A stretch of 64,000 nt of DNA from Bacteroidales bacterium (GTDB lineage: Bacteria; Bacteroidota; Bacteroidia; Bacteroidales; UBA932). The notes under the pieces are model-generated. The model saw only the letters and a list, made by a program, of their open reading frames with translations, was not told where the DNA came from and searched no databases. Both the position numbers and the translations under genes were made by a program. How positions within the stretch are numbered: the first letter of the stretch is position 1; every line of letters starts with the position of its first letter. Location: positions 1-64,000 of the forward strand of contig JAKSJN010000001.1 in NCBI GenBank assembly GCA_024402135.1, given 5' to 3'. Below, piece by piece: positions 1 to 64,000 of the stretch.

Positions 1-1
1 G

Positions 2-55
2 GGCATGAAGGCGCTGGAACTGTTCACCACAATAACCAGCGAATCCATTTTTTGA
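2..55 (+). CDS. Possible 3' end of a gene cut by the window edge
   Basis: One frame is open from the first bases to a TGA at 53-55 and would encode the last 17 residues of a protein (ending ...TSESIF). An inverted repeat TTTTGAG/CTCAAAA follows at about 49-70 and could act as a terminator. The fragment is too short to identify; it is inferred only from the open frame and the hairpin. Confidence 0.2.
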   Translation, partial: GMKALELFTTITSESIF

Positions 56-83
56 GATTATAAACTCAAAATTTACTATACAA

Positions 84-116
84 ATGAAAATACTCGGCAA
101 CATCATCTGGTTGTAG
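84..116 (+). pseudogene. Start of a YccF-like gene, truncated after 10 codons
   Basis: An ATG at 84 opens a frame reading MKILGNIIWL and then stops (TAG 114-116). Those ten residues match the usual N-terminus of small YccF-domain membrane proteins, which normally continue for about 120 residues with several membrane helices. Nothing downstream in any frame looks like the rest of such a protein. I infer a deletion remnant. The rest of 117-354 shows no gene. Confidence 0.3.
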
Positions 117-354
117 ATGCTAGTCGAAATTTGAACAGAATGCTCACGGAAACTGAACAGTTTCCACCACCGCAATTATAGAGAAAAATCAACGTTTGAG
201 GCAGAAAATCGCTTCAGACAAGCAGATTTCTGAAAAATAGTTTGTTTTGGCGCTAAATCTTTCCGTCCGGCAAAGTGATTACGGGAAGACAAGGCTGAAT
301 TTGATTTCGTAGAGCCTTTGCACTTCGGAATGGGATTCACGTTCACATGTGATA

Positions 355-939
355 TTATTTCATATGTCTAGGCCTTATGTCTTCGACTTCTCTGCCAGAC
401 TTTAAGATTGACATGATTCCACTGAAATGATATGAAAGGGTCCTGCTGACATTCTCATCCGAGAAATCCTCAGGACGCTTCACACAAAGTGCGGCGATGC
501 CACAGGCAACCGGCCACATCTGCCTGAAGAGAAAATCTGCTTGTTCTTCAGTGAGCCCATAACCTTGTCCCGCATTAGTAAGACACTCCCTGGCGATTTT
601 CTCAGCAATCTCAGGACGTGATTTCTTACCTAGAAAGAGCATCTGGAAAAGATTCGATTCATTCTTGGCATAGGAGACGAGTCTCATTCCAAACTCCTTG
701 AATGCAGGAAAATAATCCATTACGCCATCCATGTGATCGACGAATGACTTTTCTGCGGCCATCCATATCGCATCCATCACCTCATTCATGTCCCTGAACA
801 TGGTGAACATTGGACTGGATGAAGTGCCGAGTTCCTTTCCTAGAGCTCTGGCACTCACGGCATCATATCCACTGGCTCTCACTATCCTGAGTCCTGCAGC
901 TACTATGTCTTCTTTTGTGAATCGTGGTTGTCTTGGCAT
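355..939 (-). CDS. TetR/AcrR-family transcriptional regulator
   Basis: This 194-residue protein has the TetR layout: an N-terminal helix-turn-helix of about 50 residues (FTKEDIVAAGLRIVRASGYDAVSARALGKELGTSSSPMF region) followed by an all-helical ligand-binding and dimer domain. The frame is open further upstream to 1005, but a good -7 box (TATATTTGC, 968-976) lies inside that extension, so I take the ATG at 937-939 (MPRQPRFTKED). It is divergent from the outer-membrane receptor gene at 1113 and shares its control region. By analogy with other TetR pairs it probably represses itself and the receptor gene, but the ligand cannot be told from sequence. Confidence 0.85.
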   Translation of the reverse strand: MPRQPRFTKEDIVAAGLRIVRASGYDAVSARALGKELGTSSSPMFTMFRDMNEVMDAIWMAAEKSFVDHMDGVMDYFPAFKEFGMRLVSYAKNESNLFQMLFLGKKSRPEIAEKIARECLTNAGQGYGLTEEQADFLFRQMWPVACGIAALCVKRPEDFSDENVSRTLSYHFSGIMSILKSGREVEDIRPRHMK

Positions 940-967
940 ATTCCAAACAGATGTTATATAACGTACT

Positions 968-976
968 GCAAATATA
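968..976 (-). promoter_or_regulatory. -7 promoter box for the tetR gene
   Basis: On the minus strand the sequence reads TATATTTGC, matching the Bacteroidota -7 consensus TAnnTTTG. It sits about 30 bp upstream of the chosen ATG at 939, which supports that start over the longer frame. Confidence 0.6.
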
Positions 977-1022
977 TTATTCTTTTTTAGATTATAAAAT
1001 AACATGCGTTGGGTAACATGTG

Positions 1023-1053
1023 TTGTTTATGCTGATTTTATGTCTATCTTTGC
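1023..1053 (+). promoter_or_regulatory. Promoter of the outer-membrane receptor gene
   Basis: TTG at 1023-1025 and TATCTTTGC at 1045-1053, with 19 bp between them, fit the Bacteroidota -33/-7 pattern. The start codon of the receptor gene is 60 bp downstream. Confidence 0.65.
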
Positions 1054-1112
1054 AGCGTAAAACAAAATATGAAAGCCTACAGTAGGCAAAAACAGATAAG
1101 AAAATATAGAAT

Positions 1113-3461
1113 ATGAAAAAGATAATCTTAACGATTTTGATAGCGGTGTCGATGCCGGCAGTCGTCTTTGCAGCGAGCGATTGGAAAGGAAAGATAATAG
1201 ATGACAAAGGGGAGCCTGTGCCTTATGCAAATGTGGTTGTCCTTTCTGCCAAGGATTCGACCGTGGTGGCGGGAACGACCACTTCCGATGATGGATCCTT
1301 CAACATCAAGACTGATGGAAAGGACCAGATTCTTATGGTAGCCATGATAGGATACAAGACAGAATATCTGAATTCATTTGGCAACACCTCGATTACGTTG
1401 ATGCCAGATACCGAATATCTTGACGGGGCGCTGGTATCGGTAGTAGTACCGAAGACGACGCTTACAGGCGAGGGATTGAAGACGACCGTGCGAGGCTCTG
1501 TCCTGGAAGATGTCGGCACTGCAAATGATGTTCTTGCACGTACACCCGGGATAATCAGGAGTCAGGACGGTCTTCAGGTCATCGGGAAAGGCTCTCCCCA
1601 AGTCTACATCAACGGCAGGAAGATGTCCGATATGACGGAACTCGACCGTCTGCAGAGCAATGAAATCCAGAGTGTGGAGGTAATCACGAATCCCGGCTCG
1701 CAATATAGTGCGAGCGTACGCAGCGTCATCCGCATCAGGACCGTGAAGCATCAAGGCGATGGATTCGGATTCAATGCGGGGGTTACGGACGAACAGTCCA
1801 TCCATAATGGTTACAATGATCCATCAGGATACATTAATGCGAATTACCGCCACAACGGGATTGACGTGTTTGCAGGTGCAAATGCTCTTAAGTTTACTTC
1901 CCGTCAGGAGAGCGAAATGTCACAGGAGACCTTCGGGACTCCGGGTTTCAAGCAGGAAGGCACATTGGATTTCGTGCAGAAGATGACGAACGTAGGTGCT
2001 AACGGCGGACTCAACTGGCAGATTTCGGACAATCATTCCCTCGGATTCCGCCTTGAGGCGGATATGAATCCTAAAGTTGATGTCCATCAGATAATAGATG
2101 AAGAAATCTTTGAGGGAGGAAATAAGACTGACCGACTCCTTGCCGAGGGTAAACACAAAAATGACAATATGCCATACGGGATATCTGCCAACGCTTATTA
2201 CAATGGTCGCGCAGGCAAACTGGGCATTGACTTCAATGCAGATTACTATGGGATGAGAACTTCGCAGGATGCTCACACCATGGAAAAGAGCACAACGGGA
2301 CAGAACGATGACGTCAATTACCTGTCACATAGCGGCAGCAGAATGTATGCGGCAAAGCTCGTGCTTTCGTATCCGATCTGGCAGGGAACGCTTCAGGCAG
2401 GTACGGAAGACGTATTCTCCCGTAGGAATGACGATTACACCATCAACAGCACCGCAGTGCCTTCGTCTGCGTCGAAGGTGAGCGAGGATAATATAGCCCT
2501 GTTTGCATCATATGGTTTCTATTTGCAGAAGGTCGGGCAGTTCAGTGCCGGAGTACGCTATGAGCATGTCAAATACGCATACGACGACATCAAAGGCTCC
2601 GACGACCTTGACAGGAAGTATGACAATGTCTTCCCGACGATCTCTTATGCCAACGCATTCGGCCCTGTCCAGATGCAGATGAGCTATAGTGCCAAGACGC
2701 AAAGGCCTGATTTCCAGTCGCTCAGCAGTGCAGTTCGCTACCATAGCCGATATATATACCAAAGTGGCAATGCGAAACTCCAACCGCAGACAAACCATGA
2801 TCTGGGTTTGAACGTCAACTGGAAATGGCTCACTATGGTGACGCAGTACTCCCGTTTAAACGACGCCATCTCGCAGTGGTCGGAGCTGTACAATGACAAG
2901 GGCGTGGTGCTGGTTCATCCGACGAACTTGGACAGGCCGGTCAGAACACTCGCATGGTTCATGAACGCCGCACCTACAATAGGAATCTGGACTATGAATT
3001 ATACGGTCGGAGTGCAGCAGCAATGGCTCACTCTCGATATGCCGGACCCGCGCGAGATCACCAGCCGCAGGGAAGTCTCCTTCAGCGACAAGCCGATGTT
3101 CATCGCGCAGCTTTTCAACACTCTCAGGTTCAAGAATGACTGGCAGATAGAGTTCGGAGGAGAATTCCACAGCAAGGCTTATTCCCAGAACGCAATGCTT
3201 ACGAACAACTACCTAGATATCTCTGCCGCCGTTCAGAAATCATTTTTCGACGAGACCCTCGTCCTGAGACTTGAAGGGTCCGACCTTGCCGGACTTGGCA
3301 GATATGATGTGATGACCGACTGTGGAAGCCATATCATCTACCAGACCAACCGTATGGATACTCAAAGGGTGAAGTTCTCCATCAGGTACAACTTCAATAC
3401 AGCCCAGAGCAAATACAAGGGCACCGGTGCTGGTTCTGACGTGAAGAGCAGAATGAGATAA
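1113..3461 (+). CDS. TonB-dependent-receptor-like outer-membrane beta-barrel protein
   Basis: The 782-residue product starts with a cleavable signal peptide (MKKIILTILIAVSMPAVVFA), then a carboxypeptidase-regulatory-like beta-sandwich (about residues 23-100, WKGKIIDDKGEPVPYANVVV), a plug-like region (about 110-210, with VYINGRKM and IQSVEVITNPGSQY) and a long C-terminal barrel ending in an alternating pattern (VKFSIRYNF) followed by a short polar tail. This is the architecture of the family usually annotated as outer membrane beta-barrel protein / TonB-dependent receptor without a SusD partner. Its location is the outer membrane; the substrate is unknown. The divergent TetR gene is the likely regulator. 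Such TetR-receptor pairs are often involved in export or uptake of small molecules, but that is inference. Confidence 0.8.
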   Translation: MKKIILTILIAVSMPAVVFAASDWKGKIIDDKGEPVPYANVVVLSAKDSTVVAGTTTSDDGSFNIKTDGKDQILMVAMIGYKTEYLNSFGNTSITLMPDTEYLDGALVSVVVPKTTLTGEGLKTTVRGSVLEDVGTANDVLARTPGIIRSQDGLQVIGKGSPQVYINGRKMSDMTELDRLQSNEIQSVEVITNPGSQYSASVRSVIRIRTVKHQGDGFGFNAGVTDEQSIHNGYNDPSGYINANYRHNGIDVFAGANALKFTSRQESEMSQETFGTPGFKQEGTLDFVQKMTNVGANGGLNWQISDNHSLGFRLEADMNPKVDVHQIIDEEIFEGGNKTDRLLAEGKHKNDNMPYGISANAYYNGRAGKLGIDFNADYYGMRTSQDAHTMEKSTTGQNDDVNYLSHSGSRMYAAKLVLSYPIWQGTLQAGTEDVFSRRNDDYTINSTAVPSSASKVSEDNIALFASYGFYLQKVGQFSAGVRYEHVKYAYDDIKGSDDLDRKYDNVFPTISYANAFGPVQMQMSYSAKTQRPDFQSLSSAVRYHSRYIYQSGNAKLQPQTNHDLGLNVNWKWLTMVTQYSRLNDAISQWSELYNDKGVVLVHPTNLDRPVRTLAWFMNAAPTIGIWTMNYTVGVQQQWLTLDMPDPREITSRREVSFSDKPMFIAQLFNTLRFKNDWQIEFGGEFHSKAYSQNAMLTNNYLDISAAVQKSFFDETLVLRLEGSDLAGLGRYDVMTDCGSHIIYQTNRMDTQRVKFSIRYNFNTAQSKYKGTGAGSDVKSRMR

Positions 3462-3486
3462 CAAATAAAAAATGTATGGTATTTTC

Positions 3487-3520
3487 TTGACTCGTACCCT
3501 ACGGCAATATATATCTTTGC
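3487..3520 (+). promoter_or_regulatory. Promoter of the merR operon
   Basis: TTG at 3487-3489 and TATCTTTGC at 3512-3520 resemble the -33 and -7 elements; the spacing (22 bp) is slightly long. The ATG of the MerR gene follows 28 bp downstream. Confidence 0.55.
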
Positions 3521-3548
3521 AGGCGTTAACAATCAGTGCACAGATGTT

Positions 3549-4373
3549 ATGGATAAAAATCGTTTGAAAATCGGGGAGTTCTCACGACTTGGCAGAGTCA
3601 CAGTGCGGGCTCTGCGGCATTACGAAGAGATTGGCCTCTTGCGGCCGGAAATAATTGACCGCGAAACGGGCTACCGCTATTATGCCGTGGGCCAGCTGCA
3701 GAAGATTCAAAGCATCACAACGCTCAAGAGCCTGGGATATTCGCTTGAGGAGATACGAGACCTTTGGGAAGACGACAGCCATTTCCCTTCGATTGAGTCT
3801 CTTGAGGAGAAGATCAGGGCCTGCAAAGCCGAGCTTGAGGTGCTGAAGGAGCGCGAACGGATGCTTAAGGCCGTGGTGGCTTCCCAGAAGAAATTACACA
3901 AAATGGAAAATATTTATTTTGAAAGCCTGCCTGCAATCACTGTGGCATCACACCGTACAATCATCCCTTCCTACCAGGACCTCGGACGCCTGTGCTGCGA
4001 AGTCATCGGTCCTGAAATGGCCCGCCTGGGCTGTGAGTGCCCGGAACCGGGCTACAGCTACACCATCGAGCACGGAGGATACAAGCCTCAGGATATTGAC
4101 ATCGAGTATTGCGAGAAAGTGACCTGCAAGGGGAATGATTCGGACATCATCAGATTCAAGGACATACCGGAAGTTCCGAAGGCGGCCTGCTTGAAGGTTT
4201 TCGGTGAGTATGGCAAGCTGTATCAGGCCTACATTGACCTATTTGCATGGCTCGAAAAGGAAAACTATAAGATTGCGGGTGATCCGCGTGCAGTCTACAT
4301 AGACGGAATATGGAATCAGGAAGATTCGGACAAATGGCTGACTATCATCCAGGTTCCGGTGGAAACAAATTAG
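3549..4373 (+). CDS. MerR-family regulator with GyrI-like effector domain
   Basis: The 274-residue protein has an N-terminal MerR winged helix (KIGEFSRLGRVTVRALRHYEEIGLL, DRETGYRYY; residues about 6-75), a coiled-coil linker (residues about 80-120, rich in E, K and R) and a C-terminal domain of about 150 residues that fits the GyrI-like/effector-binding fold (YFESLPAITVASHR... through WLTIIQVPVE). This layout is the BmrR/multidrug-sensor type. It leads a short operon with a GNAT acetyltransferase and a YjdF-like protein (16 bp to the next gene), so it is likely to sense a small toxic or aromatic compound and control these two genes. The ligand is not known. Confidence 0.85.
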   Translation: MDKNRLKIGEFSRLGRVTVRALRHYEEIGLLRPEIIDRETGYRYYAVGQLQKIQSITTLKSLGYSLEEIRDLWEDDSHFPSIESLEEKIRACKAELEVLKERERMLKAVVASQKKLHKMENIYFESLPAITVASHRTIIPSYQDLGRLCCEVIGPEMARLGCECPEPGYSYTIEHGGYKPQDIDIEYCEKVTCKGNDSDIIRFKDIPEVPKAACLKVFGEYGKLYQAYIDLFAWLEKENYKIAGDPRAVYIDGIWNQEDSDKWLTIIQVPVETN

Positions 4374-4389
4374 AAATTAACAGAAAGAT

Positions 4390-5040
4390 ATGAACATCAG
4401 ACTTGAAACACCCGAAGATTATTGCGAGGTTGAAGAACTGACCCGCGAAGCATTCTGGAACGTTTACGCACCGGAATGTGTTGAACATTTCGTGCTGCAC
4501 AATTACAGAAGCAATCCGGATTTCATTCCCGAGTTGGATTTTGTGATGGAGGAAGATGGCAAGATCATCGGCCACGTGATGTATTCCAAGGCGGAAATAA
4601 TAAGCGAAGATGGCAGCTCGATGCCTGCCTGGACGTTCGGCCCTATCAGCATTCATCCCGACTGGAAGCGCAAGGGATATGGCCTCAAATTGCTGAACTA
4701 TTCGATCGAGAAGGCCCGCGAAATGGGGGTAGGAGTGTTATGTATGGAAGGCAACATCGAATTCTACAAACACGCGGGATTTGTCCTTGCCAGTTCCCTT
4801 GGCATACACTATCACGCGGAGCCGAAGGAGTCAGAGGTGCCGTACTTTCTTGCGCAGGAACTGATCCCAGGATACCTGAAAGGGGTAGAGGGTACCTATC
4901 ACACTCCGAAAGGATATTACATCGCATTCGAAAACCCTGAAGCATTCAACGAATTCGATGCGGCATTCCCGCCGAAGGAAAAGAAACATCAGGAAGGGCA
5001 GATAGTTGATGACTGCACTGTGAATCCCAATGAAGCCTGA
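4390..5040 (+). CDS. GNAT-family N-acetyltransferase
   Basis: The 216-residue product begins MNIRLETPEDY and shows the GNAT core: beta-strand 4 and the acetyl-CoA pyrophosphate loop (FGPISIHPDWKRKGYGLKLL, with the R/Q-x-x-G-x-G/A pattern at RKGYGL) around residues 88-105, followed by CMEGNIEFYKHAGF. The family transfers the acetyl group of acetyl-CoA to an amine; this cytosolic branch is often annotated as predicted acetyltransferase YhbS-like. The C-terminal 60 residues are an extension with no motif I recognise. It lies between a MerR sensor and a YjdF-like gene, and its 3' end overlaps the latter by 11 bp, so coupled translation is likely. Confidence 0.8.
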   Translation: MNIRLETPEDYCEVEELTREAFWNVYAPECVEHFVLHNYRSNPDFIPELDFVMEEDGKIIGHVMYSKAEIISEDGSSMPAWTFGPISIHPDWKRKGYGLKLLNYSIEKAREMGVGVLCMEGNIEFYKHAGFVLASSLGIHYHAEPKESEVPYFLAQELIPGYLKGVEGTYHTPKGYYIAFENPEAFNEFDAAFPPKEKKHQEGQIVDDCTVNPNEA

Positions 5041-5476
5041 GCAACAGCTCCGATTCCGCTCTGTCAGTAGCCTCCATACTCTTACCATCCTGTTTGAAGA
5101 CCCTTTCTGGATCGGTCTTTTTGAGATAACTGAGGACAATCAGATGCAGGTGTGCAAAGTGACTTTCGGAGCAGAGCCGACAGATCAGGAGGTAATAGAA
5201 TTTATAGACAAAAACTGGAATCAGCTGAAATATAGCCGACCAATTGAAACCGAGGTGAAGCCAAGGCCCAGAAATCCCAAGCGGCAATTGAGGGAAGCAA
5301 GAAGACAGACCCAGAATACTGGTATCGGCACCAAATCGCAACAGGCACTGAAACTTCAGCAAGAAGAGAATAAACAGGTACGCAAGGCCCTCTCCAAAGA
5401 ACAAAGAGACGTTGATAAAGAGCGGAAATTCGAGCTCAAACAGGCTAAAAGGAAAGAGAGACATCGAGGCCATTAA
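5030..5476 (+). CDS. YjdF-like protein (DUF2992 family)
   Basis: The 148-residue product has an N-terminal globular part (LTILFEDPFWIGLFEITEDNQMQVCKVTFG followed by EPTDQEVIEFI) and a strongly basic, charged, probably helical C-terminus (residues about 75-148, repeated K/R/Q/E). This is the pattern of the Bacillus subtilis YjdF family. In Firmicutes yjdF is controlled by a riboswitch that binds azaaromatic compounds; I see no such RNA here, and a MerR protein at the head of the operon may take that role (inference). The biochemical activity of the family is unknown to me. The start overlaps the GNAT stop (ATGAAGCCTGA). Confidence 0.75.
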   Translation: MKPEQQLRFRSVSSLHTLTILFEDPFWIGLFEITEDNQMQVCKVTFGAEPTDQEVIEFIDKNWNQLKYSRPIETEVKPRPRNPKRQLREARRQTQNTGIGTKSQQALKLQQEENKQVRKALSKEQRDVDKERKFELKQAKRKERHRGH

Positions 5477-5638
5477 AACAGCAGACTCATTCCCAAAATC
5501 GTTATCCTGCTTTCAGGCGTTACTGGCGCGTTGGCGTATTCTTTTGTCCGTTATACTTTTATGCCCGCAATCAATTTGGCACTGTCAAACTGGATGCGAT
5601 TTCCAGTCTTCCTTCACTGTCCGAAGATACGGTTATAA

Positions 5639-5971
5639 AGTTCCAGCTCATTCCAACTGATAGAGAGTGCGGGAGAGATGCTTTCATCAATCCTTGACAA
5701 GTCGATATTCTGGCAGACCCACTCCCAGGTGGTTGTGTCAGATCGCCAGAAAACCGTTTTGAACATTTATCTTGACGGCTACTGCGGCAAGCTCAATGTC
5801 AAGAACTGGGCAAAGCAGGCTAAAGTGTCGGATGATACTGCTGGCAGGGACGTGAAAGATCTTACTGAGAAGGGAATTCTTGTCCCTCAGCCTGGAAGGG
5901 TGAGGGATGTCTCATACGGTATTTCCATATCAGCGGACAGGACTCTCGTTCCAGGCCCTAAGGACGAATAA
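5639..5971 (+). pseudogene. C-terminal winged-helix remnant of a Fic (DUF4172-type) protein
   Basis: An open frame of 111 codons begins just after a TAA at 5636-5638; the first ATG is at 5678. From there the product reads ILDKSIFWQTHS, SDRQKTVLNIYLDG, KLNVKNWAKQAKVSDDTAGR, DVKDLTEKGIL. That pattern is the C-terminal winged helix of Fic proteins with an N-terminal DUF4172 domain (FW..H, ER/DRQ..VLN.LLDG, KW.K..K.S.DTA.RD...L...GIL). The Fic catalytic core (HPFxxGNGR) and N-terminus are absent from both strands upstream. I read this as the decayed end of a Fic gene; translation of a free DNA-binding domain from 5678 cannot be ruled out. The stretch 5477-5638 holds no recognisable gene. Confidence 0.6.
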
Positions 5972-5987
5972 TCTTCATCAATAATGC

Positions 5988-6173
5988 CTAGAACTGCAAG
6001 AAGTTCCAGCTGACACATACGCCAATGTAAGGAGCAGGGAAGACCTGGTTGTTATGTAGAGCAACTCCATACCCAGCTTGGAGCCCGATGCCCCAGCGCT
6101 TGGGCTTCTGGTATGGGGCTATCTTAAAAATCTGGGAATAGAATTCCAAACAGAATCTACCTCCAGGCGTCAC
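5988..6173 (-). pseudogene. C-terminal fragment resembling a mobile-element-associated membrane/barrel protein
   Basis: A 61-codon frame ends with KRWGIGLQAGYGVALHNNQV and PYIGVCVSWNFLQF, an ending typical of short Bacteroidota proteins found in prophages and conjugative elements (G-x-Q-x-G-Y-G ... PYIG.G.S.N). Only this tail is present; its upstream part is replaced by the 3' end of the neighbouring thiamine gene, which it overlaps by 17 bp. I take it as a remnant, with the exact family uncertain. Confidence 0.35.
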
Positions 6174-6693
6174 CCAGCACCATCACGCCGCCAAAGCCGA
6201 ACTCCGCAGCCTTGGAGATATTCTCTGGGCATACGCCTCCCAGAGCCATGACAGAGGAATCGATGATGCCGGAGTCGCGGGCGGCGAACATCTCTTCATT
6301 GGAAAATGCGGCAGTATAGCCTGCCTTTGAAATTGAATTGAAGATGGGGCTCAGGCTCATGTATGTGAACCCGCGTCCCTTGCACGCCGCCAGTTCCTCA
6401 ATGCTGTGGCAGGAAATGGAAACGTGCCCCTTCCAGCCGTCGGGGGCGGAAGGATTGCGGGAGTTGAGATGCACCCCGCAGAGCCCGAACTCCTCAAGAA
6501 GTCCGAAGTGGTCATGGATGACGATCCTGTCATGATAACATGCAGGAATCTCCCGGAGGAGACTCCTGCATTCATCTATGGTGCTTCCCGGCTTTCTCAG
6601 ATGCAGACGCTCCAGTCCGGCTTGGAACTTTGCCGTGATGGCAGCTGCCTCGCCCGGAAAGAAATGGGGGAGTGTGATGACGATGTAGAGCAT
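6157..6693 (-). CDS. ThiE/TenI-family protein, second copy in the thiamine operon
   Basis: This 178-residue TIM-barrel protein is shorter than the true ThiE of the same operon. It shows ThiE/TenI motifs: RLHLRKPGST near residue 30, GVHLNSR near 73, SLSPIFNSISKAGY near 113-126 and ALGGVCPENI plus GGVMVLGDAW at the end. The SPIF.S.SK.GY segment corresponds to the ThiE GPIF.T.TK loop rather than the catalytic histidine loop of TenI (GHV/I), so it is unclear whether it is a thiamine-phosphate synthase or a thiazole tautomerase-like protein. It is the last gene of the operon, 1 bp after thiH, and so is expressed with thiazole synthesis genes. Confidence 0.75.
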   Translation of the reverse strand: MLYIVITLPHFFPGEAAAITAKFQAGLERLHLRKPGSTIDECRSLLREIPACYHDRIVIHDHFGLLEEFGLCGVHLNSRNPSAPDGWKGHVSISCHSIEELAACKGRGFTYMSLSPIFNSISKAGYTAAFSNEEMFAARDSGIIDSSVMALGGVCPENISKAAEFGFGGVMVLGDAWR

Positions 6694-6694
6694 G

Positions 6695-7819
6695 CTACCT
6701 GAAAAGGTCGAAAGATGCGTCCCAGTCCTTGAACACAGGCTCTCGGCCGATCTCCCTGAGTCTTGCGGTAATCTCGGCGGCAGTTCTCTCGTCGCTCACC
6801 GAGAACTGCTCAAGTGCCTGAGGGTAGGTGTAATATCCACCAGGGTTGGTCTTGGACTCCGCCGACATGGTGGTCACGCCAAGCGTAGCCATGTTGTCGC
6901 GGATCACCTGCGGCTCACGGGTTGAATATGAGATGTCAACGTCGTGGTCGAAGATGCGCATGGCAAAGGTGGCTTGGGCAAGTTCGCGGTCGGTCATGAA
7001 GCAGTTGGGCTGGAATCCCTCGTTGCAGGCAGGTCGCATGCGCGGGAAGTTGACGCTGTACTTTGTGCGCCAGTAGTGCTTCTGCAGGTAGCGCAGATGG
7101 TAGGCCATCATGGTCACATCCGTGCGCCATTCCTTCTCAAGGCCTATGAGGACACCCATGCCTATGGAGTGTACCCCTGCCTGGCCCATGCGGTCGAAGC
7201 CGTTGCAGCGCCACTCGAAGTTGGCCTTCTGCCCGCGCGGATGGTAGATGTTGTAGTTCTCCCTGTGGTAGGTCTCCTGAAAGCAGATTACGCCGTTGAG
7301 GCCGTGGTCGCACAGTTCCCTGTACTCTTCGGCTGCCAGAGGCATGACCTCTATCTTGATGTTGGAGAAGTACTTCTTGGCAATGTCGATTGCCTTGGCA
7401 AGGTACGGCACGCCGGCCTTTGCGGGGTTCTCTCCGGTCACGAGAAGGATGTTCTCGAATGGCGCGAGCTTCTTGATTGCCTTGTATTCGTCCTCTATCT
7501 GCTCCGGCGTGAGGATGGTGCGTGCCATCTTGTTCTGCACGTGGAAGCCGCAGTAGACGCAGCTGTTGGAGCAGGAGTTGGTTATGTAGAGGGGGATGAA
7601 CATTGACATGGTCTTGCCGAACCTCTCCTGTGTGTATTTGCGCGAGAGGCGGGCCATGGTTTCAAGGTATGGCTTGGCGGCGGGTGACAGGAGGGCCATG
7701 AAGTCTTCTACGTCGCAGTGCTCTTTGGAGAGGGCGCGGCGGACGTCGCTGTCGGTTTTGGAGGCTATCTTTGCCGTAGTCTCGTCCCAGTCATATTTCT
7801 TTAATTCTTCACTGAACAT
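6695..7819 (-). CDS. thiH: 2-iminoacetate synthase ThiH
   Basis: The 374-residue radical-SAM enzyme cleaves tyrosine to dehydroglycine (2-iminoacetate) and p-cresol for building the thiazole of thiamine. The radical-SAM cluster motif C-x3-C-x2-C is visible as TNSCSNSCVYCGFHV (residues about 82-96), with the biotin/thiamin-synthesis-associated C-terminal domain after it (MSAESKTNPGGYYTYP, EQFSVSDERT). Full length compared with known ThiH. It works with ThiG and ThiS made by the same operon; 26 bp separate it from thiF upstream. Confidence 0.95.
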   Translation of the reverse strand: MFSEELKKYDWDETTAKIASKTDSDVRRALSKEHCDVEDFMALLSPAAKPYLETMARLSRKYTQERFGKTMSMFIPLYITNSCSNSCVYCGFHVQNKMARTILTPEQIEDEYKAIKKLAPFENILLVTGENPAKAGVPYLAKAIDIAKKYFSNIKIEVMPLAAEEYRELCDHGLNGVICFQETYHRENYNIYHPRGQKANFEWRCNGFDRMGQAGVHSIGMGVLIGLEKEWRTDVTMMAYHLRYLQKHYWRTKYSVNFPRMRPACNEGFQPNCFMTDRELAQATFAMRIFDHDVDISYSTREPQVIRDNMATLGVTTMSAESKTNPGGYYTYPQALEQFSVSDERTAAEITARLREIGREPVFKDWDASFDLFR

Positions 7820-7845
7820 TGTTTTTTGTTTAGAGGAGGATAACC

Positions 7846-8640
7846 TTATTTTTTACACGGCATGAAGGCATACTCCTGCAACTCAGTGATTGCAGGATTC
7901 TTGCCGCAGAGCGGGCAATCCTCATTTCTGTCAAATTCCATATGCATGAACTCCATTGAACGCGCATCGAAAGTCAGCAGCGAATTGGTCAGCAGCTGTC
8001 CTGTCTGTGCCAGATATTTCAGCGCTTCGCACGCCTGTATCGTACCCATGATGCCTACGGCAGGGCTCAGTACACCCACGGTAGAGCAGGTCTCTACCTG
8101 ACTGCGTTCGGGCGGTTCGGGGAAGAGGCAGCGATAGCAGGCCGTACCCGACACGTGGGTCATCACATGTCCTCCCCATTTCAATACGCCTCCGCAGCAG
8201 AATGCCTTGCCGGCCATCACGCAGGCGTCGTTGACCAGATACTTTGACGCAAATGTGTCGGTGCAGTCAATCACAAAGTCGTAAGGCGAGATGATGTCGA
8301 GAGCATTGTCCTGGGTAAGGAATGTGGGGTAGGTCTCTACCTTTACATCAGGATTGATGCGCGATATCTTTTCGCTGGCAGAACACACTTTCTTCTTGCC
8401 AAGGTCATCGCTGAAGTGTATCACCTGCCGCTGCAGGTTGTCGAGTGACACAAAATCACCGTCCACGATGCCTATTGTGCCTACACCCGAAGCCGCCAGA
8501 TACAGAGCGCAGGGTGAGCCAAGCCCGCCTGCCCCTATAAGCAGCACCTTGCCCCGGAGCAAGCGTTCCTGCCCCTCGGTGCCAAAGTCTTCGAGCCGCA
8601 GATGCCGCGAATATCGGGTATGCTGTTCAGAGTTCAGCAT
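7846..8640 (-). CDS. thiF: ThiF-type adenylyltransferase (ThiF/MoeB/HesA family)
   Basis: The 264-residue protein adenylates the C-terminal GG of the sulphur carrier ThiS. It has the Rossmann ATP-binding loop IGAGGLGSP (residues about 32-40), the arginine finger region (NLQRQV), the aspartate segment DCTDTF near residue 127, and two zinc CxxC pairs (CYRC near 169 and CPLC near 244). The start overlaps nothing and leaves 3 bp to the thiC stop. Operon position makes ThiF more likely than MoeB. Confidence 0.92.
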   Translation of the reverse strand: MLNSEQHTRYSRHLRLEDFGTEGQERLLRGKVLLIGAGGLGSPCALYLAASGVGTIGIVDGDFVSLDNLQRQVIHFSDDLGKKKVCSASEKISRINPDVKVETYPTFLTQDNALDIISPYDFVIDCTDTFASKYLVNDACVMAGKAFCCGGVLKWGGHVMTHVSGTACYRCLFPEPPERSQVETCSTVGVLSPAVGIMGTIQACEALKYLAQTGQLLTNSLLTFDARSMEFMHMEFDRNEDCPLCGKNPAITELQEYAFMPCKK

Positions 8641-8643
8641 GGC

Positions 8644-10344
<1,701 letters not shown>

Positions 10345-11121
10345 TTAGTCAAGGAATGAGGTGAGTGGTGAAGATGCTTCGGCAATCATGCCGTCGGAGG
10401 TTGCGCCGAGTCCGGCCTCGAAAGCGCGGCGTCCGGCAATCACTGCCTCCTTGAAGGCGATTCCCATCTCTACAGGGTTGCCGGCAACGGCGATGGCTGT
10501 GTTCACGAGGCAGGCGCTGGCGCCCATCTCCATGGCCTCGGCGGCGTGTGAAGGTGCTCCGATTCCGGCGTCAACCACTACGGGAACGTTGGCCTGCTCT
10601 ATGATGATGCGCAGGAAGTCCCTTGTCTGGAGTCCCTTGTTTGTGCCGATAGGAGCTCCCAGAGGCATGACTGTGGCTGCTCCGGCCTCTTCAAGATGCT
10701 TGCAGAGGGTTGGGTCGGCCTGGCAGTATGGGAGGACGATGAAGCCCAGCTTCACGAGCTGCTCTGTTGCCTTGAGGGTCTCTATGCTGTCTGGCAGGAG
10801 GTAGCGCGGGTCGGGGTGGATCTCAAGCTTGAGCCAGTTGGTGCCGAATGCCTCGCGTGCCATCTGTGCTGCGAATACAGCCTCCTCGGCGTTGCGTACG
10901 CCGCTGGTGTTGGGCAGAAGCTGGATGCGCGGGTTCTGGACAATGTGGCGCAGGAGGTCATCCTGGCTGTCCTGGAGTTCAATGCGCTTCATGGCTACGG
11001 TGACCATCTCAGTCTCGGATGCGTCTATTGCCTGTGCCATGAGGCCGTTGTCGTTGAATTTGCCGGTGCCAAGGAAGAGGCGGGAGCTGAATTCCCTTCC
11101 GGCAATGATGAGTTTTTCCAT
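10345..11121 (-). CDS. thiG: Thiazole synthase ThiG
   Basis: ThiG joins deoxyxylulose phosphate, dehydroglycine and the ThiS thiocarboxylate to form the thiazole phosphate. The 258-residue barrel has the family signatures [16 protein letters not shown] at the N-terminus, [17 protein letters not shown] around residue 96-112 (with the Schiff-base lysine region), [12 protein letters not shown] and [21 protein letters not shown]. Two base pairs separate its stop-side neighbour thiE upstream, so translation is probably coupled. Confidence 0.96.
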
Positions 11122-11123
11122 CT

Positions 11124-11753
11124 TTATATGTGTTTTACGTTTTCAGTGATTGCAATCAGGCGGGCCATTTCGGCTGCCGGGTCGGCGGCTCTGAGCACGC
11201 TGCCGCTGAGGGCAATGCCGGTGACTCCGGTTGCCATGATGGAGGGTATGTCGGCGGCGGTGATTCCGCCTATGGCGACCACGGGCATGTCAAGTCCGGC
11301 GGCCTTCATCTGCTCCATGATGCTGCGGTAGCCCTCGAGTCCCAGAACGGGGGAGAGCTTCTCCTTGGTGGTGGTGAAGCGGAAGGGGCCGCAGCCTATG
11401 TAGTCGGCTCCGCGGCGGTGGTGCATGAGAACATCATCGAAGGTGTTGGCGGTGCCTCCTATGATGAAGCCGCTGCCCAGTATGCTGCGTGCCTCGTCAA
11501 TGGGCATGTCGTTCTTGCCCAGATGGACTCCGTCGGCACCTATGCGCCTGACGAGCTCAACGTGGTCGTCTATGATGAAGGTGGCTCCCGCCTCGCGGCA
11601 CATCCTCTGCGCCTCGAGTGCCACGGGAAGCATCTTCTCCTCGCTTGCGCCCTTCATTCTCAGCTGCACCCACCTGCATCCGCCCTCAAGGGCAAGACGC
11701 ACGGAGTCCAGATAGCTGATGGTGTTAGTGTAGTGTGTTATGAACTGCAGCAT
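11124..11753 (-). CDS. thiE: Thiamine-phosphate synthase ThiE
   Basis: The 209-residue enzyme couples hydroxymethylpyrimidine pyrophosphate with thiazole phosphate. It has the canonical motifs [11 protein letters not shown] (residues about 29-40), [26 protein letters not shown] (diphosphate and Mg-binding residues), [30 protein letters not shown] and PVVAIGGI. It is full length, unlike the shorter copy at the end of the operon. It follows thiS by 3 bp. Confidence 0.95.
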
Positions 11754-11756
11754 GAC

Positions 11757-11954
11757 CTAACCTCCGAATGCGGCCTTGATTATGGTTATCCTGTCATCCT
11801 CGCCGAGGGTGGTCTGCGCCCACTGCGAACGCTGCACTATTGCGTTGTTGATGGCGAGTGCCACGCCTCTTTCTGGCAGATTCAGGCTCTGTGCGAGCTC
11901 CTGCACGGTAGTGGCGGAAGTTTCTGTTTCCTGCCTGTTGATGTAGATCTTCAT
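11757..11954 (-). CDS. thiS: Sulphur carrier protein ThiS
   Basis: The 65-residue ubiquitin-like protein ends in the diagnostic Gly-Gly (KAAFGG) that is adenylated by ThiF and thiocarboxylated to carry sulphur to ThiG. It is the first gene of the operon, directly after the TPP riboswitch and its terminator hairpin. A Shine-Dalgarno AGGAGG lies 8 nt before its ATG, inside the 3' arm of that hairpin. Confidence 0.95.
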   Translation of the reverse strand: MKIYINRQETETSATTVQELAQSLNLPERGVALAINNAIVQRSQWAQTTLGEDDRITIIKAAFGG

Positions 11955-11956
11955 TG

Positions 11957-11997
11957 AAAAAGCCTCCTGAATGCATGTTTCACATCAGGAGGCTTTT
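11957..11997 (-). terminator. Riboswitch-controlled intrinsic terminator before thiS
   Basis: A 13-bp perfect stem (11985-11997 with 11958-11970, 14-nt loop) is followed on the minus strand by CTTTTTC, just ahead of the thiS ATG. It is the expression platform of the TPP riboswitch. The 3' arm contains AGGAGG, the only good Shine-Dalgarno for thiS, so the same hairpin can stop transcription and hide the ribosome site. Confidence 0.85.
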
Positions 11998-12016
11998 CAT
12001 GTGCCGGGATTGTCCG

Positions 12017-12104
12017 GCCTTTCACCTACGGCAGCATTACCTGCATCAGGTTGTGGGTATATTCTCAGCACCCCCGGAAACTACCGGGGCAGCACCCCAA
12101 ATGT
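12017..12104 (-). promoter_or_regulatory. TPP (thi-box) riboswitch
   Basis: On the minus strand this leader holds the conserved TPP aptamer pieces in order: GGGGTGCT, GCTGAGA, ACCC, ACCTGATG, AATGCTGCCGTAGGTG. It lies between a -7 promoter box and the terminator hairpin ahead of thiS. Binding of thiamine pyrophosphate is expected to allow the terminator to form and switch off all seven genes. A small extra hairpin GCCGG/CCGGC (12003-12018) separates the aptamer from the terminator. Confidence 0.95.
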
Positions 12105-12110
12105 GTTGTT

Positions 12111-12119
12111 GCAAATATA
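12111..12119 (-). promoter_or_regulatory. -7 promoter box of the thiamine operon
   Basis: TATATTTGC on the minus strand matches the -7 consensus and would start transcription at about 12105, a few bases ahead of the riboswitch aptamer. No strong -33 element is visible. Confidence 0.65.
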
Positions 12120-12276
12120 CGCTTTTTTGCGGATAATTCGAACGTCGACCTGGATGGATCATAAAAATTGAACTCTGAAAACGGAAGATTTGGAGCAATC
12201 TCAGCGATTATTTGTACCTTAGCCATGCAGATTAATTTTGCGATGCACTAGGCAGAACAGCTTGACTTATAGCGTT

Positions 12277-12444
12277 CTAGAAATCAATAAGATACGAGTC
12301 ATTTTTTACATTCCCCAGCGCAAATAGCATGACCTTTTGAGAATGTGCATGTTGCTCAGCATCAGTGACATGATAAAAACCTTGTACCTTCCCTTTTTTC
12401 ACCGCAGAACCAATGTGCTGGCAGAATCGATAGGGGATTGACTC
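12277..12444 (-). pseudogene. C-terminal fragment of an unknown gene
   Basis: A frame bounded upstream by TAA (12445-12447) reads ESIPYRFCQHIGSAVKK ... YHVTDAEQHAHSQKVML ... NDSYLIDF and stops at 12277-12279. Residue use looks like real protein, but there is no start codon in the open part, and the in-frame ATG further up is followed by two stops. A -7 box (TATATTTGC, minus strand, 12486-12494) lies just upstream, as if a gene had lost its 5' half. I do not recognise the family. Confidence 0.35.
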
Positions 12445-12554
12445 TTAACCAGTTGACACTTATGGGTTCATGCCAGAGTACGTTGGCAAATATAGGAGAT
12501 TTCTGCCAATGTGACAAGACTGAAGATTTCAAAGAACCATAAAACTCAACAAAG

Positions 12555-12585
12555 CGGCCTACTACCTAAATACAGTAGTAGGCCG
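12555..12585 (-). terminator. Hairpin after the 27-codon ORF
   Basis: An 11-bp perfect inverted repeat (CGGCCTACTAC at 12555-12565, GTAGTAGGCCG at 12575-12585) with a 9-nt loop lies 12 bp beyond the stop of the small ORF. There is no long T run on either side, so termination strength is uncertain. Confidence 0.5.
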
Positions 12586-12597
12586 TGAAACAATGCA

Positions 12598-12681
12598 TTA
12601 GAACAGGATGGCAATGATTAGAATCAATGCAATGATGTCTCTTCCATTGATTTCAATCTTAATGTCGGTATTAACGTTCAT
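12598..12681 (-). CDS. 27-residue single-helix membrane peptide
   Basis: The frame ATG (12679-12681) to TAA (12598-12600) encodes a short polar N-terminus (MNVNTDIKIEINGRD) followed by a 12-residue hydrophobic run (IIALILIIAILF) that runs to the stop. A Shine-Dalgarno-like GGAGGTT lies 5 nt before the ATG, and a strong hairpin closes the unit. The combination of start site, membrane segment and hairpin supports a real small gene. It lies about 90 bp downstream of a 5S rRNA gene on the same strand and could be read through from it. Function unknown; small membrane toxins and small regulatory peptides have this form. Confidence 0.55.
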   Translation of the reverse strand: MNVNTDIKIEINGRDIIALILIIAILF

Positions 12682-12772
12682 ATGAACCTCCGCTTTTAAG
12701 ATTAGTTTCATATAGGACTTCTCCCGCCAGCTTATCTATACTGCACAGTTAGCTGGTCATACCTGTACAGGA

Positions 12773-12882
12773 TTGGCAGCGACCTACTCTCCCACAAGTG
12801 TAGTACCATTGGCGCGGATGGGTTTGACTTCTCTGTTCGGAATGGGAAGAGGTCTTTCTAACCATCGCTATAGCCACCATTC
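12773..12882 (-). rRNA. rrf: 5S ribosomal RNA, without a neighbouring 23S gene
   Basis: The minus strand carries the 5S hallmarks: GGTGGCTATAGCG at the 5' side, CCTCTTCCCATTCCGAACAG, AAGTCAAACCCATC, CCAATGGTACT and GTGGGAGAGTAGGTCGCTGCC at the 3' side, where GGUGGC and GCUGCC can form helix I. In a normal operon 23S rRNA would lie at higher coordinates, but there the sequence is a 330-bp non-coding stretch and then a helicase operon. So this is a solitary copy, or one cut off from its operon. Ends are approximate by a few bases. Confidence 0.9.
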
Positions 12883-13214
12883 TTAGAAATCTAATTTCAA
12901 GTAACTGACAAGGATGTTTTAGAGTTAATCTTATTCAAGTGATTATTATGTATTGGTAAGAACCATAATAGAACTCCTGGATCCTTGTACTGACAAAGAC
13001 AATAGATAGTGGATTGATCTATTATCAGTTGAAATTCCTGGGGTGTATATCAAAGCAATATAACAAATATAAAATATTTCTATTAACGCCCCCAGATTGA
13101 GAGGAGGGAAGATATACCAGTTTAATCAGTTTACTTTCCTATATGCACCCAACTGGACTAAACTGGTGGACAACCTTAGTCATGTGACTATATTCCCCCA
13201 CATATATATCGTCC
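12883..13214. other. Non-coding stretch between the 5S gene and the helicase operon
   Basis: No gene and no 23S rRNA sequence is visible. Two spaced inverted repeats stand out: ACAAGGAT (12908-12915) with ATCCTTGT (12981-12988), and ACCAGTTTA (13116-13124) with TAAACTGGT (13159-13167). The second may serve as a terminator for the minus-strand operon ending at 13215, or mark an island edge. Their function is not known. Confidence 0.35.
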
Positions 13215-15797
13215 TTACCTCTTACGTTCTCTGTAGCCGCGGTTAAGGTTAACAAATATTGTCTCTTTATAATCACAACCATATTTTTCATTTGAGCAGG
13301 TGTAAACTGCATATGGGTTACCGTTTATGGCCTTTCCTCTGTATGCTTCTATTACACGTCCACATTTACATTTAGGGCATCTTTCATCTTCTGGAATATG
13401 ATCCTCATCACTGTCATTTGTGTTATTGATTGATATGAATTCCGAAATGAAGGCTGATGGTCTATTAGTATTAAAGAAAACAAATGTGACAATCTTTGCT
13501 CTAGTAATTCCAACATAGAATACACGCCGTTCTTCTCCATATTCATATCCATCAGGTGCACTCAAGACATATTTCAGGACTGGAGGATCAGCAATTTCTG
13601 CAGGAAATCCCATATTACCACTGTCGCATCCAAGTAAAATCACATAGTCGCATTCAAGACCTTTTGACTGATGAACTGTCATGTAAGTCATATCACGACC
13701 ATTATAAGTCAGAGATGTCTTAGCAGAAGTATGCTTGATAGAAATTGGTGAATTCTTGAAAACGTTCACATTGAATGAATATCTTCCTAGGACATAAATC
13801 TCCTTATCCTTAGGTAAAGAGTCGATCAATGATATGACTTTACTAACGGTATCATCTCTGTCGGCAACACCAATAAACTCAAGTTTTGTTGTCGCATCTT
13901 GATTAAATGGGCGAACTGTCTTTGACTTCTGGTCAGGGTTGTGGAGTATGAACTCTGAAGTTTTCTGGATTAAAGGCTCTCCGAATCTGTAGGTTGTCTC
14001 CATCCTGCATTCTTTTGTGTAGCCAAAGTATTTGCTGAAATCCTTAAACAAAGCCATATCGCTACCCGCAAACCGATAGATCGACTGCCAGTCATCGCCG
14101 ACACAGAAAAGCTTTGTAAGTGGTGTAACAGTTCTCAAGGACTGCAAGAATTTATATCTGTCAAGAGAAATATCTTGGAACTCATCTACGAGAATATATT
14201 CATATTCGTGTCTGTGACCATTGTTGCACAAGTCTGTGGCCATATTGATTGCATCAACAAAATCAATTTCTCTAGTATCGTTACTCCTCTTCTGGTAAGC
14301 AAGCAGGTATGGCTTAATTATCTGGTTAACCGTGACTTTGTCTTTTCTTTCAATACCAAGAGAGTCTAAACTGTTAGGCTGCATTCCCTTGGATTTTAGC
14401 AGAAAAGTAAAAGCGGTTAACATGTCCAAGATACTTTGCTCTTGTTTAGCAAGCTCTCGTGATACAACGTCCTTATTCTTTTGGTAATTATATTTCTCTA
14501 GTCCACACTCCTTTAGCTGTTTGTCAAGAATCTCAAATACATCTCCTCTATGGAAGTCTGCACTTCTAGTCTCCAATAATACAGTACCTTTTTCCTGATG
14601 GATTTTTCTCTTCCATTCAATGCCGTTGAGATAGTTGTTCTCAGCGATTTGATGTGATTCTGTTGTGCCATCTCCAAACCAAGCAGGTACATGGCCTTTT
14701 TCATTTACTGCAAAATGTTCAAGATATATATGACGATCACGACCATTACAATCTTCGAAATAAATGGAGAAATCAGGTTTGTATTGTCTATGCTCCTGGT
14801 CTTGAACATTAAACTCATACTTCTCCTCATAACGAAATTTCACACCGCGCTCACCGAGATAATCGCAGATCTGGCTTTCCTCGTCACTCTTGCAGAATAT
14901 TGGACGTCCATCCATGTCTGTATAGTAAGCCTGGATTCCCATTGTCTTTCTGTCCTTCATGTAGTCTTCTGCTGAAGTATAATCGAACTGATCGCGCATC
15001 TTATAGCGGGCTCTAAGTACGTAATCTGATATCGCGTGATGGAATTCCTGATTATTATCCATCAGATCATGATAAACCAGTATTGGAAAATCCGATCCAG
15101 CAATATCTGGCTTTTCACCAGTTGCTTCGGCTATAACATCAAGCGCCAGCTTGTGGAACGTAACACATTTAAGGCTCTTTTCACCAAGCCTTTCAGATAG
15201 GGATGCTGCCGCTTTGCGCGTGAAGGTAATCAAAAGAATCTTCTTAGGATCAACGTTTTGCTTATCTATGAGGTAACGAACTTTGCCTACGGTAGTCATC
15301 GTCTTCCCACTTCCAGCACTGCTGATTACAAGGACGTTATCCTCCAGAGAAACTATTGCTTCTCTTTGCTGAGGATCAAGAGGATATGCTAGAACTGTAT
15401 CAAAGTATTGACTGTGCTTGTTTAGTTGTTCCTTAATGAACTTGTCATTATTGATTGCTTTGAATCCACTGGTATCGGATAATCCCTTATATAATCTTTT
15501 GAAAGGCTCAGTTCCTTTACACTCTTCCATTTGTTTGCGTTCAACGAACAAACGAAGACGTTTTAAGAGTTGAGAATATTTTTCATCTATCTCCTTACGC
15601 TCACTCTCCGTAATGTAGTGGCTGAAAGTAAACTTGGCACTTATATCAGCTAACGCGGTATCGACGGTATCGCGTAATTCGTCTAGCGTGTTCTGAAGAG
15701 ATACAAGCTTTATCTCTGCTACTTTTGTAGATGTTTTTTTGAATATTACAAGAGCTAAGAATAAGCAGATTAGAACTATTATACCGAATGCTACCAT
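13215..15797 (-). CDS. Membrane-anchored UvrD/HelD-like superfamily 1 helicase with zinc finger
   Basis: The 860-residue product starts with one strongly hydrophobic N-terminal segment (VAFGIIVLICLFLALVIF), suggesting a membrane anchor. It has SF1 helicase motifs: QREAI, Walker A SSAGSGKTMT (about residue 170), TFTRKAAASL, Walker B ILVDEFQD, GDDWQSIYRF and a late VHQSKGLECDYVILLG. Between the first motifs is an insert with YKPDFSI and HIYLEHF, resembling the degenerate nuclease-like insert of helicase IV proteins. The C-terminus has a topoisomerase-type zinc finger (CPKCKCGR ... YTCSNEKYGC). Start: the frame allows TTG at 15803, but ATG at 15797 is better. It is the last gene of a five-gene coupled operon, 2 bp after the HIT gene. 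Confidence 0.85.
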   Translation of the reverse strand: MVAFGIIVLICLFLALVIFKKTSTKVAEIKLVSLQNTLDELRDTVDTALADISAKFTFSHYITESERKEIDEKYSQLLKRLRLFVERKQMEECKGTEPFKRLYKGLSDTSGFKAINNDKFIKEQLNKHSQYFDTVLAYPLDPQQREAIVSLEDNVLVISSAGSGKTMTTVGKVRYLIDKQNVDPKKILLITFTRKAAASLSERLGEKSLKCVTFHKLALDVIAEATGEKPDIAGSDFPILVYHDLMDNNQEFHHAISDYVLRARYKMRDQFDYTSAEDYMKDRKTMGIQAYYTDMDGRPIFCKSDEESQICDYLGERGVKFRYEEKYEFNVQDQEHRQYKPDFSIYFEDCNGRDRHIYLEHFAVNEKGHVPAWFGDGTTESHQIAENNYLNGIEWKRKIHQEKGTVLLETRSADFHRGDVFEILDKQLKECGLEKYNYQKNKDVVSRELAKQEQSILDMLTAFTFLLKSKGMQPNSLDSLGIERKDKVTVNQIIKPYLLAYQKRSNDTREIDFVDAINMATDLCNNGHRHEYEYILVDEFQDISLDRYKFLQSLRTVTPLTKLFCVGDDWQSIYRFAGSDMALFKDFSKYFGYTKECRMETTYRFGEPLIQKTSEFILHNPDQKSKTVRPFNQDATTKLEFIGVADRDDTVSKVISLIDSLPKDKEIYVLGRYSFNVNVFKNSPISIKHTSAKTSLTYNGRDMTYMTVHQSKGLECDYVILLGCDSGNMGFPAEIADPPVLKYVLSAPDGYEYGEERRVFYVGITRAKIVTFVFFNTNRPSAFISEFISINNTNDSDEDHIPEDERCPKCKCGRVIEAYRGKAINGNPYAVYTCSNEKYGCDYKETIFVNLNRGYRERKR

Positions 15798-15799
15798 TA

Positions 15800-16174
15800 T
15801 CAATAATTCTGTTTTCCTGGGATTACTCCTCTAACTCCACCTCTTGGATTAGCTACATCTCCATTATATCGGGGAATTAAGTGGATATGTACGTGAGGAA
15901 TACTTTGACCTGCATCTTTGCCTATGTTGATTCCAATATTATATCCATCGGGATGGTACTTTTCATCGAGAAGAAGTTTGCATCTGTCAACAGCTCTCCA
16001 CAATATGTCTTTCTCATTGTCCTCAAGTAGGAAGTAATTGTCAACGTGTCTATCAGGAACAATCAGAAGGTGTCCTGGACTGACAGGAAACCCATCGAAT
16101 AAAGCTGTGAAGCCTTCTTCTTTTACAAGAATCTTTTGTTCGTCACTATTACAAAATGGACAGTTCATAGTCAT
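15800..16174 (-). CDS. HIT-family nucleotide hydrolase/transferase
   Basis: The 124-residue protein carries the HIT motif HVHIHLIPR near residue 98, with an N-terminal CPFC zinc-type pair and FDGFPVSPGHLLIVPDRH, all typical of the Hint/Ap4A hydrolase branch. Such enzymes cleave nucleoside phosphoramidates or dinucleoside polyphosphates. It follows the HNH gene by 2 bp and is followed within 2 bp by the helicase gene, so it belongs to the five-gene operon. In that setting it probably acts on a nucleotide signal or product; that role is inference. Confidence 0.85.
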   Translation of the reverse strand: MTMNCPFCNSDEQKILVKEEGFTALFDGFPVSPGHLLIVPDRHVDNYFLLEDNEKDILWRAVDRCKLLLDEKYHPDGYNIGINIGKDAGQSIPHVHIHLIPRYNGDVANPRGGVRGVIPGKQNY

Positions 16175-16176
16175 TA

Positions 16177-17244
16177 TTATTTCATGTAATTGAACCCCAT
16201 GTTTGAGGCAATCTGTTCAAGTGGTGATAAGATCTTGCTAAATGCAGATGTGAAGTCATCATCTGAGAGATTGACAAGATCAGAGATTGAGTCTCCTATC
16301 TGCAGATAATCTTCAAGCAGTCGCTCATTAGGCTTTTTATCGTAGATATAGCTCAAGAATGAATGCTGAATCTGGGAGAATGGCTTGATATATATGTCCA
16401 AAGGAGGGAGTAAATTGCTCTTTGAACTGTTTATGCTTGGATCAGCTGGGAGAAGATCCCACATCTGATTATGGGCAACAAAACTCCATGGTATGAAATG
16501 ATCCAGATCATAATCTTCTTTTGTCAGAATTGAGTGTGTGTAGATACATTCAAGACCTTTGTTCTCATGAATGAACATGTTCCACAGTTTCCTCTGATTT
16601 GTCAATGACTCTCTCTGAATTGGTCTAATCAATTTTGATGACAGATCGGGGACATTGGGATTTCTTTTCTGAAGAAATTGGTTCAAGTTCCAGAATGTGA
16701 AATCTCTAAGCATTGAGTAGTGCTCTATCAGATAATTCTTCCAATTAGGATTGAGGTGTATTTCTTTGCCATATATGGCATATAAACAGTTGTTCTCAAA
16801 GGATCTGGAACGCATTTCCATCCTGTCATTCTGTGATTCTTTTATCCATGGTGACAAGAATCTATATGGGACATTCATAGTAAAGACTCGTAACAGCCTA
16901 AGCGTGTTTGGGTCATTGATGTTATCTATGATAGATGCTTTAATCTTGTCCTTGTCACGATCGATAGGTATCTCGAGATAACTTTTGAGTTCTTTACTCT
17001 GCTGATAAATGGAATCTGATTTTCCGAATGACAGCTTAAAATAATGAATAGGGTACCATGATTCAGAAATCATTCCGGCAATGATCTCCCAAAATGATAA
17101 AACATCTTTCCCTTCTTTCACTACGATATCAAGAATGGAAACGAACCAGTAGAACTTGTATGTTGCTACTGTATTATCGTATATATGTGCTAGGGTGGAG
17201 TTTGGACTTAATCCCTGCAGGGTATTATCAATAATACTATCCAT
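16177..17244 (-). CDS. HNH endonuclease-like protein
   Basis: The 355-residue protein has an HNH signature in its last third: CIYTHSILTKEDYDLDHFIPWSFV with Asp-His at about residues 247-248, then the asparagine-containing NQMWDLLPADPSINSSKSN. The DHFIPWSF form is like the HNH domains of restriction and Cas9-type nucleases. The N-terminal 230 residues, rich in aromatic and charged residues, match no domain I know and may bind DNA or a partner. It overlaps the Nudix gene by 8 bp. It is the likely nuclease effector of the operon. Confidence 0.75.
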   Translation of the reverse strand: MDSIIDNTLQGLSPNSTLAHIYDNTVATYKFYWFVSILDIVVKEGKDVLSFWEIIAGMISESWYPIHYFKLSFGKSDSIYQQSKELKSYLEIPIDRDKDKIKASIIDNINDPNTLRLLRVFTMNVPYRFLSPWIKESQNDRMEMRSRSFENNCLYAIYGKEIHLNPNWKNYLIEHYSMLRDFTFWNLNQFLQKRNPNVPDLSSKLIRPIQRESLTNQRKLWNMFIHENKGLECIYTHSILTKEDYDLDHFIPWSFVAHNQMWDLLPADPSINSSKSNLLPPLDIYIKPFSQIQHSFLSYIYDKKPNERLLEDYLQIGDSISDLVNLSDDDFTSAFSKILSPLEQIASNMGFNYMK

Positions 17245-17659
17245 TCTTCATGTCCTGTTGGCACTCGGTTATATCTATGATCTGTTTTAGTGGCTCTAAA
17301 ATCTTAAGATCCGCTGGCAACCAATTAACAACATTAATATGCTCTAAATCGAGCCATTGAGCCGCTTCGTGTTCAAGTAACTCGAGATTGCCGGAAACGA
17401 CATGGCATAGGTAATTATGCATTGTTAGATGAAATGTAGGGTAATCATGCTCTATTGTGCAGACAAATTGATCAACAGCAATATCTGTCGCTAGTTCCTC
17501 CTTGATTTCTCTAACTAAAGCAGCCTCAGGTGTTTCACCTGGCTCCATTTTCCCTCCCGGGAACTCCCACATGTCTTTGAAATCTCCATATCCTCTCTGA
17601 GTTGTGAATATTTTGTTTCCTGATTTGATAATTGCTGCTACAACTTCTATATGTTTCAT
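17237..17659 (-). CDS. MutT-like Nudix hydrolase
   Basis: The 140-residue protein has a complete Nudix box, GGKMEPGETPEAALVREIKEEL (split here as GGKMEPGETPEAALVRE and IKEEL), at about residues 35-57, and starts KHIEVVAAII like MutT-type (deoxy)nucleoside triphosphate pyrophosphohydrolases. It overlaps the upstream helicase gene by 4 bp (ATGA) and the HNH gene by 8 bp. Nudix proteins of this type are commonly found next to DUF3427 helicases, so a partnership is likely; the substrate may be a modified nucleotide rather than 8-oxo-dGTP. Confidence 0.9.
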   Translation of the reverse strand: MKHIEVVAAIIKSGNKIFTTQRGYGDFKDMWEFPGGKMEPGETPEAALVREIKEELATDIAVDQFVCTIEHDYPTFHLTMHNYLCHVVSGNLELLEHEAAQWLDLEHINVVNWLPADLKILEPLKQIIDITECQQDMKNG

Positions 17660-20595
17660 GATAGTTGATCTGTTATGTATTCATAAAGGTTGTTCTCTAC
17701 TGGAGTATCCAATTTGTATCCGATCTCTACAGCAGTAATGTTATCTGTTCCAGGCATGATGAACTCATTTGCCAAACCATTGTGTTCCATTGTCCCAAGG
17801 AAATAGAACTCTTTAGATGTCTGATCGTCTTTGTTCTTACGGACAAACAATGGCATAAGGATTCCACGAGACTTACTGTTACGCGCGTTGATTACGTCTT
17901 CGGAATCCAAAGTTCTTCGACTCTTGGATATTGCAGTCAAAGTAGATTGGTCATTAAACCTGTCTTCATACCTTGTCGTTACTCCAACCTCATCTCCCTT
18001 TTCGTAGTTGATGAATACAGGATATGTTTTTGAATAAGTATCATATTTGTAACCACCAATGTTCAATGATACCTCCTCAGCTTTCCAGTTCAGCAACCAG
18101 CATACCTCAGCATAAGTGTATTTCTTGTTGAGATTAAATGATGTGCCAGGATAGTTGTTTGAGTAGTCTTTGTTGTACCTATATATTCCAAACTTAATCA
18201 GTTCTACTACGGCTTCCTTGAACCTTGCGGATAGAAGGGCTTTCTGGAAATCTTTCGATAAAGTCGGAGTATTGTTCAGAACTTCGACAAGTTCTAATTT
18301 AAATGAATTTCCTCGAAAGAATTTGCCTCCCAAGACATTGAATACGCTACTCCTCGTTATTTCGTTCAACTCAATGCCATGTTTTTCCTTCAGATAGCTT
18401 TCCCATAGATCAACTGTATCTGGTGTATTCACGAGTATATTGAGCAGTGACAATTCGTGAATTCTCATCCCGGAGGCAAATTTCCGAGACAAGAACTCCA
18501 GTACATTAAGCTGGTATTCTGACAGTGGTATTTGATAGTCGTCGTCGCTGTCGATAAGGAAAGCTTGATATGATCCCCATGTGTCAATCAATCTTAGAGG
18601 ATCCAATTCGCCCATATCGTCAAATTCCTTTAGGGTAGGAATTCGCCCCAACTTGAATTTGAAGTCTTGATACTCTTTACGCAACAATCTCTTGTTGTTG
18701 AGCTTTGCACCATCAATGGACTTATAGATTCTATCTCTGGAGATTTCATCGAAATATATGGTAGAGGCGCCTTTAATTATGTTGTTACCCTCCATTAGGC
18801 TCCTGCGGATATTATCCTTGTTGCCAGTCCTATCTCCAGATAAGGCAATAGGAATCATGTAGTTGTTTTGGTAATTGCCAATAAAGTCGATAACAATTAC
18901 GAATTCTTTTCCGTCAGCTTTTCTAAGTCCACGTCCCAACTGTTGAACAAAGATGATAGGGGATTCTGTAGGACGTAGCATGATGACCTGGTTGATTTCC
19001 GGAATATCAACACCTTCGTTAAAGATGTCGACGGTGAAGATATAGTCAAGCCTATCTACAGCATTGTCATCAACAAGACGTTCTATGGCAGATTCCCTTT
19101 CTTCCTGTGTGTTATCACCACAAAGCATTGTTGTGTTAAATCTTCTGGTAAGATTGAATTTGCGGCTAAGTTCCTCAGCCTCCTTCTTTGTGCTGCAGAA
19201 TATCAGACCTTTTACTCTGTCACCACTATATCCGTAATAGTCGGCTTGCTTAATGATATATTCTACTCTTTTATCTGCAGTAAGTTGTCTGAATCTGTTG
19301 AGATCATCAGCTTCTCCATCTATTTCAAGGTCAGTGATGCCGAAATAGTGGAATGGACAAAGCAAATCATTTTCAAGCGCCTGTTGAAGTCTAATCTCAC
19401 ATGCAATGTTATGGTCAAAGAGACTAAATACATCAAAGTTGTCAGTTCTCTCAGGAGATGCCGACATGCCTAATAGAAGTTCGGGCTTGAAATAATCAAT
19501 AATCCTCTGATAGCTGACGGCTCCACTTCGATGACATTCATCCAATACAATGACAGAGTACTCGTCTGGTTGGAATTGTTCCATGATGTCAGTTTTAGCC
19601 ATCATGTTCATTGTTGAAAACAAGAACTTTCCAGATTTTGCTTTTTGGATATTATTCTGGTTACCACTAAGCAATTCCATAGGGACATTCTTTCCGAATA
19701 TCCTTTTGTAACTTTTTAGAGCCTGCTTGTTTATTTGTTCTCTATGAGAAAGAAATAAGGCTTTCTTATTCGAGAAGACTTTGTCTGTGAATAATTTTCT
19801 TAGAGCAAATGCGGAAGCGTATGTTTTTCCTGTGCCTGTAGCAGAGATGAGTAAGGCTCTCTTGCCACCTTTGTGAATAATCTCTTCAATGTTCAGAATA
19901 AACTGCTCCTGCATCGAGTTTGGCTGGAGCACTTGAGAATAGCTTAGATCTAAAGTTCTTGTTAGTTTATCTAGCTCTTCTCGCTCTCTTTGACTGTTGT
20001 TGTAAATCTCTGAATATTCATCTCTGTATTCAGAATAACAAACAGAGGTATCCCAGAGATTATTGAATTCGTCTTCAATGTCCAGCGCAAACTGCCCATC
20101 GGATGTAGATACCATTCTAGTGTTCCACTCATGGTTCTTCGTAATGGCATCTTGAGTTAAATTGGAACTACCTACAATAATGCGAAGGTCGCCATTGTTA
20201 TGGAACATATACCCCTTGGTGTGGAAACCAACGTTATTTTCTCCTGTCTTAAACACTCGTACATCGAGATTGTTCAAGCTGTTGAGCTTGTCCAGGGCAC
20301 GTGGGTCACTGAACATAAGGTAATCAGTAGTAAGAATCCTGCCTTTGACACCCTTCTTCTCAAGGTCTTTTAATGTGCCAAGAAGAGGGGCAACACCTCC
20401 CATGGTAATGAAAGCGACAGAAATAAAAAGATCGTCGCAACCTTTAAGCTCCTTTTCGAGGGCCGTCAATACTTTCTGTCCACCTCTGTTCGTCAACAGC
20501 TGGGGTGAATATGTTGCATCAGCTACAACTGCCGAATCGACAAATGCTTTCTTATATCCATCAACGAGCTTGCTAGCATTAATATTACCGTACAT
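17656..20595 (-). CDS. PLD-nuclease/DEAD-helicase/DUF3427 fusion protein
   Basis: This 979-residue protein has three parts. Residues about 20-190 form a phospholipase-D-type nuclease domain with the HxK motif FHTKGYMFHNNGDLRIIVGSS and NLT. Residues about 220-650 form a superfamily 2 helicase (Walker A SATGTGKTYASAF, Walker B VLDECHRSG, SASPERTD, QQLGRGLRKADGKEFVIVID). The rest matches the DUF3427 C-terminus (YTYAEVCWLLNWKAEEVS, SRRTLDSEDV). This fusion is widespread in bacteria, commonly with a Nudix gene. It heads the five-gene operon from a start ATG at 20593-20595. A -7 box lies 22 bp upstream. Probable role: recognition and processing of foreign DNA. Confidence 0.92.
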   Translation of the reverse strand: MYGNINASKLVDGYKKAFVDSAVVADATYSPQLLTNRGGQKVLTALEKELKGCDDLFISVAFITMGGVAPLLGTLKDLEKKGVKGRILTTDYLMFSDPRALDKLNSLNNLDVRVFKTGENNVGFHTKGYMFHNNGDLRIIVGSSNLTQDAITKNHEWNTRMVSTSDGQFALDIEDEFNNLWDTSVCYSEYRDEYSEIYNNSQREREELDKLTRTLDLSYSQVLQPNSMQEQFILNIEEIIHKGGKRALLISATGTGKTYASAFALRKLFTDKVFSNKKALFLSHREQINKQALKSYKRIFGKNVPMELLSGNQNNIQKAKSGKFLFSTMNMMAKTDIMEQFQPDEYSVIVLDECHRSGAVSYQRIIDYFKPELLLGMSASPERTDNFDVFSLFDHNIACEIRLQQALENDLLCPFHYFGITDLEIDGEADDLNRFRQLTADKRVEYIIKQADYYGYSGDRVKGLIFCSTKKEAEELSRKFNLTRRFNTTMLCGDNTQEERESAIERLVDDNAVDRLDYIFTVDIFNEGVDIPEINQVIMLRPTESPIIFVQQLGRGLRKADGKEFVIVIDFIGNYQNNYMIPIALSGDRTGNKDNIRRSLMEGNNIIKGASTIYFDEISRDRIYKSIDGAKLNNKRLLRKEYQDFKFKLGRIPTLKEFDDMGELDPLRLIDTWGSYQAFLIDSDDDYQIPLSEYQLNVLEFLSRKFASGMRIHELSLLNILVNTPDTVDLWESYLKEKHGIELNEITRSSVFNVLGGKFFRGNSFKLELVEVLNNTPTLSKDFQKALLSARFKEAVVELIKFGIYRYNKDYSNNYPGTSFNLNKKYTYAEVCWLLNWKAEEVSLNIGGYKYDTYSKTYPVFINYEKGDEVGVTTRYEDRFNDQSTLTAISKSRRTLDSEDVINARNSKSRGILMPLFVRKNKDDQTSKEFYFLGTMEHNGLANEFIMPGTDNITAVEIGYKLDTPVENNLYEYITDQLS

Positions 20596-20616
20596 TGAAC
20601 TGTCTTGCTTAAAAAT

Positions 20617-20625
20617 CCAAATTTA
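20617..20625 (-). promoter_or_regulatory. -7 box for the five-gene helicase operon
   Basis: TAAATTTGG on the minus strand fits TAnnTTTG and is 22 bp upstream of the ATG at 20595. The surrounding DNA is A/T-rich; no clear -33 TTG is visible. Confidence 0.45.
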
Positions 20626-20652
20626 CATTTTTTCCTTGTAAAAATCTCATTT

Positions 20653-20877
20653 TTAGTCGTTCATGTCGAATTTCAGCTCGAAAGTGAGCCGAGCCATCTT
20701 TTCAATTGAAGATTGACCAGCTGATAGAAGCCAGGACAATACATTGTAAAACACAGTTTCATAAGTAAGCGTCTCCAGGCTGACGTTGTAATGGCATAAT
20801 GCTGCTCCGAAGCAGAGAACATGACCACGATTAAATGACCGTTGAAAGAACTGAATGGCGGAGAAATAGAAAACCGA
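20653..20877 (-). pseudogene. Possible protein remnant without a start codon
   Basis: A 75-codon frame (stop at 20653-20655) reads in part FFQRSFNRGHVLCFGAA, NVSLETLTYETVFYNVL and KMARLTFELKFDMND. It looks protein-like but lacks an N-terminal start and begins right after a terminator hairpin. It could be the stranded C-terminus of a lost island gene, or a chance open frame. No family recognised. The rest of 20596-20962 shows only the promoter and the hairpin. Confidence 0.25.
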
Positions 20878-20899
20878 TCACTGAACTCAGTGACCGGTT
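20872..20899 (-). terminator. Terminator after the DGQHR gene
   Basis: AACCGATCACTGA (20872-20884) and TCAGTGACCGGTT (20887-20899) form a 13-bp stem with one A/C mismatch that becomes G-U on the minus strand, followed there by TTTTCTATTTC. It lies 63 bp beyond the stop of the DGQHR gene. Confidence 0.65.
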
Positions 20900-20962
20900 C
20901 CTTCCGTTATGTTCGGCTTCTAAAAAGAATGTACAATAGAAAGTGATAGGCTATAAGTCCTG

Positions 20963-22087
20963 CTAATTCTGAAGACGATTTGCAACATTAGAGATTGCTT
21001 TGGACAAATACTGGCCTAATCTTCTGGATTCAGATTCTCCTGAACCGAAATACGATGATGTCAACTGGACATTTCGTGGTGATTGTTGACCGTTAATCTC
21101 AATACCCGTTTTTAGCAACTGTTTGAGTTCCTGAAAAATATCAGTAAACAAGCTTTCATCGATACGGCCGATTCTCTTTGCAAGTTCAAATGTTTCTGGA
21201 ATAGAATCAATTATGGCATTGTATCCTGTTGACTTCCAAAGAATGAACTGTTTTGGGTCTGACCATTCTTCTGAGAAAACTTTTGATAATGCATTGAAGC
21301 AGTTGCTCATAATAGCTATGATGACGTCGTCTCTATCATCGATGAAATACTTCCTGAAAGGACATTTGGGGTCATCAGTAAGTGGTTTATCTCGTTTGAT
21401 ATTGCGTTGATCATCATCAGGATTCTTAGAAATTAATGAAACAAGTCGTTTTGCAAAAGATCCTTGGCTCAGTGTGGCATCTAATTGTCCTTGATCTATT
21501 TTTCCAAGCATCTTTAATCTATGATAAAATGGAGATTGTTTGCTGTAATTCATTACACGTGCCACATTATGAGCGGTTTTATACGGACTGCGTTGCTCTA
21601 TAACTCCAAATAATTCATAGATATGGCTGGCATTTACTTTCTCCTGTTTGCTATTAATAATTGAAAAAATATATGCTTTTTGCTCATTAGTTGGATTGAC
21701 AACAAATACGACAGGGAGGTCAAACGCTTTTGCGTTTGATGATTTCTTTAAACCAAGTATCCTATGCTGACCGTCAATTACTTCACCAATGGTTGTATTG
21801 TAGGTTATGCATAACTCGTGATTGAGATCATTATATGTAAAGGTTACATCACCATCCTTTTCATTAATGCTTACAATTATTGCCGTTGGAAAAGTAGCAT
21901 CTGGATCATCGCAGTAGTTTGAGATTTCAGTTATTCGTCCTTTATTTGGATCGCGTTGAGGTCCTTTACCGTCTTTTAACGTGTTTACTTTGACAATTGG
22001 GCACAATTCACTTGCGTTCAAGGACGTCAAATAATAACAACCTATTGGTTGTGATACTTTTAATGCTATTTTGTTAATGCTCTTCAT
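20963..22087 (-). CDS. DGQHR-domain protein (DndB/ParB-like)
   Basis: The 374-residue protein shows the eponymous motif in GEVIDGQHRILGLKKS (about residues 100-115), preceded by GRITEISNYCDDPDATFPTAIIVSI and followed by PVVFVVNPTNEQKAYIFSIINSKQEKV, the usual order in DGQHR proteins. Members include DndB, which controls DNA phosphorothioation, and many uncharacterised proteins in defence islands; the fold is related to ParB. Here no dnd genes are nearby. Its ATG overlaps the stop of a four-helix membrane protein by 4 bp, so the two form a unit. Function unknown; nucleotide or DNA binding is likely. Confidence 0.8.
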   Translation of the reverse strand: MKSINKIALKVSQPIGCYYLTSLNASELCPIVKVNTLKDGKGPQRDPNKGRITEISNYCDDPDATFPTAIIVSINEKDGDVTFTYNDLNHELCITYNTTIGEVIDGQHRILGLKKSSNAKAFDLPVVFVVNPTNEQKAYIFSIINSKQEKVNASHIYELFGVIEQRSPYKTAHNVARVMNYSKQSPFYHRLKMLGKIDQGQLDATLSQGSFAKRLVSLISKNPDDDQRNIKRDKPLTDDPKCPFRKYFIDDRDDVIIAIMSNCFNALSKVFSEEWSDPKQFILWKSTGYNAIIDSIPETFELAKRIGRIDESLFTDIFQELKQLLKTGIEINGQQSPRNVQLTSSYFGSGESESRRLGQYLSKAISNVANRLQN

Positions 22088-22629
22088 ACTGTCATTCCGT
22101 CTGGTGTTTTTTGTAGCCTTGGTAATTTCGCAAGTTTCTTTCTGGTTTTATTCTCAAATGCATCATCTGTCACATCTGAATTGTTCTCTTCATCCAGAAA
22201 TGAAATACCCCTACAGTATATCGCGTATGCGATAGAAAAAAGACAAATGAAAATTTGAAATACTAAGCATTTGACTTTAAATAAAAAGAACGTTAAGAAT
22301 ATAATAGTTGCGGTTCCTATGTTTGTGATCCAATTTTTATAAAGTGAAAACTTTGTGTCCTTCTGCTCTGTTAAATAACCTATGGAAGCTGAAACTAGCG
22401 AAATGCAATATAAATAAAGTTTACCGCCTTGGAGATACTCTAAAAAATCCTTCCAGGTTTCAGTCGATAAAGCTCCATAAAGCACGTTTATCACCAAACC
22501 CGCCAGAAGAGTATATATGATCCATCGACCTGAATTGGGGAAATAGATTCCAAACAATCTCATGGGTCGCCATATGGCTCCGTCCCAGAAATTGTGTTTT
22601 GCATATTGTGTGTTCTGCGTCGTCTTCAT
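22084..22629 (-). CDS. Four-helix membrane protein coupled to the DGQHR gene
   Basis: The 181-residue product has four probable membrane helices (around WIIYTLLAGLVINVLYGAL, LYLYCISLVSASIGYL, IGTATIIFLTFFLF and VFQIFICLFSIAYAIYC), a short cytosolic N-terminus (FWDGAIWRPMRLFG) and a charged C-terminal tail. I do not recognise the family. Overlap of 4 bp with the DGQHR start means the two are translated together; a membrane partner next to a DNA- or nucleotide-binding protein recalls effector-sensor pairs of abortive-infection systems, which is inference. Confidence 0.7.
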   Translation of the reverse strand: MKTTQNTQYAKHNFWDGAIWRPMRLFGIYFPNSGRWIIYTLLAGLVINVLYGALSTETWKDFLEYLQGGKLYLYCISLVSASIGYLTEQKDTKFSLYKNWITNIGTATIIFLTFFLFKVKCLVFQIFICLFSIAYAIYCRGISFLDEENNSDVTDDAFENKTRKKLAKLPRLQKTPDGMTV

Positions 22630-22803
22630 ACTTGGATTGTAATATTAATTAAATATAGCGTTTTTTTCAGTACGTCCAAACAATAATGAACATTCAGTAT
22701 GAATACTTCACCAGGGACCTTAATTTTTTCTGTTTTTAGTCTTCATCAAGATGTCATTGCAATTAATTGTTCTGTGTGTCTTTCATTTTCATCTTCAATT
22801 GTA

Positions 22804-23220
22804 TTATCCCAACCCCATAACCAACGCGATCCCAGTCAGCATCTCCATTGCCATGAATAATCCGAATGTCCATGATGCCATCTTCGGGGTTAAAATGACA
22901 CCTTCTTCCATTTTGAGCATATTTTTCAGATTCCTGCTGTCTGCTGCTTTCTTTGCGTTCTCCTGATTCTTCCTGCATCTCTGCACATACTTGTCCTGGT
23001 TGGACTCATAGCCGGATTTGAGGTTCTTATATACCGCAAAAGCGAATCGGTTTTCAAATGAAATCGCATCAGCCGATACGCCCTCTAAAGCATACCTGAA
23101 GAGGGCCTTGATGATTGCTCCGATATCAGCATCCTCGAATGGCTCCAGAAGGTACCATTTGTCGAAATGGAGCAAGAACTCCTTGGGCTTCTTGGTCTCC
23201 TTGATTTCCTGGATCTCCAT
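22804..23220 (-). CDS. DUF6291-like protein of a mobile element
   Basis: The 138-residue product starts MEIQEIKETKKPKEFLLHFDKWYLLEPFEDADIG (quoted in two parts: LLHFDKWYLLEPFEDADIG, AIIKALFRYALEGVS) and continues with the VYKNLKSGYESNQDKYVQRC segment common in DUF6291/phage-replication-like proteins. The frame opens further upstream, but ATG 23220 lies 1 bp after the stop of the preceding gene and is the natural start. Its last 30 residues turn hydrophobic and do not look like the family tail; another frame (22763-22978) has a more family-like tail (DGIMDIRIIHGNGD), so a frameshift near 22960 is possible. Function unknown; usually found in phages and integrative elements. Confidence 0.6.
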   Translation of the reverse strand: MEIQEIKETKKPKEFLLHFDKWYLLEPFEDADIGAIIKALFRYALEGVSADAISFENRFAFAVYKNLKSGYESNQDKYVQRCRKNQENAKKAADSRNLKNMLKMEEGVILTPKMASWTFGLFMAMEMLTGIALVMGLG

Positions 23221-23221
23221 A

Positions 23222-23602
23222 CTACTTTCCTCCCAGTACTGACTTTGGCTTTCTTCTGAATCCGCTCTGGATTTCGGAGAGGATAGCGGAAGAGTCCACA
23301 CTTTCCCTTCCGCTGGTCTTGATCCACTCCATGAGATCTGAACGGAGGAACATCAGATGCTTGCAGCCTTCCGGCTTGTAGTGTTTGATTTCGTTCCTGT
23401 TTGCCTTGTGATAGATGGTGTGCTTACTGAGGTGTAGAAGCTTTGCTGCTTCATCGATACCGATGAGCTCGTCATCTTTTGATTTTCTTTGCGCGTGCAT
23501 TTCCTGCACGAGGGAATTGACGCACTCCTTGAGTGCCATCACCTCTGACCTGAGTTCCTGGGTGATCTGAGGCAACGCCTCGAATGTTAGGTTTTCAGTC
23601 AT
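23222..23602 (-). CDS. Excisionase-type helix-turn-helix protein
   Basis: The 126-residue protein has a helical N-terminus (residues 1-40) and a winged HTH of the excisionase/HTH_17 type in residues about 45-100: LIGIDEAAKLLHLSKHTIYH, KANRNEIKHYKPEGCKHLMF, RSDLMEWIKTSGR. Such genes in Bacteroidota typically stand beside replication or mobilisation genes of integrative elements. It is 1 bp upstream of the DUF6291 gene. No integrase is present in the window, so these two may be a remnant of the element that delivered part of the island. Confidence 0.75.
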   Translation of the reverse strand: MTENLTFEALPQITQELRSEVMALKECVNSLVQEMHAQRKSKDDELIGIDEAAKLLHLSKHTIYHKANRNEIKHYKPEGCKHLMFLRSDLMEWIKTSGRESVDSSAILSEIQSGFRRKPKSVLGGK

Positions 23603-24043
23603 TTTACTTTTGCTTTAAAAAGTTTAGAATGACTGCAAAACAATAAGGTTATCTTTTGATTATCCAGTTGTAGAAATGGTTAACCGCTGGTTAATCATTC
23701 CAAATACTAGAATCGGCAATGTTCCTGTGAATCCAAATTCAAAATGCAGGTCTGAAATGCCAACTCCATGAAAGATTGCTTCTTTGGATGGAATTCGGAC
23801 AAAGTAATTAGGATGAATGTTGTATACATAATACAAAACATATCCTCCAATGAAGGGGAGAGGCTGTTGACTATTTAGACTTGATATCATCAGTTATACA
23901 GAACATCTGTTTTCATTATTCGAGACACCTAAGTATTAATTACTGAGAATTCATAGTGTGATGGTTAAATTAACAAATTCAAACCAAAATGTTGTTATCT
24001 TTGTGTTGAAAATGTAATATTATTGCAACTATTGTTATAATCT
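23603..24043. other. Gap upstream of the retron
   Basis: No supported gene. A 76-codon minus-strand frame (23660-23890) has no recognisable domain and no promoter or ribosome site that I can see, so I do not call it. The right end holds the -7 box of the retron operon. Confidence 0.4.
23996..24003 (+). promoter_or_regulatory. -7 box of the retron operon
   Basis: TATCTTTG fits the -7 consensus and lies 40 bp before the first effector gene. A matching -33 is not obvious. Confidence 0.45.
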
Positions 24044-24886
24044 ATGCTTCGGTTGTCAAAGCGCGAATTGTTTTGGACGTTATCTCTTATGCTTAAGCAA
24101 AGAAAGATGCTAAAGCATAAAGATAATGCTATTTCAGAACTCTATAACTCCTGCAAAAACGATTCACAGAGGCAGCTAGTAAGTGATTTGCTTTCGAATT
24201 TCTTGTATTTGGACTTTGATAGATATGCAAAATCACTTAACAGTATTGCAAGCCATATTAAGTCCTTAAAACTCCCAGTCGAAACCACTGCAATTGTTGC
24301 TTTTTGTCATGATAGTAACGCCGATAGTTCTCAGCAACTTTTACAGGAACTGAAGGTTGTGGTCTCTATAGCGCTGGGTACTAGTCTCACAACAATAAAT
24401 AGGTTTGACAAGATACCAAAATACTATAACCAAGGAATTCGTCATTTCATTGCTGTGGATGAATTCTGTGGAAGTGGACAAACTGTCATAAATAGGTTTG
24501 AAGATTTTGGTAGAATGAAGCTTGGGAATGCGACAATTTACTTCTGTTTATTGGCGTCAATGAAAGAAGCCCAATCATCTGTGACAAAATCTGGTTGTGA
24601 CTTCTTCGCGGCAAATATTCTATCCAAAGGTATTACTGATTTCTATCCTAATCAAGATTTGTCTTTAATGTGCGACGCAATGAAGGATTTAGAATCTAGA
24701 CTTGAGCCAGTTATTAATCAGACTGTATTGGCTGATTATTCTTTTGGGTATGGACAAACTGAGTCTTTGTACTACAAGAGCCTAGGAAATATACCGAATA
24801 ATGTATTTCCAATCTTTTGGTGGAAAGAAAATATTGGGAAAGAGAAAAGAGATAGTTTATTTATTAGGGTTCAAGATGGATATTAG
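24044..24886 (+). CDS. Retron effector: phosphoribosyltransferase-like (PRTase-CE type) protein
   Basis: The 280-residue protein contains a PRTase-like loop, FIAVDEFCGSGQTVINRF (about residues 142-159), which mirrors the acidic-acidic phosphoribosyl pyrophosphate loop of PRTases, preceded by the strand IVAFCHDSN. Proteins of this kind are found next to reverse transcriptases in a subset of retrons, together with a winged-helix protein, as here. In retrons the effector is a toxin kept in check by the RT-msDNA complex; the reaction of this branch is not established to my knowledge. Its 3' end overlaps the wHTH gene by 11 bp. Confidence 0.8.
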   Translation: MLRLSKRELFWTLSLMLKQRKMLKHKDNAISELYNSCKNDSQRQLVSDLLSNFLYLDFDRYAKSLNSIASHIKSLKLPVETTAIVAFCHDSNADSSQQLLQELKVVVSIALGTSLTTINRFDKIPKYYNQGIRHFIAVDEFCGSGQTVINRFEDFGRMKLGNATIYFCLLASMKEAQSSVTKSGCDFFAANILSKGITDFYPNQDLSLMCDAMKDLESRLEPVINQTVLADYSFGYGQTESLYYKSLGNIPNNVFPIFWWKENIGKEKRDSLFIRVQDGY

Positions 24887-25247
24887 TGTTAAGAGAAAAT
24901 TTAAACTTGTGTTTATGGATCTATTTAGTAGCCCACAAGGACTTTATTCTTTTACATTACATACAAGATACGGCATTAGCCCATCCGAAATTATAGCATT
25001 CATAGAAGAATATGATACTTCAGGGGTTATTTCTATGGATGAGAATCAAAGAATAACCTTAACCTCAAAAGGAAAAGAATTGATTTCTGGATTAATTACT
25101 GGTGTAAAGGAACAGGTTATTCATGATTCTGATTATATTTGTGCAATTAGTGCACCATCAATAGATTATTTACAACCATATTTGCCCAAAATTGATGTGT
25201 GTGAGAAGCTATTAAGCAAGGAGAGTAATAAAGAAACTAGCAATTAG
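24876..25247 (+). CDS. Retron accessory winged-helix protein
   Basis: The 123-residue product starts MDISVKRKFKLVFMDLF and reads like a small winged-helix domain (SFTLHTRYGISPSEIIAFIEEYDTSG, VISMDENQRITLTSKGKELI), with a poorly ordered C-terminus. The frame is open 25 codons further upstream, but ATG 24876 overlaps the PRTase stop in the way expected for coupled translation. PRTase plus wHTH plus RT is a recognised retron layout (type III in the classification I recall). The protein probably bridges the effector and the RT-msDNA complex; that is inference. Confidence 0.75.
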   Translation: MDISVKRKFKLVFMDLFSSPQGLYSFTLHTRYGISPSEIIAFIEEYDTSGVISMDENQRITLTSKGKELISGLITGVKEQVIHDSDYICAISAPSIDYLQPYLPKIDVCEKLLSKESNKETSN

Positions 25248-25249
25248 GA

Positions 25250-25400
25250 GTGTAGTCGCTCCGTCAGATGAGGATCCACAATCCCTCTACTGATAGTATA
25301 GATCCTATCAGAGGTCTTGGCCTTTGACCAAGACTATCGATAATACATCTAATTTTGGGCTGTGCCTAAAATTACCTGTATTATCGATAGAGCTAAAGTA
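25250..25400 (+). ncRNA. Retron msr-msd non-coding RNA
   Basis: Between the wHTH and RT genes lies a series of stems on the plus strand: CTGATAG/CTATCAG (25290-25296, 25305-25311), GTCTTGG/CCAAGAC (25314-25320, 25328-25334), and a long hairpin of 14 bp (25334-25347 with 25377-25390) continuing after a 2x2 bulge as 11 bp (25350-25360 with 25364-25374, one G-U) and a 3-nt loop. The small stems fit msr, the long one fits the msd template. I could not place the a1/a2 repeat or the branching guanosine with certainty; ends are approximate. Confidence 0.75.
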
Positions 25401-25437
25401 AAGAAAGTAGTTTGATTATATCTCCTTGCTTTTTTCT

Positions 25438-26487
25438 ATGAAAAAAAAGGAACTGAACAACATAATGTTACAATGGGAAAGATTCTATGCAGAGAAAGGC
25501 ATAGGATCAGATGTTCAGTCTTTATACCTAGAGTATGTAAAAAACTTATTGTCAAAAGACCTCCCACCTATTTTTGACTTTCATCATTTATGCCTTATGT
25601 TGGGAATAAAAGATGAGGTTGTCGCAGCTATGGTAAGTGGAACGGAATCATTTTATCGGTCATTTTCAATTCCCAAAAAAAAAGGAGGAAGTAGGGATAT
25701 ATCTGCACCATATCCATCGTTAAAGCATGCTCAACTTTGGATATATCACAATATCCTTAAGAAGTTGAAGACTCATGGATGTGCTCATGGATTTATTCCT
25801 AATAGGTCTATCATAACTAATGTTCAGACTCATCTACCAAATAGGATTTTATTGAAGATAGATTTGAAGGATTTCTTCTCAACGATAAGAATAGAGTGGA
25901 TTATTCAAGTCTTTAAATCATTGGGATATGAACATCATGTCGCATTCTATTTAGCTTCACTATGTTGTTGTAATGGATCTTTACCTCAAGGTGCTCCGAC
26001 TAGTCCAGTCTTGAGTAACTTGACTTCTATTCATCTTGACCGTAGGTTATTTAGACTTGCGAAAAAGTATCATCTTGCATATACAAGATATGCAGATGAT
26101 ATAGCTTTTTCTGGGAATACAATCCCAGTGAAATTCATAGAGTACGTTAAGTCAATAATTGAAGACTGCGGATTAGAAGTCAATAATAATAAAGTCCGTT
26201 TATATAATGAAAATGGAAGTAAAATATTAACCGGCATATGCCTTTCAAATGGAGAAGCTCGTTTGCCTAGAGAGAAAAGACGTGAACTTGAGAAAGAACT
26301 CCATTATATCGAGAAGTTTGGACTAGATGGTCATATCCGACATAGCAAAATTAAGGATGCTCATTATCTCGAATCGTTGATAGGGCGTGTTGGATTTTGG
26401 TTGCAAGTTGAGCCAGACAATCTTTACGCTCAAAAGATGAAAGTGATGTTATATAGTGAAAAACAGAGACGATCTATTTTAAAATAG
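25438..26487 (+). CDS. Retron reverse transcriptase
   Basis: The 349-residue RT has the usual finger-palm motifs: FSIPKKKGGSRDISAP, LKHAQLWIYHNIL, CAHGFIPNRSIITN (retron x-A-x-x-H-like region), LLKIDLKDFFSTI, LPQGAPTSPVLSNL and the catalytic YTRYADDIAFSG, then LTGICLSNG in the retron VTG position. It uses the msr-msd RNA as template and primer to make msDNA. The frame opens at a TTG (25426), but ATG 25438 (MKKKELNN) is a better start. The RT is downstream of both effector genes and of the RNA, all on one strand. Confidence 0.95.
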   Translation: MKKKELNNIMLQWERFYAEKGIGSDVQSLYLEYVKNLLSKDLPPIFDFHHLCLMLGIKDEVVAAMVSGTESFYRSFSIPKKKGGSRDISAPYPSLKHAQLWIYHNILKKLKTHGCAHGFIPNRSIITNVQTHLPNRILLKIDLKDFFSTIRIEWIIQVFKSLGYEHHVAFYLASLCCCNGSLPQGAPTSPVLSNLTSIHLDRRLFRLAKKYHLAYTRYADDIAFSGNTIPVKFIEYVKSIIEDCGLEVNNNKVRLYNENGSKILTGICLSNGEARLPREKRRELEKELHYIEKFGLDGHIRHSKIKDAHYLESLIGRVGFWLQVEPDNLYAQKMKVMLYSEKQRRSILK

Positions 26488-26629
26488 TATTTTTTACCGA
26501 TTTCGGCAGTTTAGGTTCAGCATTTTTCGCTATTACTAGGCGGAAACAATTGTCAAGATAAAGAAATGCATCAATTAAGAATTGCTAAGACTATTAGGAG
26601 AGTGATGAATCGGTGCCGGCTTGCTGGTA

Positions 26630-27040
26630 TCACATATTGAGATACTCGGTTGGCTTGTCAAAGATGCTGCGGATTTCCTGATAGTTGCGGACAATCAGAA
26701 ATGCTGCAATACCGGAGAGTAGAGCAATGCCCATGTTCACGGTTACAATTGGATATGCTGTTTCTAACATGGTTATTCCAGATAGTACTGATGATATCTT
26801 CTCAAGGGGAACTGCAGGCTGAACCTGGAGAAATGCCATTGAGCCTGCACCAACGGCCAGGCCGGTGATAAGAGAATAGAATACCGAGACCTTATACCGT
26901 TTGATCTGGGCATCATGAGTCTCTTTGATGAACTCTACCTTTTTAAGACGCTGGGAAAGAGTCTCTAGAAATGCATCATTGTCTGCAAATGGGATGTTCA
27001 CGGAATCAAACAGTTCCTGTATGTCTTTGTCTGGTGTCAT
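26630..27040 (-). CDS. Membrane protein, probable anti-sigma partner
   Basis: The 136-residue product has a charged N-terminal half (residues 1-45, DKDIQELFDSVNIPF, LSQRLKKVEFIKE) and two membrane helices (about residues 50-70 and 100-118). It directly follows an ECF sigma gene, with 4-bp overlap (ATGA), which is where anti-sigma factors are normally encoded. The N-terminus lacks the zinc HxxxCxxC motif, so an anti-sigma role is inferred from position and topology only. The gap 26488-26629 between it and the RT stop holds only weak hairpins. Confidence 0.6.
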   Translation of the reverse strand: MTPDKDIQELFDSVNIPFADNDAFLETLSQRLKKVEFIKETHDAQIKRYKVSVFYSLITGLAVGAGSMAFLQVQPAVPLEKISSVLSGITMLETAYPIVTVNMGIALLSGIAAFLIVRNYQEIRSIFDKPTEYLNM

Positions 27041-27513
27041 CGTTTGAGTATTGTTTTTAGTTTGTCTCGTCCTCTGGAGAGTTGTTTCTTAACGGCATCT
27101 TCCGAGCTTCCGGAGATAGCCGCTATTTCCTTGACGGAATATCCTGAAAGATAGAACAGGGTGATTGCTGATCTTTCTTTTGGAGGAAGTGTCGACAATG
27201 CCAGGTACAGGTCATCGTGGGCATATCTGGAATCAGCCTCTCTGCTATCAGCAACCGCCTTCGCCTCTTCCAGACTCCCATAAGTCTTTGTAGCCTTCTG
27301 ATGATTCAGGAAGGTGTTGTGGGCAATGGCAAAGAGCCAGGATCGTAACTTTCCTTTGCCTGAATAGGAATGGATGGACAGCTATGCCTTGATAAGAGTC
27401 TCCTGGGCGATATCGTCAGCTGCTGCCATGTCTCCACAACAGAGGGCGAGCAGATAATGCCTGAGGGCATCCTGCTCACCTTTGATCAGTTCTATGAACT
27501 GTTCTCTTGTCAT
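27037..27513 (-). pseudogene. ECF sigma factor gene interrupted by an amber codon
   Basis: Read through one TAG, this frame encodes 158 residues of a standard ECF sigma factor: region 2 (GDMAAADDIAQETLIKA-stop-LSIHSYSGKGKLRSWLFAIAHNTFLNH) and region 4 (LSTLPPKERSAITLFYLSG, YSVKEIAAISGSSEDAVKKQLSRGR). The TAG is codon 44, at 27382-27384, in the place where relatives have Tyr or Trp (KAYLS/KAWLS). Flanking genes overlap its ends (TAATG at 27511-27515 and ATGA at 27037-27040), so the operon is otherwise intact. One base change explains it. It may be a recent nonsense mutation, a sequencing error or a suppressed codon. Confidence 0.85.
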
Positions 27514-27971
27514 TATTTGACCAGTCTCTGCTTCTCTTCGGCCTCAATCTCTTTTGTGAGTACCTTCTTGCTTACGGAGTAGTTGAGAAGGAAGGAGATT
27601 CCGACGGCTAGGGCAGGTGCCGCAAAAAGGATCACGGGCACATATACGTCCTCATTGCCTGCTCCTCCCACTATTGCTGCTATCAGGAGTGCAATGAATC
27701 CGAGTACGCCTGCGAAAGTGAAGATACATCCCCATAGGAGTTTCCTCAGCAGCCTTTCCTTCAGGTATGCTGAACCTGACTGGAATCCCTTGATCAGTTC
27801 ATTTGCATCAAGATTGGGATTCTTCTCAAGAGCAGCAATGATGATGTCACGTTTCCCTTCACTCTTTTTTATGTTTGCACGGGTGATAAACCATGCTGAC
27901 AGCACAAATACACTTGCTCTGCAGATAGGTCTTATGGCATTAGCCATTCCAAGGAGTATGTCGTAGTTCAT
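27513..27971 (-). CDS. Small membrane protein of the ECF sigma operon
   Basis: The 152-residue product has three or four hydrophobic segments (VFVLSAWFI near 20-28, LLWGCIFTFAGVLGFIALLIAAIVG near 80-105, VPVILFAAPALAVGISFLL near 113-131) and a charged soluble loop (residues 33-75). Its family is close to DUF6249-type proteins commonly found beside Bacteroidota ECF sigma genes. It overlaps the start of the sigma gene (TAATG). It may take part in sensing or signal transfer; not proven. Confidence 0.65.
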   Translation of the reverse strand: MNYDILLGMANAIRPICRASVFVLSAWFITRANIKKSEGKRDIIIAALEKNPNLDANELIKGFQSGSAYLKERLLRKLLWGCIFTFAGVLGFIALLIAAIVGGAGNEDVYVPVILFAAPALAVGISFLLNYSVSKKVLTKEIEAEEKQRLVK

Positions 27972-28081
27972 AAATGATGTTGTTTACAGTGTTTAACGTA
28001 TGAGTTCTTGAGCCGGCTCATATATTAGACAACTTGAACAGGCAAAAAGTGACGTAAAATATGGAAAAATCATGATATGCT

Positions 28082-28900
28082 CTACGCTGCCTCTTTGTTT
28101 GCGGCAACCATCCAGGGGTCTGGAAGAGGGGCCTTGTGAAGAATTACAGGGATGAAGCATCTTAAATCGAATCTGGTAAGGTTTGGTCCAATTGAGCTGA
28201 TCTGGCTTTCTGACTCAAAATACCCTGGTATGGATTTATAAACCATTCTGCAGATGGTGTCCCTTGATACTTCGTCATTTCCTTTGTGGTATCCTATGGC
28301 ATGGAACAGATGGAAGAAGTCATATTTATGGATCCTGCTCTTCTTCCCACTGAAGAGAGACTTGAAGTCAGGCTTGTCCTTGGTCACTATCTCCGTGATG
28401 TTATAGAGAAGATTGGACTTTTCTTCTTCATTGAAGTACTTGTCAATGTAGTAGAGACTGTATGAGTAGAGTTTCTCTATCGTCTTTTCCTGTTCTTCGA
28501 CCAGCCAATCTTTAGTCGGCTCTGGAACGACAGGTGAGACTGAATGCGTTTCCCTTGAAGGAACTGCATTCATTTCAGAGATAGGAACAGAAGGGGAGAG
28601 GGAATCAGATTCCTGATCAGGGATGACTTCCTGATCTTCTGGGACTACCGTCTCAGTGATAATCTCGGGCTCCTCATGGATCTCTTCCTTTATCCCTTCT
28701 TTGATATCCTCAATGAGAAAAGCATCTAGTACAGGCTCTTGAACGTCTATAATCTGGATGTCGGGAGCGGGAAGCGCAAGTACCTGGACAGAGGTGGCAG
28801 TTGCAACAGGGACATTGGCAAGTCTTGCTTCTCTCTTCTTGAAAAGGAGATCCAGAAATGTCTCGAATATCTTCATGGGTTCTCCGGTCAGAGTGTCCAT
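28082..28900 (-). CDS. Hypothetical protein with acidic, proline-rich linker
   Basis: The 272-residue product has a short N-terminal hydrophobic-basic part (MKIFETFLDLLFKKREAR), a long acidic, Pro/Ser-rich linker (residues about 45-125 of low complexity) and a C-terminal globular domain of about 130 residues (LYSYSLYYIDKYF, HKYDFFHLFHAIGYHKGND, RFDLRCFIPVIL). I do not recognise it. The frame opens with TTG at 28957; ATG 28900 or ATG 28876 is more likely the start, the latter having GGAGAA just before it. It is convergent with nothing and 80 bp upstream-side of a gap; neighbouring systems suggest an island gene. The stretch 28901-29201 holds an 8-bp inverted repeat (AGTACCAT 29018-29025, ATGGTACT 29037-29044) and no gene I can support. 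Confidence 0.6.
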   Translation of the reverse strand: MDTLTGEPMKIFETFLDLLFKKREARLANVPVATATSVQVLALPAPDIQIIDVQEPVLDAFLIEDIKEGIKEEIHEEPEIITETVVPEDQEVIPDQESDSLSPSVPISEMNAVPSRETHSVSPVVPEPTKDWLVEEQEKTIEKLYSYSLYYIDKYFNEEEKSNLLYNITEIVTKDKPDFKSLFSGKKSRIHKYDFFHLFHAIGYHKGNDEVSRDTICRMVYKSIPGYFESESQISSIGPNLTRFDLRCFIPVILHKAPLPDPWMVAANKEAA

Positions 28901-29201
28901 GATGACTCCATAGATACTGAAGAATACTGCGAAATCGCAGTTTGTTTTTTTCTTCAAGTAATATGGGGAAGAAACTATCGTACAAGGGCTTGGGTAATTT
29001 TTGCGTTTTTAGCCAATAGTACCATTGTTCCCTCGGATGGTACTATGTTATGGTATTCAGACCTCGTTTTTTGTTGCTTTTGCTGACTCTTGGAAGCCAG
29101 AATATATATGGAGTGTCCAAGCAGGAAAAACGCCACCCTTCGTTGGCACTTTTTTGAACAACATTGTACAATGCCTTGATTTTTCGTTGGCAAAATGATA
29201 G

Positions 29202-29229
29202 AAAAAGACCACCTCGGAGTGAGATGGCC
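29202..29229 (-). terminator. Terminator of the CBASS operon
   Basis: On the minus strand GGCCATCTC, a 5-nt loop and GAGGTGGTC form a 9-bp stem with G-U pairs, followed by TTTTTC. It lies 34 bp beyond the TIR-STING stop. Confidence 0.7.
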
Positions 29230-29262
29230 TTCATGTCATAATCTTTTGATTCTCTTGGTCTA

Positions 29263-30204
29263 TTAGTCGATAATCTCGACGCATTCACGGCACATTGCAT
29301 CTTGCTGGATAAGGATGTTGAGTACTCTCCTGAAATTACTCATTTCATTGTCCTCTGCGAGTTGTTGCTCGGTCTTTTTCCCGATATGCCCTTTTTTGAA
29401 ATACAAATCTATCGCCTTGTTTAGACCATGTATGACTGTTGGCATATCATAAATCTCAAGAGTACCATCGCCACATTTTGACTCGAAGTGGATTGGATAG
29501 TGGCGGTGCCTTGTCTCAATGGTGCTGTCTTTCAGACCATGCTTTTTGTAGAATACAGTTGCGCTATCTTTAATGTCAGCATCAAGAGAATCAGGTAGCT
29601 TGATCAAAAGTTTGGCTTTTGAGTATTCGTTACCGTCGAATGTAATGTTTGGCATGTTGCTGACGATCCAATCTGCGGTCAGTTTTACGAAGTTGTCAAA
29701 ATACGAGATGGCTGTAACCGTTGATGGTAGCAGTCCCAAATGGCCAAGGTTGATGCTTTCATCCATCTGTTTTTTCAATTTAGACAGCTCCCCTTCAAAA
29801 TCCTTTGTAGGGATGACCGTTCCCACTGCCGATTTTTCAGTCTCATAGTAAACATGAGTGATTCCAAATAGGTCTGAAGGGAGTTTCGTGTCTTTCTCAA
29901 CTACAATAAAAGCTCTGTCTATGCCAACACGTCCAAGGAATAAGCCATATTCAAATAGCATGTTATCTCTTGGAATGTCAAATTCTTTACCTCTCACGAT
30001 TGCAGAATCGTCTTTTGCAAAGATCATGATCCCGAAGTCAAATAGGCTTGCGGACTTCATTAGGGTATCCATAAAGGACTCGTTGCTCTTGAAAATATCA
30101 TCAGACCAGAGATGGCAATCATAGTCTCCTGAGAAGTAGTCCTTTATTCTTTCTGCTACTTGAAGGCTCTCATATGAAGAGCCGATAAATATTCTAGGTT
30201 TCAT
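29263..30204 (-). CDS. cap12: TIR-STING effector of a CBASS system (Cap12-like)
   Basis: The 313-residue protein has an N-terminal TIR domain (MKPRIFIGSSYESLQVAERI, then a strand-loop region, with the catalytic glutamate in RDNMLFEYGLFLGRVG, about residues 84-99) and a C-terminal bacterial STING domain (LLPSTVTAISYFDNFV, HYPIHFESK, LEIYDMPTVIHGLNKAIDLYF, KGHIGKKTEQQL, NFRRVLNILI). In characterised homologues the STING part binds cyclic di-GMP, assembles filaments and activates TIR cleavage of NAD+. The frame opens 36 codons upstream with a TTG, but ATG 30204 begins exactly at the TIR domain. The CD-NTase gene ends 4 bp upstream. Confidence 0.93.
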   Translation of the reverse strand: MKPRIFIGSSYESLQVAERIKDYFSGDYDCHLWSDDIFKSNESFMDTLMKSASLFDFGIMIFAKDDSAIVRGKEFDIPRDNMLFEYGLFLGRVGIDRAFIVVEKDTKLPSDLFGITHVYYETEKSAVGTVIPTKDFEGELSKLKKQMDESINLGHLGLLPSTVTAISYFDNFVKLTADWIVSNMPNITFDGNEYSKAKLLIKLPDSLDADIKDSATVFYKKHGLKDSTIETRHRHYPIHFESKCGDGTLEIYDMPTVIHGLNKAIDLYFKKGHIGKKTEQQLAEDNEMSNFRRVLNILIQQDAMCRECVEIID

Positions 30205-30208
30205 TGTG

Positions 30209-31246
30209 TTATGCTTTATCAAGATCCAATTTAATGCTAAATACTTCAGATTTAAGACGTTGCAATGCAAGAACTTTCTCTGGCTTTCCACGGAATACGT
30301 ATTCATCTCCAACTACCGATAACAGGTTGTCTTGATTATTGTTTGCCAATAGGTCATACATATATTTCCATACAATACTAACCAATTCTTTGTAGTCAGC
30401 ATTCTGGTAGGTGTAAACAGGTATTGAATAGCATATCGCATTGATGTCGAAACTCGACAAATTGATTTCCTGGTCTGAATCGGTCCTGACGTTTTTCAAG
30501 AATCGAATCATTTTCTTGAGCCTTCCTTGTGTCTCAGCACTACGATTGTTGATCAGAGAAATACTAAGAAATGGAAAGTCTGGACCTTCAGCACAATTAA
30601 GATCCTTGTTGTAAATCTTTATACCGCGTCTTTCTTTAGGCATTCCATTGATTACATAGTCAAATGATTGGAACCATGATGATGTAACAATATCGACATC
30701 TCGATGAAGGTGCTTGTTTGTTATCTTGACGGATTTTGGCTTTGATATATCGCATATGTCATAATGCGATGACATTATGGACTCAATAGATAATCTCAAT
30801 TGTCTTAAATCACTATCGCTATCACCTTGATACAAAGAAAAAGATGAACTGTACTGCTGTAATCTGTTTCGTTGTTCGTAATTATATTTCCACTCATTTT
30901 GTAATTCTTCGCGTACTTTGAAGATATCAGTCCCATAGAACTTTTCGCAGACTACAAGGAGGTCTATGTCGCTGGCTCCTTTGATATGTGTGTCAGTCAT
31001 GACAGAGCCTTGATACTCGAATGAGATATTCGGTATTCTTGCTTGCAAATGCAGTTTGGCCATCTCCCCAGCTTCCTTCGTCCTCTTCGTATATTCAGGA
31101 CCAACTGCACACATAGCGCGTTTTACGTATTTAACAACATCCCCATCATAGATGGTTTCGTTACTAAACTCCCTTTGCTCCTGGAGCGGTAAATTGTCTG
31201 GATTGTATCTGCCAGACATTTGTTGTAGCCTTCTTGAATAATCCAT
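30209..31246 (-). CDS. cdnE: CD-NTase (CdnE-like cyclic-dinucleotide synthase) of CBASS
   Basis: The 345-residue protein has the nucleotidyltransferase active site FEYQGSVMTDTHIKGASDIDLLV (GS and DxD motifs) and a third acidic residue in HRDVDIV, as in cGAS/DncV-like enzymes. Members paired with bacterial STING make cyclic di-GMP, which is expected here. The open frame starts with a TTG at 31327, but the -7 box at 31336-31344 places the transcript start near 31329, so ATG 31246 (MDYSRRLQQM) is preferred. The next gene downstream is the TIR-STING effector. Two identical palindromes lie in its control region. Confidence 0.9.
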   Translation of the reverse strand: MDYSRRLQQMSGRYNPDNLPLQEQREFSNETIYDGDVVKYVKRAMCAVGPEYTKRTKEAGEMAKLHLQARIPNISFEYQGSVMTDTHIKGASDIDLLVVCEKFYGTDIFKVREELQNEWKYNYEQRNRLQQYSSSFSLYQGDSDSDLRQLRLSIESIMSSHYDICDISKPKSVKITNKHLHRDVDIVTSSWFQSFDYVINGMPKERRGIKIYNKDLNCAEGPDFPFLSISLINNRSAETQGRLKKMIRFLKNVRTDSDQEINLSSFDINAICYSIPVYTYQNADYKELVSIVWKYMYDLLANNNQDNLLSVVGDEYVFRGKPEKVLALQRLKSEVFSIKLDLDKA

Positions 31247-31295
31247 AGGCTGATGTTTTTTGTATACCGGGTCCTTAGTCCGGTTGCTAAATGTG

Positions 31296-31308
31296 TGACA
31301 CCATGTCA
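31296..31308. promoter_or_regulatory. Palindrome TGACA-N3-TGTCA, downstream copy
   Basis: TGACACCATGTCA, extended by G and C to a perfect 6-3-6 inverted repeat at 31295-31309. It lies in the 5' untranslated region of the CBASS operon, about 20 bp after the predicted transcript start. It matches the upstream copy at 31351-31363. Confidence 0.6.
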
Positions 31309-31335
31309 CGCTTAGCTCATAAGTCAACTGCTATG

Positions 31336-31344
31336 CCAAATTTA
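31336..31344 (-). promoter_or_regulatory. -7 box of the CBASS operon
   Basis: TAAATTTGG on the minus strand matches TAnnTTTG and lies between the two TGACA-N3-TGTCA palindromes. Confidence 0.55.
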
Positions 31345-31350
31345 AAACGA

Positions 31351-31363
31351 TGACAAAATGTCA
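31351..31363. promoter_or_regulatory. Palindrome TGACA-N3-TGTCA, upstream copy
   Basis: TGACAAAATGTCA has the same arms as the 31296 copy. It falls in the -33 to -7 interval of the CBASS promoter, where a bound repressor would block RNA polymerase. Centres of the two sites are 55 bp apart. Confidence 0.6.
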
Positions 31364-31431
31364 GTCTATATTCAAAACTAACATATATTGTGCAGAAATC
31401 AAAAATAGAATTGTATCTATATGGTATATTA

Positions 31432-31464
31432 TTTGAAATAATAGGTCTAAAACTGTATATTTGC
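31432..31464 (+). promoter_or_regulatory. Promoter of the RloA/RloB operon
   Basis: TTTG at 31432-31435 and TATATTTGC at 31456-31464, 20 bp apart, match the Bacteroidota promoter well. An inverted repeat ATTTGC-ATTC-GCAAAT (31459-31474) overlaps the -7 box and start point and may be an operator. Confidence 0.75.
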
Positions 31465-31492
31465 ATTCGCAAATAGTCAAAAACTAGAAATC

Positions 31493-32785
31493 ATGATACA
31501 AGAACTCAAATTCAAAAACTTTATGTCTTTCAAGGACGAGGTTACCCTTAGCTTCGAAGCAACTAAAGACATTACTTTTGAAGATTATCACGTCGTTGAG
31601 GTGGCTCCTGGCGTTCGACTCCTTCGATTTGCAATGGTTTATGGTGCAAATGCGTCTGGAAAGTCAAACCTTCTCGAGGCAATCGACTTTCTTCAGGATT
31701 TCTTCTTTGCTAAAGCTAGTGATATTGCTGAGCCAACAGGAGCGGTTCCTTTTAAGCTTGACGCTGTTACTCCAAATGAGCCTTCGGAATTCAGTTTGAA
31801 GTTCTACGTGGGTGAGACTAAATATTGGTATGAACTCAAACTAACTTCAAAACAGGTTCTGTCAGAAAAGCTTTATTTCTACGATTCTGTTCAGCCGAAG
31901 AAACTGTTTGACAGGAAACTTGAGAATGGTCAATCTGTGATATCCTATAATCCTGCCACAGTTAAAATTAGTGCTGCCGCGAAGGAGGAAATCTCGTTGA
32001 AGTGTCTTCCAAACATGTCATTCTTTGCTGCAAAGAACCAAGTAAATCTTGCTATTGAGAAAATAGACTTGGCAAAGGAGTGGCTTCGCAATAATCTTAT
32101 GCCAATGATTCACCCAACATCTGGAATGTTTGATTATGCAAGCAAGAAGATGTATAATAACGAGGCGTTGAAGTCATATCTTCTTGATTTTGTTCATCAG
32201 GCAGATTTTAACATCTCTGATGTCAAATCTGACAAGGTGTCCGAGAAAATCCCTCAGCAGTTTGTTAATATGATTCTTGCGGATGATTCAACTCCCGAAG
32301 AGATTAAGGAGAAAGTCAGATCAGAGCAATCAATAACACGTATTGAGACAATGTTTGAGCATACTGTTCGAAACGAGCGTGGAGTTGAGAAATATCTGAT
32401 GAGCACTGAAAGCCAGTCGGAAGGAACAAAAAGGACTATTGGTATCGAGGCTGCAGTATATGAGGCAATGGATTCTGAATCATTTCTTTATATAGATGAG
32501 ATAGAAGCATCGCTTCATCCTGAACTTGTAGAGTTTATTCTGCAGAAGTTCCTTTCAAAGAAGAGCAGAGCACAGATGCTTGTGACTACACACTATGATA
32601 TGCTGTTGAACTCTGTCGGTGATGACCTCATTAGGAAGGATTCCGTGTGGTTTACCGAGAAGAAAGAAAATGGTAGTACTGACCTATATTCACTTGTGGA
32701 GTATAAAGGATTAAATCGTATCTCTTCATTCCAGAAGGCATATAGAAATGGCGTCTTCGGTGCACTTCCAAACATTAAGGGATAG
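31493..32785 (+). CDS. RloA/AbiLi-like AAA ATPase
   Basis: The 430-residue protein is a SMC/OLD-like ATPase: N-terminal IQELKFKNFMSFKDEVTLSF, Walker A VYGANASGKSNLLEAI (about residues 50-65), ABC-signature-like SEGTKRTIGIEAAVYEAM, Walker B FLYIDEIEASLHPELVEFIL and the switch MLVTTHYDMLL. Such ATPases pair with an RloB protein in two-gene abortive-infection systems (AbiL in lactococci). It probably senses phage DNA or protein and controls its partner. Three bp separate it from the RloB gene. Confidence 0.85.
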   Translation: MIQELKFKNFMSFKDEVTLSFEATKDITFEDYHVVEVAPGVRLLRFAMVYGANASGKSNLLEAIDFLQDFFFAKASDIAEPTGAVPFKLDAVTPNEPSEFSLKFYVGETKYWYELKLTSKQVLSEKLYFYDSVQPKKLFDRKLENGQSVISYNPATVKISAAAKEEISLKCLPNMSFFAAKNQVNLAIEKIDLAKEWLRNNLMPMIHPTSGMFDYASKKMYNNEALKSYLLDFVHQADFNISDVKSDKVSEKIPQQFVNMILADDSTPEEIKEKVRSEQSITRIETMFEHTVRNERGVEKYLMSTESQSEGTKRTIGIEAAVYEAMDSESFLYIDEIEASLHPELVEFILQKFLSKKSRAQMLVTTHYDMLLNSVGDDLIRKDSVWFTEKKENGSTDLYSLVEYKGLNRISSFQKAYRNGVFGALPNIKG

Positions 32786-32788
32786 TCT

Positions 32789-33376
32789 ATGGCTAGAAAG
32801 ATCAATGTCAAGGCTAGGCGTGAACCGATGCCAACAATTATCGGCGCCGGTATTACTGAACAGTGGTATTTCACTCACTTGAAATTTTTATACGACTATC
32901 AGATCAAAGTCCGTCCAAGATTTTTTGGTAAAGAGACCGCTGATGGTATGGCAAAGAAGATTGCTGAGATACTTGCAGATGGAGGAATGGCGATATGTGT
33001 TTTCGACGCTGATGTTTCAACCTGGAATGAAGTTGAGAGGCAGAAGCTGGAAAAGCTACGTGCCAAGTATTCAAAGAACAAGAATGTCCTTCTGTGCGAT
33101 TCTATGCCTGCTGTAGAGTATTGGTTCTTGCTTCATTATGAGAATACAAACAGGCATTTTGGTACATCTAAGGCTGTTGTTCAAGAGTTAAGGCAATTCA
33201 TTCCAGAATATGATAAAACAGAACAATTCCTAGGGAACCGAAAGTGGGTGGCTGATATGTCCGGAGAAGGGAAACAAGACCTGGCTACCAGTAGAGCCCG
33301 AAGTTTTGGACTCGAAGGCGAATCTTACTCTAGACTCCATGAATTGTTTGAAATCCTTAACAAGGTAAAGAAGTAA
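32789..33376 (+). CDS. RloB/AbiLii-like protein
   Basis: The 195-residue protein fits the RloB family, which has a Toprim-like core: an N-terminal glutamate motif (IGAGITEQWYFTHLKFL), the DxD-type strand VFDADVSTW near residue 72 and PAVEYWFLLHY near 110. It is thought to be the effector, perhaps a nuclease, activated by the partner ATPase. A strong terminator lies 3 bp after its stop. Confidence 0.85.
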   Translation: MARKINVKARREPMPTIIGAGITEQWYFTHLKFLYDYQIKVRPRFFGKETADGMAKKIAEILADGGMAICVFDADVSTWNEVERQKLEKLRAKYSKNKNVLLCDSMPAVEYWFLLHYENTNRHFGTSKAVVQELRQFIPEYDKTEQFLGNRKWVADMSGEGKQDLATSRARSFGLEGESYSRLHELFEILNKVKK

Positions 33377-33378
33377 TA

Positions 33379-33415
33379 ATTGCTCCGTTTTAAGTACAAA
33401 TTAAAACGGAGCAAT
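33379..33415 (+). terminator. Hairpin after the RloA/RloB operon
   Basis: A perfect 15-bp stem (33379-33393 with 33401-33415, 7-nt loop). The T tract after it is short (CTTTG), so it may act in both directions between the converging operons. Confidence 0.7.
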
Positions 33416-33460
33416 CTTTGTGTTCGCGAGGGCTAGCTAATTCCTTTTTCTTTTTTCCGT

Positions 33461-34714
33461 CTATCGTGGCCTGATGAAGTCAAGGGCATTCTGGATGAGC
33501 TTCTTTGTGCCTGCATCGACATTGTAGTGGTCACACCACTGTCCGAACTTTGCGACAGCATTTATGACTGCCTCTATTTTCTCCTTCGGGTTTTCGACAA
33601 AGTCTTCCGCGAAATCCATGAAGTCGGCTATTGTCACAGCGGACTTTTTCCCCATGATGCCGAGGGAATGGATGTAGGCCGAACGGTCTTCCCAGATGTT
33701 TGCCGTGAACATGACGTCGTAAGCTGGAGACAGTCTCCATCTTCCGTTTTTGTCCATGATGAAAGAGAAGTTCTTGTTGTGGTCGTCTGACACACCGGCA
33801 ACATAGTTGAATACCATTCGGATGAATATCTGGTCACGATCCTCTTGAGGTAGTCCAAGGGTGTTTGATAGCCATACCAGTTTCAAATAGTCATCTGCTC
33901 CTGGCATTATGGCGGCCAGGGTCTGAGTAAAGACTTTTTCTGAACCGTTTCGGTCGAATCGTTCGGTGATAAAATGATTGATACCATCCACTTCCTTCAA
34001 GAAACATGGCATCATTGATATGCCGGATTCTTTGGCCATCTCATGCCATATCATCTCTATCTCGGAGGTCGGCGTCTCGGGGTCTTCCTTGAACTTGATT
34101 ATGTAATGCTTGAAGTCTTCCGGAAGATCCACCTGCCCGGAGCGGAATTCGCCTGTCTTTGGATTGTAAGCAACAACTGCTTTCGGACGTTTGCCACCGG
34201 CTGATGTTCCGAGATAGATGAGTTTCTTCATCGTAATGCTCTCTGTTTCTGAAAGCACAGCCTTGGATCTGTCCTTATAGACTTCAGCAGCAAGGACGGC
34301 AAGTGAAGATATGTCCAATGATTCCTTATCGTTCTCCTCGGGATAGTCTGGAATAAACTCCAGTGCTCCCATTGCACGTTTGCCGATGTATGAAAGCTTC
34401 AGAAGGGGAGTCGAATCCATAAGGCTGACATTGTTGTCCGTCATCCACTGGTCAAAGAGCGACGAGCCCCACTTGTCCGGCAGTGAGTCTGCTATGAATT
34501 CCGGGAGTCCCTGATACAGGTCTCCGGCTTTTCCGAAGAATGCAGCAGGCGTTCCTGTTCCCTTTCTATGAGTAGACGGACAGATATCGTATGGACACTT
34601 CAGATAGTCTTCTGTGAACTGGAATACTGACAGCTGTTTATCGGCATCCCAAGAGAGCCTGCCTATCCAGGTTCCCCATAGCATGACATTTACGGTAATA
34701 GGGCTGTGTATCAT
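33461..34714 (-). CDS. hipA: HipA-family Ser/Thr kinase toxin
   Basis: The 417-residue protein has an N-terminal HipA subdomain (VNVMLWGTWIGRL, FIADSLPDKWGSSLFDQW) and the kinase core (YIIKFKEDPETPTSEIEMIWHEMA region, catalytic loop GVSDDHNKNFSFI, metal-binding SPAYDVMFT). HipA kinases phosphorylate translation factors such as aminoacyl-tRNA synthetases and induce dormancy; the HipB protein encoded 4 bp overlapping upstream is the antitoxin. It is full length and looks intact. Confidence 0.9.
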   Translation of the reverse strand: MIHSPITVNVMLWGTWIGRLSWDADKQLSVFQFTEDYLKCPYDICPSTHRKGTGTPAAFFGKAGDLYQGLPEFIADSLPDKWGSSLFDQWMTDNNVSLMDSTPLLKLSYIGKRAMGALEFIPDYPEENDKESLDISSLAVLAAEVYKDRSKAVLSETESITMKKLIYLGTSAGGKRPKAVVAYNPKTGEFRSGQVDLPEDFKHYIIKFKEDPETPTSEIEMIWHEMAKESGISMMPCFLKEVDGINHFITERFDRNGSEKVFTQTLAAIMPGADDYLKLVWLSNTLGLPQEDRDQIFIRMVFNYVAGVSDDHNKNFSFIMDKNGRWRLSPAYDVMFTANIWEDRSAYIHSLGIMGKKSAVTIADFMDFAEDFVENPKEKIEAVINAVAKFGQWCDHYNVDAGTKKLIQNALDFIRPR

Positions 34715-35058
34715 AATGTAGCAGCGGTTTTATACGATGAACGGCAATTCTTGCGGGCCTTACCCGTCTTTTGGTCAATGAGGAAAGGAGATTCAGGGAC
34801 ATCAGGGATGAGTTCAGCCATTCCCTCAAGCTTGCCACAGGCGCGTAGAATCTTGATAAGGGTGCAGATGTTAAGGTCAGTGACAGTTCCAGCTTCTATC
34901 CTCTTGATGGATGCGATGGAGACACCACTTTTCTGGGCAAGCTCTGTCTGTGAAATACAGCAACTGCGTCTCAGCTTCCTGATCTTCACGCAGAGCTCGA
35001 GGATTATGGCTTCATCAGAGAAGTCGTAAATGGTGTATCTATCGAACATGGTCTTCAT
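34711..35058 (-). CDS. hipB: HipB-type XRE antitoxin/repressor
   Basis: The 115-residue protein has an XRE helix-turn-helix (CVKIRKLRRSCCISQTELAQ, KSGVSIASIKRIEAGTV; about residues 25-65) and a C-terminal tail (SPFLIDQKTGKARKNCRSSY) that may contact HipA. ATG 35058 (MKTMFDRYTIYD) is chosen because the transcript is predicted to start at about 35072; the longer open frame to 35121 crosses the promoter. Its stop overlaps the hipA start by 4 bp. Palindromes at its promoter suggest autorepression. Confidence 0.85.
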   Translation of the reverse strand: MKTMFDRYTIYDFSDEAIILELCVKIRKLRRSCCISQTELAQKSGVSIASIKRIEAGTVTDLNICTLIKILRACGKLEGMAELIPDVPESPFLIDQKTGKARKNCRSSYKTAATL

Positions 35059-35062
35059 TTTA

Positions 35063-35078
35063 GTATCATTTATGATAC
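35063..35078. promoter_or_regulatory. HipB operator, perfect palindrome
   Basis: GTATCAT-TT-ATGATAC is a perfect 7-2-7 palindrome directly after the -7 box (TATCTTTG, minus strand 35078-35085), 5 bp before the hipB ATG. It covers the predicted transcription start. Confidence 0.7.
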
Positions 35079-35127
35079 AAAGATAAGCATTATTCTGAAA
35101 TGTCACATAAAATTCAGACAAAATAGC

Positions 35128-35140
35128 TCATTTATGATAC
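35128..35140. promoter_or_regulatory. Second, partial HipB operator
   Basis: TCATTTATGATAC repeats 13 of the 16 bases of the operator at 35063-35078, 62 bp further upstream. Two sites fit cooperative binding by HipB or HipBA. Confidence 0.5.
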
Positions 35141-35239
35141 CATTGCGAGGCGGTTTTTCTTTTGTATGGACTTGAGAAGGTGACAGGGTTCATCTTTCCG
35201 TAGCGAATCTTCTCTTCATCGTCATCTAGTGACCAAAGG

Positions 35240-36673
35240 TCACTTCCCGATGCAGAATTTCTTGAAGATGTTGCCCAAAACTTCATCGGTGGATATTTCA
35301 CCGGTAATGGAGCCGAGATGGTAGAGGACGTCGCGGAGATCGCGGGCAACGAGTTCGGTGGAGGTACCGCTGTCAAGTCCTGCGCGGACGAGTTTGAGCG
35401 CTTCCCAGGCGCTGCAGAGGGCATTGTAATGACGGACGTTGGAGACCATGGTGTCGCCGGATCTGGATGAAGATACGCGGTCTTTCTGGATCTTTTCAAG
35501 AATATTCTTGAGATCATCGGTTCCAAGGCCGTTCTTTGCCGAACCGTAAATGACAGGAGAACCCTCCGGAATCGTCTCCTTGATGACAGATTCGATCGGA
35601 CCGGCAACGAGAAGCCCTGAATCATCAGAGCAAGCTGGATCAAGACCAGCACCAGGAATCATATCAACCTTATTCACGAAGACAACAAGGTTCTGCGATC
35701 CGTTCATTCGTTCACGGATCAGAGAAAGCTGAGCCTGTACATCCGATGAAGCAGCCTGACAGTCCGCAACGGCGATCACGATATCGGCCTTGGCAATCTT
35801 GTCCATGCTGCGCTCGATGCCCATGCTTTCAATAGTATCGTCTGTTTCGCGAAGACCGGCAGTATCAATGAAACGGAAACGGATTCCGCCGATGACAAAA
35901 GTCTCCTCGATAGAGTCTCTGGTCGTACCGGCGATAGGGGAGACTATCGCTCTTTCTTCCTGGAGAAGTGCATTCAGCAATGTGCTCTTTCCGGTGTTTG
36001 CTGCTCCGGCGATGCATACAGGGACGCCGTTCTTCAATGCGTTTCCAAGCCTGAATGATTCCTTCAGTCGCTTGACATGCGCGCTGACTTCCTCCAGCAA
36101 GGACGAAAGCTGCGAACGGTCCGCGAACTCGACATCCTCTTCAGAGAAATCCAGCTCGAGTTCCATGAGAGATGTCATGTCCAGCAGCTTGCCGCGCATC
36201 TCGGAAATCTCATTTGAAACACCGCCCTTGAGCTGATTGAGCGCAAGTCTGTGCGCAGATGCATCCTCGGCAGCAATCATGTCCGCTACGGCCTCTGCCT
36301 GGGACAGGTCCATCTTGCCGTTGACGAATGCGCGCTGTGTGAATTCTCCAGGTCCAGCCGGACGCGCACCATTCTCGATCAGCCTGAACAGAATCTGCTC
36401 AATCACGTATGAAGAGGCATGACATGAGATTTCGACAGAGTCTTCTCCGGTATATGAATGAGGGTTGCGGAAGATGCTGACCAGGACATCGTCGATGCCC
36501 GGCACTGAACCGAATCGGACTGAATTGCTGGCAACATCAGCCAGTCTGCCATTTCTTAAAGAAACGACCTTATCGGCGATGGCAATTGCATCATCGCCGC
36601 TGACGCGGATAACCGCTATCGCACCGGTCCCGGGCAGGGTAGCGCATGCACATATTGTTTCGTAGACTCTCAT
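35240..36673 (-). CDS. mnmE: tRNA modification GTPase MnmE
   Basis: MnmE, with MnmG, installs the carboxymethylaminomethyl group at U34 of certain tRNAs. The 477-residue protein has the folate-binding N-terminal domain (TICACATLPGTGAIAVIRVSG), the helical domain, the GTPase (G1 GAANTGKSTLLNALL, G2 GTTRDSIEE, G3 IDTAGLRET, G4 VFVNKVD) and the essential C-terminal CIGK (FCIGK before the stop). An inverted repeat AGTGACC/GGTCACT (35228-35244) overlaps its stop. It marks the right border of the accessory island. Confidence 0.97.
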   Translation of the reverse strand: MRVYETICACATLPGTGAIAVIRVSGDDAIAIADKVVSLRNGRLADVASNSVRFGSVPGIDDVLVSIFRNPHSYTGEDSVEISCHASSYVIEQILFRLIENGARPAGPGEFTQRAFVNGKMDLSQAEAVADMIAAEDASAHRLALNQLKGGVSNEISEMRGKLLDMTSLMELELDFSEEDVEFADRSQLSSLLEEVSAHVKRLKESFRLGNALKNGVPVCIAGAANTGKSTLLNALLQEERAIVSPIAGTTRDSIEETFVIGGIRFRFIDTAGLRETDDTIESMGIERSMDKIAKADIVIAVADCQAASSDVQAQLSLIRERMNGSQNLVVFVNKVDMIPGAGLDPACSDDSGLLVAGPIESVIKETIPEGSPVIYGSAKNGLGTDDLKNILEKIQKDRVSSSRSGDTMVSNVRHYNALCSAWEALKLVRAGLDSGTSTELVARDLRDVLYHLGSITGEISTDEVLGNIFKKFCIGK

Positions 36674-36680
36674 ATTCTTT

Positions 36681-36689
36681 GCAAATATA
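36681..36689 (-). promoter_or_regulatory. -7 box of mnmE
   Basis: TATATTTGC on the minus strand ends 7 bp before the mnmE ATG, which gives a very short leader or an almost leaderless transcript. Confidence 0.6.
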
Positions 36690-36820
36690 CGAATATGCTT
36701 GCATTATAATTTCAGAAGTCTTTTTCTTGGACGATTTTTACAATTCATGGACTATAATAGTACTCTTGAATAGGTTTTTTATGCTTATTTTGCATAGATT
36801 TATTTGATTCAACAATACAA

Positions 36821-39253
36821 ATGAAGTTAAAACGATTTACAATTCTTGCTGCGATCCCGGTGCTTGCGTGTTCATGCAATCAGGGAAGTAATCTCAAAAT
36901 CAGCGAAACTGATTTTACAAAGATTCAGCTCGAAGACCGTTTCTGGTCAGAGCGCATCGAGACTAATCGAACCGTCACGATTCCTGCCGCTCTCCATGAG
37001 TGTGACGTTAATGGACGAATCAGCAATTTCGCCAAGGCGGCCGGTCTGTTCGACGGTCCTCATATGGGCGATTTCTCATTCGATGACACCGACGTCTACA
37101 AGGTTCTCGAGGGTATCTCATTTTCACTTGCTGTAAAGTACGACCAGGCTCTCGACGCCCAGGCCGACAGCATCATTTCGATCATCGCCCAGGCACAGGA
37201 GGAGGATGGATACCTCACAACCTGCGTGACCAACGAGTGCGACCGTCTCCGCGGCTGGTGGGGAAATGGCCGCTGGGACAAGATCAACTCTCACGAACTC
37301 TATAACTCTGGCCATCTCATCGAGGCTGCCGTTGCACACTACCAGGCAACCGGCAAAAGCAACTTCCTCAATGTAGCCATAAAGAATGCCGACCTTATCT
37401 GTCAGGTATTCGGACCTGAGGAGGGACAGATCCATCGTCCATCCGGACATCCTATCGTCGAGATGGCACTTGCGAAACTCTACAACGTAACAGGGGAGCA
37501 GCGCTACCTTGACCTTGCAAAGTATTTCGTAGAGGAGACCGGCCGCTGCACTGATGGACATGCTCCAAGCGCATACAGCCAGGACCACATGCCTATCCTC
37601 CAGCAGGAAGAGATCGTAGGTCACGCAGTACGCGCAGGATATCTCTACAGCGGTGTAGCTGACGTAGCTTCGCTTACCGGCGATCATGAGTATTTCACCG
37701 CTCTTGAGCGCATCTGGAACAACATGGCATCGAAGAAGATGTACATCACCGGCGGAATCGGAAGCCGTCCACAGGGCGAGGGCTTCGGTCCGGAGTATGA
37801 GCTCCACAACATGGAGAACTACTGCGAGACTTGTGCATCGATCGCAAACGTATATTGGAACCACAGAATGTTCCTCGCCACCGGCGACGCAAAGTACATC
37901 GACGTTCTTGAGCGTGCGCTCTATAACGGCGTGATGGCCGGCGTGAGCCTTGATGGTTTCCACTTCTTCTATGACAACCCACTTTCATCAATGGGTCAGC
38001 ACGAGCGTGAGAAGTGGTTCGGCTGTGCATGCTGCCCCGGAAACATCACCCGCTTCGTTGCATCTGTGCCTAAATACATGTATGCGACCAAGGGTCACGA
38101 CATCTTCGTCAACCTCTATATAGCATCGACTTCAGTAGTAGATCTCGAGAACGGTTGCGTCAGCCTCAAGCAGGAGACCGCATATCCTTGGGAGGGCAAG
38201 GTCCGCATCAGCGTGAATCCTAGTGTCGAGGGCAGCTTCGCACTCAAGCTCCGCATCCCTGGCTGGGCTCAGGGCAAGCCTGTTCCTACCGACCTCTACA
38301 GCTACGCAAACGACGTAGAGCGCAAGTATGAGGTTCTCGTGAACGGCAAGAAGGTCAACAGCAAGCTCGTTGACGGTTATGTAAGCATCGACAAGGCATG
38401 GAAGGCCGGCGATGTTGTCGAGATCAGCCTGCCTATGACCGTGAACGTGACAGTTGCAAACGAGAAGGTCGAGGCCGACAAGGGTCTCGTCGAGCTCGAG
38501 CGCGGTCCTATCGTATACTGTCTCGAGGGCGCAGACATCGCTGACGGTCAGGTATTTGACAAGTACATCGATCCTGCACAGACTTTCTACAGCGAGTGGA
38601 AGGGCGATCTCCTCAAGGGTGTGAACGTTCTTCACGGCAAGGCCATGAAAGTTGCCGCTGACGGAAGCGAGACTGAGGTTGACATCACCGCCATCCCATA
38701 TTCAACATGGCAGAACCGCGGCAAGCAGAACATGGAGGTCTGGATCGCGACAGCACCTGAGTACACCACCGTCACCCCAGAGCCAACAATCGCTTCACGT
38801 GCTACCGCATACGAGTTCGAGAGCGAGGACAATGGGGAAGTGGTTGACTTCAGAGCAAAGGCCGAGGGCACACCTGCATGGGGTCTCAACGATCTCTGGG
38901 AGCCTAAGTCATCATCCGACATCAGCAAGCCATATTTCTATTTCTGGAGAAAGACAGGCTCTACCGAGCGCGTCAGCCTCATGTTCGACAAGATGGAGAC
39001 CATCAGCAGCACAGACATCTACTGGCTGGAGTTCGAGCACTACGACGGTGACTTCCGCGTTCCTGCTGAATACTCTGTTTATTATAGAAAGGGTGGATCA
39101 TGGGTTCCCGTGACTACCGATTCAAAATATGAGGTCAAGAAGGACTGCTGGAATCATGTCGATTTCCAGAAGGTTACCACCGACGGCCTCATGCTCCGCG
39201 TCAAGCTCCAGGAGGGCTTCTCAGGCGGAATCTGCGAATGGAAAGTAAACTAA
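36821..39253 (+). CDS. GH127-family beta-L-arabinofuranosidase lipoprotein
   Basis: The 810-residue protein starts with a lipoprotein signal (lipobox LAC, Cys17) and has the GH127 catalytic domain: ITFPAA-like VTIPAALHECDVNGR, DTDVYKVLEGISF, ITGGIGSRPQGEGFGPEYEL, then the zinc/catalytic residues in NYCETCASIANVYW (Glu336, Cys338) and FGCACCPGNI (Cys404-Cys405). In the Bifidobacterium enzyme HypBA1 the matching residues are a zinc site with a cysteine nucleophile, and the substrate is beta-L-arabinofuranose linked to hydroxyproline. A C-terminal beta-sandwich follows (residues about 660-810). It heads a locus with hydroxyproline-catabolic genes. No obvious -7 box lies upstream. Confidence 0.9.
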   Translation: MKLKRFTILAAIPVLACSCNQGSNLKISETDFTKIQLEDRFWSERIETNRTVTIPAALHECDVNGRISNFAKAAGLFDGPHMGDFSFDDTDVYKVLEGISFSLAVKYDQALDAQADSIISIIAQAQEEDGYLTTCVTNECDRLRGWWGNGRWDKINSHELYNSGHLIEAAVAHYQATGKSNFLNVAIKNADLICQVFGPEEGQIHRPSGHPIVEMALAKLYNVTGEQRYLDLAKYFVEETGRCTDGHAPSAYSQDHMPILQQEEIVGHAVRAGYLYSGVADVASLTGDHEYFTALERIWNNMASKKMYITGGIGSRPQGEGFGPEYELHNMENYCETCASIANVYWNHRMFLATGDAKYIDVLERALYNGVMAGVSLDGFHFFYDNPLSSMGQHEREKWFGCACCPGNITRFVASVPKYMYATKGHDIFVNLYIASTSVVDLENGCVSLKQETAYPWEGKVRISVNPSVEGSFALKLRIPGWAQGKPVPTDLYSYANDVERKYEVLVNGKKVNSKLVDGYVSIDKAWKAGDVVEISLPMTVNVTVANEKVEADKGLVELERGPIVYCLEGADIADGQVFDKYIDPAQTFYSEWKGDLLKGVNVLHGKAMKVAADGSETEVDITAIPYSTWQNRGKQNMEVWIATAPEYTTVTPEPTIASRATAYEFESEDNGEVVDFRAKAEGTPAWGLNDLWEPKSSSDISKPYFYFWRKTGSTERVSLMFDKMETISSTDIYWLEFEHYDGDFRVPAEYSVYYRKGGSWVPVTTDSKYEVKKDCWNHVDFQKVTTDGLMLRVKLQEGFSGGICEWKVN

Positions 39254-39288
39254 TTACTTATACTAACTAATTATTAATCAACAAACAA

Positions 39289-42200
39289 ATGAAACGTACA
39301 CTACAATTCTGTTTGTCCCTTCTGCTTCTTACCGTTGCTTTCCCAGCAATGGCAGGAATCGTTGTGAAGGGTACTGTAGTCGATCCAGCTGGCGAGCCAA
39401 TCATTGGCGGTGGCGTAGTTGAGGTCGGCACCAGAAACGGTGTCATCACCGACTTCGATGGTACCTATACCATCACTGTCGACGGCACCAGCTCGGTTCT
39501 CCAGTTCTCATGCATCGGTTACGAAACCGTTGACGTGACTGTTGGAAACCAGACCGTTATCAATGTTACTCTCCAGGAGGCTACCTCATTCCTCCAGGAG
39601 GCTGTAGCCATCGGTTACGGTACTCAGAAGAAGGCTGATATCACCTCTTCAGTACAGAGCGTAAAGGCTGACGCCTTCAACGCCGGTGCTATCAAGGATG
39701 CAGGTCAGCTCATCCAGGGTAAGGTCGCTGGTCTTTCAATCAACACCTCATCCGGAGACCCTACCGCTTCATCAGCTATCTCTCTTCGTGGTACTTCTTC
39801 ACTGCTCGGTACCTCTGATCCTCTCGTCCTCGTTGACGGTATCCCTGGATCACTTTCTACCGTTGCACCTGAGGATATCGAGTCTATCGACGTCCTGAAG
39901 GATGGTTCTGCTACCGCTATCTACGGTACCCGTGGTACCAACGGTGTCATCATCATCACCACCAGAAACGCTAAGCGTGACATGCCTGCTACCGTTGAGT
40001 ACAGCGGCTACGTTTCAGCTTCAACCTGGCTCAAGACTCCTGACTTCCTTGACGCAGCAACCCTTACCGACCTCCGTGCACAGGGTATGACCTTCGTAGG
40101 CGCCCGTGGCGAGTTCCTTGACAGCAAGGGTAACAACGCCGAGAAGGCTACCAACTGGCTCAAGGAGATCTCACAGACCGCTATCTCTCACAACCACAAC
40201 GTTTCAATCATGGGTGGTACCAAGCACAACACCTATACTGCAAACGTTACCTACAACAACAACGAGGGTACCATCATCGGTACCGGTACCTCTACCATGC
40301 GTGCACGCGCAATGGTTTCACAGTACCTCCTCAATGACATGCTCAAGATCTCTGGTGAGGTCATGGCAGATGAGACCAACAACAACTCTCGTTTCGATGC
40401 CAGCTACGTATATCGTCAGGCTTGTATCCACTCTCCACTCGAGCCGGTTTACGACGAGAACGGTGTTTACACCAAGCGTGACATCTACTTCTACCAGAAC
40501 CCTCTCTCTATGATCAACGAGCAGCTCGGTATGACCCGCAGCCGCAACGTCCGTTTCAACGGTACCGCCGAGCTCAAGCCTATCGACGCTCTTACCCTCA
40601 AGGCTGTTTACGTACGCAAGGGCCAGAGCAGAATCGGTGGTTACTATAACACCCGTCTCGACGAGTCTACCACCAAGGATGGCAGAAACGGTCAGGCTGG
40701 ACGTAACGCTTCAGACTACATCAGCAACATGCTCGAGCTCTCTGCAAGCTACGTACAGGACTTCGGAAATCATCATTTCACCGCAGTTGCAGGTTACTCT
40801 TACGAGGATCACTACAGTGAGAACTTCTCTATGAGCAACTACAACTTCCCTTCAGACGCATACACATGGAACAACATGGGTATGGGTGACGCTCTCAAGA
40901 ACGGTCAGGCAAGCATGTCATCATACATGCAGGAGACCAAGCTTATCGGTCTCTTCGCACGTGCTACCTACAACTACGCAGACCGCTACCTCCTCATGCT
41001 CTCTCTCCGTCGTGATGGTTCATCAAAGTTCGGTGCAGGTCAGAAGTGGGGTAACTTCCCAGGCGTATCATTCGGTTGGCGCCTCAACAACGAGGAGTTC
41101 ATGAAGGACATCAAGTGGCTCAACAACCTCAAGGTTCGTGCAGGTTTCGGTATCACCGGTATCGACGTGACCAGCCCTTACCAGTCACTTGCATCACTCC
41201 AGTACTCTGGTTCATACCGTTACAACGGCGAGTGGATCCAGACCCTCAGCGACGCTCGTAACGACAACCCTCTCCTCCACTGGGAGAAGAAGTTCGAGTA
41301 CAACCTCGGTATCGACTTCGCTGTTCTCGACGAGAGACTCAGCGGTAGCATCGATTTCTATCAGCGTGACACCAAGGACGCTCTCTACAACTACAGCGTT
41401 CCTGTTCCACCATACCTCTATGGTTCAATCATGGCTAACGGTGCTCACATCCAGAACCGTGGTGCCGAGGTTCTCATCAACGCAGTTCCTGTTGTAAACA
41501 AGGACTTCGAGTGGAACTTCTCAGTTACCGGTTCATTCAACCAGAACAAGCTTGTGTCACTTTCATCTGACACCTACAAGACTTCATCTGACTACTTCTA
41601 CACCGGTTACATCAGCGAGCCTGTCCAGAAGAACTCACATATCGTAAAGGTCGGCTGGCCTATCGGTCAGATCTACAACCTCAAGTCAATCGGTATTGAC
41701 GAGAGCGGTAAGTGGGTTGTCGAGAGACTCAAGAAGGTTGACGGTGTTCCTGTAAGCAAGTTCTATGATCTCGCAGAGAACGCATCTGAGGCTGACTACC
41801 AGGTTCTTGGTAATGGTGTTCCTAGATTCAACCTCGGTTGGACCAACAACTTCCGCTACAAGAACTTCGATCTCGCCATCGCAATGCGTGGCGCATTCGG
41901 CTTCCAGATCCTTAACATGCAGAAGCTCTTCTACGGTACCTCTAACTCAAGCTTCCAGTACAATGTCCTCAAGTGCGCTTATGACATGCACGATGCTGTA
42001 AACTCAATCACTGGTGAGAAGACTGGCACCCAGGCTCGCATCTCTGACGTTCAGCGTGCTGTTAGCTACTATGTTGAGAATGGTGACTATTGGAAGATCG
42101 ACAACGTGACCCTCGGTTACAACCTCAATCTCAAGAACGACTACCTCAAGAGAATCCGCATCTACGGTTCAGTTCACAACCTCGCAACCATCACCGGTTA

Positions 42201-42312
42201 CTCAGGTCTTGATCCAGAGGTTCCTTCAATCGGCTATACCGCAGGTACCGATGAGCGTGACAAGTATCCTACCATCCGTTCATACACCTTCGGTGTTAAT
42301 CTTACATTCTAA
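39289..42312 (+). CDS. SusC-family TonB-dependent outer-membrane transporter
   Basis: The 1007-residue protein has a signal peptide (MKRTLQFCLSLLLLTVAFPAMA), a carboxypeptidase-D-regulatory-like domain (VKGTVVDPAGEPIIGGGVVEV, residues about 24-105), the TonB-contact region (EAVAIGYGTQKK), a plug (ISLRGTSSLLGTSDPLVLVDG, DGSATAIYGTRGTNGVIIIT) and a barrel ending YTFGVNLTF. It forms the outer-membrane channel closed by the SusD lipoprotein next door and imports oligomers, here probably glycopeptides. Codon use is strongly biased to a few codons, which suggests high expression. Confidence 0.95.
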   Translation: MKRTLQFCLSLLLLTVAFPAMAGIVVKGTVVDPAGEPIIGGGVVEVGTRNGVITDFDGTYTITVDGTSSVLQFSCIGYETVDVTVGNQTVINVTLQEATSFLQEAVAIGYGTQKKADITSSVQSVKADAFNAGAIKDAGQLIQGKVAGLSINTSSGDPTASSAISLRGTSSLLGTSDPLVLVDGIPGSLSTVAPEDIESIDVLKDGSATAIYGTRGTNGVIIITTRNAKRDMPATVEYSGYVSASTWLKTPDFLDAATLTDLRAQGMTFVGARGEFLDSKGNNAEKATNWLKEISQTAISHNHNVSIMGGTKHNTYTANVTYNNNEGTIIGTGTSTMRARAMVSQYLLNDMLKISGEVMADETNNNSRFDASYVYRQACIHSPLEPVYDENGVYTKRDIYFYQNPLSMINEQLGMTRSRNVRFNGTAELKPIDALTLKAVYVRKGQSRIGGYYNTRLDESTTKDGRNGQAGRNASDYISNMLELSASYVQDFGNHHFTAVAGYSYEDHYSENFSMSNYNFPSDAYTWNNMGMGDALKNGQASMSSYMQETKLIGLFARATYNYADRYLLMLSLRRDGSSKFGAGQKWGNFPGVSFGWRLNNEEFMKDIKWLNNLKVRAGFGITGIDVTSPYQSLASLQYSGSYRYNGEWIQTLSDARNDNPLLHWEKKFEYNLGIDFAVLDERLSGSIDFYQRDTKDALYNYSVPVPPYLYGSIMANGAHIQNRGAEVLINAVPVVNKDFEWNFSVTGSFNQNKLVSLSSDTYKTSSDYFYTGYISEPVQKNSHIVKVGWPIGQIYNLKSIGIDESGKWVVERLKKVDGVPVSKFYDLAENASEADYQVLGNGVPRFNLGWTNNFRYKNFDLAIAMRGAFGFQILNMQKLFYGTSNSSFQYNVLKCAYDMHDAVNSITGEKTGTQARISDVQRAVSYYVENGDYWKIDNVTLGYNLNLKNDYLKRIRIYGSVHNLATITGYSGLDPEVPSIGYTAGTDERDKYPTIRSYTFGVNLTF

Positions 42313-42326
42313 TCCGTTGCACAATT

Positions 42327-44156
42327 ATGAAAAAGATATTTAATTCAATTATCGCTCTTGGTGCAGCATCAGTAATGCTCACAGGTTGCTTCGACCTTGA
42401 GGAGCATGCATACTCGGAGGTCGTTAAGAAGGACTTCACTCCTACTGACCAGGATGTAGTTGCACTTCTTTCAAAGTCATATTCTGAGTTCGGTGCATTC
42501 ATGGACTGGTACGGAATCTTCGACTGTATGGAAGAGGCTGCTGACGTTATCATCACTCCTACCCGTCCTAATGGTTGGGATGACGGTGGTGTATACAAGA
42601 GAATGCACTGGCACAAGTGGACCTCAGAGGACCCAGGTTCTCCAGAGTCTCTCTATTACTATGCCTTCTCAGGCATCAACTCAGCCAACAAGGTGCTTGA
42701 CCAGCTCAAGGACGGTTCACTTCCTGCAGGTGACCTTACCGAGTCTGCAATCGACGAGCTTAAGGCTGTACGTGCTACATGGTACTCAGTTCTCCTTGAC
42801 TCACACGGAAACGTTCCTATCGTTACCAAGTTCGCAATGGAGGAAGGTGAGGAGATCAAGCAGAGCTCTAGAAAGCGTGTTTACGAGTTCGTTACCAAGC
42901 AGCTCGAGGAAGTTATCGCAAACGGCCTCGTTTCTGACAAGAAGAGCGACTACACCCGTCTTAACATGTGGGGTGTGAAGATGGCCCTCATGAGAACCTA
43001 TCTCAACGCTGAGGTCTATACCGGAACTCCTGCATACGACAAGGCTCTCAAGCTTGCCGAGGATATCGTCAACAACGGTCCTTACTCACTCGCTCCTGAC
43101 TACTCTGACAACTTCAAGTGGAATGTTGACCAGACCAACCCTGAGATCATCTTCGGCATTCCTTACGATGAGATCTATCCTTCAGGTGAGCGTATCTTCT
43201 CTATGGGTATGAAGTTCTATCCTCCTAGCCAGGGTCGTGACCACTTCGGTTATGCTAACTCTACCTGGGGTGGAAACTGCGGTAACCCACAGTTCATCAA
43301 GTCATATGATCCAGAGGACAAGCGTCTCAACAAGACCTGGCTCATCGGACCTCAGATGAAGAACGACCCTACCAACAGCAAGAGCTCATACACTGCTGAT
43401 GACGTCAAGAACCAGAACATCGCATGGTACTGTCTCAACTACCTCCCTTCAATCTCAGGCGACAGCTCTGATGGAAGAAGCTTCACTCACATCGACTTCG
43501 GTTGCCGTCAGAACAAGTATCAGGTTAACCCTGCAGTTCCTAAGATGAACCACTGGGGCAATGACGTATCATGGTTCCGTCTCGCCGAGGCTTACTACAC
43601 CGCTGCCGAGTGTATTCTCCGTGGTGCTGCAAGCTCATATGGCAAGTCTGCTGCTGACTATGTAAACGCTGTACGTTCAAGATCAGTCGCTACTCCTCTT
43701 ACCGACGAAGACCTCAAGTCAACCGTTTCAAGAGTACAGTACGGTCTCCTCTCATACGGCGACATCAATGCTGACGATATCAAGAACTATGGTGTATTCC
43801 ACAACTGGGATGACAACAACAGAGCTGCAGAGCTCATCGCTTCACAGGTTGCTCAGCCTTCAGGAAGAGACAATGATCCTATCCTCCTCGCAGGTATGTA
43901 TGACGAGTGGGGCTACGAGTTCGCACTCGAGGGACTCCGCCGTCAGCAGATGATCCGCTTCGGCACCTTCTCTACCAGAAACTGGTTCAACCATGAGGCT
44001 GACGGTGACGACACCAAGGCTATCTTCCCAATCTCAAAGTCTGACCAGATGGACAACGAAAACCTCGCACAGAACCCTGGTTACGCTTCAGAGAACGGTA
44101 AGTACGTTACCGATTCAGGCATTCTCGATGAGAGCCCTATCCCAGCAAACATGTAA
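42327..44156 (+). CDS. SusD-family nutrient-binding lipoprotein
   Basis: The 609-residue lipoprotein (lipobox LTGC, Cys21) has the RagB/SusD helical repeat fold: FTPTDQDVVALLSKSYSEFG, YYAFSGINSANKVLDQL, AVRATWYSVLLDSHGNVPIV, GVKMALMRTYLNAEVYTG and the C-terminal WGYEFALEGLRRQQMIRFGTF. It caps the SusC transporter encoded 14 bp upstream and binds the substrate at the cell surface. Codon use is biased as in susC. Confidence 0.95.
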   Translation: MKKIFNSIIALGAASVMLTGCFDLEEHAYSEVVKKDFTPTDQDVVALLSKSYSEFGAFMDWYGIFDCMEEAADVIITPTRPNGWDDGGVYKRMHWHKWTSEDPGSPESLYYYAFSGINSANKVLDQLKDGSLPAGDLTESAIDELKAVRATWYSVLLDSHGNVPIVTKFAMEEGEEIKQSSRKRVYEFVTKQLEEVIANGLVSDKKSDYTRLNMWGVKMALMRTYLNAEVYTGTPAYDKALKLAEDIVNNGPYSLAPDYSDNFKWNVDQTNPEIIFGIPYDEIYPSGERIFSMGMKFYPPSQGRDHFGYANSTWGGNCGNPQFIKSYDPEDKRLNKTWLIGPQMKNDPTNSKSSYTADDVKNQNIAWYCLNYLPSISGDSSDGRSFTHIDFGCRQNKYQVNPAVPKMNHWGNDVSWFRLAEAYYTAAECILRGAASSYGKSAADYVNAVRSRSVATPLTDEDLKSTVSRVQYGLLSYGDINADDIKNYGVFHNWDDNNRAAELIASQVAQPSGRDNDPILLAGMYDEWGYEFALEGLRRQQMIRFGTFSTRNWFNHEADGDDTKAIFPISKSDQMDNENLAQNPGYASENGKYVTDSGILDESPIPANM

Positions 44157-44169
44157 TTTTTAAATCTGT

Positions 44170-44754
44170 ATGAAAATGATCAAGAAATATTTTGCTGCAG
44201 CTCTCGCTGCTCTTGCATTCGTTGCTTGCGCACCAGAGTATGATACAGACAAGCTCCCTGTCGAGATCGAGTATCCCGAGATGGAGGGCAAGGGTTTCCT
44301 CATCAGCGATGACCAGCCAACCGTCCATACCTACGAGTACTCTGTTACTTCCGAGGGTGTGAACATCACAGCTACCGTTTCAAAGTCACACGGTGACTGG
44401 GCTGTCGGTTACTTCGTTCTCCAGAGCAAGGCAATCGCTGTCGCTCTTGGAAACGTGGCATTCAGCGACATCGACACCTTCTACCCAATCGAGCAGGATG
44501 GCTCAAAGTCTGGCAACTGGAATTCCGGTTATCTCGGACAGTGGGTTGATGCAAAGGGTAACGGCAAGGGCCACAACTGGTCATCAGGTCATGTTTACTG
44601 GTTCTACGAGCAGTACGCTACCTACGAGATCGGTGTCAAGGATGCTTTCGCAATCGGCATCAATGGCAGCAACGCTGTAGTAGGCGAGACCATCACCTCT
44701 AAGAACATTCTCAAGGGCGTTCCTTTCAATGTAACCATCAAGGTTATCGACTAA
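44170..44754 (+). CDS. Surface lipoprotein of the SusCD locus
   Basis: The 194-residue lipoprotein (FVACAPEY) has a mostly beta C-terminal part with repeated Gly/Trp/Asn (GNWNSGYLGQWVDAKGNGKG) that resembles DUF4859-like domains. Its place directly after susD (13 bp) is that of surface glycan-binding proteins, so substrate binding is likely. A strong terminator follows. Confidence 0.7.
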   Translation: MKMIKKYFAAALAALAFVACAPEYDTDKLPVEIEYPEMEGKGFLISDDQPTVHTYEYSVTSEGVNITATVSKSHGDWAVGYFVLQSKAIAVALGNVAFSDIDTFYPIEQDGSKSGNWNSGYLGQWVDAKGNGKGHNWSSGHVYWFYEQYATYEIGVKDAFAIGINGSNAVVGETITSKNILKGVPFNVTIKVID

Positions 44755-44771
44755 GCCCCATTATCTTCAAT

Positions 44772-44803
44772 AGAGCTGCAGGTCAATCCTGCAGCTCTTT
44801 TTT
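44772..44803 (+). terminator. Intrinsic terminator after the SusCD unit
   Basis: Perfect 11-bp stem (44772-44782 with 44788-44798, 5-nt loop) ending in a run of seven T. It separates the SusCD part from the peptidase gene that starts 8 bp later, so the downstream genes depend on read-through or another start. Confidence 0.9.
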
Positions 44804-44811
44804 CTTAAACA

Positions 44812-46539
44812 ATGAAAAAAATCAGATTTATTGCTGCATTCGTCGCCCTGATCTTTCTTGCGTCCTGCGAGAAGGAGCCAAAGGTCGTCGAACTGAGCAT
44901 CAGCGAAACCAGCGTCACCCTTGCCAGAAGCGGCAGCGATGCGCGCGCTTACGTCAAAATCACATCCAACCTGTCCTGGGAGGCCGAGTCAGATGCGTCG
45001 TGGATCAAAACTGTGCCTACATCAGGAGAAGCAGGCAAGACATATAGCGTTATCATTGCGGCAGACAGCAATGCCGAGCCGGTTTCAAGAACTGCAAGCA
45101 TCAAGGTGACTGCCGGTTCAGTCGTCAAGACAATCGAGGTCAATCAGATGCCGGGAGTCAGGAGGCTCACACCTTCCGATGTACCGAATTATGAGAAGAT
45201 TTATATCCCGCTTGAATTCAGGGGAGACGGTTTCCTTTCCAGTGACGGCAGGTGGTTCTTCGGAAGAAGCGCTCAGTCCGAGCATTTCATCCTGTTCTGG
45301 GAAGCCGGATACGGAGAGAATGGCGACAGGTCGCCGTCCCTGTGCGCAGATCCTAGGTTCAAGGTCAATATTGACAATCTTCTCAAATGGGCCGAGAAGT
45401 GCTATGACAAGTACATCAATGTCATGGACTTCACCGAGAAAGGCAAATCCCAGCTCGAAAAATACAAGTTCGAGATTTTCCTCCATTACCAGGAGGAATG
45501 GGCGGCATACGGATCAGGTCAGGACAACGTTGTCGGCTGCCTGTGGCTGAACCCTGACGCCGCACGCGACAATTCCACGATCGCACATGAAATAGGACAT
45601 TCATTCCAGTATCAGACATACTGTGACCGTATATACAACAAGATTGTTCCAGACGATCTATCAACTTCATTCAGATACGTAAGACCCGAGATGGGCACCG
45701 GATTCTGGGAGCAGACAGCCCAGTGGCAGTCGATGGTCATGTGCCCGGAGGTAATCTTTACCAACTGGTATTTCGACTTCTATGGCTATCCTTCCGAAAC
45801 CAGCGATGCGTCGGATCTTGGCTGCTTTGTGAGAAACACCCACAGGCATGTCCTCCACGAAATTACCCGATACAGTAACTACTTCATCCATTTCTACTGG
45901 GTTGACAGATATGGTATCGACTTCATCTCGAAGATCTGGAAAAATTCCATTGCGCCGCAGGATGCCCTGGAAACAAGCATGAGCGTAAACGGAATGTCTG
46001 TCGCAGATCTCAACCAGGATCTGTACAGCTATGCTGCAAGATGTGCGACCTGGGATTTCTCTATCTGTTCGACTGAAGGTCTGAAGCATATTGGCGAGAT
46101 TACCTGGTCAGGAACTGCCGTAGAGGATGGCTACATAAAAGTATCCAGGGACCGTGCGCCGGAGGCGACTGGATTCAATGTAATAACACTTGAGGGCTTC
46201 AAGGCCGGCGATGTGGTGACGATGGATCTGACAGGACTTCCCGAGGACAAGGACTACGGCATCGTAACAGACCCTTCCGCAGGTGGCTGGACTATAGGAT
46301 TCGTCGCTCTTGACAGGAACTATTCAAGAAAATACAGCCCGTCGGTCACCGCCGGCAAGTCAACTGACGGCAAGGCTCAACTGACCTGGGAGATACCTGA
46401 AGGAACATCGAAACTTTGGGCTGTAGTATCTGCTACACCTGAAAAGTATTTCACCCATTACTGGGATGAAAACAACAGCAATGACCGCCTCTGGCCTTAC
46501 AAGGTCAAGTTTGACGGAGCAAGCCCTGTCAATAACTGA
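44812..46539 (+). CDS. Surface lipoprotein metallopeptidase (BACON plus DUF6055-like)
   Basis: The 575-residue lipoprotein (LASCEK) has an N-terminal BACON domain (VELSISETSVTLARSGSDAR, residues about 27-115), which often binds glycans or mucin-like partners, and a DUF6055-like catalytic region with the zinc motif HEIGH (residues 259-263, AHEIGHSFQYQ) plus downstream acidic residues (GTGFWEQTAQW). It likely cleaves (glyco)proteins at the cell surface. A role in opening hydroxyproline-rich glycoproteins fits its neighbours; the exact specificity is unknown. Confidence 0.8.
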   Translation: MKKIRFIAAFVALIFLASCEKEPKVVELSISETSVTLARSGSDARAYVKITSNLSWEAESDASWIKTVPTSGEAGKTYSVIIAADSNAEPVSRTASIKVTAGSVVKTIEVNQMPGVRRLTPSDVPNYEKIYIPLEFRGDGFLSSDGRWFFGRSAQSEHFILFWEAGYGENGDRSPSLCADPRFKVNIDNLLKWAEKCYDKYINVMDFTEKGKSQLEKYKFEIFLHYQEEWAAYGSGQDNVVGCLWLNPDAARDNSTIAHEIGHSFQYQTYCDRIYNKIVPDDLSTSFRYVRPEMGTGFWEQTAQWQSMVMCPEVIFTNWYFDFYGYPSETSDASDLGCFVRNTHRHVLHEITRYSNYFIHFYWVDRYGIDFISKIWKNSIAPQDALETSMSVNGMSVADLNQDLYSYAARCATWDFSICSTEGLKHIGEITWSGTAVEDGYIKVSRDRAPEATGFNVITLEGFKAGDVVTMDLTGLPEDKDYGIVTDPSAGGWTIGFVALDRNYSRKYSPSVTAGKSTDGKAQLTWEIPEGTSKLWAVVSATPEKYFTHYWDENNSNDRLWPYKVKFDGASPVNN

Positions 46540-46592
46540 AAATCGTCATTCCGAGGTCTCAAAAATGAGAAGAAAAGGACGTTAATTTGAGT

Positions 46593-46610
46593 ACAAATCA
46601 TTAGATTTGT
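46593..46610. promoter_or_regulatory. Inverted repeat upstream of pruA
   Basis: ACAAATC-ATTA-GATTTGT, a perfect 7-4-7 palindrome 45 bp before the pruA ATG. It may be an operator or a weak hairpin; no regulator gene is adjacent. Confidence 0.4.
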
Positions 46611-46654
46611 AAGATTAAAACAGATATTTAGAAACCAACATAAAAACAACTGAA

Positions 46655-48283
46655 ATGAGAAACGCAATCCTCAATTATCCTCTCCCGGCTAACGAGCCTG
46701 TGAAAGCTTATCTTCCAGGTTCGCCAGAGAGAATCGCTCTCGATGCAGAGCTCAAGCGTCAGCATGACACCGTAGTGGAGATTCCGCTCATCATCGGCGG
46801 CAAGGAAATCTACACCGGCAACATCAAGACCGTTGTATGCCCTCACGACCACAAGCATGTACTCGCTAAGTACCATGTAGCTGGCGAGAAGGAAATCAAG
46901 ATGGCCATCGACGCTGCCATGGAGGCTCGCAAGGTATGGGCTAACACCGACTGGACAACCCGCGCTGCAATCATCATGAAGTGCGCCGAGCTCCTTGCTA
47001 CCAAGTACCGTCCTATCCTTAACGCTGCCACCATGCTCGGCCAGAGCAAGAACATCTATCAGGCAGAGATCGACTCAGCATGTGAGACCATCGACTTCTT
47101 CCGTTACAATGTTCATTACGCTTCCAAGCTCTATGCAGTTCAGCCTAAGAACGGAAACGGCATCATCGACAGCACCGAGTATCGTCCTCTCGAGGGTTTC
47201 GTTCTCGCAGTCGCTCCTTTCAACTTCACCTCTATCGCATGTAACCTTAACATGACTCCAGTGCTCCTGGGTAACACCACCATCTGGAAGCCATCTACCA
47301 CCGCTACCCTCAGCAACTACTATCTCATGAAGATGTTCGAGGAGGCTGGTCTCCCTGCAGGTGTAGTTAACTTCGTACCTAGCCGCGGTGCCGAGATCGG
47401 CAAGATCTGCTGCGAGAGCAAGCACCTCGCCGGTATCCACTTCACCGGTTCTACCAAGACTTTCCAGAGCCTCTGGAAGTCAGTAGGCGAGAACATCGCA
47501 AACTATGTTTCATACCCTCGTCTCGTAGGTGAGACCGGCGGTAAGGACTATATCTTCGTACACCCTAGCTCAGACGTCGCTGCCGTTGCTCATGCAGCAT
47601 TCACCGGCGCATACGAGTTCCAGGGCCAGAAGTGTTCAGCTGCTTCCCGCATGTACTGTCCTAAGAGCCTCTGGCCAGCAGTGCTCGAGAAGATGAAGCA
47701 GTTTGCTTCCGAGGTCAAGATGGGTGATGTAATGGATTCTGAGAACTTCATCAATGCTGTCATCGACGAGGCTTCATTCGACAACATCGTTTCATACATC
47801 GAGTACGCAAAGAACTCTCCTGACGCTGAGATCGTGATGGGTGGCAAGTGCGACAAGACCGTCGGCTACTTCGTTGAGCCTACCGTCATCGAGACCACCG
47901 ATCCTCACTTCAAGAGCATGGAAGAGGAAATCTTCGGACCTGTCCTCACCGTTTATCCTTACGACGATGACAAGGTTTACGAGACCGTTGACCTCCTTGA
48001 CAAAACCTCTCCTTACGGACTTACCGGTTCAGTATTCGGAAAGGACCGTCTCGAGGTAGAGAAGATTGCTGATCTCCTTACCTACACCGCAGGTAACTTC
48101 TACATCAACGACCGTCCTACCGGAGCAGTCGTAGGTATGCAGCCATTCGGCGGAAGCCGTGCTTCAGGTACCAACGACAAGGCAGGTGGTGAGTTCAACC
48201 TCATCCGTTGGGTACTCCCTAGAGTTATCAAGGAGACTCTCGTTTCTCCTACCGACTACCATTACACTTACATGAAGAAGTAA
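46655..48283 (+). CDS. pruA: L-glutamate gamma-semialdehyde (P5C) dehydrogenase
   Basis: The 542-residue aldehyde dehydrogenase oxidises pyrroline-5-carboxylate/glutamate semialdehyde to glutamate with NAD+. It contains FVLAVAPFNFTSIACNLN, KPSTTATLSNYYLMKMFEEAG, FTGSTKTFQSLW, the general-base segment LVGETGGKDYIFV and the catalytic cysteine in GQKCSAASRMY, followed by PTGAVVGMQPFGGSRASGTN. Length and motifs fit the stand-alone P5C dehydrogenase (no PutA fusion). Its product sits directly downstream of the HypD reaction encoded further on, which supports a hydroxyproline-to-glutamate route. Confidence 0.95.
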   Translation: MRNAILNYPLPANEPVKAYLPGSPERIALDAELKRQHDTVVEIPLIIGGKEIYTGNIKTVVCPHDHKHVLAKYHVAGEKEIKMAIDAAMEARKVWANTDWTTRAAIIMKCAELLATKYRPILNAATMLGQSKNIYQAEIDSACETIDFFRYNVHYASKLYAVQPKNGNGIIDSTEYRPLEGFVLAVAPFNFTSIACNLNMTPVLLGNTTIWKPSTTATLSNYYLMKMFEEAGLPAGVVNFVPSRGAEIGKICCESKHLAGIHFTGSTKTFQSLWKSVGENIANYVSYPRLVGETGGKDYIFVHPSSDVAAVAHAAFTGAYEFQGQKCSAASRMYCPKSLWPAVLEKMKQFASEVKMGDVMDSENFINAVIDEASFDNIVSYIEYAKNSPDAEIVMGGKCDKTVGYFVEPTVIETTDPHFKSMEEEIFGPVLTVYPYDDDKVYETVDLLDKTSPYGLTGSVFGKDRLEVEKIADLLTYTAGNFYINDRPTGAVVGMQPFGGSRASGTNDKAGGEFNLIRWVLPRVIKETLVSPTDYHYTYMKK

Positions 48284-48305
48284 TGAAGTTGATTTTCTGA
48301 TACTT

Positions 48306-48349
48306 GCAGCATCGGCTCCCATGCTTCAATGGCAGGGGAGCCGTGACTG
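48306..48349 (+). terminator. Hairpin between pruA and the M64 gene
   Basis: GGCTCCC (48314-48320) pairs with GGGAGCC (48336-48342), extended outward by TTGCAG/CTGCAA. There is no T run after it, so it may stabilise the pruA 3' end rather than terminate. Confidence 0.35.
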
Positions 48350-48373
48350 CAAGATTATGATTTCAATTCCGAC

Positions 48374-49702
48374 ATGAAAAAAGGCATTCTCTCCATAGCT
48401 GCGGCGATTCTCATGCTTTCCGGCTGCAGCGGACAGAAAGATACACAGGCAGTCATCGGAGACGGTACAGTGACAAGCATCTGCACCGAGGATGTTGACT
48501 ACGATACATACTTCACTCCTGATCGTCTCCGCATCAACATGGTGTTTGCGGGCAACAGCGAAAAGCAGGAGTTCTTCCTCAGCGATATCTACAAGGAGTG
48601 CGCTTGGGCAGGTTCACCGAACTCGCTCATCGACAAGCTGGGCTATGGCCAGTACTTCTTCGAGGTTTTCAGCGGGGACAAGCTCATCTTCTCGAGAGGT
48701 TTCTCAACTCTGTTCGAGGAATGGCGCACCACCGACCAGGCAAGGCATGTAGACATGGCAGCAAACCAGTGTGTATGGATGCCATGTCCAAAGGAAAAGG
48801 TTACAATAGTTTTCTACTACCGTATCCGCAAGACAGGGCTTTTCGAAAAGGCTGCTTCTTTCGAAATAGATCCGAATGACACACACATCATCCCGGGACC
48901 AGTGAATGACTACAATGTCGTTCCTCTTCAGGTCAAGGGTGACATGGCCCACAAGGTTGACCTTGTCTTCTCAGGCGAAGCCTACACCAAGGACCAGATG
49001 GGCAAGCTTAACAAAGACGCAAACAAATTCATGGAGTATCTTTTCTCCATGGAACCATATAAGAGCCATCGTGATGACTTCAATGTCTGGCTCATCGAGA
49101 GTGTATCAGAGGAGGGAGGCGTAGACAAGCCTCAGTTCGGCGAGTGGCGCAACACCGCATTCAACTCCGGCTTCGACACTTTCTACGAGGACCGCTATCT
49201 TACCATCCAGGATCACCGCAAGATCGGAGATGTATACAGCGGAACACCATTCGACGCGATCTTCGTCATCGCAAACGAAACCAAGTACGGCGGTGGCGGC
49301 ATTTTCTATTCATATGCGATGGGAACCGCTGACAACGAGCTCTCGAACGAGGTATTCATCCATGAGTTCGGCCACAGCTTCGCAGGTCTTGGCGACGAGT
49401 ACTACAAGTCTCCTGTGGCTTACGAAGGATACTATCCACTGGACGTGGAGCCTTGGGAGCCGAACATCACCACTCTCGTGGATTTCGAGTCCAAGTGGGC
49501 AGACATGGTCGACGAGAGCACACCTGTCCCTACGACTGATTCAACTCTCAATGTCGTCGGTCTCTACGAAGGCGCCGGCTATATGGCAAAGGACATCTAC
49601 CGTCCTTTCTGGGAGTGCCGAATGATCAACAACACTGCACCTGCGTTCTGTCCGGTATGCCAGCGTGCAATCTCAAGAATGATTGAATATTACACAAAAT
49701 AA
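48374..49702 (+). CDS. M64-family (IgA-peptidase-like) metallopeptidase lipoprotein
   Basis: The 442-residue lipoprotein (LSGCSG) has an N-terminal M64 domain (residues about 25-170) and the catalytic domain with HEFGHSFAGLGDEYY (HExxH at residues 330-334) and a GxGD-type downstream acidic residue. Family M64 zinc peptidases include the Clostridium ramosum IgA peptidase, which cuts a proline-rich hinge. A preference for Pro/Hyp-rich stretches would suit this locus, but it is not shown by the sequence. Confidence 0.9.
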   Translation: MKKGILSIAAAILMLSGCSGQKDTQAVIGDGTVTSICTEDVDYDTYFTPDRLRINMVFAGNSEKQEFFLSDIYKECAWAGSPNSLIDKLGYGQYFFEVFSGDKLIFSRGFSTLFEEWRTTDQARHVDMAANQCVWMPCPKEKVTIVFYYRIRKTGLFEKAASFEIDPNDTHIIPGPVNDYNVVPLQVKGDMAHKVDLVFSGEAYTKDQMGKLNKDANKFMEYLFSMEPYKSHRDDFNVWLIESVSEEGGVDKPQFGEWRNTAFNSGFDTFYEDRYLTIQDHRKIGDVYSGTPFDAIFVIANETKYGGGGIFYSYAMGTADNELSNEVFIHEFGHSFAGLGDEYYKSPVAYEGYYPLDVEPWEPNITTLVDFESKWADMVDESTPVPTTDSTLNVVGLYEGAGYMAKDIYRPFWECRMINNTAPAFCPVCQRAISRMIEYYTK

Positions 49703-49711
49703 ACAATAACC

Positions 49712-51103
49712 ATGTTCAGCAAGGAAACCTACATATCACGCCGCGCCGAGCTCAAGAAGGCTATGGGCAGCGGTCTGCTGCTCTTCCTCGGCAATGACGA
49801 GAGCGCAATGAACTACGAGGACAATACCTACATGTTCCGCCAGGACAGTACCTTCTCGTATTATTTCGGTCTTGACTACTCAGGACTCGCAGCTGTCATC
49901 GACGTTGACAATGACGAAGAGATCATCTTCGGAAACGAGCTTACCATCGACGACTTCGTATGGATGGGCACACAGCCTACAGTAGCGGAAAAAAGCGCAA
50001 TCGTAGGTGTTGCAAAGAGCATGGCTCTCAGCAGCCTCGAGTCTTATCTTCACGCAGCCATCAACAAGGGCCAGAAGGTTCATTTCCTTCCTCCTTACCG
50101 TCCTGAGCACAAGCTCAAGATCGCCGAGCTTCTCGGAATCGCTCCGGCTGCACAGAAGATGTATGCAAGCGTAGAGTTCGTCAAGGCTGTAGTGAACATG
50201 AGAAATCACAAGACCGACGAGGAAATCGCCGAGATTACCAAGGCAGTGGACATCTCTACCCGTATGCATCTCACCGCGTACCGCATGGCAAAGCCAGGTG
50301 TACATGAGTGCGAGATTGCTGCTGCTGTCGAGCAGGTTGCATGCGAGTGCGGCGGACGTCTTTCGTTCCCTACCATCGCCACCAGCCATGGCCACGTACT
50401 CCACAACCACGGATTCGTACATACACTCAAGGAGGGCGACATCTTCCTTCTCGACGCCGGTGCAGAGACACCTCTCCATTACTCAGGAGACCTTTCATCA
50501 GCATGCCCTGTAAGCGGCAAGTTCACAGAGCAGCAGGAAATGATCTACAACATCCATCTCGACTCATTCCAGGCTGCAGTCGACACCCTCAAGCCAGGCG
50601 TTCCTTTCAAGGAGGCTCACCTCGCAGCCGCTACAAAGATCGTCGAGGGCATGAAGGGCCTCGGCATGATGAAGGGCGACGCACGTGAGGCTGCCGAGAT
50701 CGGTGCATACGCACTGTTCTTCCCATGCGGTCTCGGCCACATGATGGGTCTCGATGTTCACGACATGGAGAACCTCGGCGAGCAGTACGTAGGCTATCCT
50801 GAGGGAGTGAAGAAGAGCACCCAGTTCGGATTCAAGTCCCTCAGACTTGCACGCCCACTGGAGAAGGGATTCGTATTCACCGTCGAGCCAGGTATCTACT
50901 TCATGCCTGAACTTATCGACAAGTGGCACGCAGAGAAGCAGTTCGCTGACTTCATCAACTATGATGAGGTTGAGAAGTGGAAGGGTTTCTCAGGTCTCCG
51001 CAATGAACTTGACTATATGATCACAGACAAGGGCGCCGAGCTCATGGGTACAATCAAGAAGCCTATGACCATCGCCGAGGTCTATGAAGCAATGAATAAA
51101 TAG
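49712..51103 (+). CDS. pepP: Aminopeptidase P (Xaa-Pro aminopeptidase, M24B)
   Basis: The 463-residue protein has a creatinase-like N-terminal domain (residues about 1-170) and the pita-bread M24 domain with the metal ligands in FLLDAGAETPLHYSGDLSSACPV, GLGHMMGLDVHD, FTVEPGIYF and GLRNELDYM. It removes the N-terminal residue before proline, and in relatives also before hydroxyproline, so it would release free Pro and Hyp from imported peptides. It has no signal peptide and is cytosolic. It sits 9 bp after the M64 gene and 20 bp before hypD. Confidence 0.92.
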   Translation: MFSKETYISRRAELKKAMGSGLLLFLGNDESAMNYEDNTYMFRQDSTFSYYFGLDYSGLAAVIDVDNDEEIIFGNELTIDDFVWMGTQPTVAEKSAIVGVAKSMALSSLESYLHAAINKGQKVHFLPPYRPEHKLKIAELLGIAPAAQKMYASVEFVKAVVNMRNHKTDEEIAEITKAVDISTRMHLTAYRMAKPGVHECEIAAAVEQVACECGGRLSFPTIATSHGHVLHNHGFVHTLKEGDIFLLDAGAETPLHYSGDLSSACPVSGKFTEQQEMIYNIHLDSFQAAVDTLKPGVPFKEAHLAAATKIVEGMKGLGMMKGDAREAAEIGAYALFFPCGLGHMMGLDVHDMENLGEQYVGYPEGVKKSTQFGFKSLRLARPLEKGFVFTVEPGIYFMPELIDKWHAEKQFADFINYDEVEKWKGFSGLRNELDYMITDKGAELMGTIKKPMTIAEVYEAMNK

Positions 51104-51123
51104 AACAACATCAATAAACAACT

Positions 51124-53523
51124 ATGAATTTCGCACTGAAATACCCAGGTAACGATGGTGGAATGAACGATCGTATCAAGCGTCTCCGCAACGAGAGCAT
51201 CGAGACTCCTACCACCCTTACCATCGAGCGTGCTCTTATCGAGACCGCTTTCTACAAGGAGAACTACGGCAAGATGCCTCTTCCTGTCCTCCGTGCATCA
51301 AACTTCCTTGAGATCTGCAAGAAGAAGACCATCTATATCGGCAAGGACGAGCTCATCGTCGGCGAGCGTGGACCGCTTCCAAAGGCTGTTCCTACATTCC
51401 CTGAGCTTACATGCCATTCGGTAGAGGACCTTCACGTCCTCAATACACGTTCGCTCCAGCCTTATCTCATCAGCCAGGAGGACATCGACACCTACGAGCG
51501 TGAGGTTATTCCTTACTGGGAGGGCAAGACCCAGCGTGAGCGCATCTTCAACCACGTCCCTAAGGAGTGGGAGGAGGCATACCACGCAGGAGTGTTCACC
51601 GAGTTCATGGAGCAGCGTGCCGCAGGTCACACCTCAATGGACGGAAAACTCTACAGGGAGGGACTTCTTGATGTCAAGGAAAGAATCGCAAAGAAGATTG
51701 CAAGCCTTGATTACATCAACGACCCTGAGGCTACAGACAAGAACGACGAGCTTACCGCAATGAGCATCAGCTGCGACGCTGCAATCGTGTTCGCAGAGCG
51801 CCATGCAGAGCTCGCCGAGAAGATGGCTGCCGAGGAGACCGACCCTCAGCGCAAGGCTGAGCTTGAGAAGATCGCAGAAGTATGCCACTGGGTTCCTGCA
51901 CATGCACCACGTGACATGTGGGAGGCTATCCAGATGTACTGGTTCGTTCACCTTGGAACCGTAACCGAGCTCAACGGCTGGGATTCAATGAACCCTGGTC
52001 ACATCGACCAGCATCTCTGGCCATTCTACCAGAAGCAGCTCGCCGAGGGTACCATCACCCGCGACCAGGCTAAGGAACTTCTCTCATGTCTCTGGATCAA
52101 GTTCAACAATCAGCCAGCTCCTCCAAAGGTTGGTATCACCGCAAAGGAGTCAGGTACCTACAACGACTTCACAAACATCAATATCGGCGGTGTCACCCGT
52201 GACGGCGAGGATGGTTCGAATGAGCTTTCATATGTAATCCTTGAGATCCAGGAAGAGCTCCACGAGCTTCAGCCAGGTCTCTCCATCCATATCTCGGAGA
52301 AGACCCCGGACGAGTTCCTTCTCGCCGGCTGCCGCGTGATCCGTCAGGGCTTCGGCTATCCTTCAGTATTCAACCCTGACACCTATACCAAGGAGCTCAT
52401 GCGTCAGGGCAAGAGCCGCGAGGACGCAAACGAAGGCGGTTGCTCAGGCTGTATCGAGGTAGGTGCATTCGGCAAGGAGGCTTACCTTCTGACCGGTTAC
52501 CTCAATACTCCAAAGATTCTCGAGATCACTCTCAACAACGGTATCGACCCTGAGACAGGCAAGCTTATCGGTCTCCAGACCGGTGATCCTCGTGAGTTCA
52601 AGAGCTTCGAGGAGGTATATGAGGCTTGGCACAAGCAGATGGTACACTTCGTGAACCTCAAGCTCGCTGTAAACAACTACATCGAGAGAATGTTCTCGCT
52701 GTATGCTCCGGCAACCTTCCTCAGCCTCTACATCGACGACTGTATCGAGAAGGGCCGCGACTACTACAGCGGTGGTGCACGCTACAACACCACCTATATC
52801 CAGTGTACCGGTCTCGGAACCATCACCGACTGCTTCACAACCATCAAGAAGCATATCTTCGAAGAGAAAAAGTTCACCATGGACCAGATGCTCGAGGCTC
52901 TGAAGAAGAACTTCGAGGGAGAGGAGAAGATGCGTCAGTACATCCGCAACCATACTCCATTCTTCGGAAACGACGACGAGTATGCCGATACAATAGCTGT
53001 ACGCGTTTACGAGGATCTCATCAAGGCTATCGAGGGACGTCCTAACACCCGCGGCGGCAAGACATATCTCAACATGCTCTCTACAACCTGCCACAACTAC
53101 TTCGGAAGCGTCTGCGGCGCAACACCTAACGGTCGTTTGGCACACTTCGCAATCAGCGATGGTACCTCTCCATCACATGGTTCAGACTGCCAGGGACCGA
53201 CCTCAGTGATCAAGTCACTCGGCAAGCTCGACCAGACTCAGTCAGGCGGTACCCTCCTCAATGTCCGTTTCGTTCCTGCACTCCTCAAGAGAGACGAGGA
53301 CCTCAAGAAGTTCTCTTCACTCATCCGTGAGTACTTCAAGCTCGGTGGACACCATATCCAGTTCAACATCGTTGACACAGCAACCCTCGAGGACGCTCAG
53401 CTGCATCCAGACAACTACCGCGACCTTCTTGTCCGCGTAGCAGGATACTCTGACTACTTCAACGATATGACCGCACAGCTCCAGAACGAGATCATCGCAC
53501 GTACCGAGAACGAGGAACTCTAG
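51124..53523 (+). CDS. hypD: trans-4-hydroxy-L-proline dehydratase (glycyl radical enzyme)
   Basis: The 799-residue glycyl radical enzyme closely follows the Clostridioides difficile HypD pattern: FTEFMEQRAAGHT, YWFVHLGTVTELNGWDSM, LWIKFNNQPAPPKVGITAKES, the active-site cysteine and base in EGGCSGCIEVG (Cys443, Glu445), GTITDCFTTIKK and the glycyl radical loop LLVRVAGYSDYF (Gly774). It removes water from trans-4-hydroxyproline to give pyrroline-5-carboxylate. It is preceded by pepP and followed by its activase by 2 bp. It needs anoxic conditions, consistent with a gut anaerobe. Confidence 0.92.
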   Translation: MNFALKYPGNDGGMNDRIKRLRNESIETPTTLTIERALIETAFYKENYGKMPLPVLRASNFLEICKKKTIYIGKDELIVGERGPLPKAVPTFPELTCHSVEDLHVLNTRSLQPYLISQEDIDTYEREVIPYWEGKTQRERIFNHVPKEWEEAYHAGVFTEFMEQRAAGHTSMDGKLYREGLLDVKERIAKKIASLDYINDPEATDKNDELTAMSISCDAAIVFAERHAELAEKMAAEETDPQRKAELEKIAEVCHWVPAHAPRDMWEAIQMYWFVHLGTVTELNGWDSMNPGHIDQHLWPFYQKQLAEGTITRDQAKELLSCLWIKFNNQPAPPKVGITAKESGTYNDFTNINIGGVTRDGEDGSNELSYVILEIQEELHELQPGLSIHISEKTPDEFLLAGCRVIRQGFGYPSVFNPDTYTKELMRQGKSREDANEGGCSGCIEVGAFGKEAYLLTGYLNTPKILEITLNNGIDPETGKLIGLQTGDPREFKSFEEVYEAWHKQMVHFVNLKLAVNNYIERMFSLYAPATFLSLYIDDCIEKGRDYYSGGARYNTTYIQCTGLGTITDCFTTIKKHIFEEKKFTMDQMLEALKKNFEGEEKMRQYIRNHTPFFGNDDEYADTIAVRVYEDLIKAIEGRPNTRGGKTYLNMLSTTCHNYFGSVCGATPNGRLAHFAISDGTSPSHGSDCQGPTSVIKSLGKLDQTQSGGTLLNVRFVPALLKRDEDLKKFSSLIREYFKLGGHHIQFNIVDTATLEDAQLHPDNYRDLLVRVAGYSDYFNDMTAQLQNEIIARTENEEL

Positions 53524-53525
53524 TA

Positions 53526-54416
53526 ATGAGCAATCTGATATTCGATATCAAGCGTTACGCCATCAACGACGGACCGGGCATCCGCACAACCATCTTCATG
53601 AAGGGGTGCCCGCTCCGTTGCGTATGGTGTCACAATCCTGAAAGCCAGCGTCCCCAGCGCCAGCGTCTGTTCAAGGAGCAGAAATGTATCGGCTGCCTGA
53701 GCTGTGTCGAGGCCTGTCCGAACGGACTTGATCCACGTGAGCTGAAGGATTGCATCAACTGCGGAAAGTGCGTCGAGGAATGTCCTGCAATCGCGCTCGA
53801 GATGTGCGGCAAGGAATGGGGCATGGACGAACTGATGGCAGTCATCGAGAAGGAAAGGGGAGTCATGACAGGCAGCGGCGGTGGTGTGACCATCTGCGGT
53901 GGCGAGCCTCTCATGCATCCGGATTATCTTCTCGAAATCCTTAAAGAACTTGGTAACAGGGGATTCCATCGCTGCGTGGACACGACTCTCTTCGCTCCTC
54001 AGGATGTGATAAGGAAGGTCGTTGCCAATTCGGAGCTTCTCCTTGTTGACCTTAAGCATATGGACGCCGATAAGCACAAGTTCTACACAGGCGTTTCCAA
54101 CGAGATCATTCTCGAGAACATCCGTCTGGCCGCCGAGCTTGGAGCTGAGTTCTACATCCGTATTCCTCTTATCGTCGGAGTCAATGCCGACGAAGAGAAC
54201 ATAGAAAAGTCTGCATCGTTCCTTGAGTCTCTTCCATGGAAGACAAAGCAGGTAAACCTGCTTCCATACCACGATATCGGCAAGGGAAAGCATGCACGTA
54301 TGCACACAACATACAACCCTGACAATATCGATATGCGGGAGCCATCGAAAGAACAGCTCGAAAGAAGCGCTGCCATTTTCGAAGCACACGGCATACATGC
54401 AATAATAGGTGGCTAA
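53526..54416 (+). CDS. HypD-activating radical SAM enzyme
   Basis: The 296-residue protein has the activase radical-SAM motif GCPLRCVWCHNPES (C-x3-C-x2-C, about residues 29-42) and two 4Fe-4S ferredoxin clusters (CIGCLSCVEACP and CINCGKCVEECP) typical of larger glycyl-radical activases. It uses S-adenosylmethionine to place the radical on Gly774 of HypD. Its ATG is 2 bp after the hypD stop. Confidence 0.94.
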   Translation: MSNLIFDIKRYAINDGPGIRTTIFMKGCPLRCVWCHNPESQRPQRQRLFKEQKCIGCLSCVEACPNGLDPRELKDCINCGKCVEECPAIALEMCGKEWGMDELMAVIEKERGVMTGSGGGVTICGGEPLMHPDYLLEILKELGNRGFHRCVDTTLFAPQDVIRKVVANSELLLVDLKHMDADKHKFYTGVSNEIILENIRLAAELGAEFYIRIPLIVGVNADEENIEKSASFLESLPWKTKQVNLLPYHDIGKGKHARMHTTYNPDNIDMREPSKEQLERSAAIFEAHGIHAIIGG

Positions 54417-54441
54417 GAATCACAATCAGTAGTATAAGTTT

Positions 54442-55461
54442 ATGAATATTCTCCTTACAGGTGGAGCCGGCTACATAGGAAGCCACACCATCATCGAACT
54501 TGACAAGGCTGGCCACAGCGTCGTCGTTGTCGACAACTATTACAACTCACAGCCGGAAGCACTTAAGCGCGTTGCAAAGATCATCGGCAAGGAAGTCCCT
54601 TTCGTCGAGGCTGACGTCCGTGACCGTTCAGCCATGGACAAGGTCTTCAGCGATAACAAGATCGACGCTGTAATCCATTTCGCCGGGCTCAAGGCAGTAG
54701 GCGAGAGTGTCGCTAAACCTCTCGAGTACTACGAGAATAACATGAATGCTACATTCGTCCTGCTGGATGTGATGCGCAATCATGGCTGCAAGAACATCAT
54801 CTTCAGTTCATCGGCAACTGTTTATGGTGATCCTGCGATGATTCCTATCACTGAGGAGTGTCCAAAGGGACATTGCACCAACCCATATGGCCAGACCAAG
54901 AGCATGCTTGAGGAAGTTCTCATGGACGTCCAGAAAGCCGATCAGGAATGGAATGTCGTGCTTCTGCGCTATTTCAACCCTATCGGAGCGCACAAGAGCG
55001 GACTGATCGGCGAGAACCCTAACGGTATTCCAAACAACCTGATGCCTTACATCACCCAGACCGCCATCGGTATCCGCAAGGAACTCGGCGTGTTCGGCAA
55101 TGACTATGACACACCTGACGGTACGGGAGTACGCGACTATATCCACGTAGTAGATCTTGCATGTGGTCATGTCGCTGCCCTCCAGGCAATCGAGAAGAAA
55201 TGCGGACTCGCCATCTACAATCTCGGCACTGGACATGGCTACAGCGTTCTTGACGTCGTAAAGGCTTTCGAGAAGGCTAATGACCTCAAGGTTCCTTACG
55301 CTGTCAAGCCACGCCGTCCCGGTGATATCGCGACCTGCTACTGTAACCCAGCAAAGGCCAAGGCTGAACTTGGCTGGGAGGCACAATACGGCATCGAGGA
55401 TATGTGCCGCGACAGCTGGAACTTCCAAAAGAACAATCCAAATGGTTACGAGTCGAAGTAA
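54442..55461 (+). CDS. galE: UDP-glucose 4-epimerase
   Basis: The 339-residue short-chain dehydrogenase has the NAD loop GGAGYIGSHTII, HFAGLKAVGES, the catalytic Ser and YxxxK (SSSATVYGDP, NPYGQTKSMLEEVL) and RYFNPIGAH, all as in GalE. It interconverts UDP-glucose and UDP-galactose for catabolism or cell-surface sugars. It is 25 bp after the activase gene and ends in a good terminator. Galactose is also a side chain of extensins, so co-location may be useful but is not proof. Confidence 0.92.
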   Translation: MNILLTGGAGYIGSHTIIELDKAGHSVVVVDNYYNSQPEALKRVAKIIGKEVPFVEADVRDRSAMDKVFSDNKIDAVIHFAGLKAVGESVAKPLEYYENNMNATFVLLDVMRNHGCKNIIFSSSATVYGDPAMIPITEECPKGHCTNPYGQTKSMLEEVLMDVQKADQEWNVVLLRYFNPIGAHKSGLIGENPNGIPNNLMPYITQTAIGIRKELGVFGNDYDTPDGTGVRDYIHVVDLACGHVAALQAIEKKCGLAIYNLGTGHGYSVLDVVKAFEKANDLKVPYAVKPRRPGDIATCYCNPAKAKAELGWEAQYGIEDMCRDSWNFQKNNPNGYESK

Positions 55462-55486
55462 ATCGGCTGCTTTCCGTTGACATTTG

Positions 55487-55523
55487 AAAACCGGTTCATT
55501 TCAAGTATGAGCCGGTTTTTTTT
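55487..55523 (+). terminator. Terminator after galE
   Basis: A 13-bp stem with one G-U pair (55487-55499 with 55507-55519) followed by a run of eight T. It ends the plus-strand utilisation locus. Confidence 0.9.
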
Positions 55524-55576
55524 GTAAAAAAGCGTGAAAAAAAGCCGTCATTTCTCGTACGATTCAAATAATTGTC

Positions 55577-55585
55577 TATATTTGC
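55577..55585 (+). promoter_or_regulatory. -7 box of the polyamine operon
   Basis: TATATTTGC matches the -7 consensus and starts a leader of about 325 nt. Confidence 0.7.
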
Positions 55586-55666
55586 GCCGTTGAATAACGG
55601 TATTGATTGTTAGAGGTTATTCGGTAAATATTTATTTTATTGATTTTGTGTCGCTTACGACACTTT

Positions 55667-55692
55667 CGCATCTAAAAGATGCGCTGTTTTTT
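55667..55692 (+). terminator. Leader terminator 1
   Basis: CGCATCT-AAA-AGATGCG is a perfect 7-bp stem followed by CTGTTTTTT. It lies about 225 bp before the first coding gene, as an attenuator would. Confidence 0.6.
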
Positions 55693-55817
55693 AAGCTGGT
55701 CCACTTTACGACCGATCCGACTTGTAAAAACGGTCAATAGAGTACTGAGTAATGGTATTTACTAATAGACTCTGACAGATCTGTACTGACTAGGGGATAA
55801 TACCCCTATGTGCAGAC

Positions 55818-55850
55818 GTAGACAAGAAGGTAATTGTTTACGCCTTTTTT
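55818..55850 (+). terminator. Leader terminator 2
   Basis: GTAGACAA pairs with TTGTTTAC (8 bp with one G-U) and is followed by GCC and six T. It ends 66 bp before the decarboxylase ATG. Confidence 0.55.
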
Positions 55851-55916
55851 GTATCTCCTCCACCGAGGTGTATCCGATCTAGGCAAGTTGTATTAATAAA
55901 AGCGTAATTATTGCCT

Positions 55917-57374
55917 ATGAATCAGGACAAAGCGCCTATATACGAGGCCCTCGAGGAATTCAGAAGAAACAGAGTCGTTCCATTCGACGTGCCAGGTCAC
56001 AAGAGAGGCAGAGGCAATCCCGAACTCGTCAAGCTGTTTGGCAAGCAGTGCGTCGAACTGGATGTCAATTCAATGAAGCCGCTTGACAACCTTTGTCACC
56101 CGATCTCAGTGATCAAGGAAGCTGAGGTTCTAGCCGCAGATGCATTCGGTGCCGCTCATGCATTCCTTATGGTAGGAGGAACCACTTCTGCCGTCCAGAC
56201 GATGGTTCTTACTGCCTGCAAGAGCGGAGAAAAGATCATTCTGCCACGAAACGTCCACCGTTCAGTTATCAATGCGCTTGTCGTCAACGGCGCAACTCCT
56301 ATCTACGTCAACCCTGACACCGACAAGCGGCTTGGAATAGCACTTGGAATGAAGATTTCCCAGGTCGAAAAAGCGATCGAGGAGAATCCTGACGCTGTAG
56401 CAATCCTTGTCAACAACCCGACTTACTACGGCATCTGTTCAAACCTTAGGAAAATAGTCGAGATTGCACATGCGCACAACATGATGGTTCTTGTCGATGA
56501 AGCCCATGGAACGCACTTCTATTTCGGCGAGGACATGCCTGTCACCGCCATGGCAGCGGGTGCCGACATGGCATCAGTCAGCATGCATAAGTCAGGAGGA
56601 AGCCTTACCCAGAGTTCCTTCCTGCTGGCAGGACCGAGAGTCAGCGCGGGTTATGTGCGTCAGGTGATCAACCTCACCCAGACCACGAGTGCGTCCTATC
56701 TGCTCATGGCGAGCCTTGACATAAGCCGACGCAATCTTGCGCTCAGGGGCAAGGAATCATTCCGCCAGGTACGCGAGATTGCTGAATACGCCCGCAGGGA
56801 GATCAACAAGATCGGAGGATACTACGCCTACGGCAAGGAGCTTGTCAACGGAGACAGCGTATATGATTTTGATACCACCAAGCTCACCGTATTCACACTC
56901 GACATCGGACTCGCGGGCATCGAGGTATACGATTTGCTCAGGGACGAATACGACATCCAGCTCGAACTCGGAGACATCGGAAACGTCCTCGCCTACATCT
57001 CCATCGGAGACCGTATGAGAGAGGTTGAGAGACTTGTCAGCGCTCTGTATGACATCAAGAGAATCTACAGCAAGGACAGAGCCGGCCTCTTCGATCATGA
57101 GTATATCAACCCGCAGGTAGTCCTTACTCCCCAGGAGGCATTCTACGCGGTAAAGGAAGAGATGATACCCATACGCGAAACCAAGGGAAGGGTATGTACG
57201 GAGTTCGTGATGAGTTATCCTCCTGGAATTCCTATCCTGGCACCAGGCGAGAGAATCACCCAGGAAATCATCGACTACATCCTGTATGCAAAGGAGAAAG
57301 GCTGCTCCCTTACAGGACCGGAAGACGAGAAGTGCGAGAGACTGAATGTTATCAAGGAAATGACCATATATTAA
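55917..57374 (+). CDS. speA: Arginine decarboxylase (PLP fold type I, Orn/Lys/Arg family)
   Basis: The 485-residue enzyme is a short wingless decarboxylase (Bacillus SpeA-like): VPFDVPGHKRGRGNPE, FLMVGGTTSAVQTMVLT, LVDEAHGTHFYF and the PLP lysine in SVSMHKSGGSLTQSS, then the C-terminal domain (SYPPGIPILAPGERI). It makes agmatine, CO2 from arginine; the agmatinase gene in the same operon supports arginine as substrate. The frame starts at TTG 55911, but ATG 55917 is better. Confidence 0.9.
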   Translation: MNQDKAPIYEALEEFRRNRVVPFDVPGHKRGRGNPELVKLFGKQCVELDVNSMKPLDNLCHPISVIKEAEVLAADAFGAAHAFLMVGGTTSAVQTMVLTACKSGEKIILPRNVHRSVINALVVNGATPIYVNPDTDKRLGIALGMKISQVEKAIEENPDAVAILVNNPTYYGICSNLRKIVEIAHAHNMMVLVDEAHGTHFYFGEDMPVTAMAAGADMASVSMHKSGGSLTQSSFLLAGPRVSAGYVRQVINLTQTTSASYLLMASLDISRRNLALRGKESFRQVREIAEYARREINKIGGYYAYGKELVNGDSVYDFDTTKLTVFTLDIGLAGIEVYDLLRDEYDIQLELGDIGNVLAYISIGDRMREVERLVSALYDIKRIYSKDRAGLFDHEYINPQVVLTPQEAFYAVKEEMIPIRETKGRVCTEFVMSYPPGIPILAPGERITQEIIDYILYAKEKGCSLTGPEDEKCERLNVIKEMTIY

Positions 57375-57380
57375 GAAAGA

Positions 57381-58244
57381 ATGGAGTACTGGTTTTCAGA
57401 GCATCATACAGAGGACGTCAAGTTCTCGGTACGCGTGGACAAGCATCTGTACAGCAACGAGAACGATCTCGGAAGAGTGGATATCTTCGACTCGATCGAG
57501 TATGGAAGAATTCTCGCGGTCGACGGATATATCATCTTCACGGAAAGGGACGAATTCATCTACGACGAGATGCTTGCGCATGTTCCTATGGCTGTCCATA
57601 AGGACGCCCGCAAGATACTGGTCTTCGGTGCCGGAGACGGCGGAGTTATTGATGAACTCGTGAAATACAAAAGCATCGAGAGGATAGATCTGGTCGAGAT
57701 AAACGACGGAGTAGTCGAGGCGTGCCGCCAGTTTTTTCCGGACGTGGCAGCATCACTGGATGATCCACGCGTCAACCTCTATACCGACAATGCGCTCCGT
57801 TTCATACGCCACATAGAGAACGAATATGACATCATCATCGTCGACTCTGCGGGATTCTATGGTCCAGGGGAGAGTCTCCTGACACGAGAGTTCTACGGCA
57901 GTTGCTACAAGGCTCTCAAGGAAGACGGCATCATGGTCAACCAGCATCAGAGTCCTTTCTATGACGAGGACAGGATCGAGACCCAGAAGGCCCACAAGAG
58001 AATCCTTTCCAACTTTCCTATCTCGAGAGTCTATCAGGCGCATATTCCATCTTATCCATCAGGATACTGGCTCTTCGGATTCGCTTCAAAGAAATACCAT
58101 CCTGTTGATGACCTGGATGCCGCAAGATGGAACAAGCTAGGCATCTACACTGACTATTATACAACCAATCTTCATGTAGGATGCTTCGCACTTCCCGCAT
58201 ATGTCGAGAGGGCGCTCCGAGACGTTGAATCAATAAACGATTAA
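57381..58244 (+). CDS. SpeE-like aminopropyltransferase with altered motif
   Basis: The 287-residue protein has the spermidine synthase layout: N-terminal beta domain (YSNENDLGRVDIFDSIEYGR), methyltransferase-like core GAGDGGVIDELVKY, VEINDGVVEACRQFFP and DPRVNLYTDNALRFI. The usual DSTDP/DSSDP loop reads VDSAGFYGPGESLLTREFYG: the first Asp is kept, the second is Gly. The classical GGGDGG loop is GAGDGG. It needs decarboxylated SAM, yet no speD is present in the window, while the operon encodes the carboxyspermidine route. It may be divergent in substrate or inactive. Confidence 0.75.
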   Translation: MEYWFSEHHTEDVKFSVRVDKHLYSNENDLGRVDIFDSIEYGRILAVDGYIIFTERDEFIYDEMLAHVPMAVHKDARKILVFGAGDGGVIDELVKYKSIERIDLVEINDGVVEACRQFFPDVAASLDDPRVNLYTDNALRFIRHIENEYDIIIVDSAGFYGPGESLLTREFYGSCYKALKEDGIMVNQHQSPFYDEDRIETQKAHKRILSNFPISRVYQAHIPSYPSGYWLFGFASKKYHPVDDLDAARWNKLGIYTDYYTTNLHVGCFALPAYVERALRDVESIND

Positions 58245-58246
58245 AA

Positions 58247-59104
58247 ATGCTTGAGAGAAACATAGAGACTTTCATCGCCTGCGATGCCGAATATGATGAT
58301 GCATCTATCGTCATCTTCGGTGCGCCGTTTGACTCTACTACATCATATCGTCCTGGAACCAGATTCGGTCCCAAGGCAATCCGTTCGGAATCCTACGGGC
58401 TGGAAACCTACAGTCCGTATCAGGACAGGGATCTGACTGACTGCAGCATCTTTGACAGCGGAGACATCGAGCTCAGCATGGGTTCAAGCGAGATCGCTCT
58501 TTCACAGATTTCTGAAAGGACCTCTACCATCCTTGACGACGGTAAACTACCGCTTATGGTTGGAGGTGAGCATCTCGTTACCTTAGGAGCATTCAGGGAG
58601 GTTTACAAAAGATATCCAGACGTCCATGTCATCCATTTTGACGCACATACTGACCTTCGTGACGAATACCTTGGGGTGAAGCTCTCCCATGCGGCTGTCA
58701 TCAGGCGTTGCCATGACCTTGTCGGAGACGGCAGGATACATCAGTTCGGAATCCGTTCCGGAGACCGTCCAGAGTTCAGATGGGCGGATGAAGGGCATAC
58801 TGAACTGCACAAGTTCTCATTTGACGGACTTACCGATACTTTGGTGAAGCTCAAGGGGAAGCATGTGTATTTCACCATTGACCTCGATGTGCTTGATCCT
58901 TCCATCTTCCCCGGGACAGGTACGCCAGAGGCCGGCGGTGTCAGCTTCATGGACCTTATCGACGCAATCATCAAGGTATGTTCAGCCTGCGACATCGTCG
59001 GGTGCGACATCAACGAACTCTGCCCGACATACGACCAGAGCGGAGTATCTACCGCTGTAGCATGCAAGGTAGCCAGAGAGTTGATGCTGGCCCTTCAGAA
59101 ATAA
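58247..59104 (+). CDS. speB: Agmatinase
   Basis: The 285-residue ureohydrolase has the manganese ligands in GGEHLVTLGAF, VIHFDAHTDLRDEY and TIDLDVLDPSIFPGTGTPEAGG. It hydrolyses agmatine to putrescine and urea and so connects the arginine decarboxylase to the spermidine-forming genes. It follows the SpeE-like gene by 2 bp. Many Bacteroidota use agmatine deiminase and N-carbamoylputrescine amidase instead, so this variant is worth noting. Confidence 0.9.
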   Translation: MLERNIETFIACDAEYDDASIVIFGAPFDSTTSYRPGTRFGPKAIRSESYGLETYSPYQDRDLTDCSIFDSGDIELSMGSSEIALSQISERTSTILDDGKLPLMVGGEHLVTLGAFREVYKRYPDVHVIHFDAHTDLRDEYLGVKLSHAAVIRRCHDLVGDGRIHQFGIRSGDRPEFRWADEGHTELHKFSFDGLTDTLVKLKGKHVYFTIDLDVLDPSIFPGTGTPEAGGVSFMDLIDAIIKVCSACDIVGCDINELCPTYDQSGVSTAVACKVARELMLALQK

Positions 59105-59154
59105 AAACAGCTATCAACAACAATAAACAATTGAAAAAAGACAAAGAACAGAAA

Positions 59155-60414
59155 ATGGGAAAAGTATTGGTAATCGGATGTGGTGGAGTTGCCCAGGTGG
59201 CAATCCAGAAGTGCGCTCAGAACGACTCTGTATTCACAGAAATCTGCATTGCAAGCCGCACCGTATCTAAGTGCGAAGCACTCAAGGCAAAGCTGGAGGG
59301 TAAAACCAAGGCAGTAATCACCACAGCAAAGGTCAACGCAGACAGCGTAGACGAACTTGTGGCCCTCATCAACGAGGTGAAGCCTGACATCGTTCTTAAT
59401 CTCGCGCTTCCTTACCAGGACCTTACTATCATGGATGCCTGCCTCGCTACCGGAGTTGATTATGTGGATTCTGCCAACTATGAGCCAGAGGACACAGAAG
59501 ATCCTGAGTGGAGAGCCATCTACGAGAAAAGATGCAAGGAACTTGGATTCACCGCATACTTCGACTACTCTTGGCAGTGGGCTTACCAGGACAGGTTCAG
59601 CAGCAAGGGCATCACTGCACTTCTTGGAACCGGTTTTGATCCGGGCGTGACCAGCGTATTCTCGGCATATGCCCTTAAGCATTACTTCGACGAAATCCAT
59701 ACCATAGACATACTTGACTGCAATGGAGGCGATCACGGATATCCGTTCGCAACCAACTTCAACCCGGAGATCAACCTCAGAGAGGTATCGGCAAACGGTT
59801 CATACTGGGAAGACGGCCACTGGGTAGAGACAAAACCGATGGAGATAAAGAGAGAGTATGTTTTCGAGGGAGTCGGCCAGAAGGACATGTACCTTCTTCA
59901 CCACGAAGAGATAGAATCCCTTGCAAAGAACATCCCTGGCGTAAAGAGAATCCGCTTCTTCATGACCTTCGGCCAGAGCTACCTCACTCATATGAAGTGT
60001 CTCGAGAATGTTGGAATGCTCCGCACGGACCCTGTCATGTTCGAAGGCAAGGAAATCGTTCCTATCCAGTTCCTCAAGGCTCTTCTTCCTGATCCTGCAT
60101 CCCTCGGTCCAAGAACTGTAGGCAAGACCAACATCGGCTGTATCTTCACAGGCATCAAGGACGGAAAGAAGAAGTCGATCAAGATCTACAACGTATGCGA
60201 TCACCAGGAGTGCTACAAGGAAGTTGGTTCCCAGGCTATCTCTTACACGACAGGAGTTCCAGCAATGATCGGCACCATGATGGTAATGACAGGCCTTTGG
60301 AAGAAGGCAGGTGTCTTCAACGTAGAGGACTTCGATCCGGATCCTTACATGGAGGCTCTTAACAAGTGGGGACTTCCATGGGTAGTTGACGAGAACCCTG
60401 TCCTTGTTGACTAA
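59155..60414 (+). CDS. Carboxynorspermidine/carboxyspermidine dehydrogenase
   Basis: The 419-residue protein is of the saccharopine-dehydrogenase-like type: Rossmann loop GKVLVIGCGGVAQVAIQKC, DIVLNLALPYQDLTIMDACL, TALLGTGFDPGVTSVFSAYAL, and SYTTGVPAMIGTMMVM. It condenses putrescine with aspartate semialdehyde to carboxyspermidine (or diaminopropane to carboxynorspermidine). The frame is open 59 codons upstream, overlapping speB, but ATG 59155 starts at the Rossmann strand. It is 50 bp after speB and 1 bp before nspC. Confidence 0.9.
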   Translation: MGKVLVIGCGGVAQVAIQKCAQNDSVFTEICIASRTVSKCEALKAKLEGKTKAVITTAKVNADSVDELVALINEVKPDIVLNLALPYQDLTIMDACLATGVDYVDSANYEPEDTEDPEWRAIYEKRCKELGFTAYFDYSWQWAYQDRFSSKGITALLGTGFDPGVTSVFSAYALKHYFDEIHTIDILDCNGGDHGYPFATNFNPEINLREVSANGSYWEDGHWVETKPMEIKREYVFEGVGQKDMYLLHHEEIESLAKNIPGVKRIRFFMTFGQSYLTHMKCLENVGMLRTDPVMFEGKEIVPIQFLKALLPDPASLGPRTVGKTNIGCIFTGIKDGKKKSIKIYNVCDHQECYKEVGSQAISYTTGVPAMIGTMMVMTGLWKKAGVFNVEDFDPDPYMEALNKWGLPWVVDENPVLVD

Positions 60415-60415
60415 G

Positions 60416-61564
60416 ATGAATATAAGTTCACTCCATACACCTTGCTATGTGATAGATTCCGCTGCGCTCAGGCGGAATCTGTCCATTCTGAAGGAAGTCA
60501 TGGACTCTACCGAAGCCCATATACTTCTTGCGCAGAAAGCATTCTCATGCTATGGTCTGTACCCCATGATAGCGGAGTATCTGTCAGGTGCTACAGCATC
60601 GGGGCTGTTCGAGGCCAGGCTTTCCCACGAATTCATGCCATCCAGGGAGAACCATATTTTCTCTCCTGCATTCAAGGAAGAGGAAATGCCTGAGATACTG
60701 GACATCTGCGACCATATCGTATTCAACTCGGTCAAACAGCTGGTCAGGTTCGCTCCGATAGCAAGACAGAAAGGGCTGCAGACAGGATTGAGAATCAACC
60801 CGGAGAAGTCCACACAGGAAGGTCATGCGATTTATGATCCATGTGCAGAAGGAAGCCGCCTAGGAACAACCATCGAGGAATTCGAGGCAGGCCTGAAGGA
60901 TTACCCAGATATGCTAGGACTTCTTGATGGTCTTCACTTCCATACACTCTGCGAGCAGGATTCTGATGACCTTGAGCTGACTCTTGACGAGTTCGAGACA
61001 AAGTTCCAAAAGTACCTTCCAGGAATGAAATGGGTGAACTTCGGAGGAGGCCATCACATAACAAGACCGGGATACGACATCGATCGTCTCAAGAGATGCA
61101 TAAGAAGGATGCAGACAGGATATGGTCTGGAAGTATATCTTGAGCCGGGAGAGGCGATAGCACTCAATGCTGGCTATCTTTACACCAAGGTCCTCGAGGT
61201 TCAGCATCGCAAGTCTTTGGATATTGCAATCCTCGACACAAGCGCAGCATGCCATATGCCTGACGTTCTTGAAATGCCGTACAGACCACCACTCAAGGAC
61301 AGCGGCGAGGCCGGCGAGAAAAACTTCACATACAGGCTGGCAGGTCCGACATGCCTTTCAGGCGACGTCATAGGGGACTATTCGTTCGACAGTCCATTGG
61401 TTGAAGGCGACATCCTCAGGTTTGACGACATGGCAATTTATTCCATGGTAAAGAACAATACCTTCAATGGAATGCCATTGCCAGAAATAGATATTCTCGA
61501 AGAAGACGGCAGTGTAAGAACTTGGAAGAGATTCGGGTACGAAGACTTCAAATCCAGACTATAA
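60416..61564 (+). CDS. nspC: Carboxynorspermidine decarboxylase
   Basis: The 382-residue PLP enzyme (alanine racemase fold III) begins SLHTPCYVIDSAALRRNL with LLAQKAFSCYGLYPM (PLP lysine in AQKAFS), and has NFGGGHHITRPGYD and LEPGEAIALNAGYL, then CLSGDVIGDYSF. It decarboxylates carboxyspermidine to spermidine, completing the route. The start is 1 bp after the dehydrogenase stop. Confidence 0.94.
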   Translation: MNISSLHTPCYVIDSAALRRNLSILKEVMDSTEAHILLAQKAFSCYGLYPMIAEYLSGATASGLFEARLSHEFMPSRENHIFSPAFKEEEMPEILDICDHIVFNSVKQLVRFAPIARQKGLQTGLRINPEKSTQEGHAIYDPCAEGSRLGTTIEEFEAGLKDYPDMLGLLDGLHFHTLCEQDSDDLELTLDEFETKFQKYLPGMKWVNFGGGHHITRPGYDIDRLKRCIRRMQTGYGLEVYLEPGEAIALNAGYLYTKVLEVQHRKSLDIAILDTSAACHMPDVLEMPYRPPLKDSGEAGEKNFTYRLAGPTCLSGDVIGDYSFDSPLVEGDILRFDDMAIYSMVKNNTFNGMPLPEIDILEEDGSVRTWKRFGYEDFKSRL

Positions 61565-61567
61565 GGA

Positions 61568-61594
61568 AAGAGGCCACCAGAACGGTGACCTCTT
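61568..61594. terminator. Shared hairpin between nspC and clpP
   Basis: An 11-bp stem (61568-61578 with 61584-61594, 5-nt loop) lies between convergent genes. One position is C/A on the plus strand and G-U on the minus strand, so it is stronger for the clpP side. T runs are short. Confidence 0.55.
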
Positions 61595-61621
61595 ATTGCT
61601 TTACATCGCCTTGTGGCTGTA

Positions 61622-62308
61622 TTATTTCTTGGCCTTGCGGCTGACAAGAATCTCGTCGATCATGCCGTATGCCTTAGCTTCTTCGGCTGTCATCCAATAG
61701 TCACGCTCGCAGTCAGCAAGAACTTTCTTGAGGGTCTTGCCGCTGTGCTCGGCAATGATGCGGCAGAGCTCTTCGCGGGTTTTCTCGATCTCCTTGGCAG
61801 CGATAAGAATATCAGTAGCCTGTCCGCGTGCTCCTCCTAGAGGCTGATGGATCATCACCTTGGAGTGGGGAAGTGCGCTGCGCTTTCCCTGAGCTCCTGC
61901 GCAGAGAAGGACTGAACCCATGCTTGCCGCCATTCCTGTACAGATGGTCGCAATCTCAGGTTCGATGAGCTGCATTGTATCATATATCGCAAGACCGCTG
62001 GTGACAACACCGCCCGGAGTATTTACGTAAAGACTGATGTCTTCCTTTCCCTGGCTTGCAAGGAAAAGGAGCTGCGCAGTAAGGATGTTTGCAGTATCAT
62101 CACAGATCTCACCGCTGACGTAAAGGATACGGTCCATGAGAAGACGGCTGAACACATCCATCTGGGCAACGTTAAGCTTGCGCTCCTCGATGATGCTGGG
62201 GTTGATATATGCAGCCACAGGACTTGCGTCCATCGCCTTCTGGTAGCTGCTGAGAGTATTGCTTGAAATGCCGGATCCGTGGATGGCGAACTTTTCAAAT
62301 TCTGTCAT
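61622..62308 (-). CDS. clpP: ATP-dependent Clp protease proteolytic subunit
   Basis: The 228-residue serine peptidase has the catalytic triad: Ser in TGMAASMGSVLLCAG, His in KVMIHQPLGGARGQATDI and Asp in CERDYWMTAEEA. With ClpX or ClpA it degrades unfolded and tagged proteins. Its ATG is 28 bp downstream of the rho stop, so it may be co-transcribed. Confidence 0.96.
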   Translation of the reverse strand: MTEFEKFAIHGSGISSNTLSSYQKAMDASPVAAYINPSIIEERKLNVAQMDVFSRLLMDRILYVSGEICDDTANILTAQLLFLASQGKEDISLYVNTPGGVVTSGLAIYDTMQLIEPEIATICTGMAASMGSVLLCAGAQGKRSALPHSKVMIHQPLGGARGQATDILIAAKEIEKTREELCRIIAEHSGKTLKKVLADCERDYWMTAEEAKAYGMIDEILVSRKAKK

Positions 62309-62336
62309 GTCTTGATATGCTGTTCGTTTGGGAAAA

Positions 62337-64000
62337 CTAGTAGTCGTATGACTTTACATCACGCATGCTGACCTTGGACATGTTGTCGATAAGGTCTGCA
62401 TTGGTCCTGTGCTCATCCATGATCTGCTGCATGAACTTCATTGCCTCGACAGGGTTCATCTCGGCGAGCATCTTGCGCAGGATCCATATCCTGTTCGCAG
62501 TACCCTTGTCAAGAAGGAGATCGTCACGTCTGGTACCTGAGAGGATTACGTTGACGGCAGGGAAGATTCGTCTGTTGGAAAGCGCACGGTCAAGCTGGAG
62601 CTCCATGTTGCCCGTTCCCTTGAATTCCTCGAAGATGACATCGTCCATCTTTGATCCTGTCTCGGTGAGTGCGGTTGCTATAATGGTAAGCGAACCGCCG
62701 CCTTCGATGTTGCGGGCAGCACCGAAGAATCTCTTTGGCTTCTGGAGAGCGTTTGCATCGACACCTCCGGAGAGTACCTTTCCTGATGCTGGCTGTACGG
62801 TATTGTATGCACGTGCGAGACGTGTGATCGAGTCAAGAAGGATCACTACATCATGTCCGCACTCTACGAGTCTGCGTGCCTTCTCAAGCACCATGTTTGC
62901 AACCTTCACATGTCTTTCTGCAGGCTCATCGAAGGTAGAAGCAACAACCTCAGCCTTGACGCTGCGTGACATGTCGGTAACTTCCTCAGGACGCTCATCG
63001 ATGAGGAGAACGATCTCGTACACTTCTGGATGATTGTCAGCGATTGCATTTGCAATGGACTTGAGGAGCATGGTCTTACCTGTCTTAGGCTGTGCTACGA
63101 TAAGTCCGCGCTGTCCCTTGCCGATTGGAGCAAACATGTCGACAATACGGCATGACATGTCGCTGCCATGACCATTGCCCAGCAGGTTGAACTTCTCGTC
63201 AGGGAAGAGAGGGGTAAGGAAGTCGAACGGAACGCGGTCACGGATGAATTCAGGGCTGCGTCCATTGATCATCTTGATCTTTACGAGAGGGAAGTACTTG
63301 TCACCCTCGCGAGGAGGACGGATCTCACCTGTTACGGTATCTCCTGCCTTGAGGGCATTCTGCTTTATCTGAGCAGCAGATACGTAGATATCATCAGGCG
63401 AATTGAGGTAGTTGTAGTCAGAAGAACGGAGGAAACCATATCCATCCGCCATGATTTCAAGGACACCGGTCGCTTCAACAGTACCCTCGAACTCGATTTT
63501 CACCTTCTGCTGAGGCTGGTTCTGATTCTGGTTCTGATTCTGATCCTGACGGTTGTTATTCTGCTGCTGGTCGCGGTTCTGACCCTTCTGCTTCTTCCTG
63601 TTATTCTGATTGTTCTGGTTGTTCTGACCGCCATTGTTCTGGTTCTTATGCTGGTCATACTCCTCCTTTGCAACCTCAGGACTCACTTCCGGTTTTGCCT
63701 GCTCTTCCTTTACATCTACAGGCTGAGTTTCAGGCTTTGCAATACGCTCACGCTTCTTGCGCTGTCTGACCTCTCCTTTATTGTCGACCTTGGTTTCTGC
63801 CGCTGACGATTGTACGTCTGCGGTCTTTTCTTCAGTAGCTGCAGGTGCAGCTTCAGGAGCTGAGCCTTCAATCTTCTTCTTGCGGCCACGCTTCTTTGGC
63901 TGAACTTCTGCCTCTGGCGCAGAAGGTGCCGGAACTGGCTCTTCTACCTTTACCTCCTGCACAGCAGTGGCTGTTTCCGCAGATGGTGCTTCAACCTTCT
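62337..64000 (-). CDS. rho: Transcription termination factor Rho (N-terminus beyond the window)
   Basis: The frame stays open to the window edge, so the N-terminus is missing. The visible 554 codons include a low-complexity charged and Q/N-rich insert (about 63505-63660), the RNA-binding fold ([34 protein letters not shown]), and the ATPase with [17 protein letters not shown] and [28 protein letters not shown]. Such an insert is normal in Bacteroidota Rho. Rho stops transcription at sites without an intrinsic terminator. Confidence 0.97.

Follow-up and report, generated by a model that had tools for sequence, protein, structure and literature searches.

The genes between positions 36,821 and 54,416 of the window, the 64,000-nucleotide stretch of DNA analysed here, probably form a compact utilisation locus for hydroxyproline (Hyp)-rich plant glycoproteins, with extensins as the most likely substrate as judged from the sequence. 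Extensins are tough hydroxyproline-rich proteins in plant cell walls. PULs have been described for many plant glycans, and a search of titles and abstract starts in the openly licensed PMC literature returned no described locus that also tackles the protein of the plant cell wall. A locus for Hyp-rich glycoproteins had been proposed in the initial annotation, and the proposal is supported by the recurrent linkage of the genes in six other genomes and by the relationship of the DUF6055 protein to an extensin-cutting protease. The reading is based on gene identities, conserved residues, the predicted fold of the DUF6055 protein, synteny and co-occurrence.

Every gene named in the initial annotation was recovered, in frame and on a single strand (Table 1). 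The short gaps described there were also found, with 2–115 bp between the genes of the row and the gaps of 115 and 90 bp flanking pruA. The locus has an adjacent susC–susD pair with linked exported degradative enzymes and a GH127 gene in front, as in PULs of the SusC/SusD type. The profile scan of 20 window proteins turned up no regulator, a component that is common in PULs though not defining. The Pfam scan gave no match for the small lipoprotein. The strongly biased codons once ascribed to the row were not apparent from GC3, the sole measure used, which is 0.57–0.66 in the row versus 0.58–0.61 in the flanking genes for MnmE and SpeA. The window is collinear with a sister MAG recovered from horse faeces, in which the region spans two contigs whose ends overlap by about 55 bases (window coordinates) inside pruA; the arrangement is therefore unlikely to be an assembly accident. 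The host is a gut-type bacterium, its near relative being this one from horse faeces.

Table 1. Features of the proposed locus, with positions in the window (forward strand, +).
Feature	Position	Strand	Evidence
GH127 lipoprotein, probable beta-L-arabinofuranosidase (Hyp-linked or terminal beta-L-Araf)	36821..39253	+	PF07944/PF20736/PF20737
SusC-type TonB-dependent outer-membrane transporter	39289..42312	+	TIGR04056 755 bits, cut-off 368
SusD-type surface glycan/glycopeptide-binding lipoprotein	42327..44156	+	PF07980, PF14322
Small surface lipoprotein, 194 aa, SusE/F position	44170..44754	+	lipobox by eye
Hairpin and T-run, terminator- or attenuator-like, between lipoprotein gene and DUF6055	44772..44805	+	11-pair stem
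BACON and DUF6055 exported metallopeptidase, Svx-related, proposed extensin endopeptidase	44812..46539	+	HEIGH, lipoprotein-type signal
PruA, L-glutamate gamma-semialdehyde (P5C) dehydrogenase	46655..48283	+	TIGR01236 762.9 bits, cut-off 613.6
M64 (IgA-peptidase family) exported metallopeptidase lipoprotein	48374..49702	+	PF09471, PF16217; 4df9 327 bits
Aminopeptidase P (M24B), Xaa-Pro/Hyp peptide cleavage	49712..51103	+	PF00557, PF05195
HypD	51124..53523	+	NF043068 1158.3 bits, cut-off 1100; 6vxc 936 bits
HypD-activating radical SAM enzyme	53526..54416	+	TIGR02494 314.8 bits, cut-off 174.35
GalE-like epimerase, 25 bp downstream of activase gene, membership doubtful	54442..55461	+	PF16363/PF01370

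Just before the DUF6055 gene the sequence can form a strong hairpin followed by a T-run (−21 kcal/mol, z −7.3 relative to shuffles), and a single transcript is therefore not assured. This hairpin is the strongest row of a terminator-like scan whose class is hardly enriched (19 found, 13.3 expected). A scan for sigma-70-like promoters showed no excess (13 found versus 16.0 expected from shuffles). The Bacteroides-type promoter pattern, TTTG-N19-22-TAnnTTTG, had no match in the locus and two in the window, where 0.56 were expected, and hence no promoter is claimed.

The GH127 lipoprotein carries three GH127 Pfam domains. Its best match among solved structures is 6ex6 (665 bits), which we take to be BT3674 of Bacteroides thetaiotaomicron, followed by 4qjy (437), 5mqo (342) and HypBA1 (3wkw, 338). 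E320, E336, C338, C404 and C405 align with E322, E338, C340, C417 and C418 of HypBA1, presumably the acid/base and zinc ligands; the zinc and cysteine residues pointed out previously are thus kept at all five active-site positions. From its domains and this active site, the protein is probably a beta-L-arabinofuranosidase. Aceric acid hydrolase, a GH127 enzyme of rhamnogalacturonan II breakdown, was rejected as a reading of the protein (NF049879, 483.7 bits versus a cut-off of 950). The Cys3-Glu site of GH127 has been described, and BT3674 takes part in the breakdown of larch arabinogalactan (PMC10850190). That the probably nearest characterised GH127 acts on arabinogalactan counts against the extensin reading. 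The accessible sections of the same paper name no peptidase or Hyp genes together with BT3674, in difference to the window.

Scored with the Svx model NF040510, the DUF6055 protein reaches 48.6 bits versus a cut-off of 625 and the GH27-DUF6055 fusion of relatives 78.8 bits; by these scores the window protein is a distant relative of Svx and not a member. The low score counts against the extensin reading. The gluzincin motif HEXXH-X(n)-E is present, with H259, E260, H263 and E300 invariant in 21/21 aligned DUF6055 sequences. The spacing from HEXXH to the glutamate is 20–47 over these 21 sequences and 36 in the window; in Svx it is 22 (PMC10815107/PMC9266454). In the structure model a metallopeptidase fold was recognised by Foldseek at a second look, the first matches being mostly to the BACON domain. 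Both exported HExxH peptidases of the initial annotation were recovered, DUF6055 (HEIGH) and M64 (HEFGH), each with a lipoprotein-type signal. Svx of Pectobacterium is a related metallopeptidase with HEXXH and a downstream glutamate, and was shown in 2026 to degrade carrot extensin, whereas mucin and concanavalin A were not degraded (PMC13164431). Unlike Svx, which is secreted and acts as a virulence factor, the window protein is of lipoprotein type, carries a BACON domain and lies in a nutrient-uptake locus, and the two are only distantly related. Relatives have fusions of DUF6055 with GH27 or GH97 domains, which fit the Ser-alpha-Gal of extensin. We propose that the window protein may act as an extensin endopeptidase; if so, the locus assigns DUF6055 a function.

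The HypD of the window scores above its curated cut-off and keeps C434, E436, D278, K326, S334, D339, F340 and Y450 (C. difficile numbering) together with the glycyl-radical motif. The mapping covered these eight residues and position 292; the latter, Asp according to the paper, is Phe in both chains in this mapping. The activase is best matched by NF043069, at 318.9 bits below the cut-off of 425, and lies above the cut-off of TIGR02494. Activase was matched in 70 and aminopeptidase P in 48 of 80 HypD loci. Where a PPEP-like gene lies between pruA and pepP, a sequence search of the PDB gave chance-level matches only, the PPEP match coming from a structure model of middling confidence (pLDDT 68.9). 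Among the same 80 loci GalE was matched nowhere but in the window's sister; GalE was dropped as a member of the unit, and its earlier assignment to the galactose of extensin is left unsupported. Galactose is better accounted for by the GH27 and GH97 genes of a second locus (below). Together, HypD, activase and PruA resemble the known trans-4-hydroxyproline route. Clostridia are described as reducing P5C to proline, which they use in Stickland fermentation (PMC11574389), whereas the window's PruA points to glutamate and its genes sit behind a SusCD locus.

A search for the same gene set in other Bacteroidales showed that the linkage recurs. SusCD/DUF6055 is joined to PruA-PepP-HypD in six other genomes, spanning three HypD clades when the window's is counted. 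In genomes G199–G202 the order is SusC-SusD-lipoprotein-DUF6055-PruA-PepP-HypD, with SusC relatives (68–69%) upstream of HypD, SusD relatives (51–61%) and longer relatives of the small lipoprotein in the same slot; added are GH127, GH51 and GH27-DUF6055 or GH97-DUF6055 fusions. G204 holds on a single contig GH127 (two copies), GH43, GH97, SusCD, DUF6055 (two copies), M64, araBAD, PruA, PepP and HypD. Five of the six have GH127 and GH51, GH27, GH97 or araBAD nearby, and the extensin reading gains from these extra enzymes, which fit extensin. GH127 relatives (59–62%) lie immediately 5' of SusC in G204, G216, G416, G606, G470, G330 and G462. Away from HypD, the series GH127-SusC-SusD-DUF6055 occurs in G416, G606, G470, G330, G462 and G216, other families of the order included, and with one intervening gene in G076. 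Not counted as joined were G207 and G210 (DUF6055 about 9–12 kb from HypD) and G433 (about 17 kb), where the reference SusC, SusD and GH127 were unmatched in the stretches fetched. For the SusD matches G433:C19, G456, G415, G507, G576 and G462:C21 of the order sample, DUF6055 was not seen in the fetched surroundings.

The initial annotation had linked the GH127–SusCD and HypD parts in one unit, against which their separation in nearly all relatives would speak; the outcome is mixed. In a set of 51 genomes with close HypD sequences (the window's own and 50 with a HypD contig of at least 40 kb) every genome has DUF6055 somewhere (51/51), but in just 8 does it lie at most 20 kb from HypD, and only six of these, the window's included, show the SusCD/GH127 setting; in most of the HypD genomes examined the parts thus lie apart. 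On the other hand, all 10 sampled genomes of the window's family with a full-length GH127 (window included) have HypD, versus 42/199 overall (Fisher 7e-8, phylogeny ignored). The reverse fails, since 32 of the 42 HypD genomes of the family are without a full-length GH127, and 38 are without DUF6055. Order-wide, the association is modest (12/20 versus 134/393, p 0.014, phylogeny ignored). DUF6055 matches had GH127 within 15 kb in 17 of 42 cases, in 15 genomes, where about 1.6 were expected, and in 8 of 30 versus 1.2 expected when the five joined-locus genomes were excluded. The 18 other sampled congeners lack DUF6055 as well as a HypD scoring above the cut-off.

These counts bear on the alternative that two functionally separate units merely adjoin, a GH127 PUL for arabinan-type side chains and a Hyp operon that draws on Hyp peptides of any origin, including those from host collagen. 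The distance between the parts in most HypD genomes, the many family HypD genomes lacking DUF6055, the hairpin and the gaps around pruA all agree with it. However, the joining is repeated in the six other genomes with differing gene orders and additions, the junction gene encodes an Svx-related peptidase, every family genome sampled with this GH127 also has HypD, and HypD over the cut-off and DUF6055 are both missing from the other sampled congeners. We therefore consider two separate units, and with them the general peptide supply, unlikely.

Arabinogalactan-proteins (AGPs) contain Hyp too, and a substrate with Hyp-linked type II arabinogalactan would also agree with the GH43 genes of relatives, which were placed to family and not to subfamily. 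However, among 60 proteins, a part of the loci's genes, the glycosidases over cut-off were GH127, GH51, GH43, GH27 and GH97, while GH16, GH30 and GH35 domains were not found with Pfam. DUF6055 is related to Svx, and beta-glycosylated AGPs are described as disfavoured by the carbohydrate site of Svx (PMC10815107, PMC9266454). With the GH27 and GH97 fusions fitting Ser-alpha-Gal as well, AGPs are a highly improbable substrate. Solanaceous lectin, proline-rich protein and arabinosylated peptides share Hyp-O-arabinosides with classical extensin, and the sequence singles out none of them. Nothing specific speaks against such a glycoprotein beyond Svx having been tested on extensin, and we give it a very slight chance.

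For the utilisation of extensin we infer a substrate, cell locations, an order of steps and co-regulation as follows. The surface lipoproteins (SusD, the DUF6055 and M64 peptidases and GH127) would capture the glycoprotein, cleave its backbone and release beta-L-arabinofuranose from Hyp, and the glycopeptides and oligosaccharides would be imported via SusC. Aminopeptidase P would split off residues that precede Pro/Hyp. Free trans-4-hydroxy-L-proline would then be dehydrated to P5C by HypD, together with its activase, and PruA would oxidise P5C to glutamate. A second locus in the same genome (contig C33) holds araBAD, symporter and mutarotase genes, GH51, a second GH127, GH97, GH27 and another DUF6055; its enzymes could supplement those of the window, and its araBAD, symporter and mutarotase genes could serve the released arabinose. 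The presence of this second locus speaks for the extensin reading.

GH127 has been linked to extensin before. In Latescibacteria use of Hyp-rich glycoproteins was predicted and GH127 read as a sign of extensin use; GH127 and an ABC transporter are named for extensin in the accessible part of that paper, and linked SusCD, Svx-type peptidase and HypD are not (PMC4454575). HypBA1/HypBA2 of Bifidobacterium longum target beta-L-arabino-oligosaccharides on plant Hyp-rich glycoproteins (PMC7263609). The window GH127 shares the zinc/cysteine active site, but the B. longum cluster consists of three enzymes and an ABC transporter, whereas the window adds SusC/SusD, exported peptidases and Hyp catabolism.

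If true, the extensin reading describes a little-known route for gut microbes to live on plant cell-wall protein, provides HypD with a substrate from plants in addition to collagen, and offers enzymes that could open extensin-crosslinked cell walls. We lean slightly towards a wider, joint claim: herbivore-gut members of the order would have a class of extensin loci that combine SusCD and GH127/GH51/GH43 enzymes with Svx-like DUF6055 endopeptidases, which would be glycan-gated and in some cases fused to GH27 or GH97, and with M64 peptidases or PPEP-like Pro-Pro endopeptidase lipoproteins. These loci would supply the catabolism of L-arabinose as well as the anaerobic breakdown of hydroxyproline through HypD, and plant cell-wall protein would then be a main hydroxyproline source for herbivore gut HypD. 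Two cultured relatives make the reading testable: Prevotella communis E15-14 and Prevotella aff. ruminicola Tc2-24 both have HypD, with DUF6055/GH127 loci at other places in their genomes.

The ten genes between 36,821 and 54,416 are all on the + strand with intergenic gaps of 2–115 bp, and form a row of eleven, ending at 55,461, if GalE is counted in; divergent mnmE and a polyamine operon flank the locus. The initial annotation had described such a one-stranded row with short gaps, and the GH127, SusC, SusD, PruA, aminopeptidase P (PepP), HypD and activase genes that it named were all recovered by Pfam and NCBIfam. Its two exported HExxH peptidases could be identified as a BACON+DUF6055 protein, DUF6055 being a Svx-related metallopeptidase, and an M64 peptidase (Pfam/NCBIfam; lipoprotein-type signals by eye). 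The claim of strongly biased codons did not hold, the GC3 of the row being similar to that of the flanking genes. Active-site residues are retained in GH127 and HypD, and lipoprotein-type signals, judged by eye, are found at the start of GH127, SusD, a 194-aa protein, DUF6055 and M64.

The locus would operate in the manner of a polysaccharide utilisation locus that handles protein as well; throughout, we infer a substrate among the hydroxyproline (Hyp)-rich plant glycoproteins, extensin being the best candidate. Full-text literature searches, judged by title and start of the abstract, turned up no report of an extensin locus that includes Hyp catabolism. The absence of a visible regulator in the gene row counts against this reading. 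The nearest solved GH127 structure is 6ex6, which we take to be BT3674. If so, the nearest characterised GH127 works on arabinogalactan, a further point against extensin; this activity of BT3674, a GH127 enzyme, is stated in PMC10850190.

In the 199 sampled genomes of the window's family, HypD (at least 700 bits, joined neighbours included) is found in 42. It is present in 10/10 genomes with full-length GH127 (at least 900 bits; Fisher 7e-8, phylogeny ignored) and in 4/4 with DUF6055 (0.0018, phylogeny ignored), but the reverse fails, since 32 of the 42 HypD genomes are without full-length GH127 and 38 without DUF6055. Other family members having both GH127 and HypD carry them on separate contigs or far apart. 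Among 18 other sampled congeners, neither HypD above the cut-off nor DUF6055 was found (0/18 each), and five have a shorter GH127, 44–49% identical. Order-wide the tie is weaker than within the family, with HypD in 12/20 genomes having DUF6055 at 200 bits or more vs 134/393 overall (p 0.014, phylogeny ignored).

The best 80 loci, taken from at least 577 confirmed HypD stretches, are in many cases truncated by a contig end; 70 of them had a match to the activase, 48 to PepP, 20 to PruA and 6 to DUF6055. Where the contig of such a locus also held DUF6055 or GH127, a longer stretch of it was analysed. Three genomes (G202, G201, G200) carry GH127, GH51, CotH, M61 peptidase, a GH27-DUF6055 fusion (identified with Pfam in G202 and through alignment in the other two), SusC, SusD (68–69% and 60–61% identical to the window's), lipoprotein, DUF6055, PruA (two pieces in G201), an unassigned lipoprotein, PepP and HypD. 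G199 has SusC (69%), SusD (51%), lipoprotein, DUF6055, PruA, M64 (67%), PepP, HypD and activase, and beyond these a GH97-DUF6055 fusion, GH127 and GH51. The stretch L088 has SusC (cut), SusD, DUF6055, PruA, PepP and HypD. In the Muribaculaceae genome G204, a single 62.8 kb contig carries two GH127, GH43, GH97, SusCD, two DUF6055, M64, mutarotase, symporter, AraR, araD, araA, an araB-like kinase, PruA, PepP, HypD and activase. A quick tree of 81 HypD rows places the eight joined rows (these six, the window and its sister, a collinear MAG from horse faeces) within a set of 25, where they form three groups; the joined state changes 3 times, and 0/500 shuffles had as few changes.

The G204 contig holds most of the two-locus content of the window's own genome, except GH51 and GH27. 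In the window's genome, one strand of contig C33 carries GH51, araB, araA, araD, symporter, mutarotase, GH127 (72% identical to the G202 one) and GH97, and the divergent genes are a hybrid two-component regulator, SusC, SusD, metH, methylenetetrahydrofolate reductase, GH27 and DUF6055, several labels being by similarity only. This locus probably supplies the rest of the proposed pathway. The metH and methylenetetrahydrofolate reductase genes between SusD and GH27 (L159:7223-11698) are in an odd place.

GH27 is an alpha-galactosidase, and GH97 is a family that includes alpha-galactosidases. The fusion of DUF6055 to glycosidase domains of both families (L141:17218-19737, L149:9670-12867) suggests that peptidase action and alpha-galactose removal go together. 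An HExxH lipoprotein family near PepP and HypD (L075:7680-8549; also L032, L064, L084, L087, L088 and others) has no Pfam or NCBIfam match, and its predicted fold (pLDDT 68.9) matches Pro-Pro endopeptidases. Such a lipoprotein is joined to GH97 in G416 and G470.

Physical linkage is the minority state, which counts against a single extensin locus. Each of the 51 genomes in the close-HypD set has at least one DUF6055, yet it lies within 20 kb of HypD in only 8, six of these, window included, in a SusCD/GH127 setting; the sister is one more case only if its two contigs, whose ends overlap inside PruA, adjoin. On the supporting side, the surface module recurs at places apart from HypD. The 393 order-wide genomes hold 18 SusD places besides the window's, and 6 of these are no more than 10 kb from DUF6055, one being a mere fragment below cut-off where a contig ends. 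The remaining five (G416, G606, G470, G330, G462; families f59, f111, f3, f78, f111) were annotated for that proximity, labels being by similarity to annotated reference proteins with Pfam run for ten proteins. All five have the order GH127-SusC-SusD-DUF6055, with GH127 59–62% identical to the window's and, in four, a lipoprotein gene ahead of DUF6055; nearby are, variously, GH43, second GH127, GH97, GH27, CotH, HTCS and a DPP4-like S9 peptidase. The same core occurs in G216 and, with an extra gene behind GH127, in G076 and, to its contig's end, G088. G416 (L204:5220-20000, L205:1-8121), which has the S9 peptidase and for which the order search gave no HypD hit (E 1e-150), is the surface part without Hyp catabolism. 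In 15 genomes searched with both queries, GH127 is within 15 kb of 17/42 DUF6055 hits (about 1.6 expected). Because these genomes were hand-picked, with five joined loci among them, we recounted without those five genomes: 8/30 hits vs 1.2 expected, in 5/10 genomes.

Two points against the extensin reading concern DUF6055. A hairpin, whose T-run stops about 6 bases 5' of the DUF6055 start codon, looks like a terminator or attenuator, and may act by attenuation rather than by ending transcription. The sister has a different version of the lipoprotein and DUF6055 genes (DUF6055 48% identical); its DNA (L164) has no match to window 44,262-46,413, and the flanks match at 87–93%. This points to allele exchange at the surface peptidase.

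Features of the window
Feature	Position	Strand	Remarks
5S rRNA	12771-12881	-	
Perfect 11-pair hairpin with T-run	44772-44805		between 194-aa lipoprotein gene and DUF6055; very stable
Polyamine operon	55911-61564		decarboxylase, spermidine synthase, agmatinase-like, saccharopine-dehydrogenase-like, another decarboxylase

ARAGORN found no tRNA in the window. Upstream of mnmE, 31493-34714 holds a gene pair encoding an AAA_21 ATPase and an RloB-like protein, together with one gene for a HipA-like kinase, possibly for defence or a toxin-antitoxin system.
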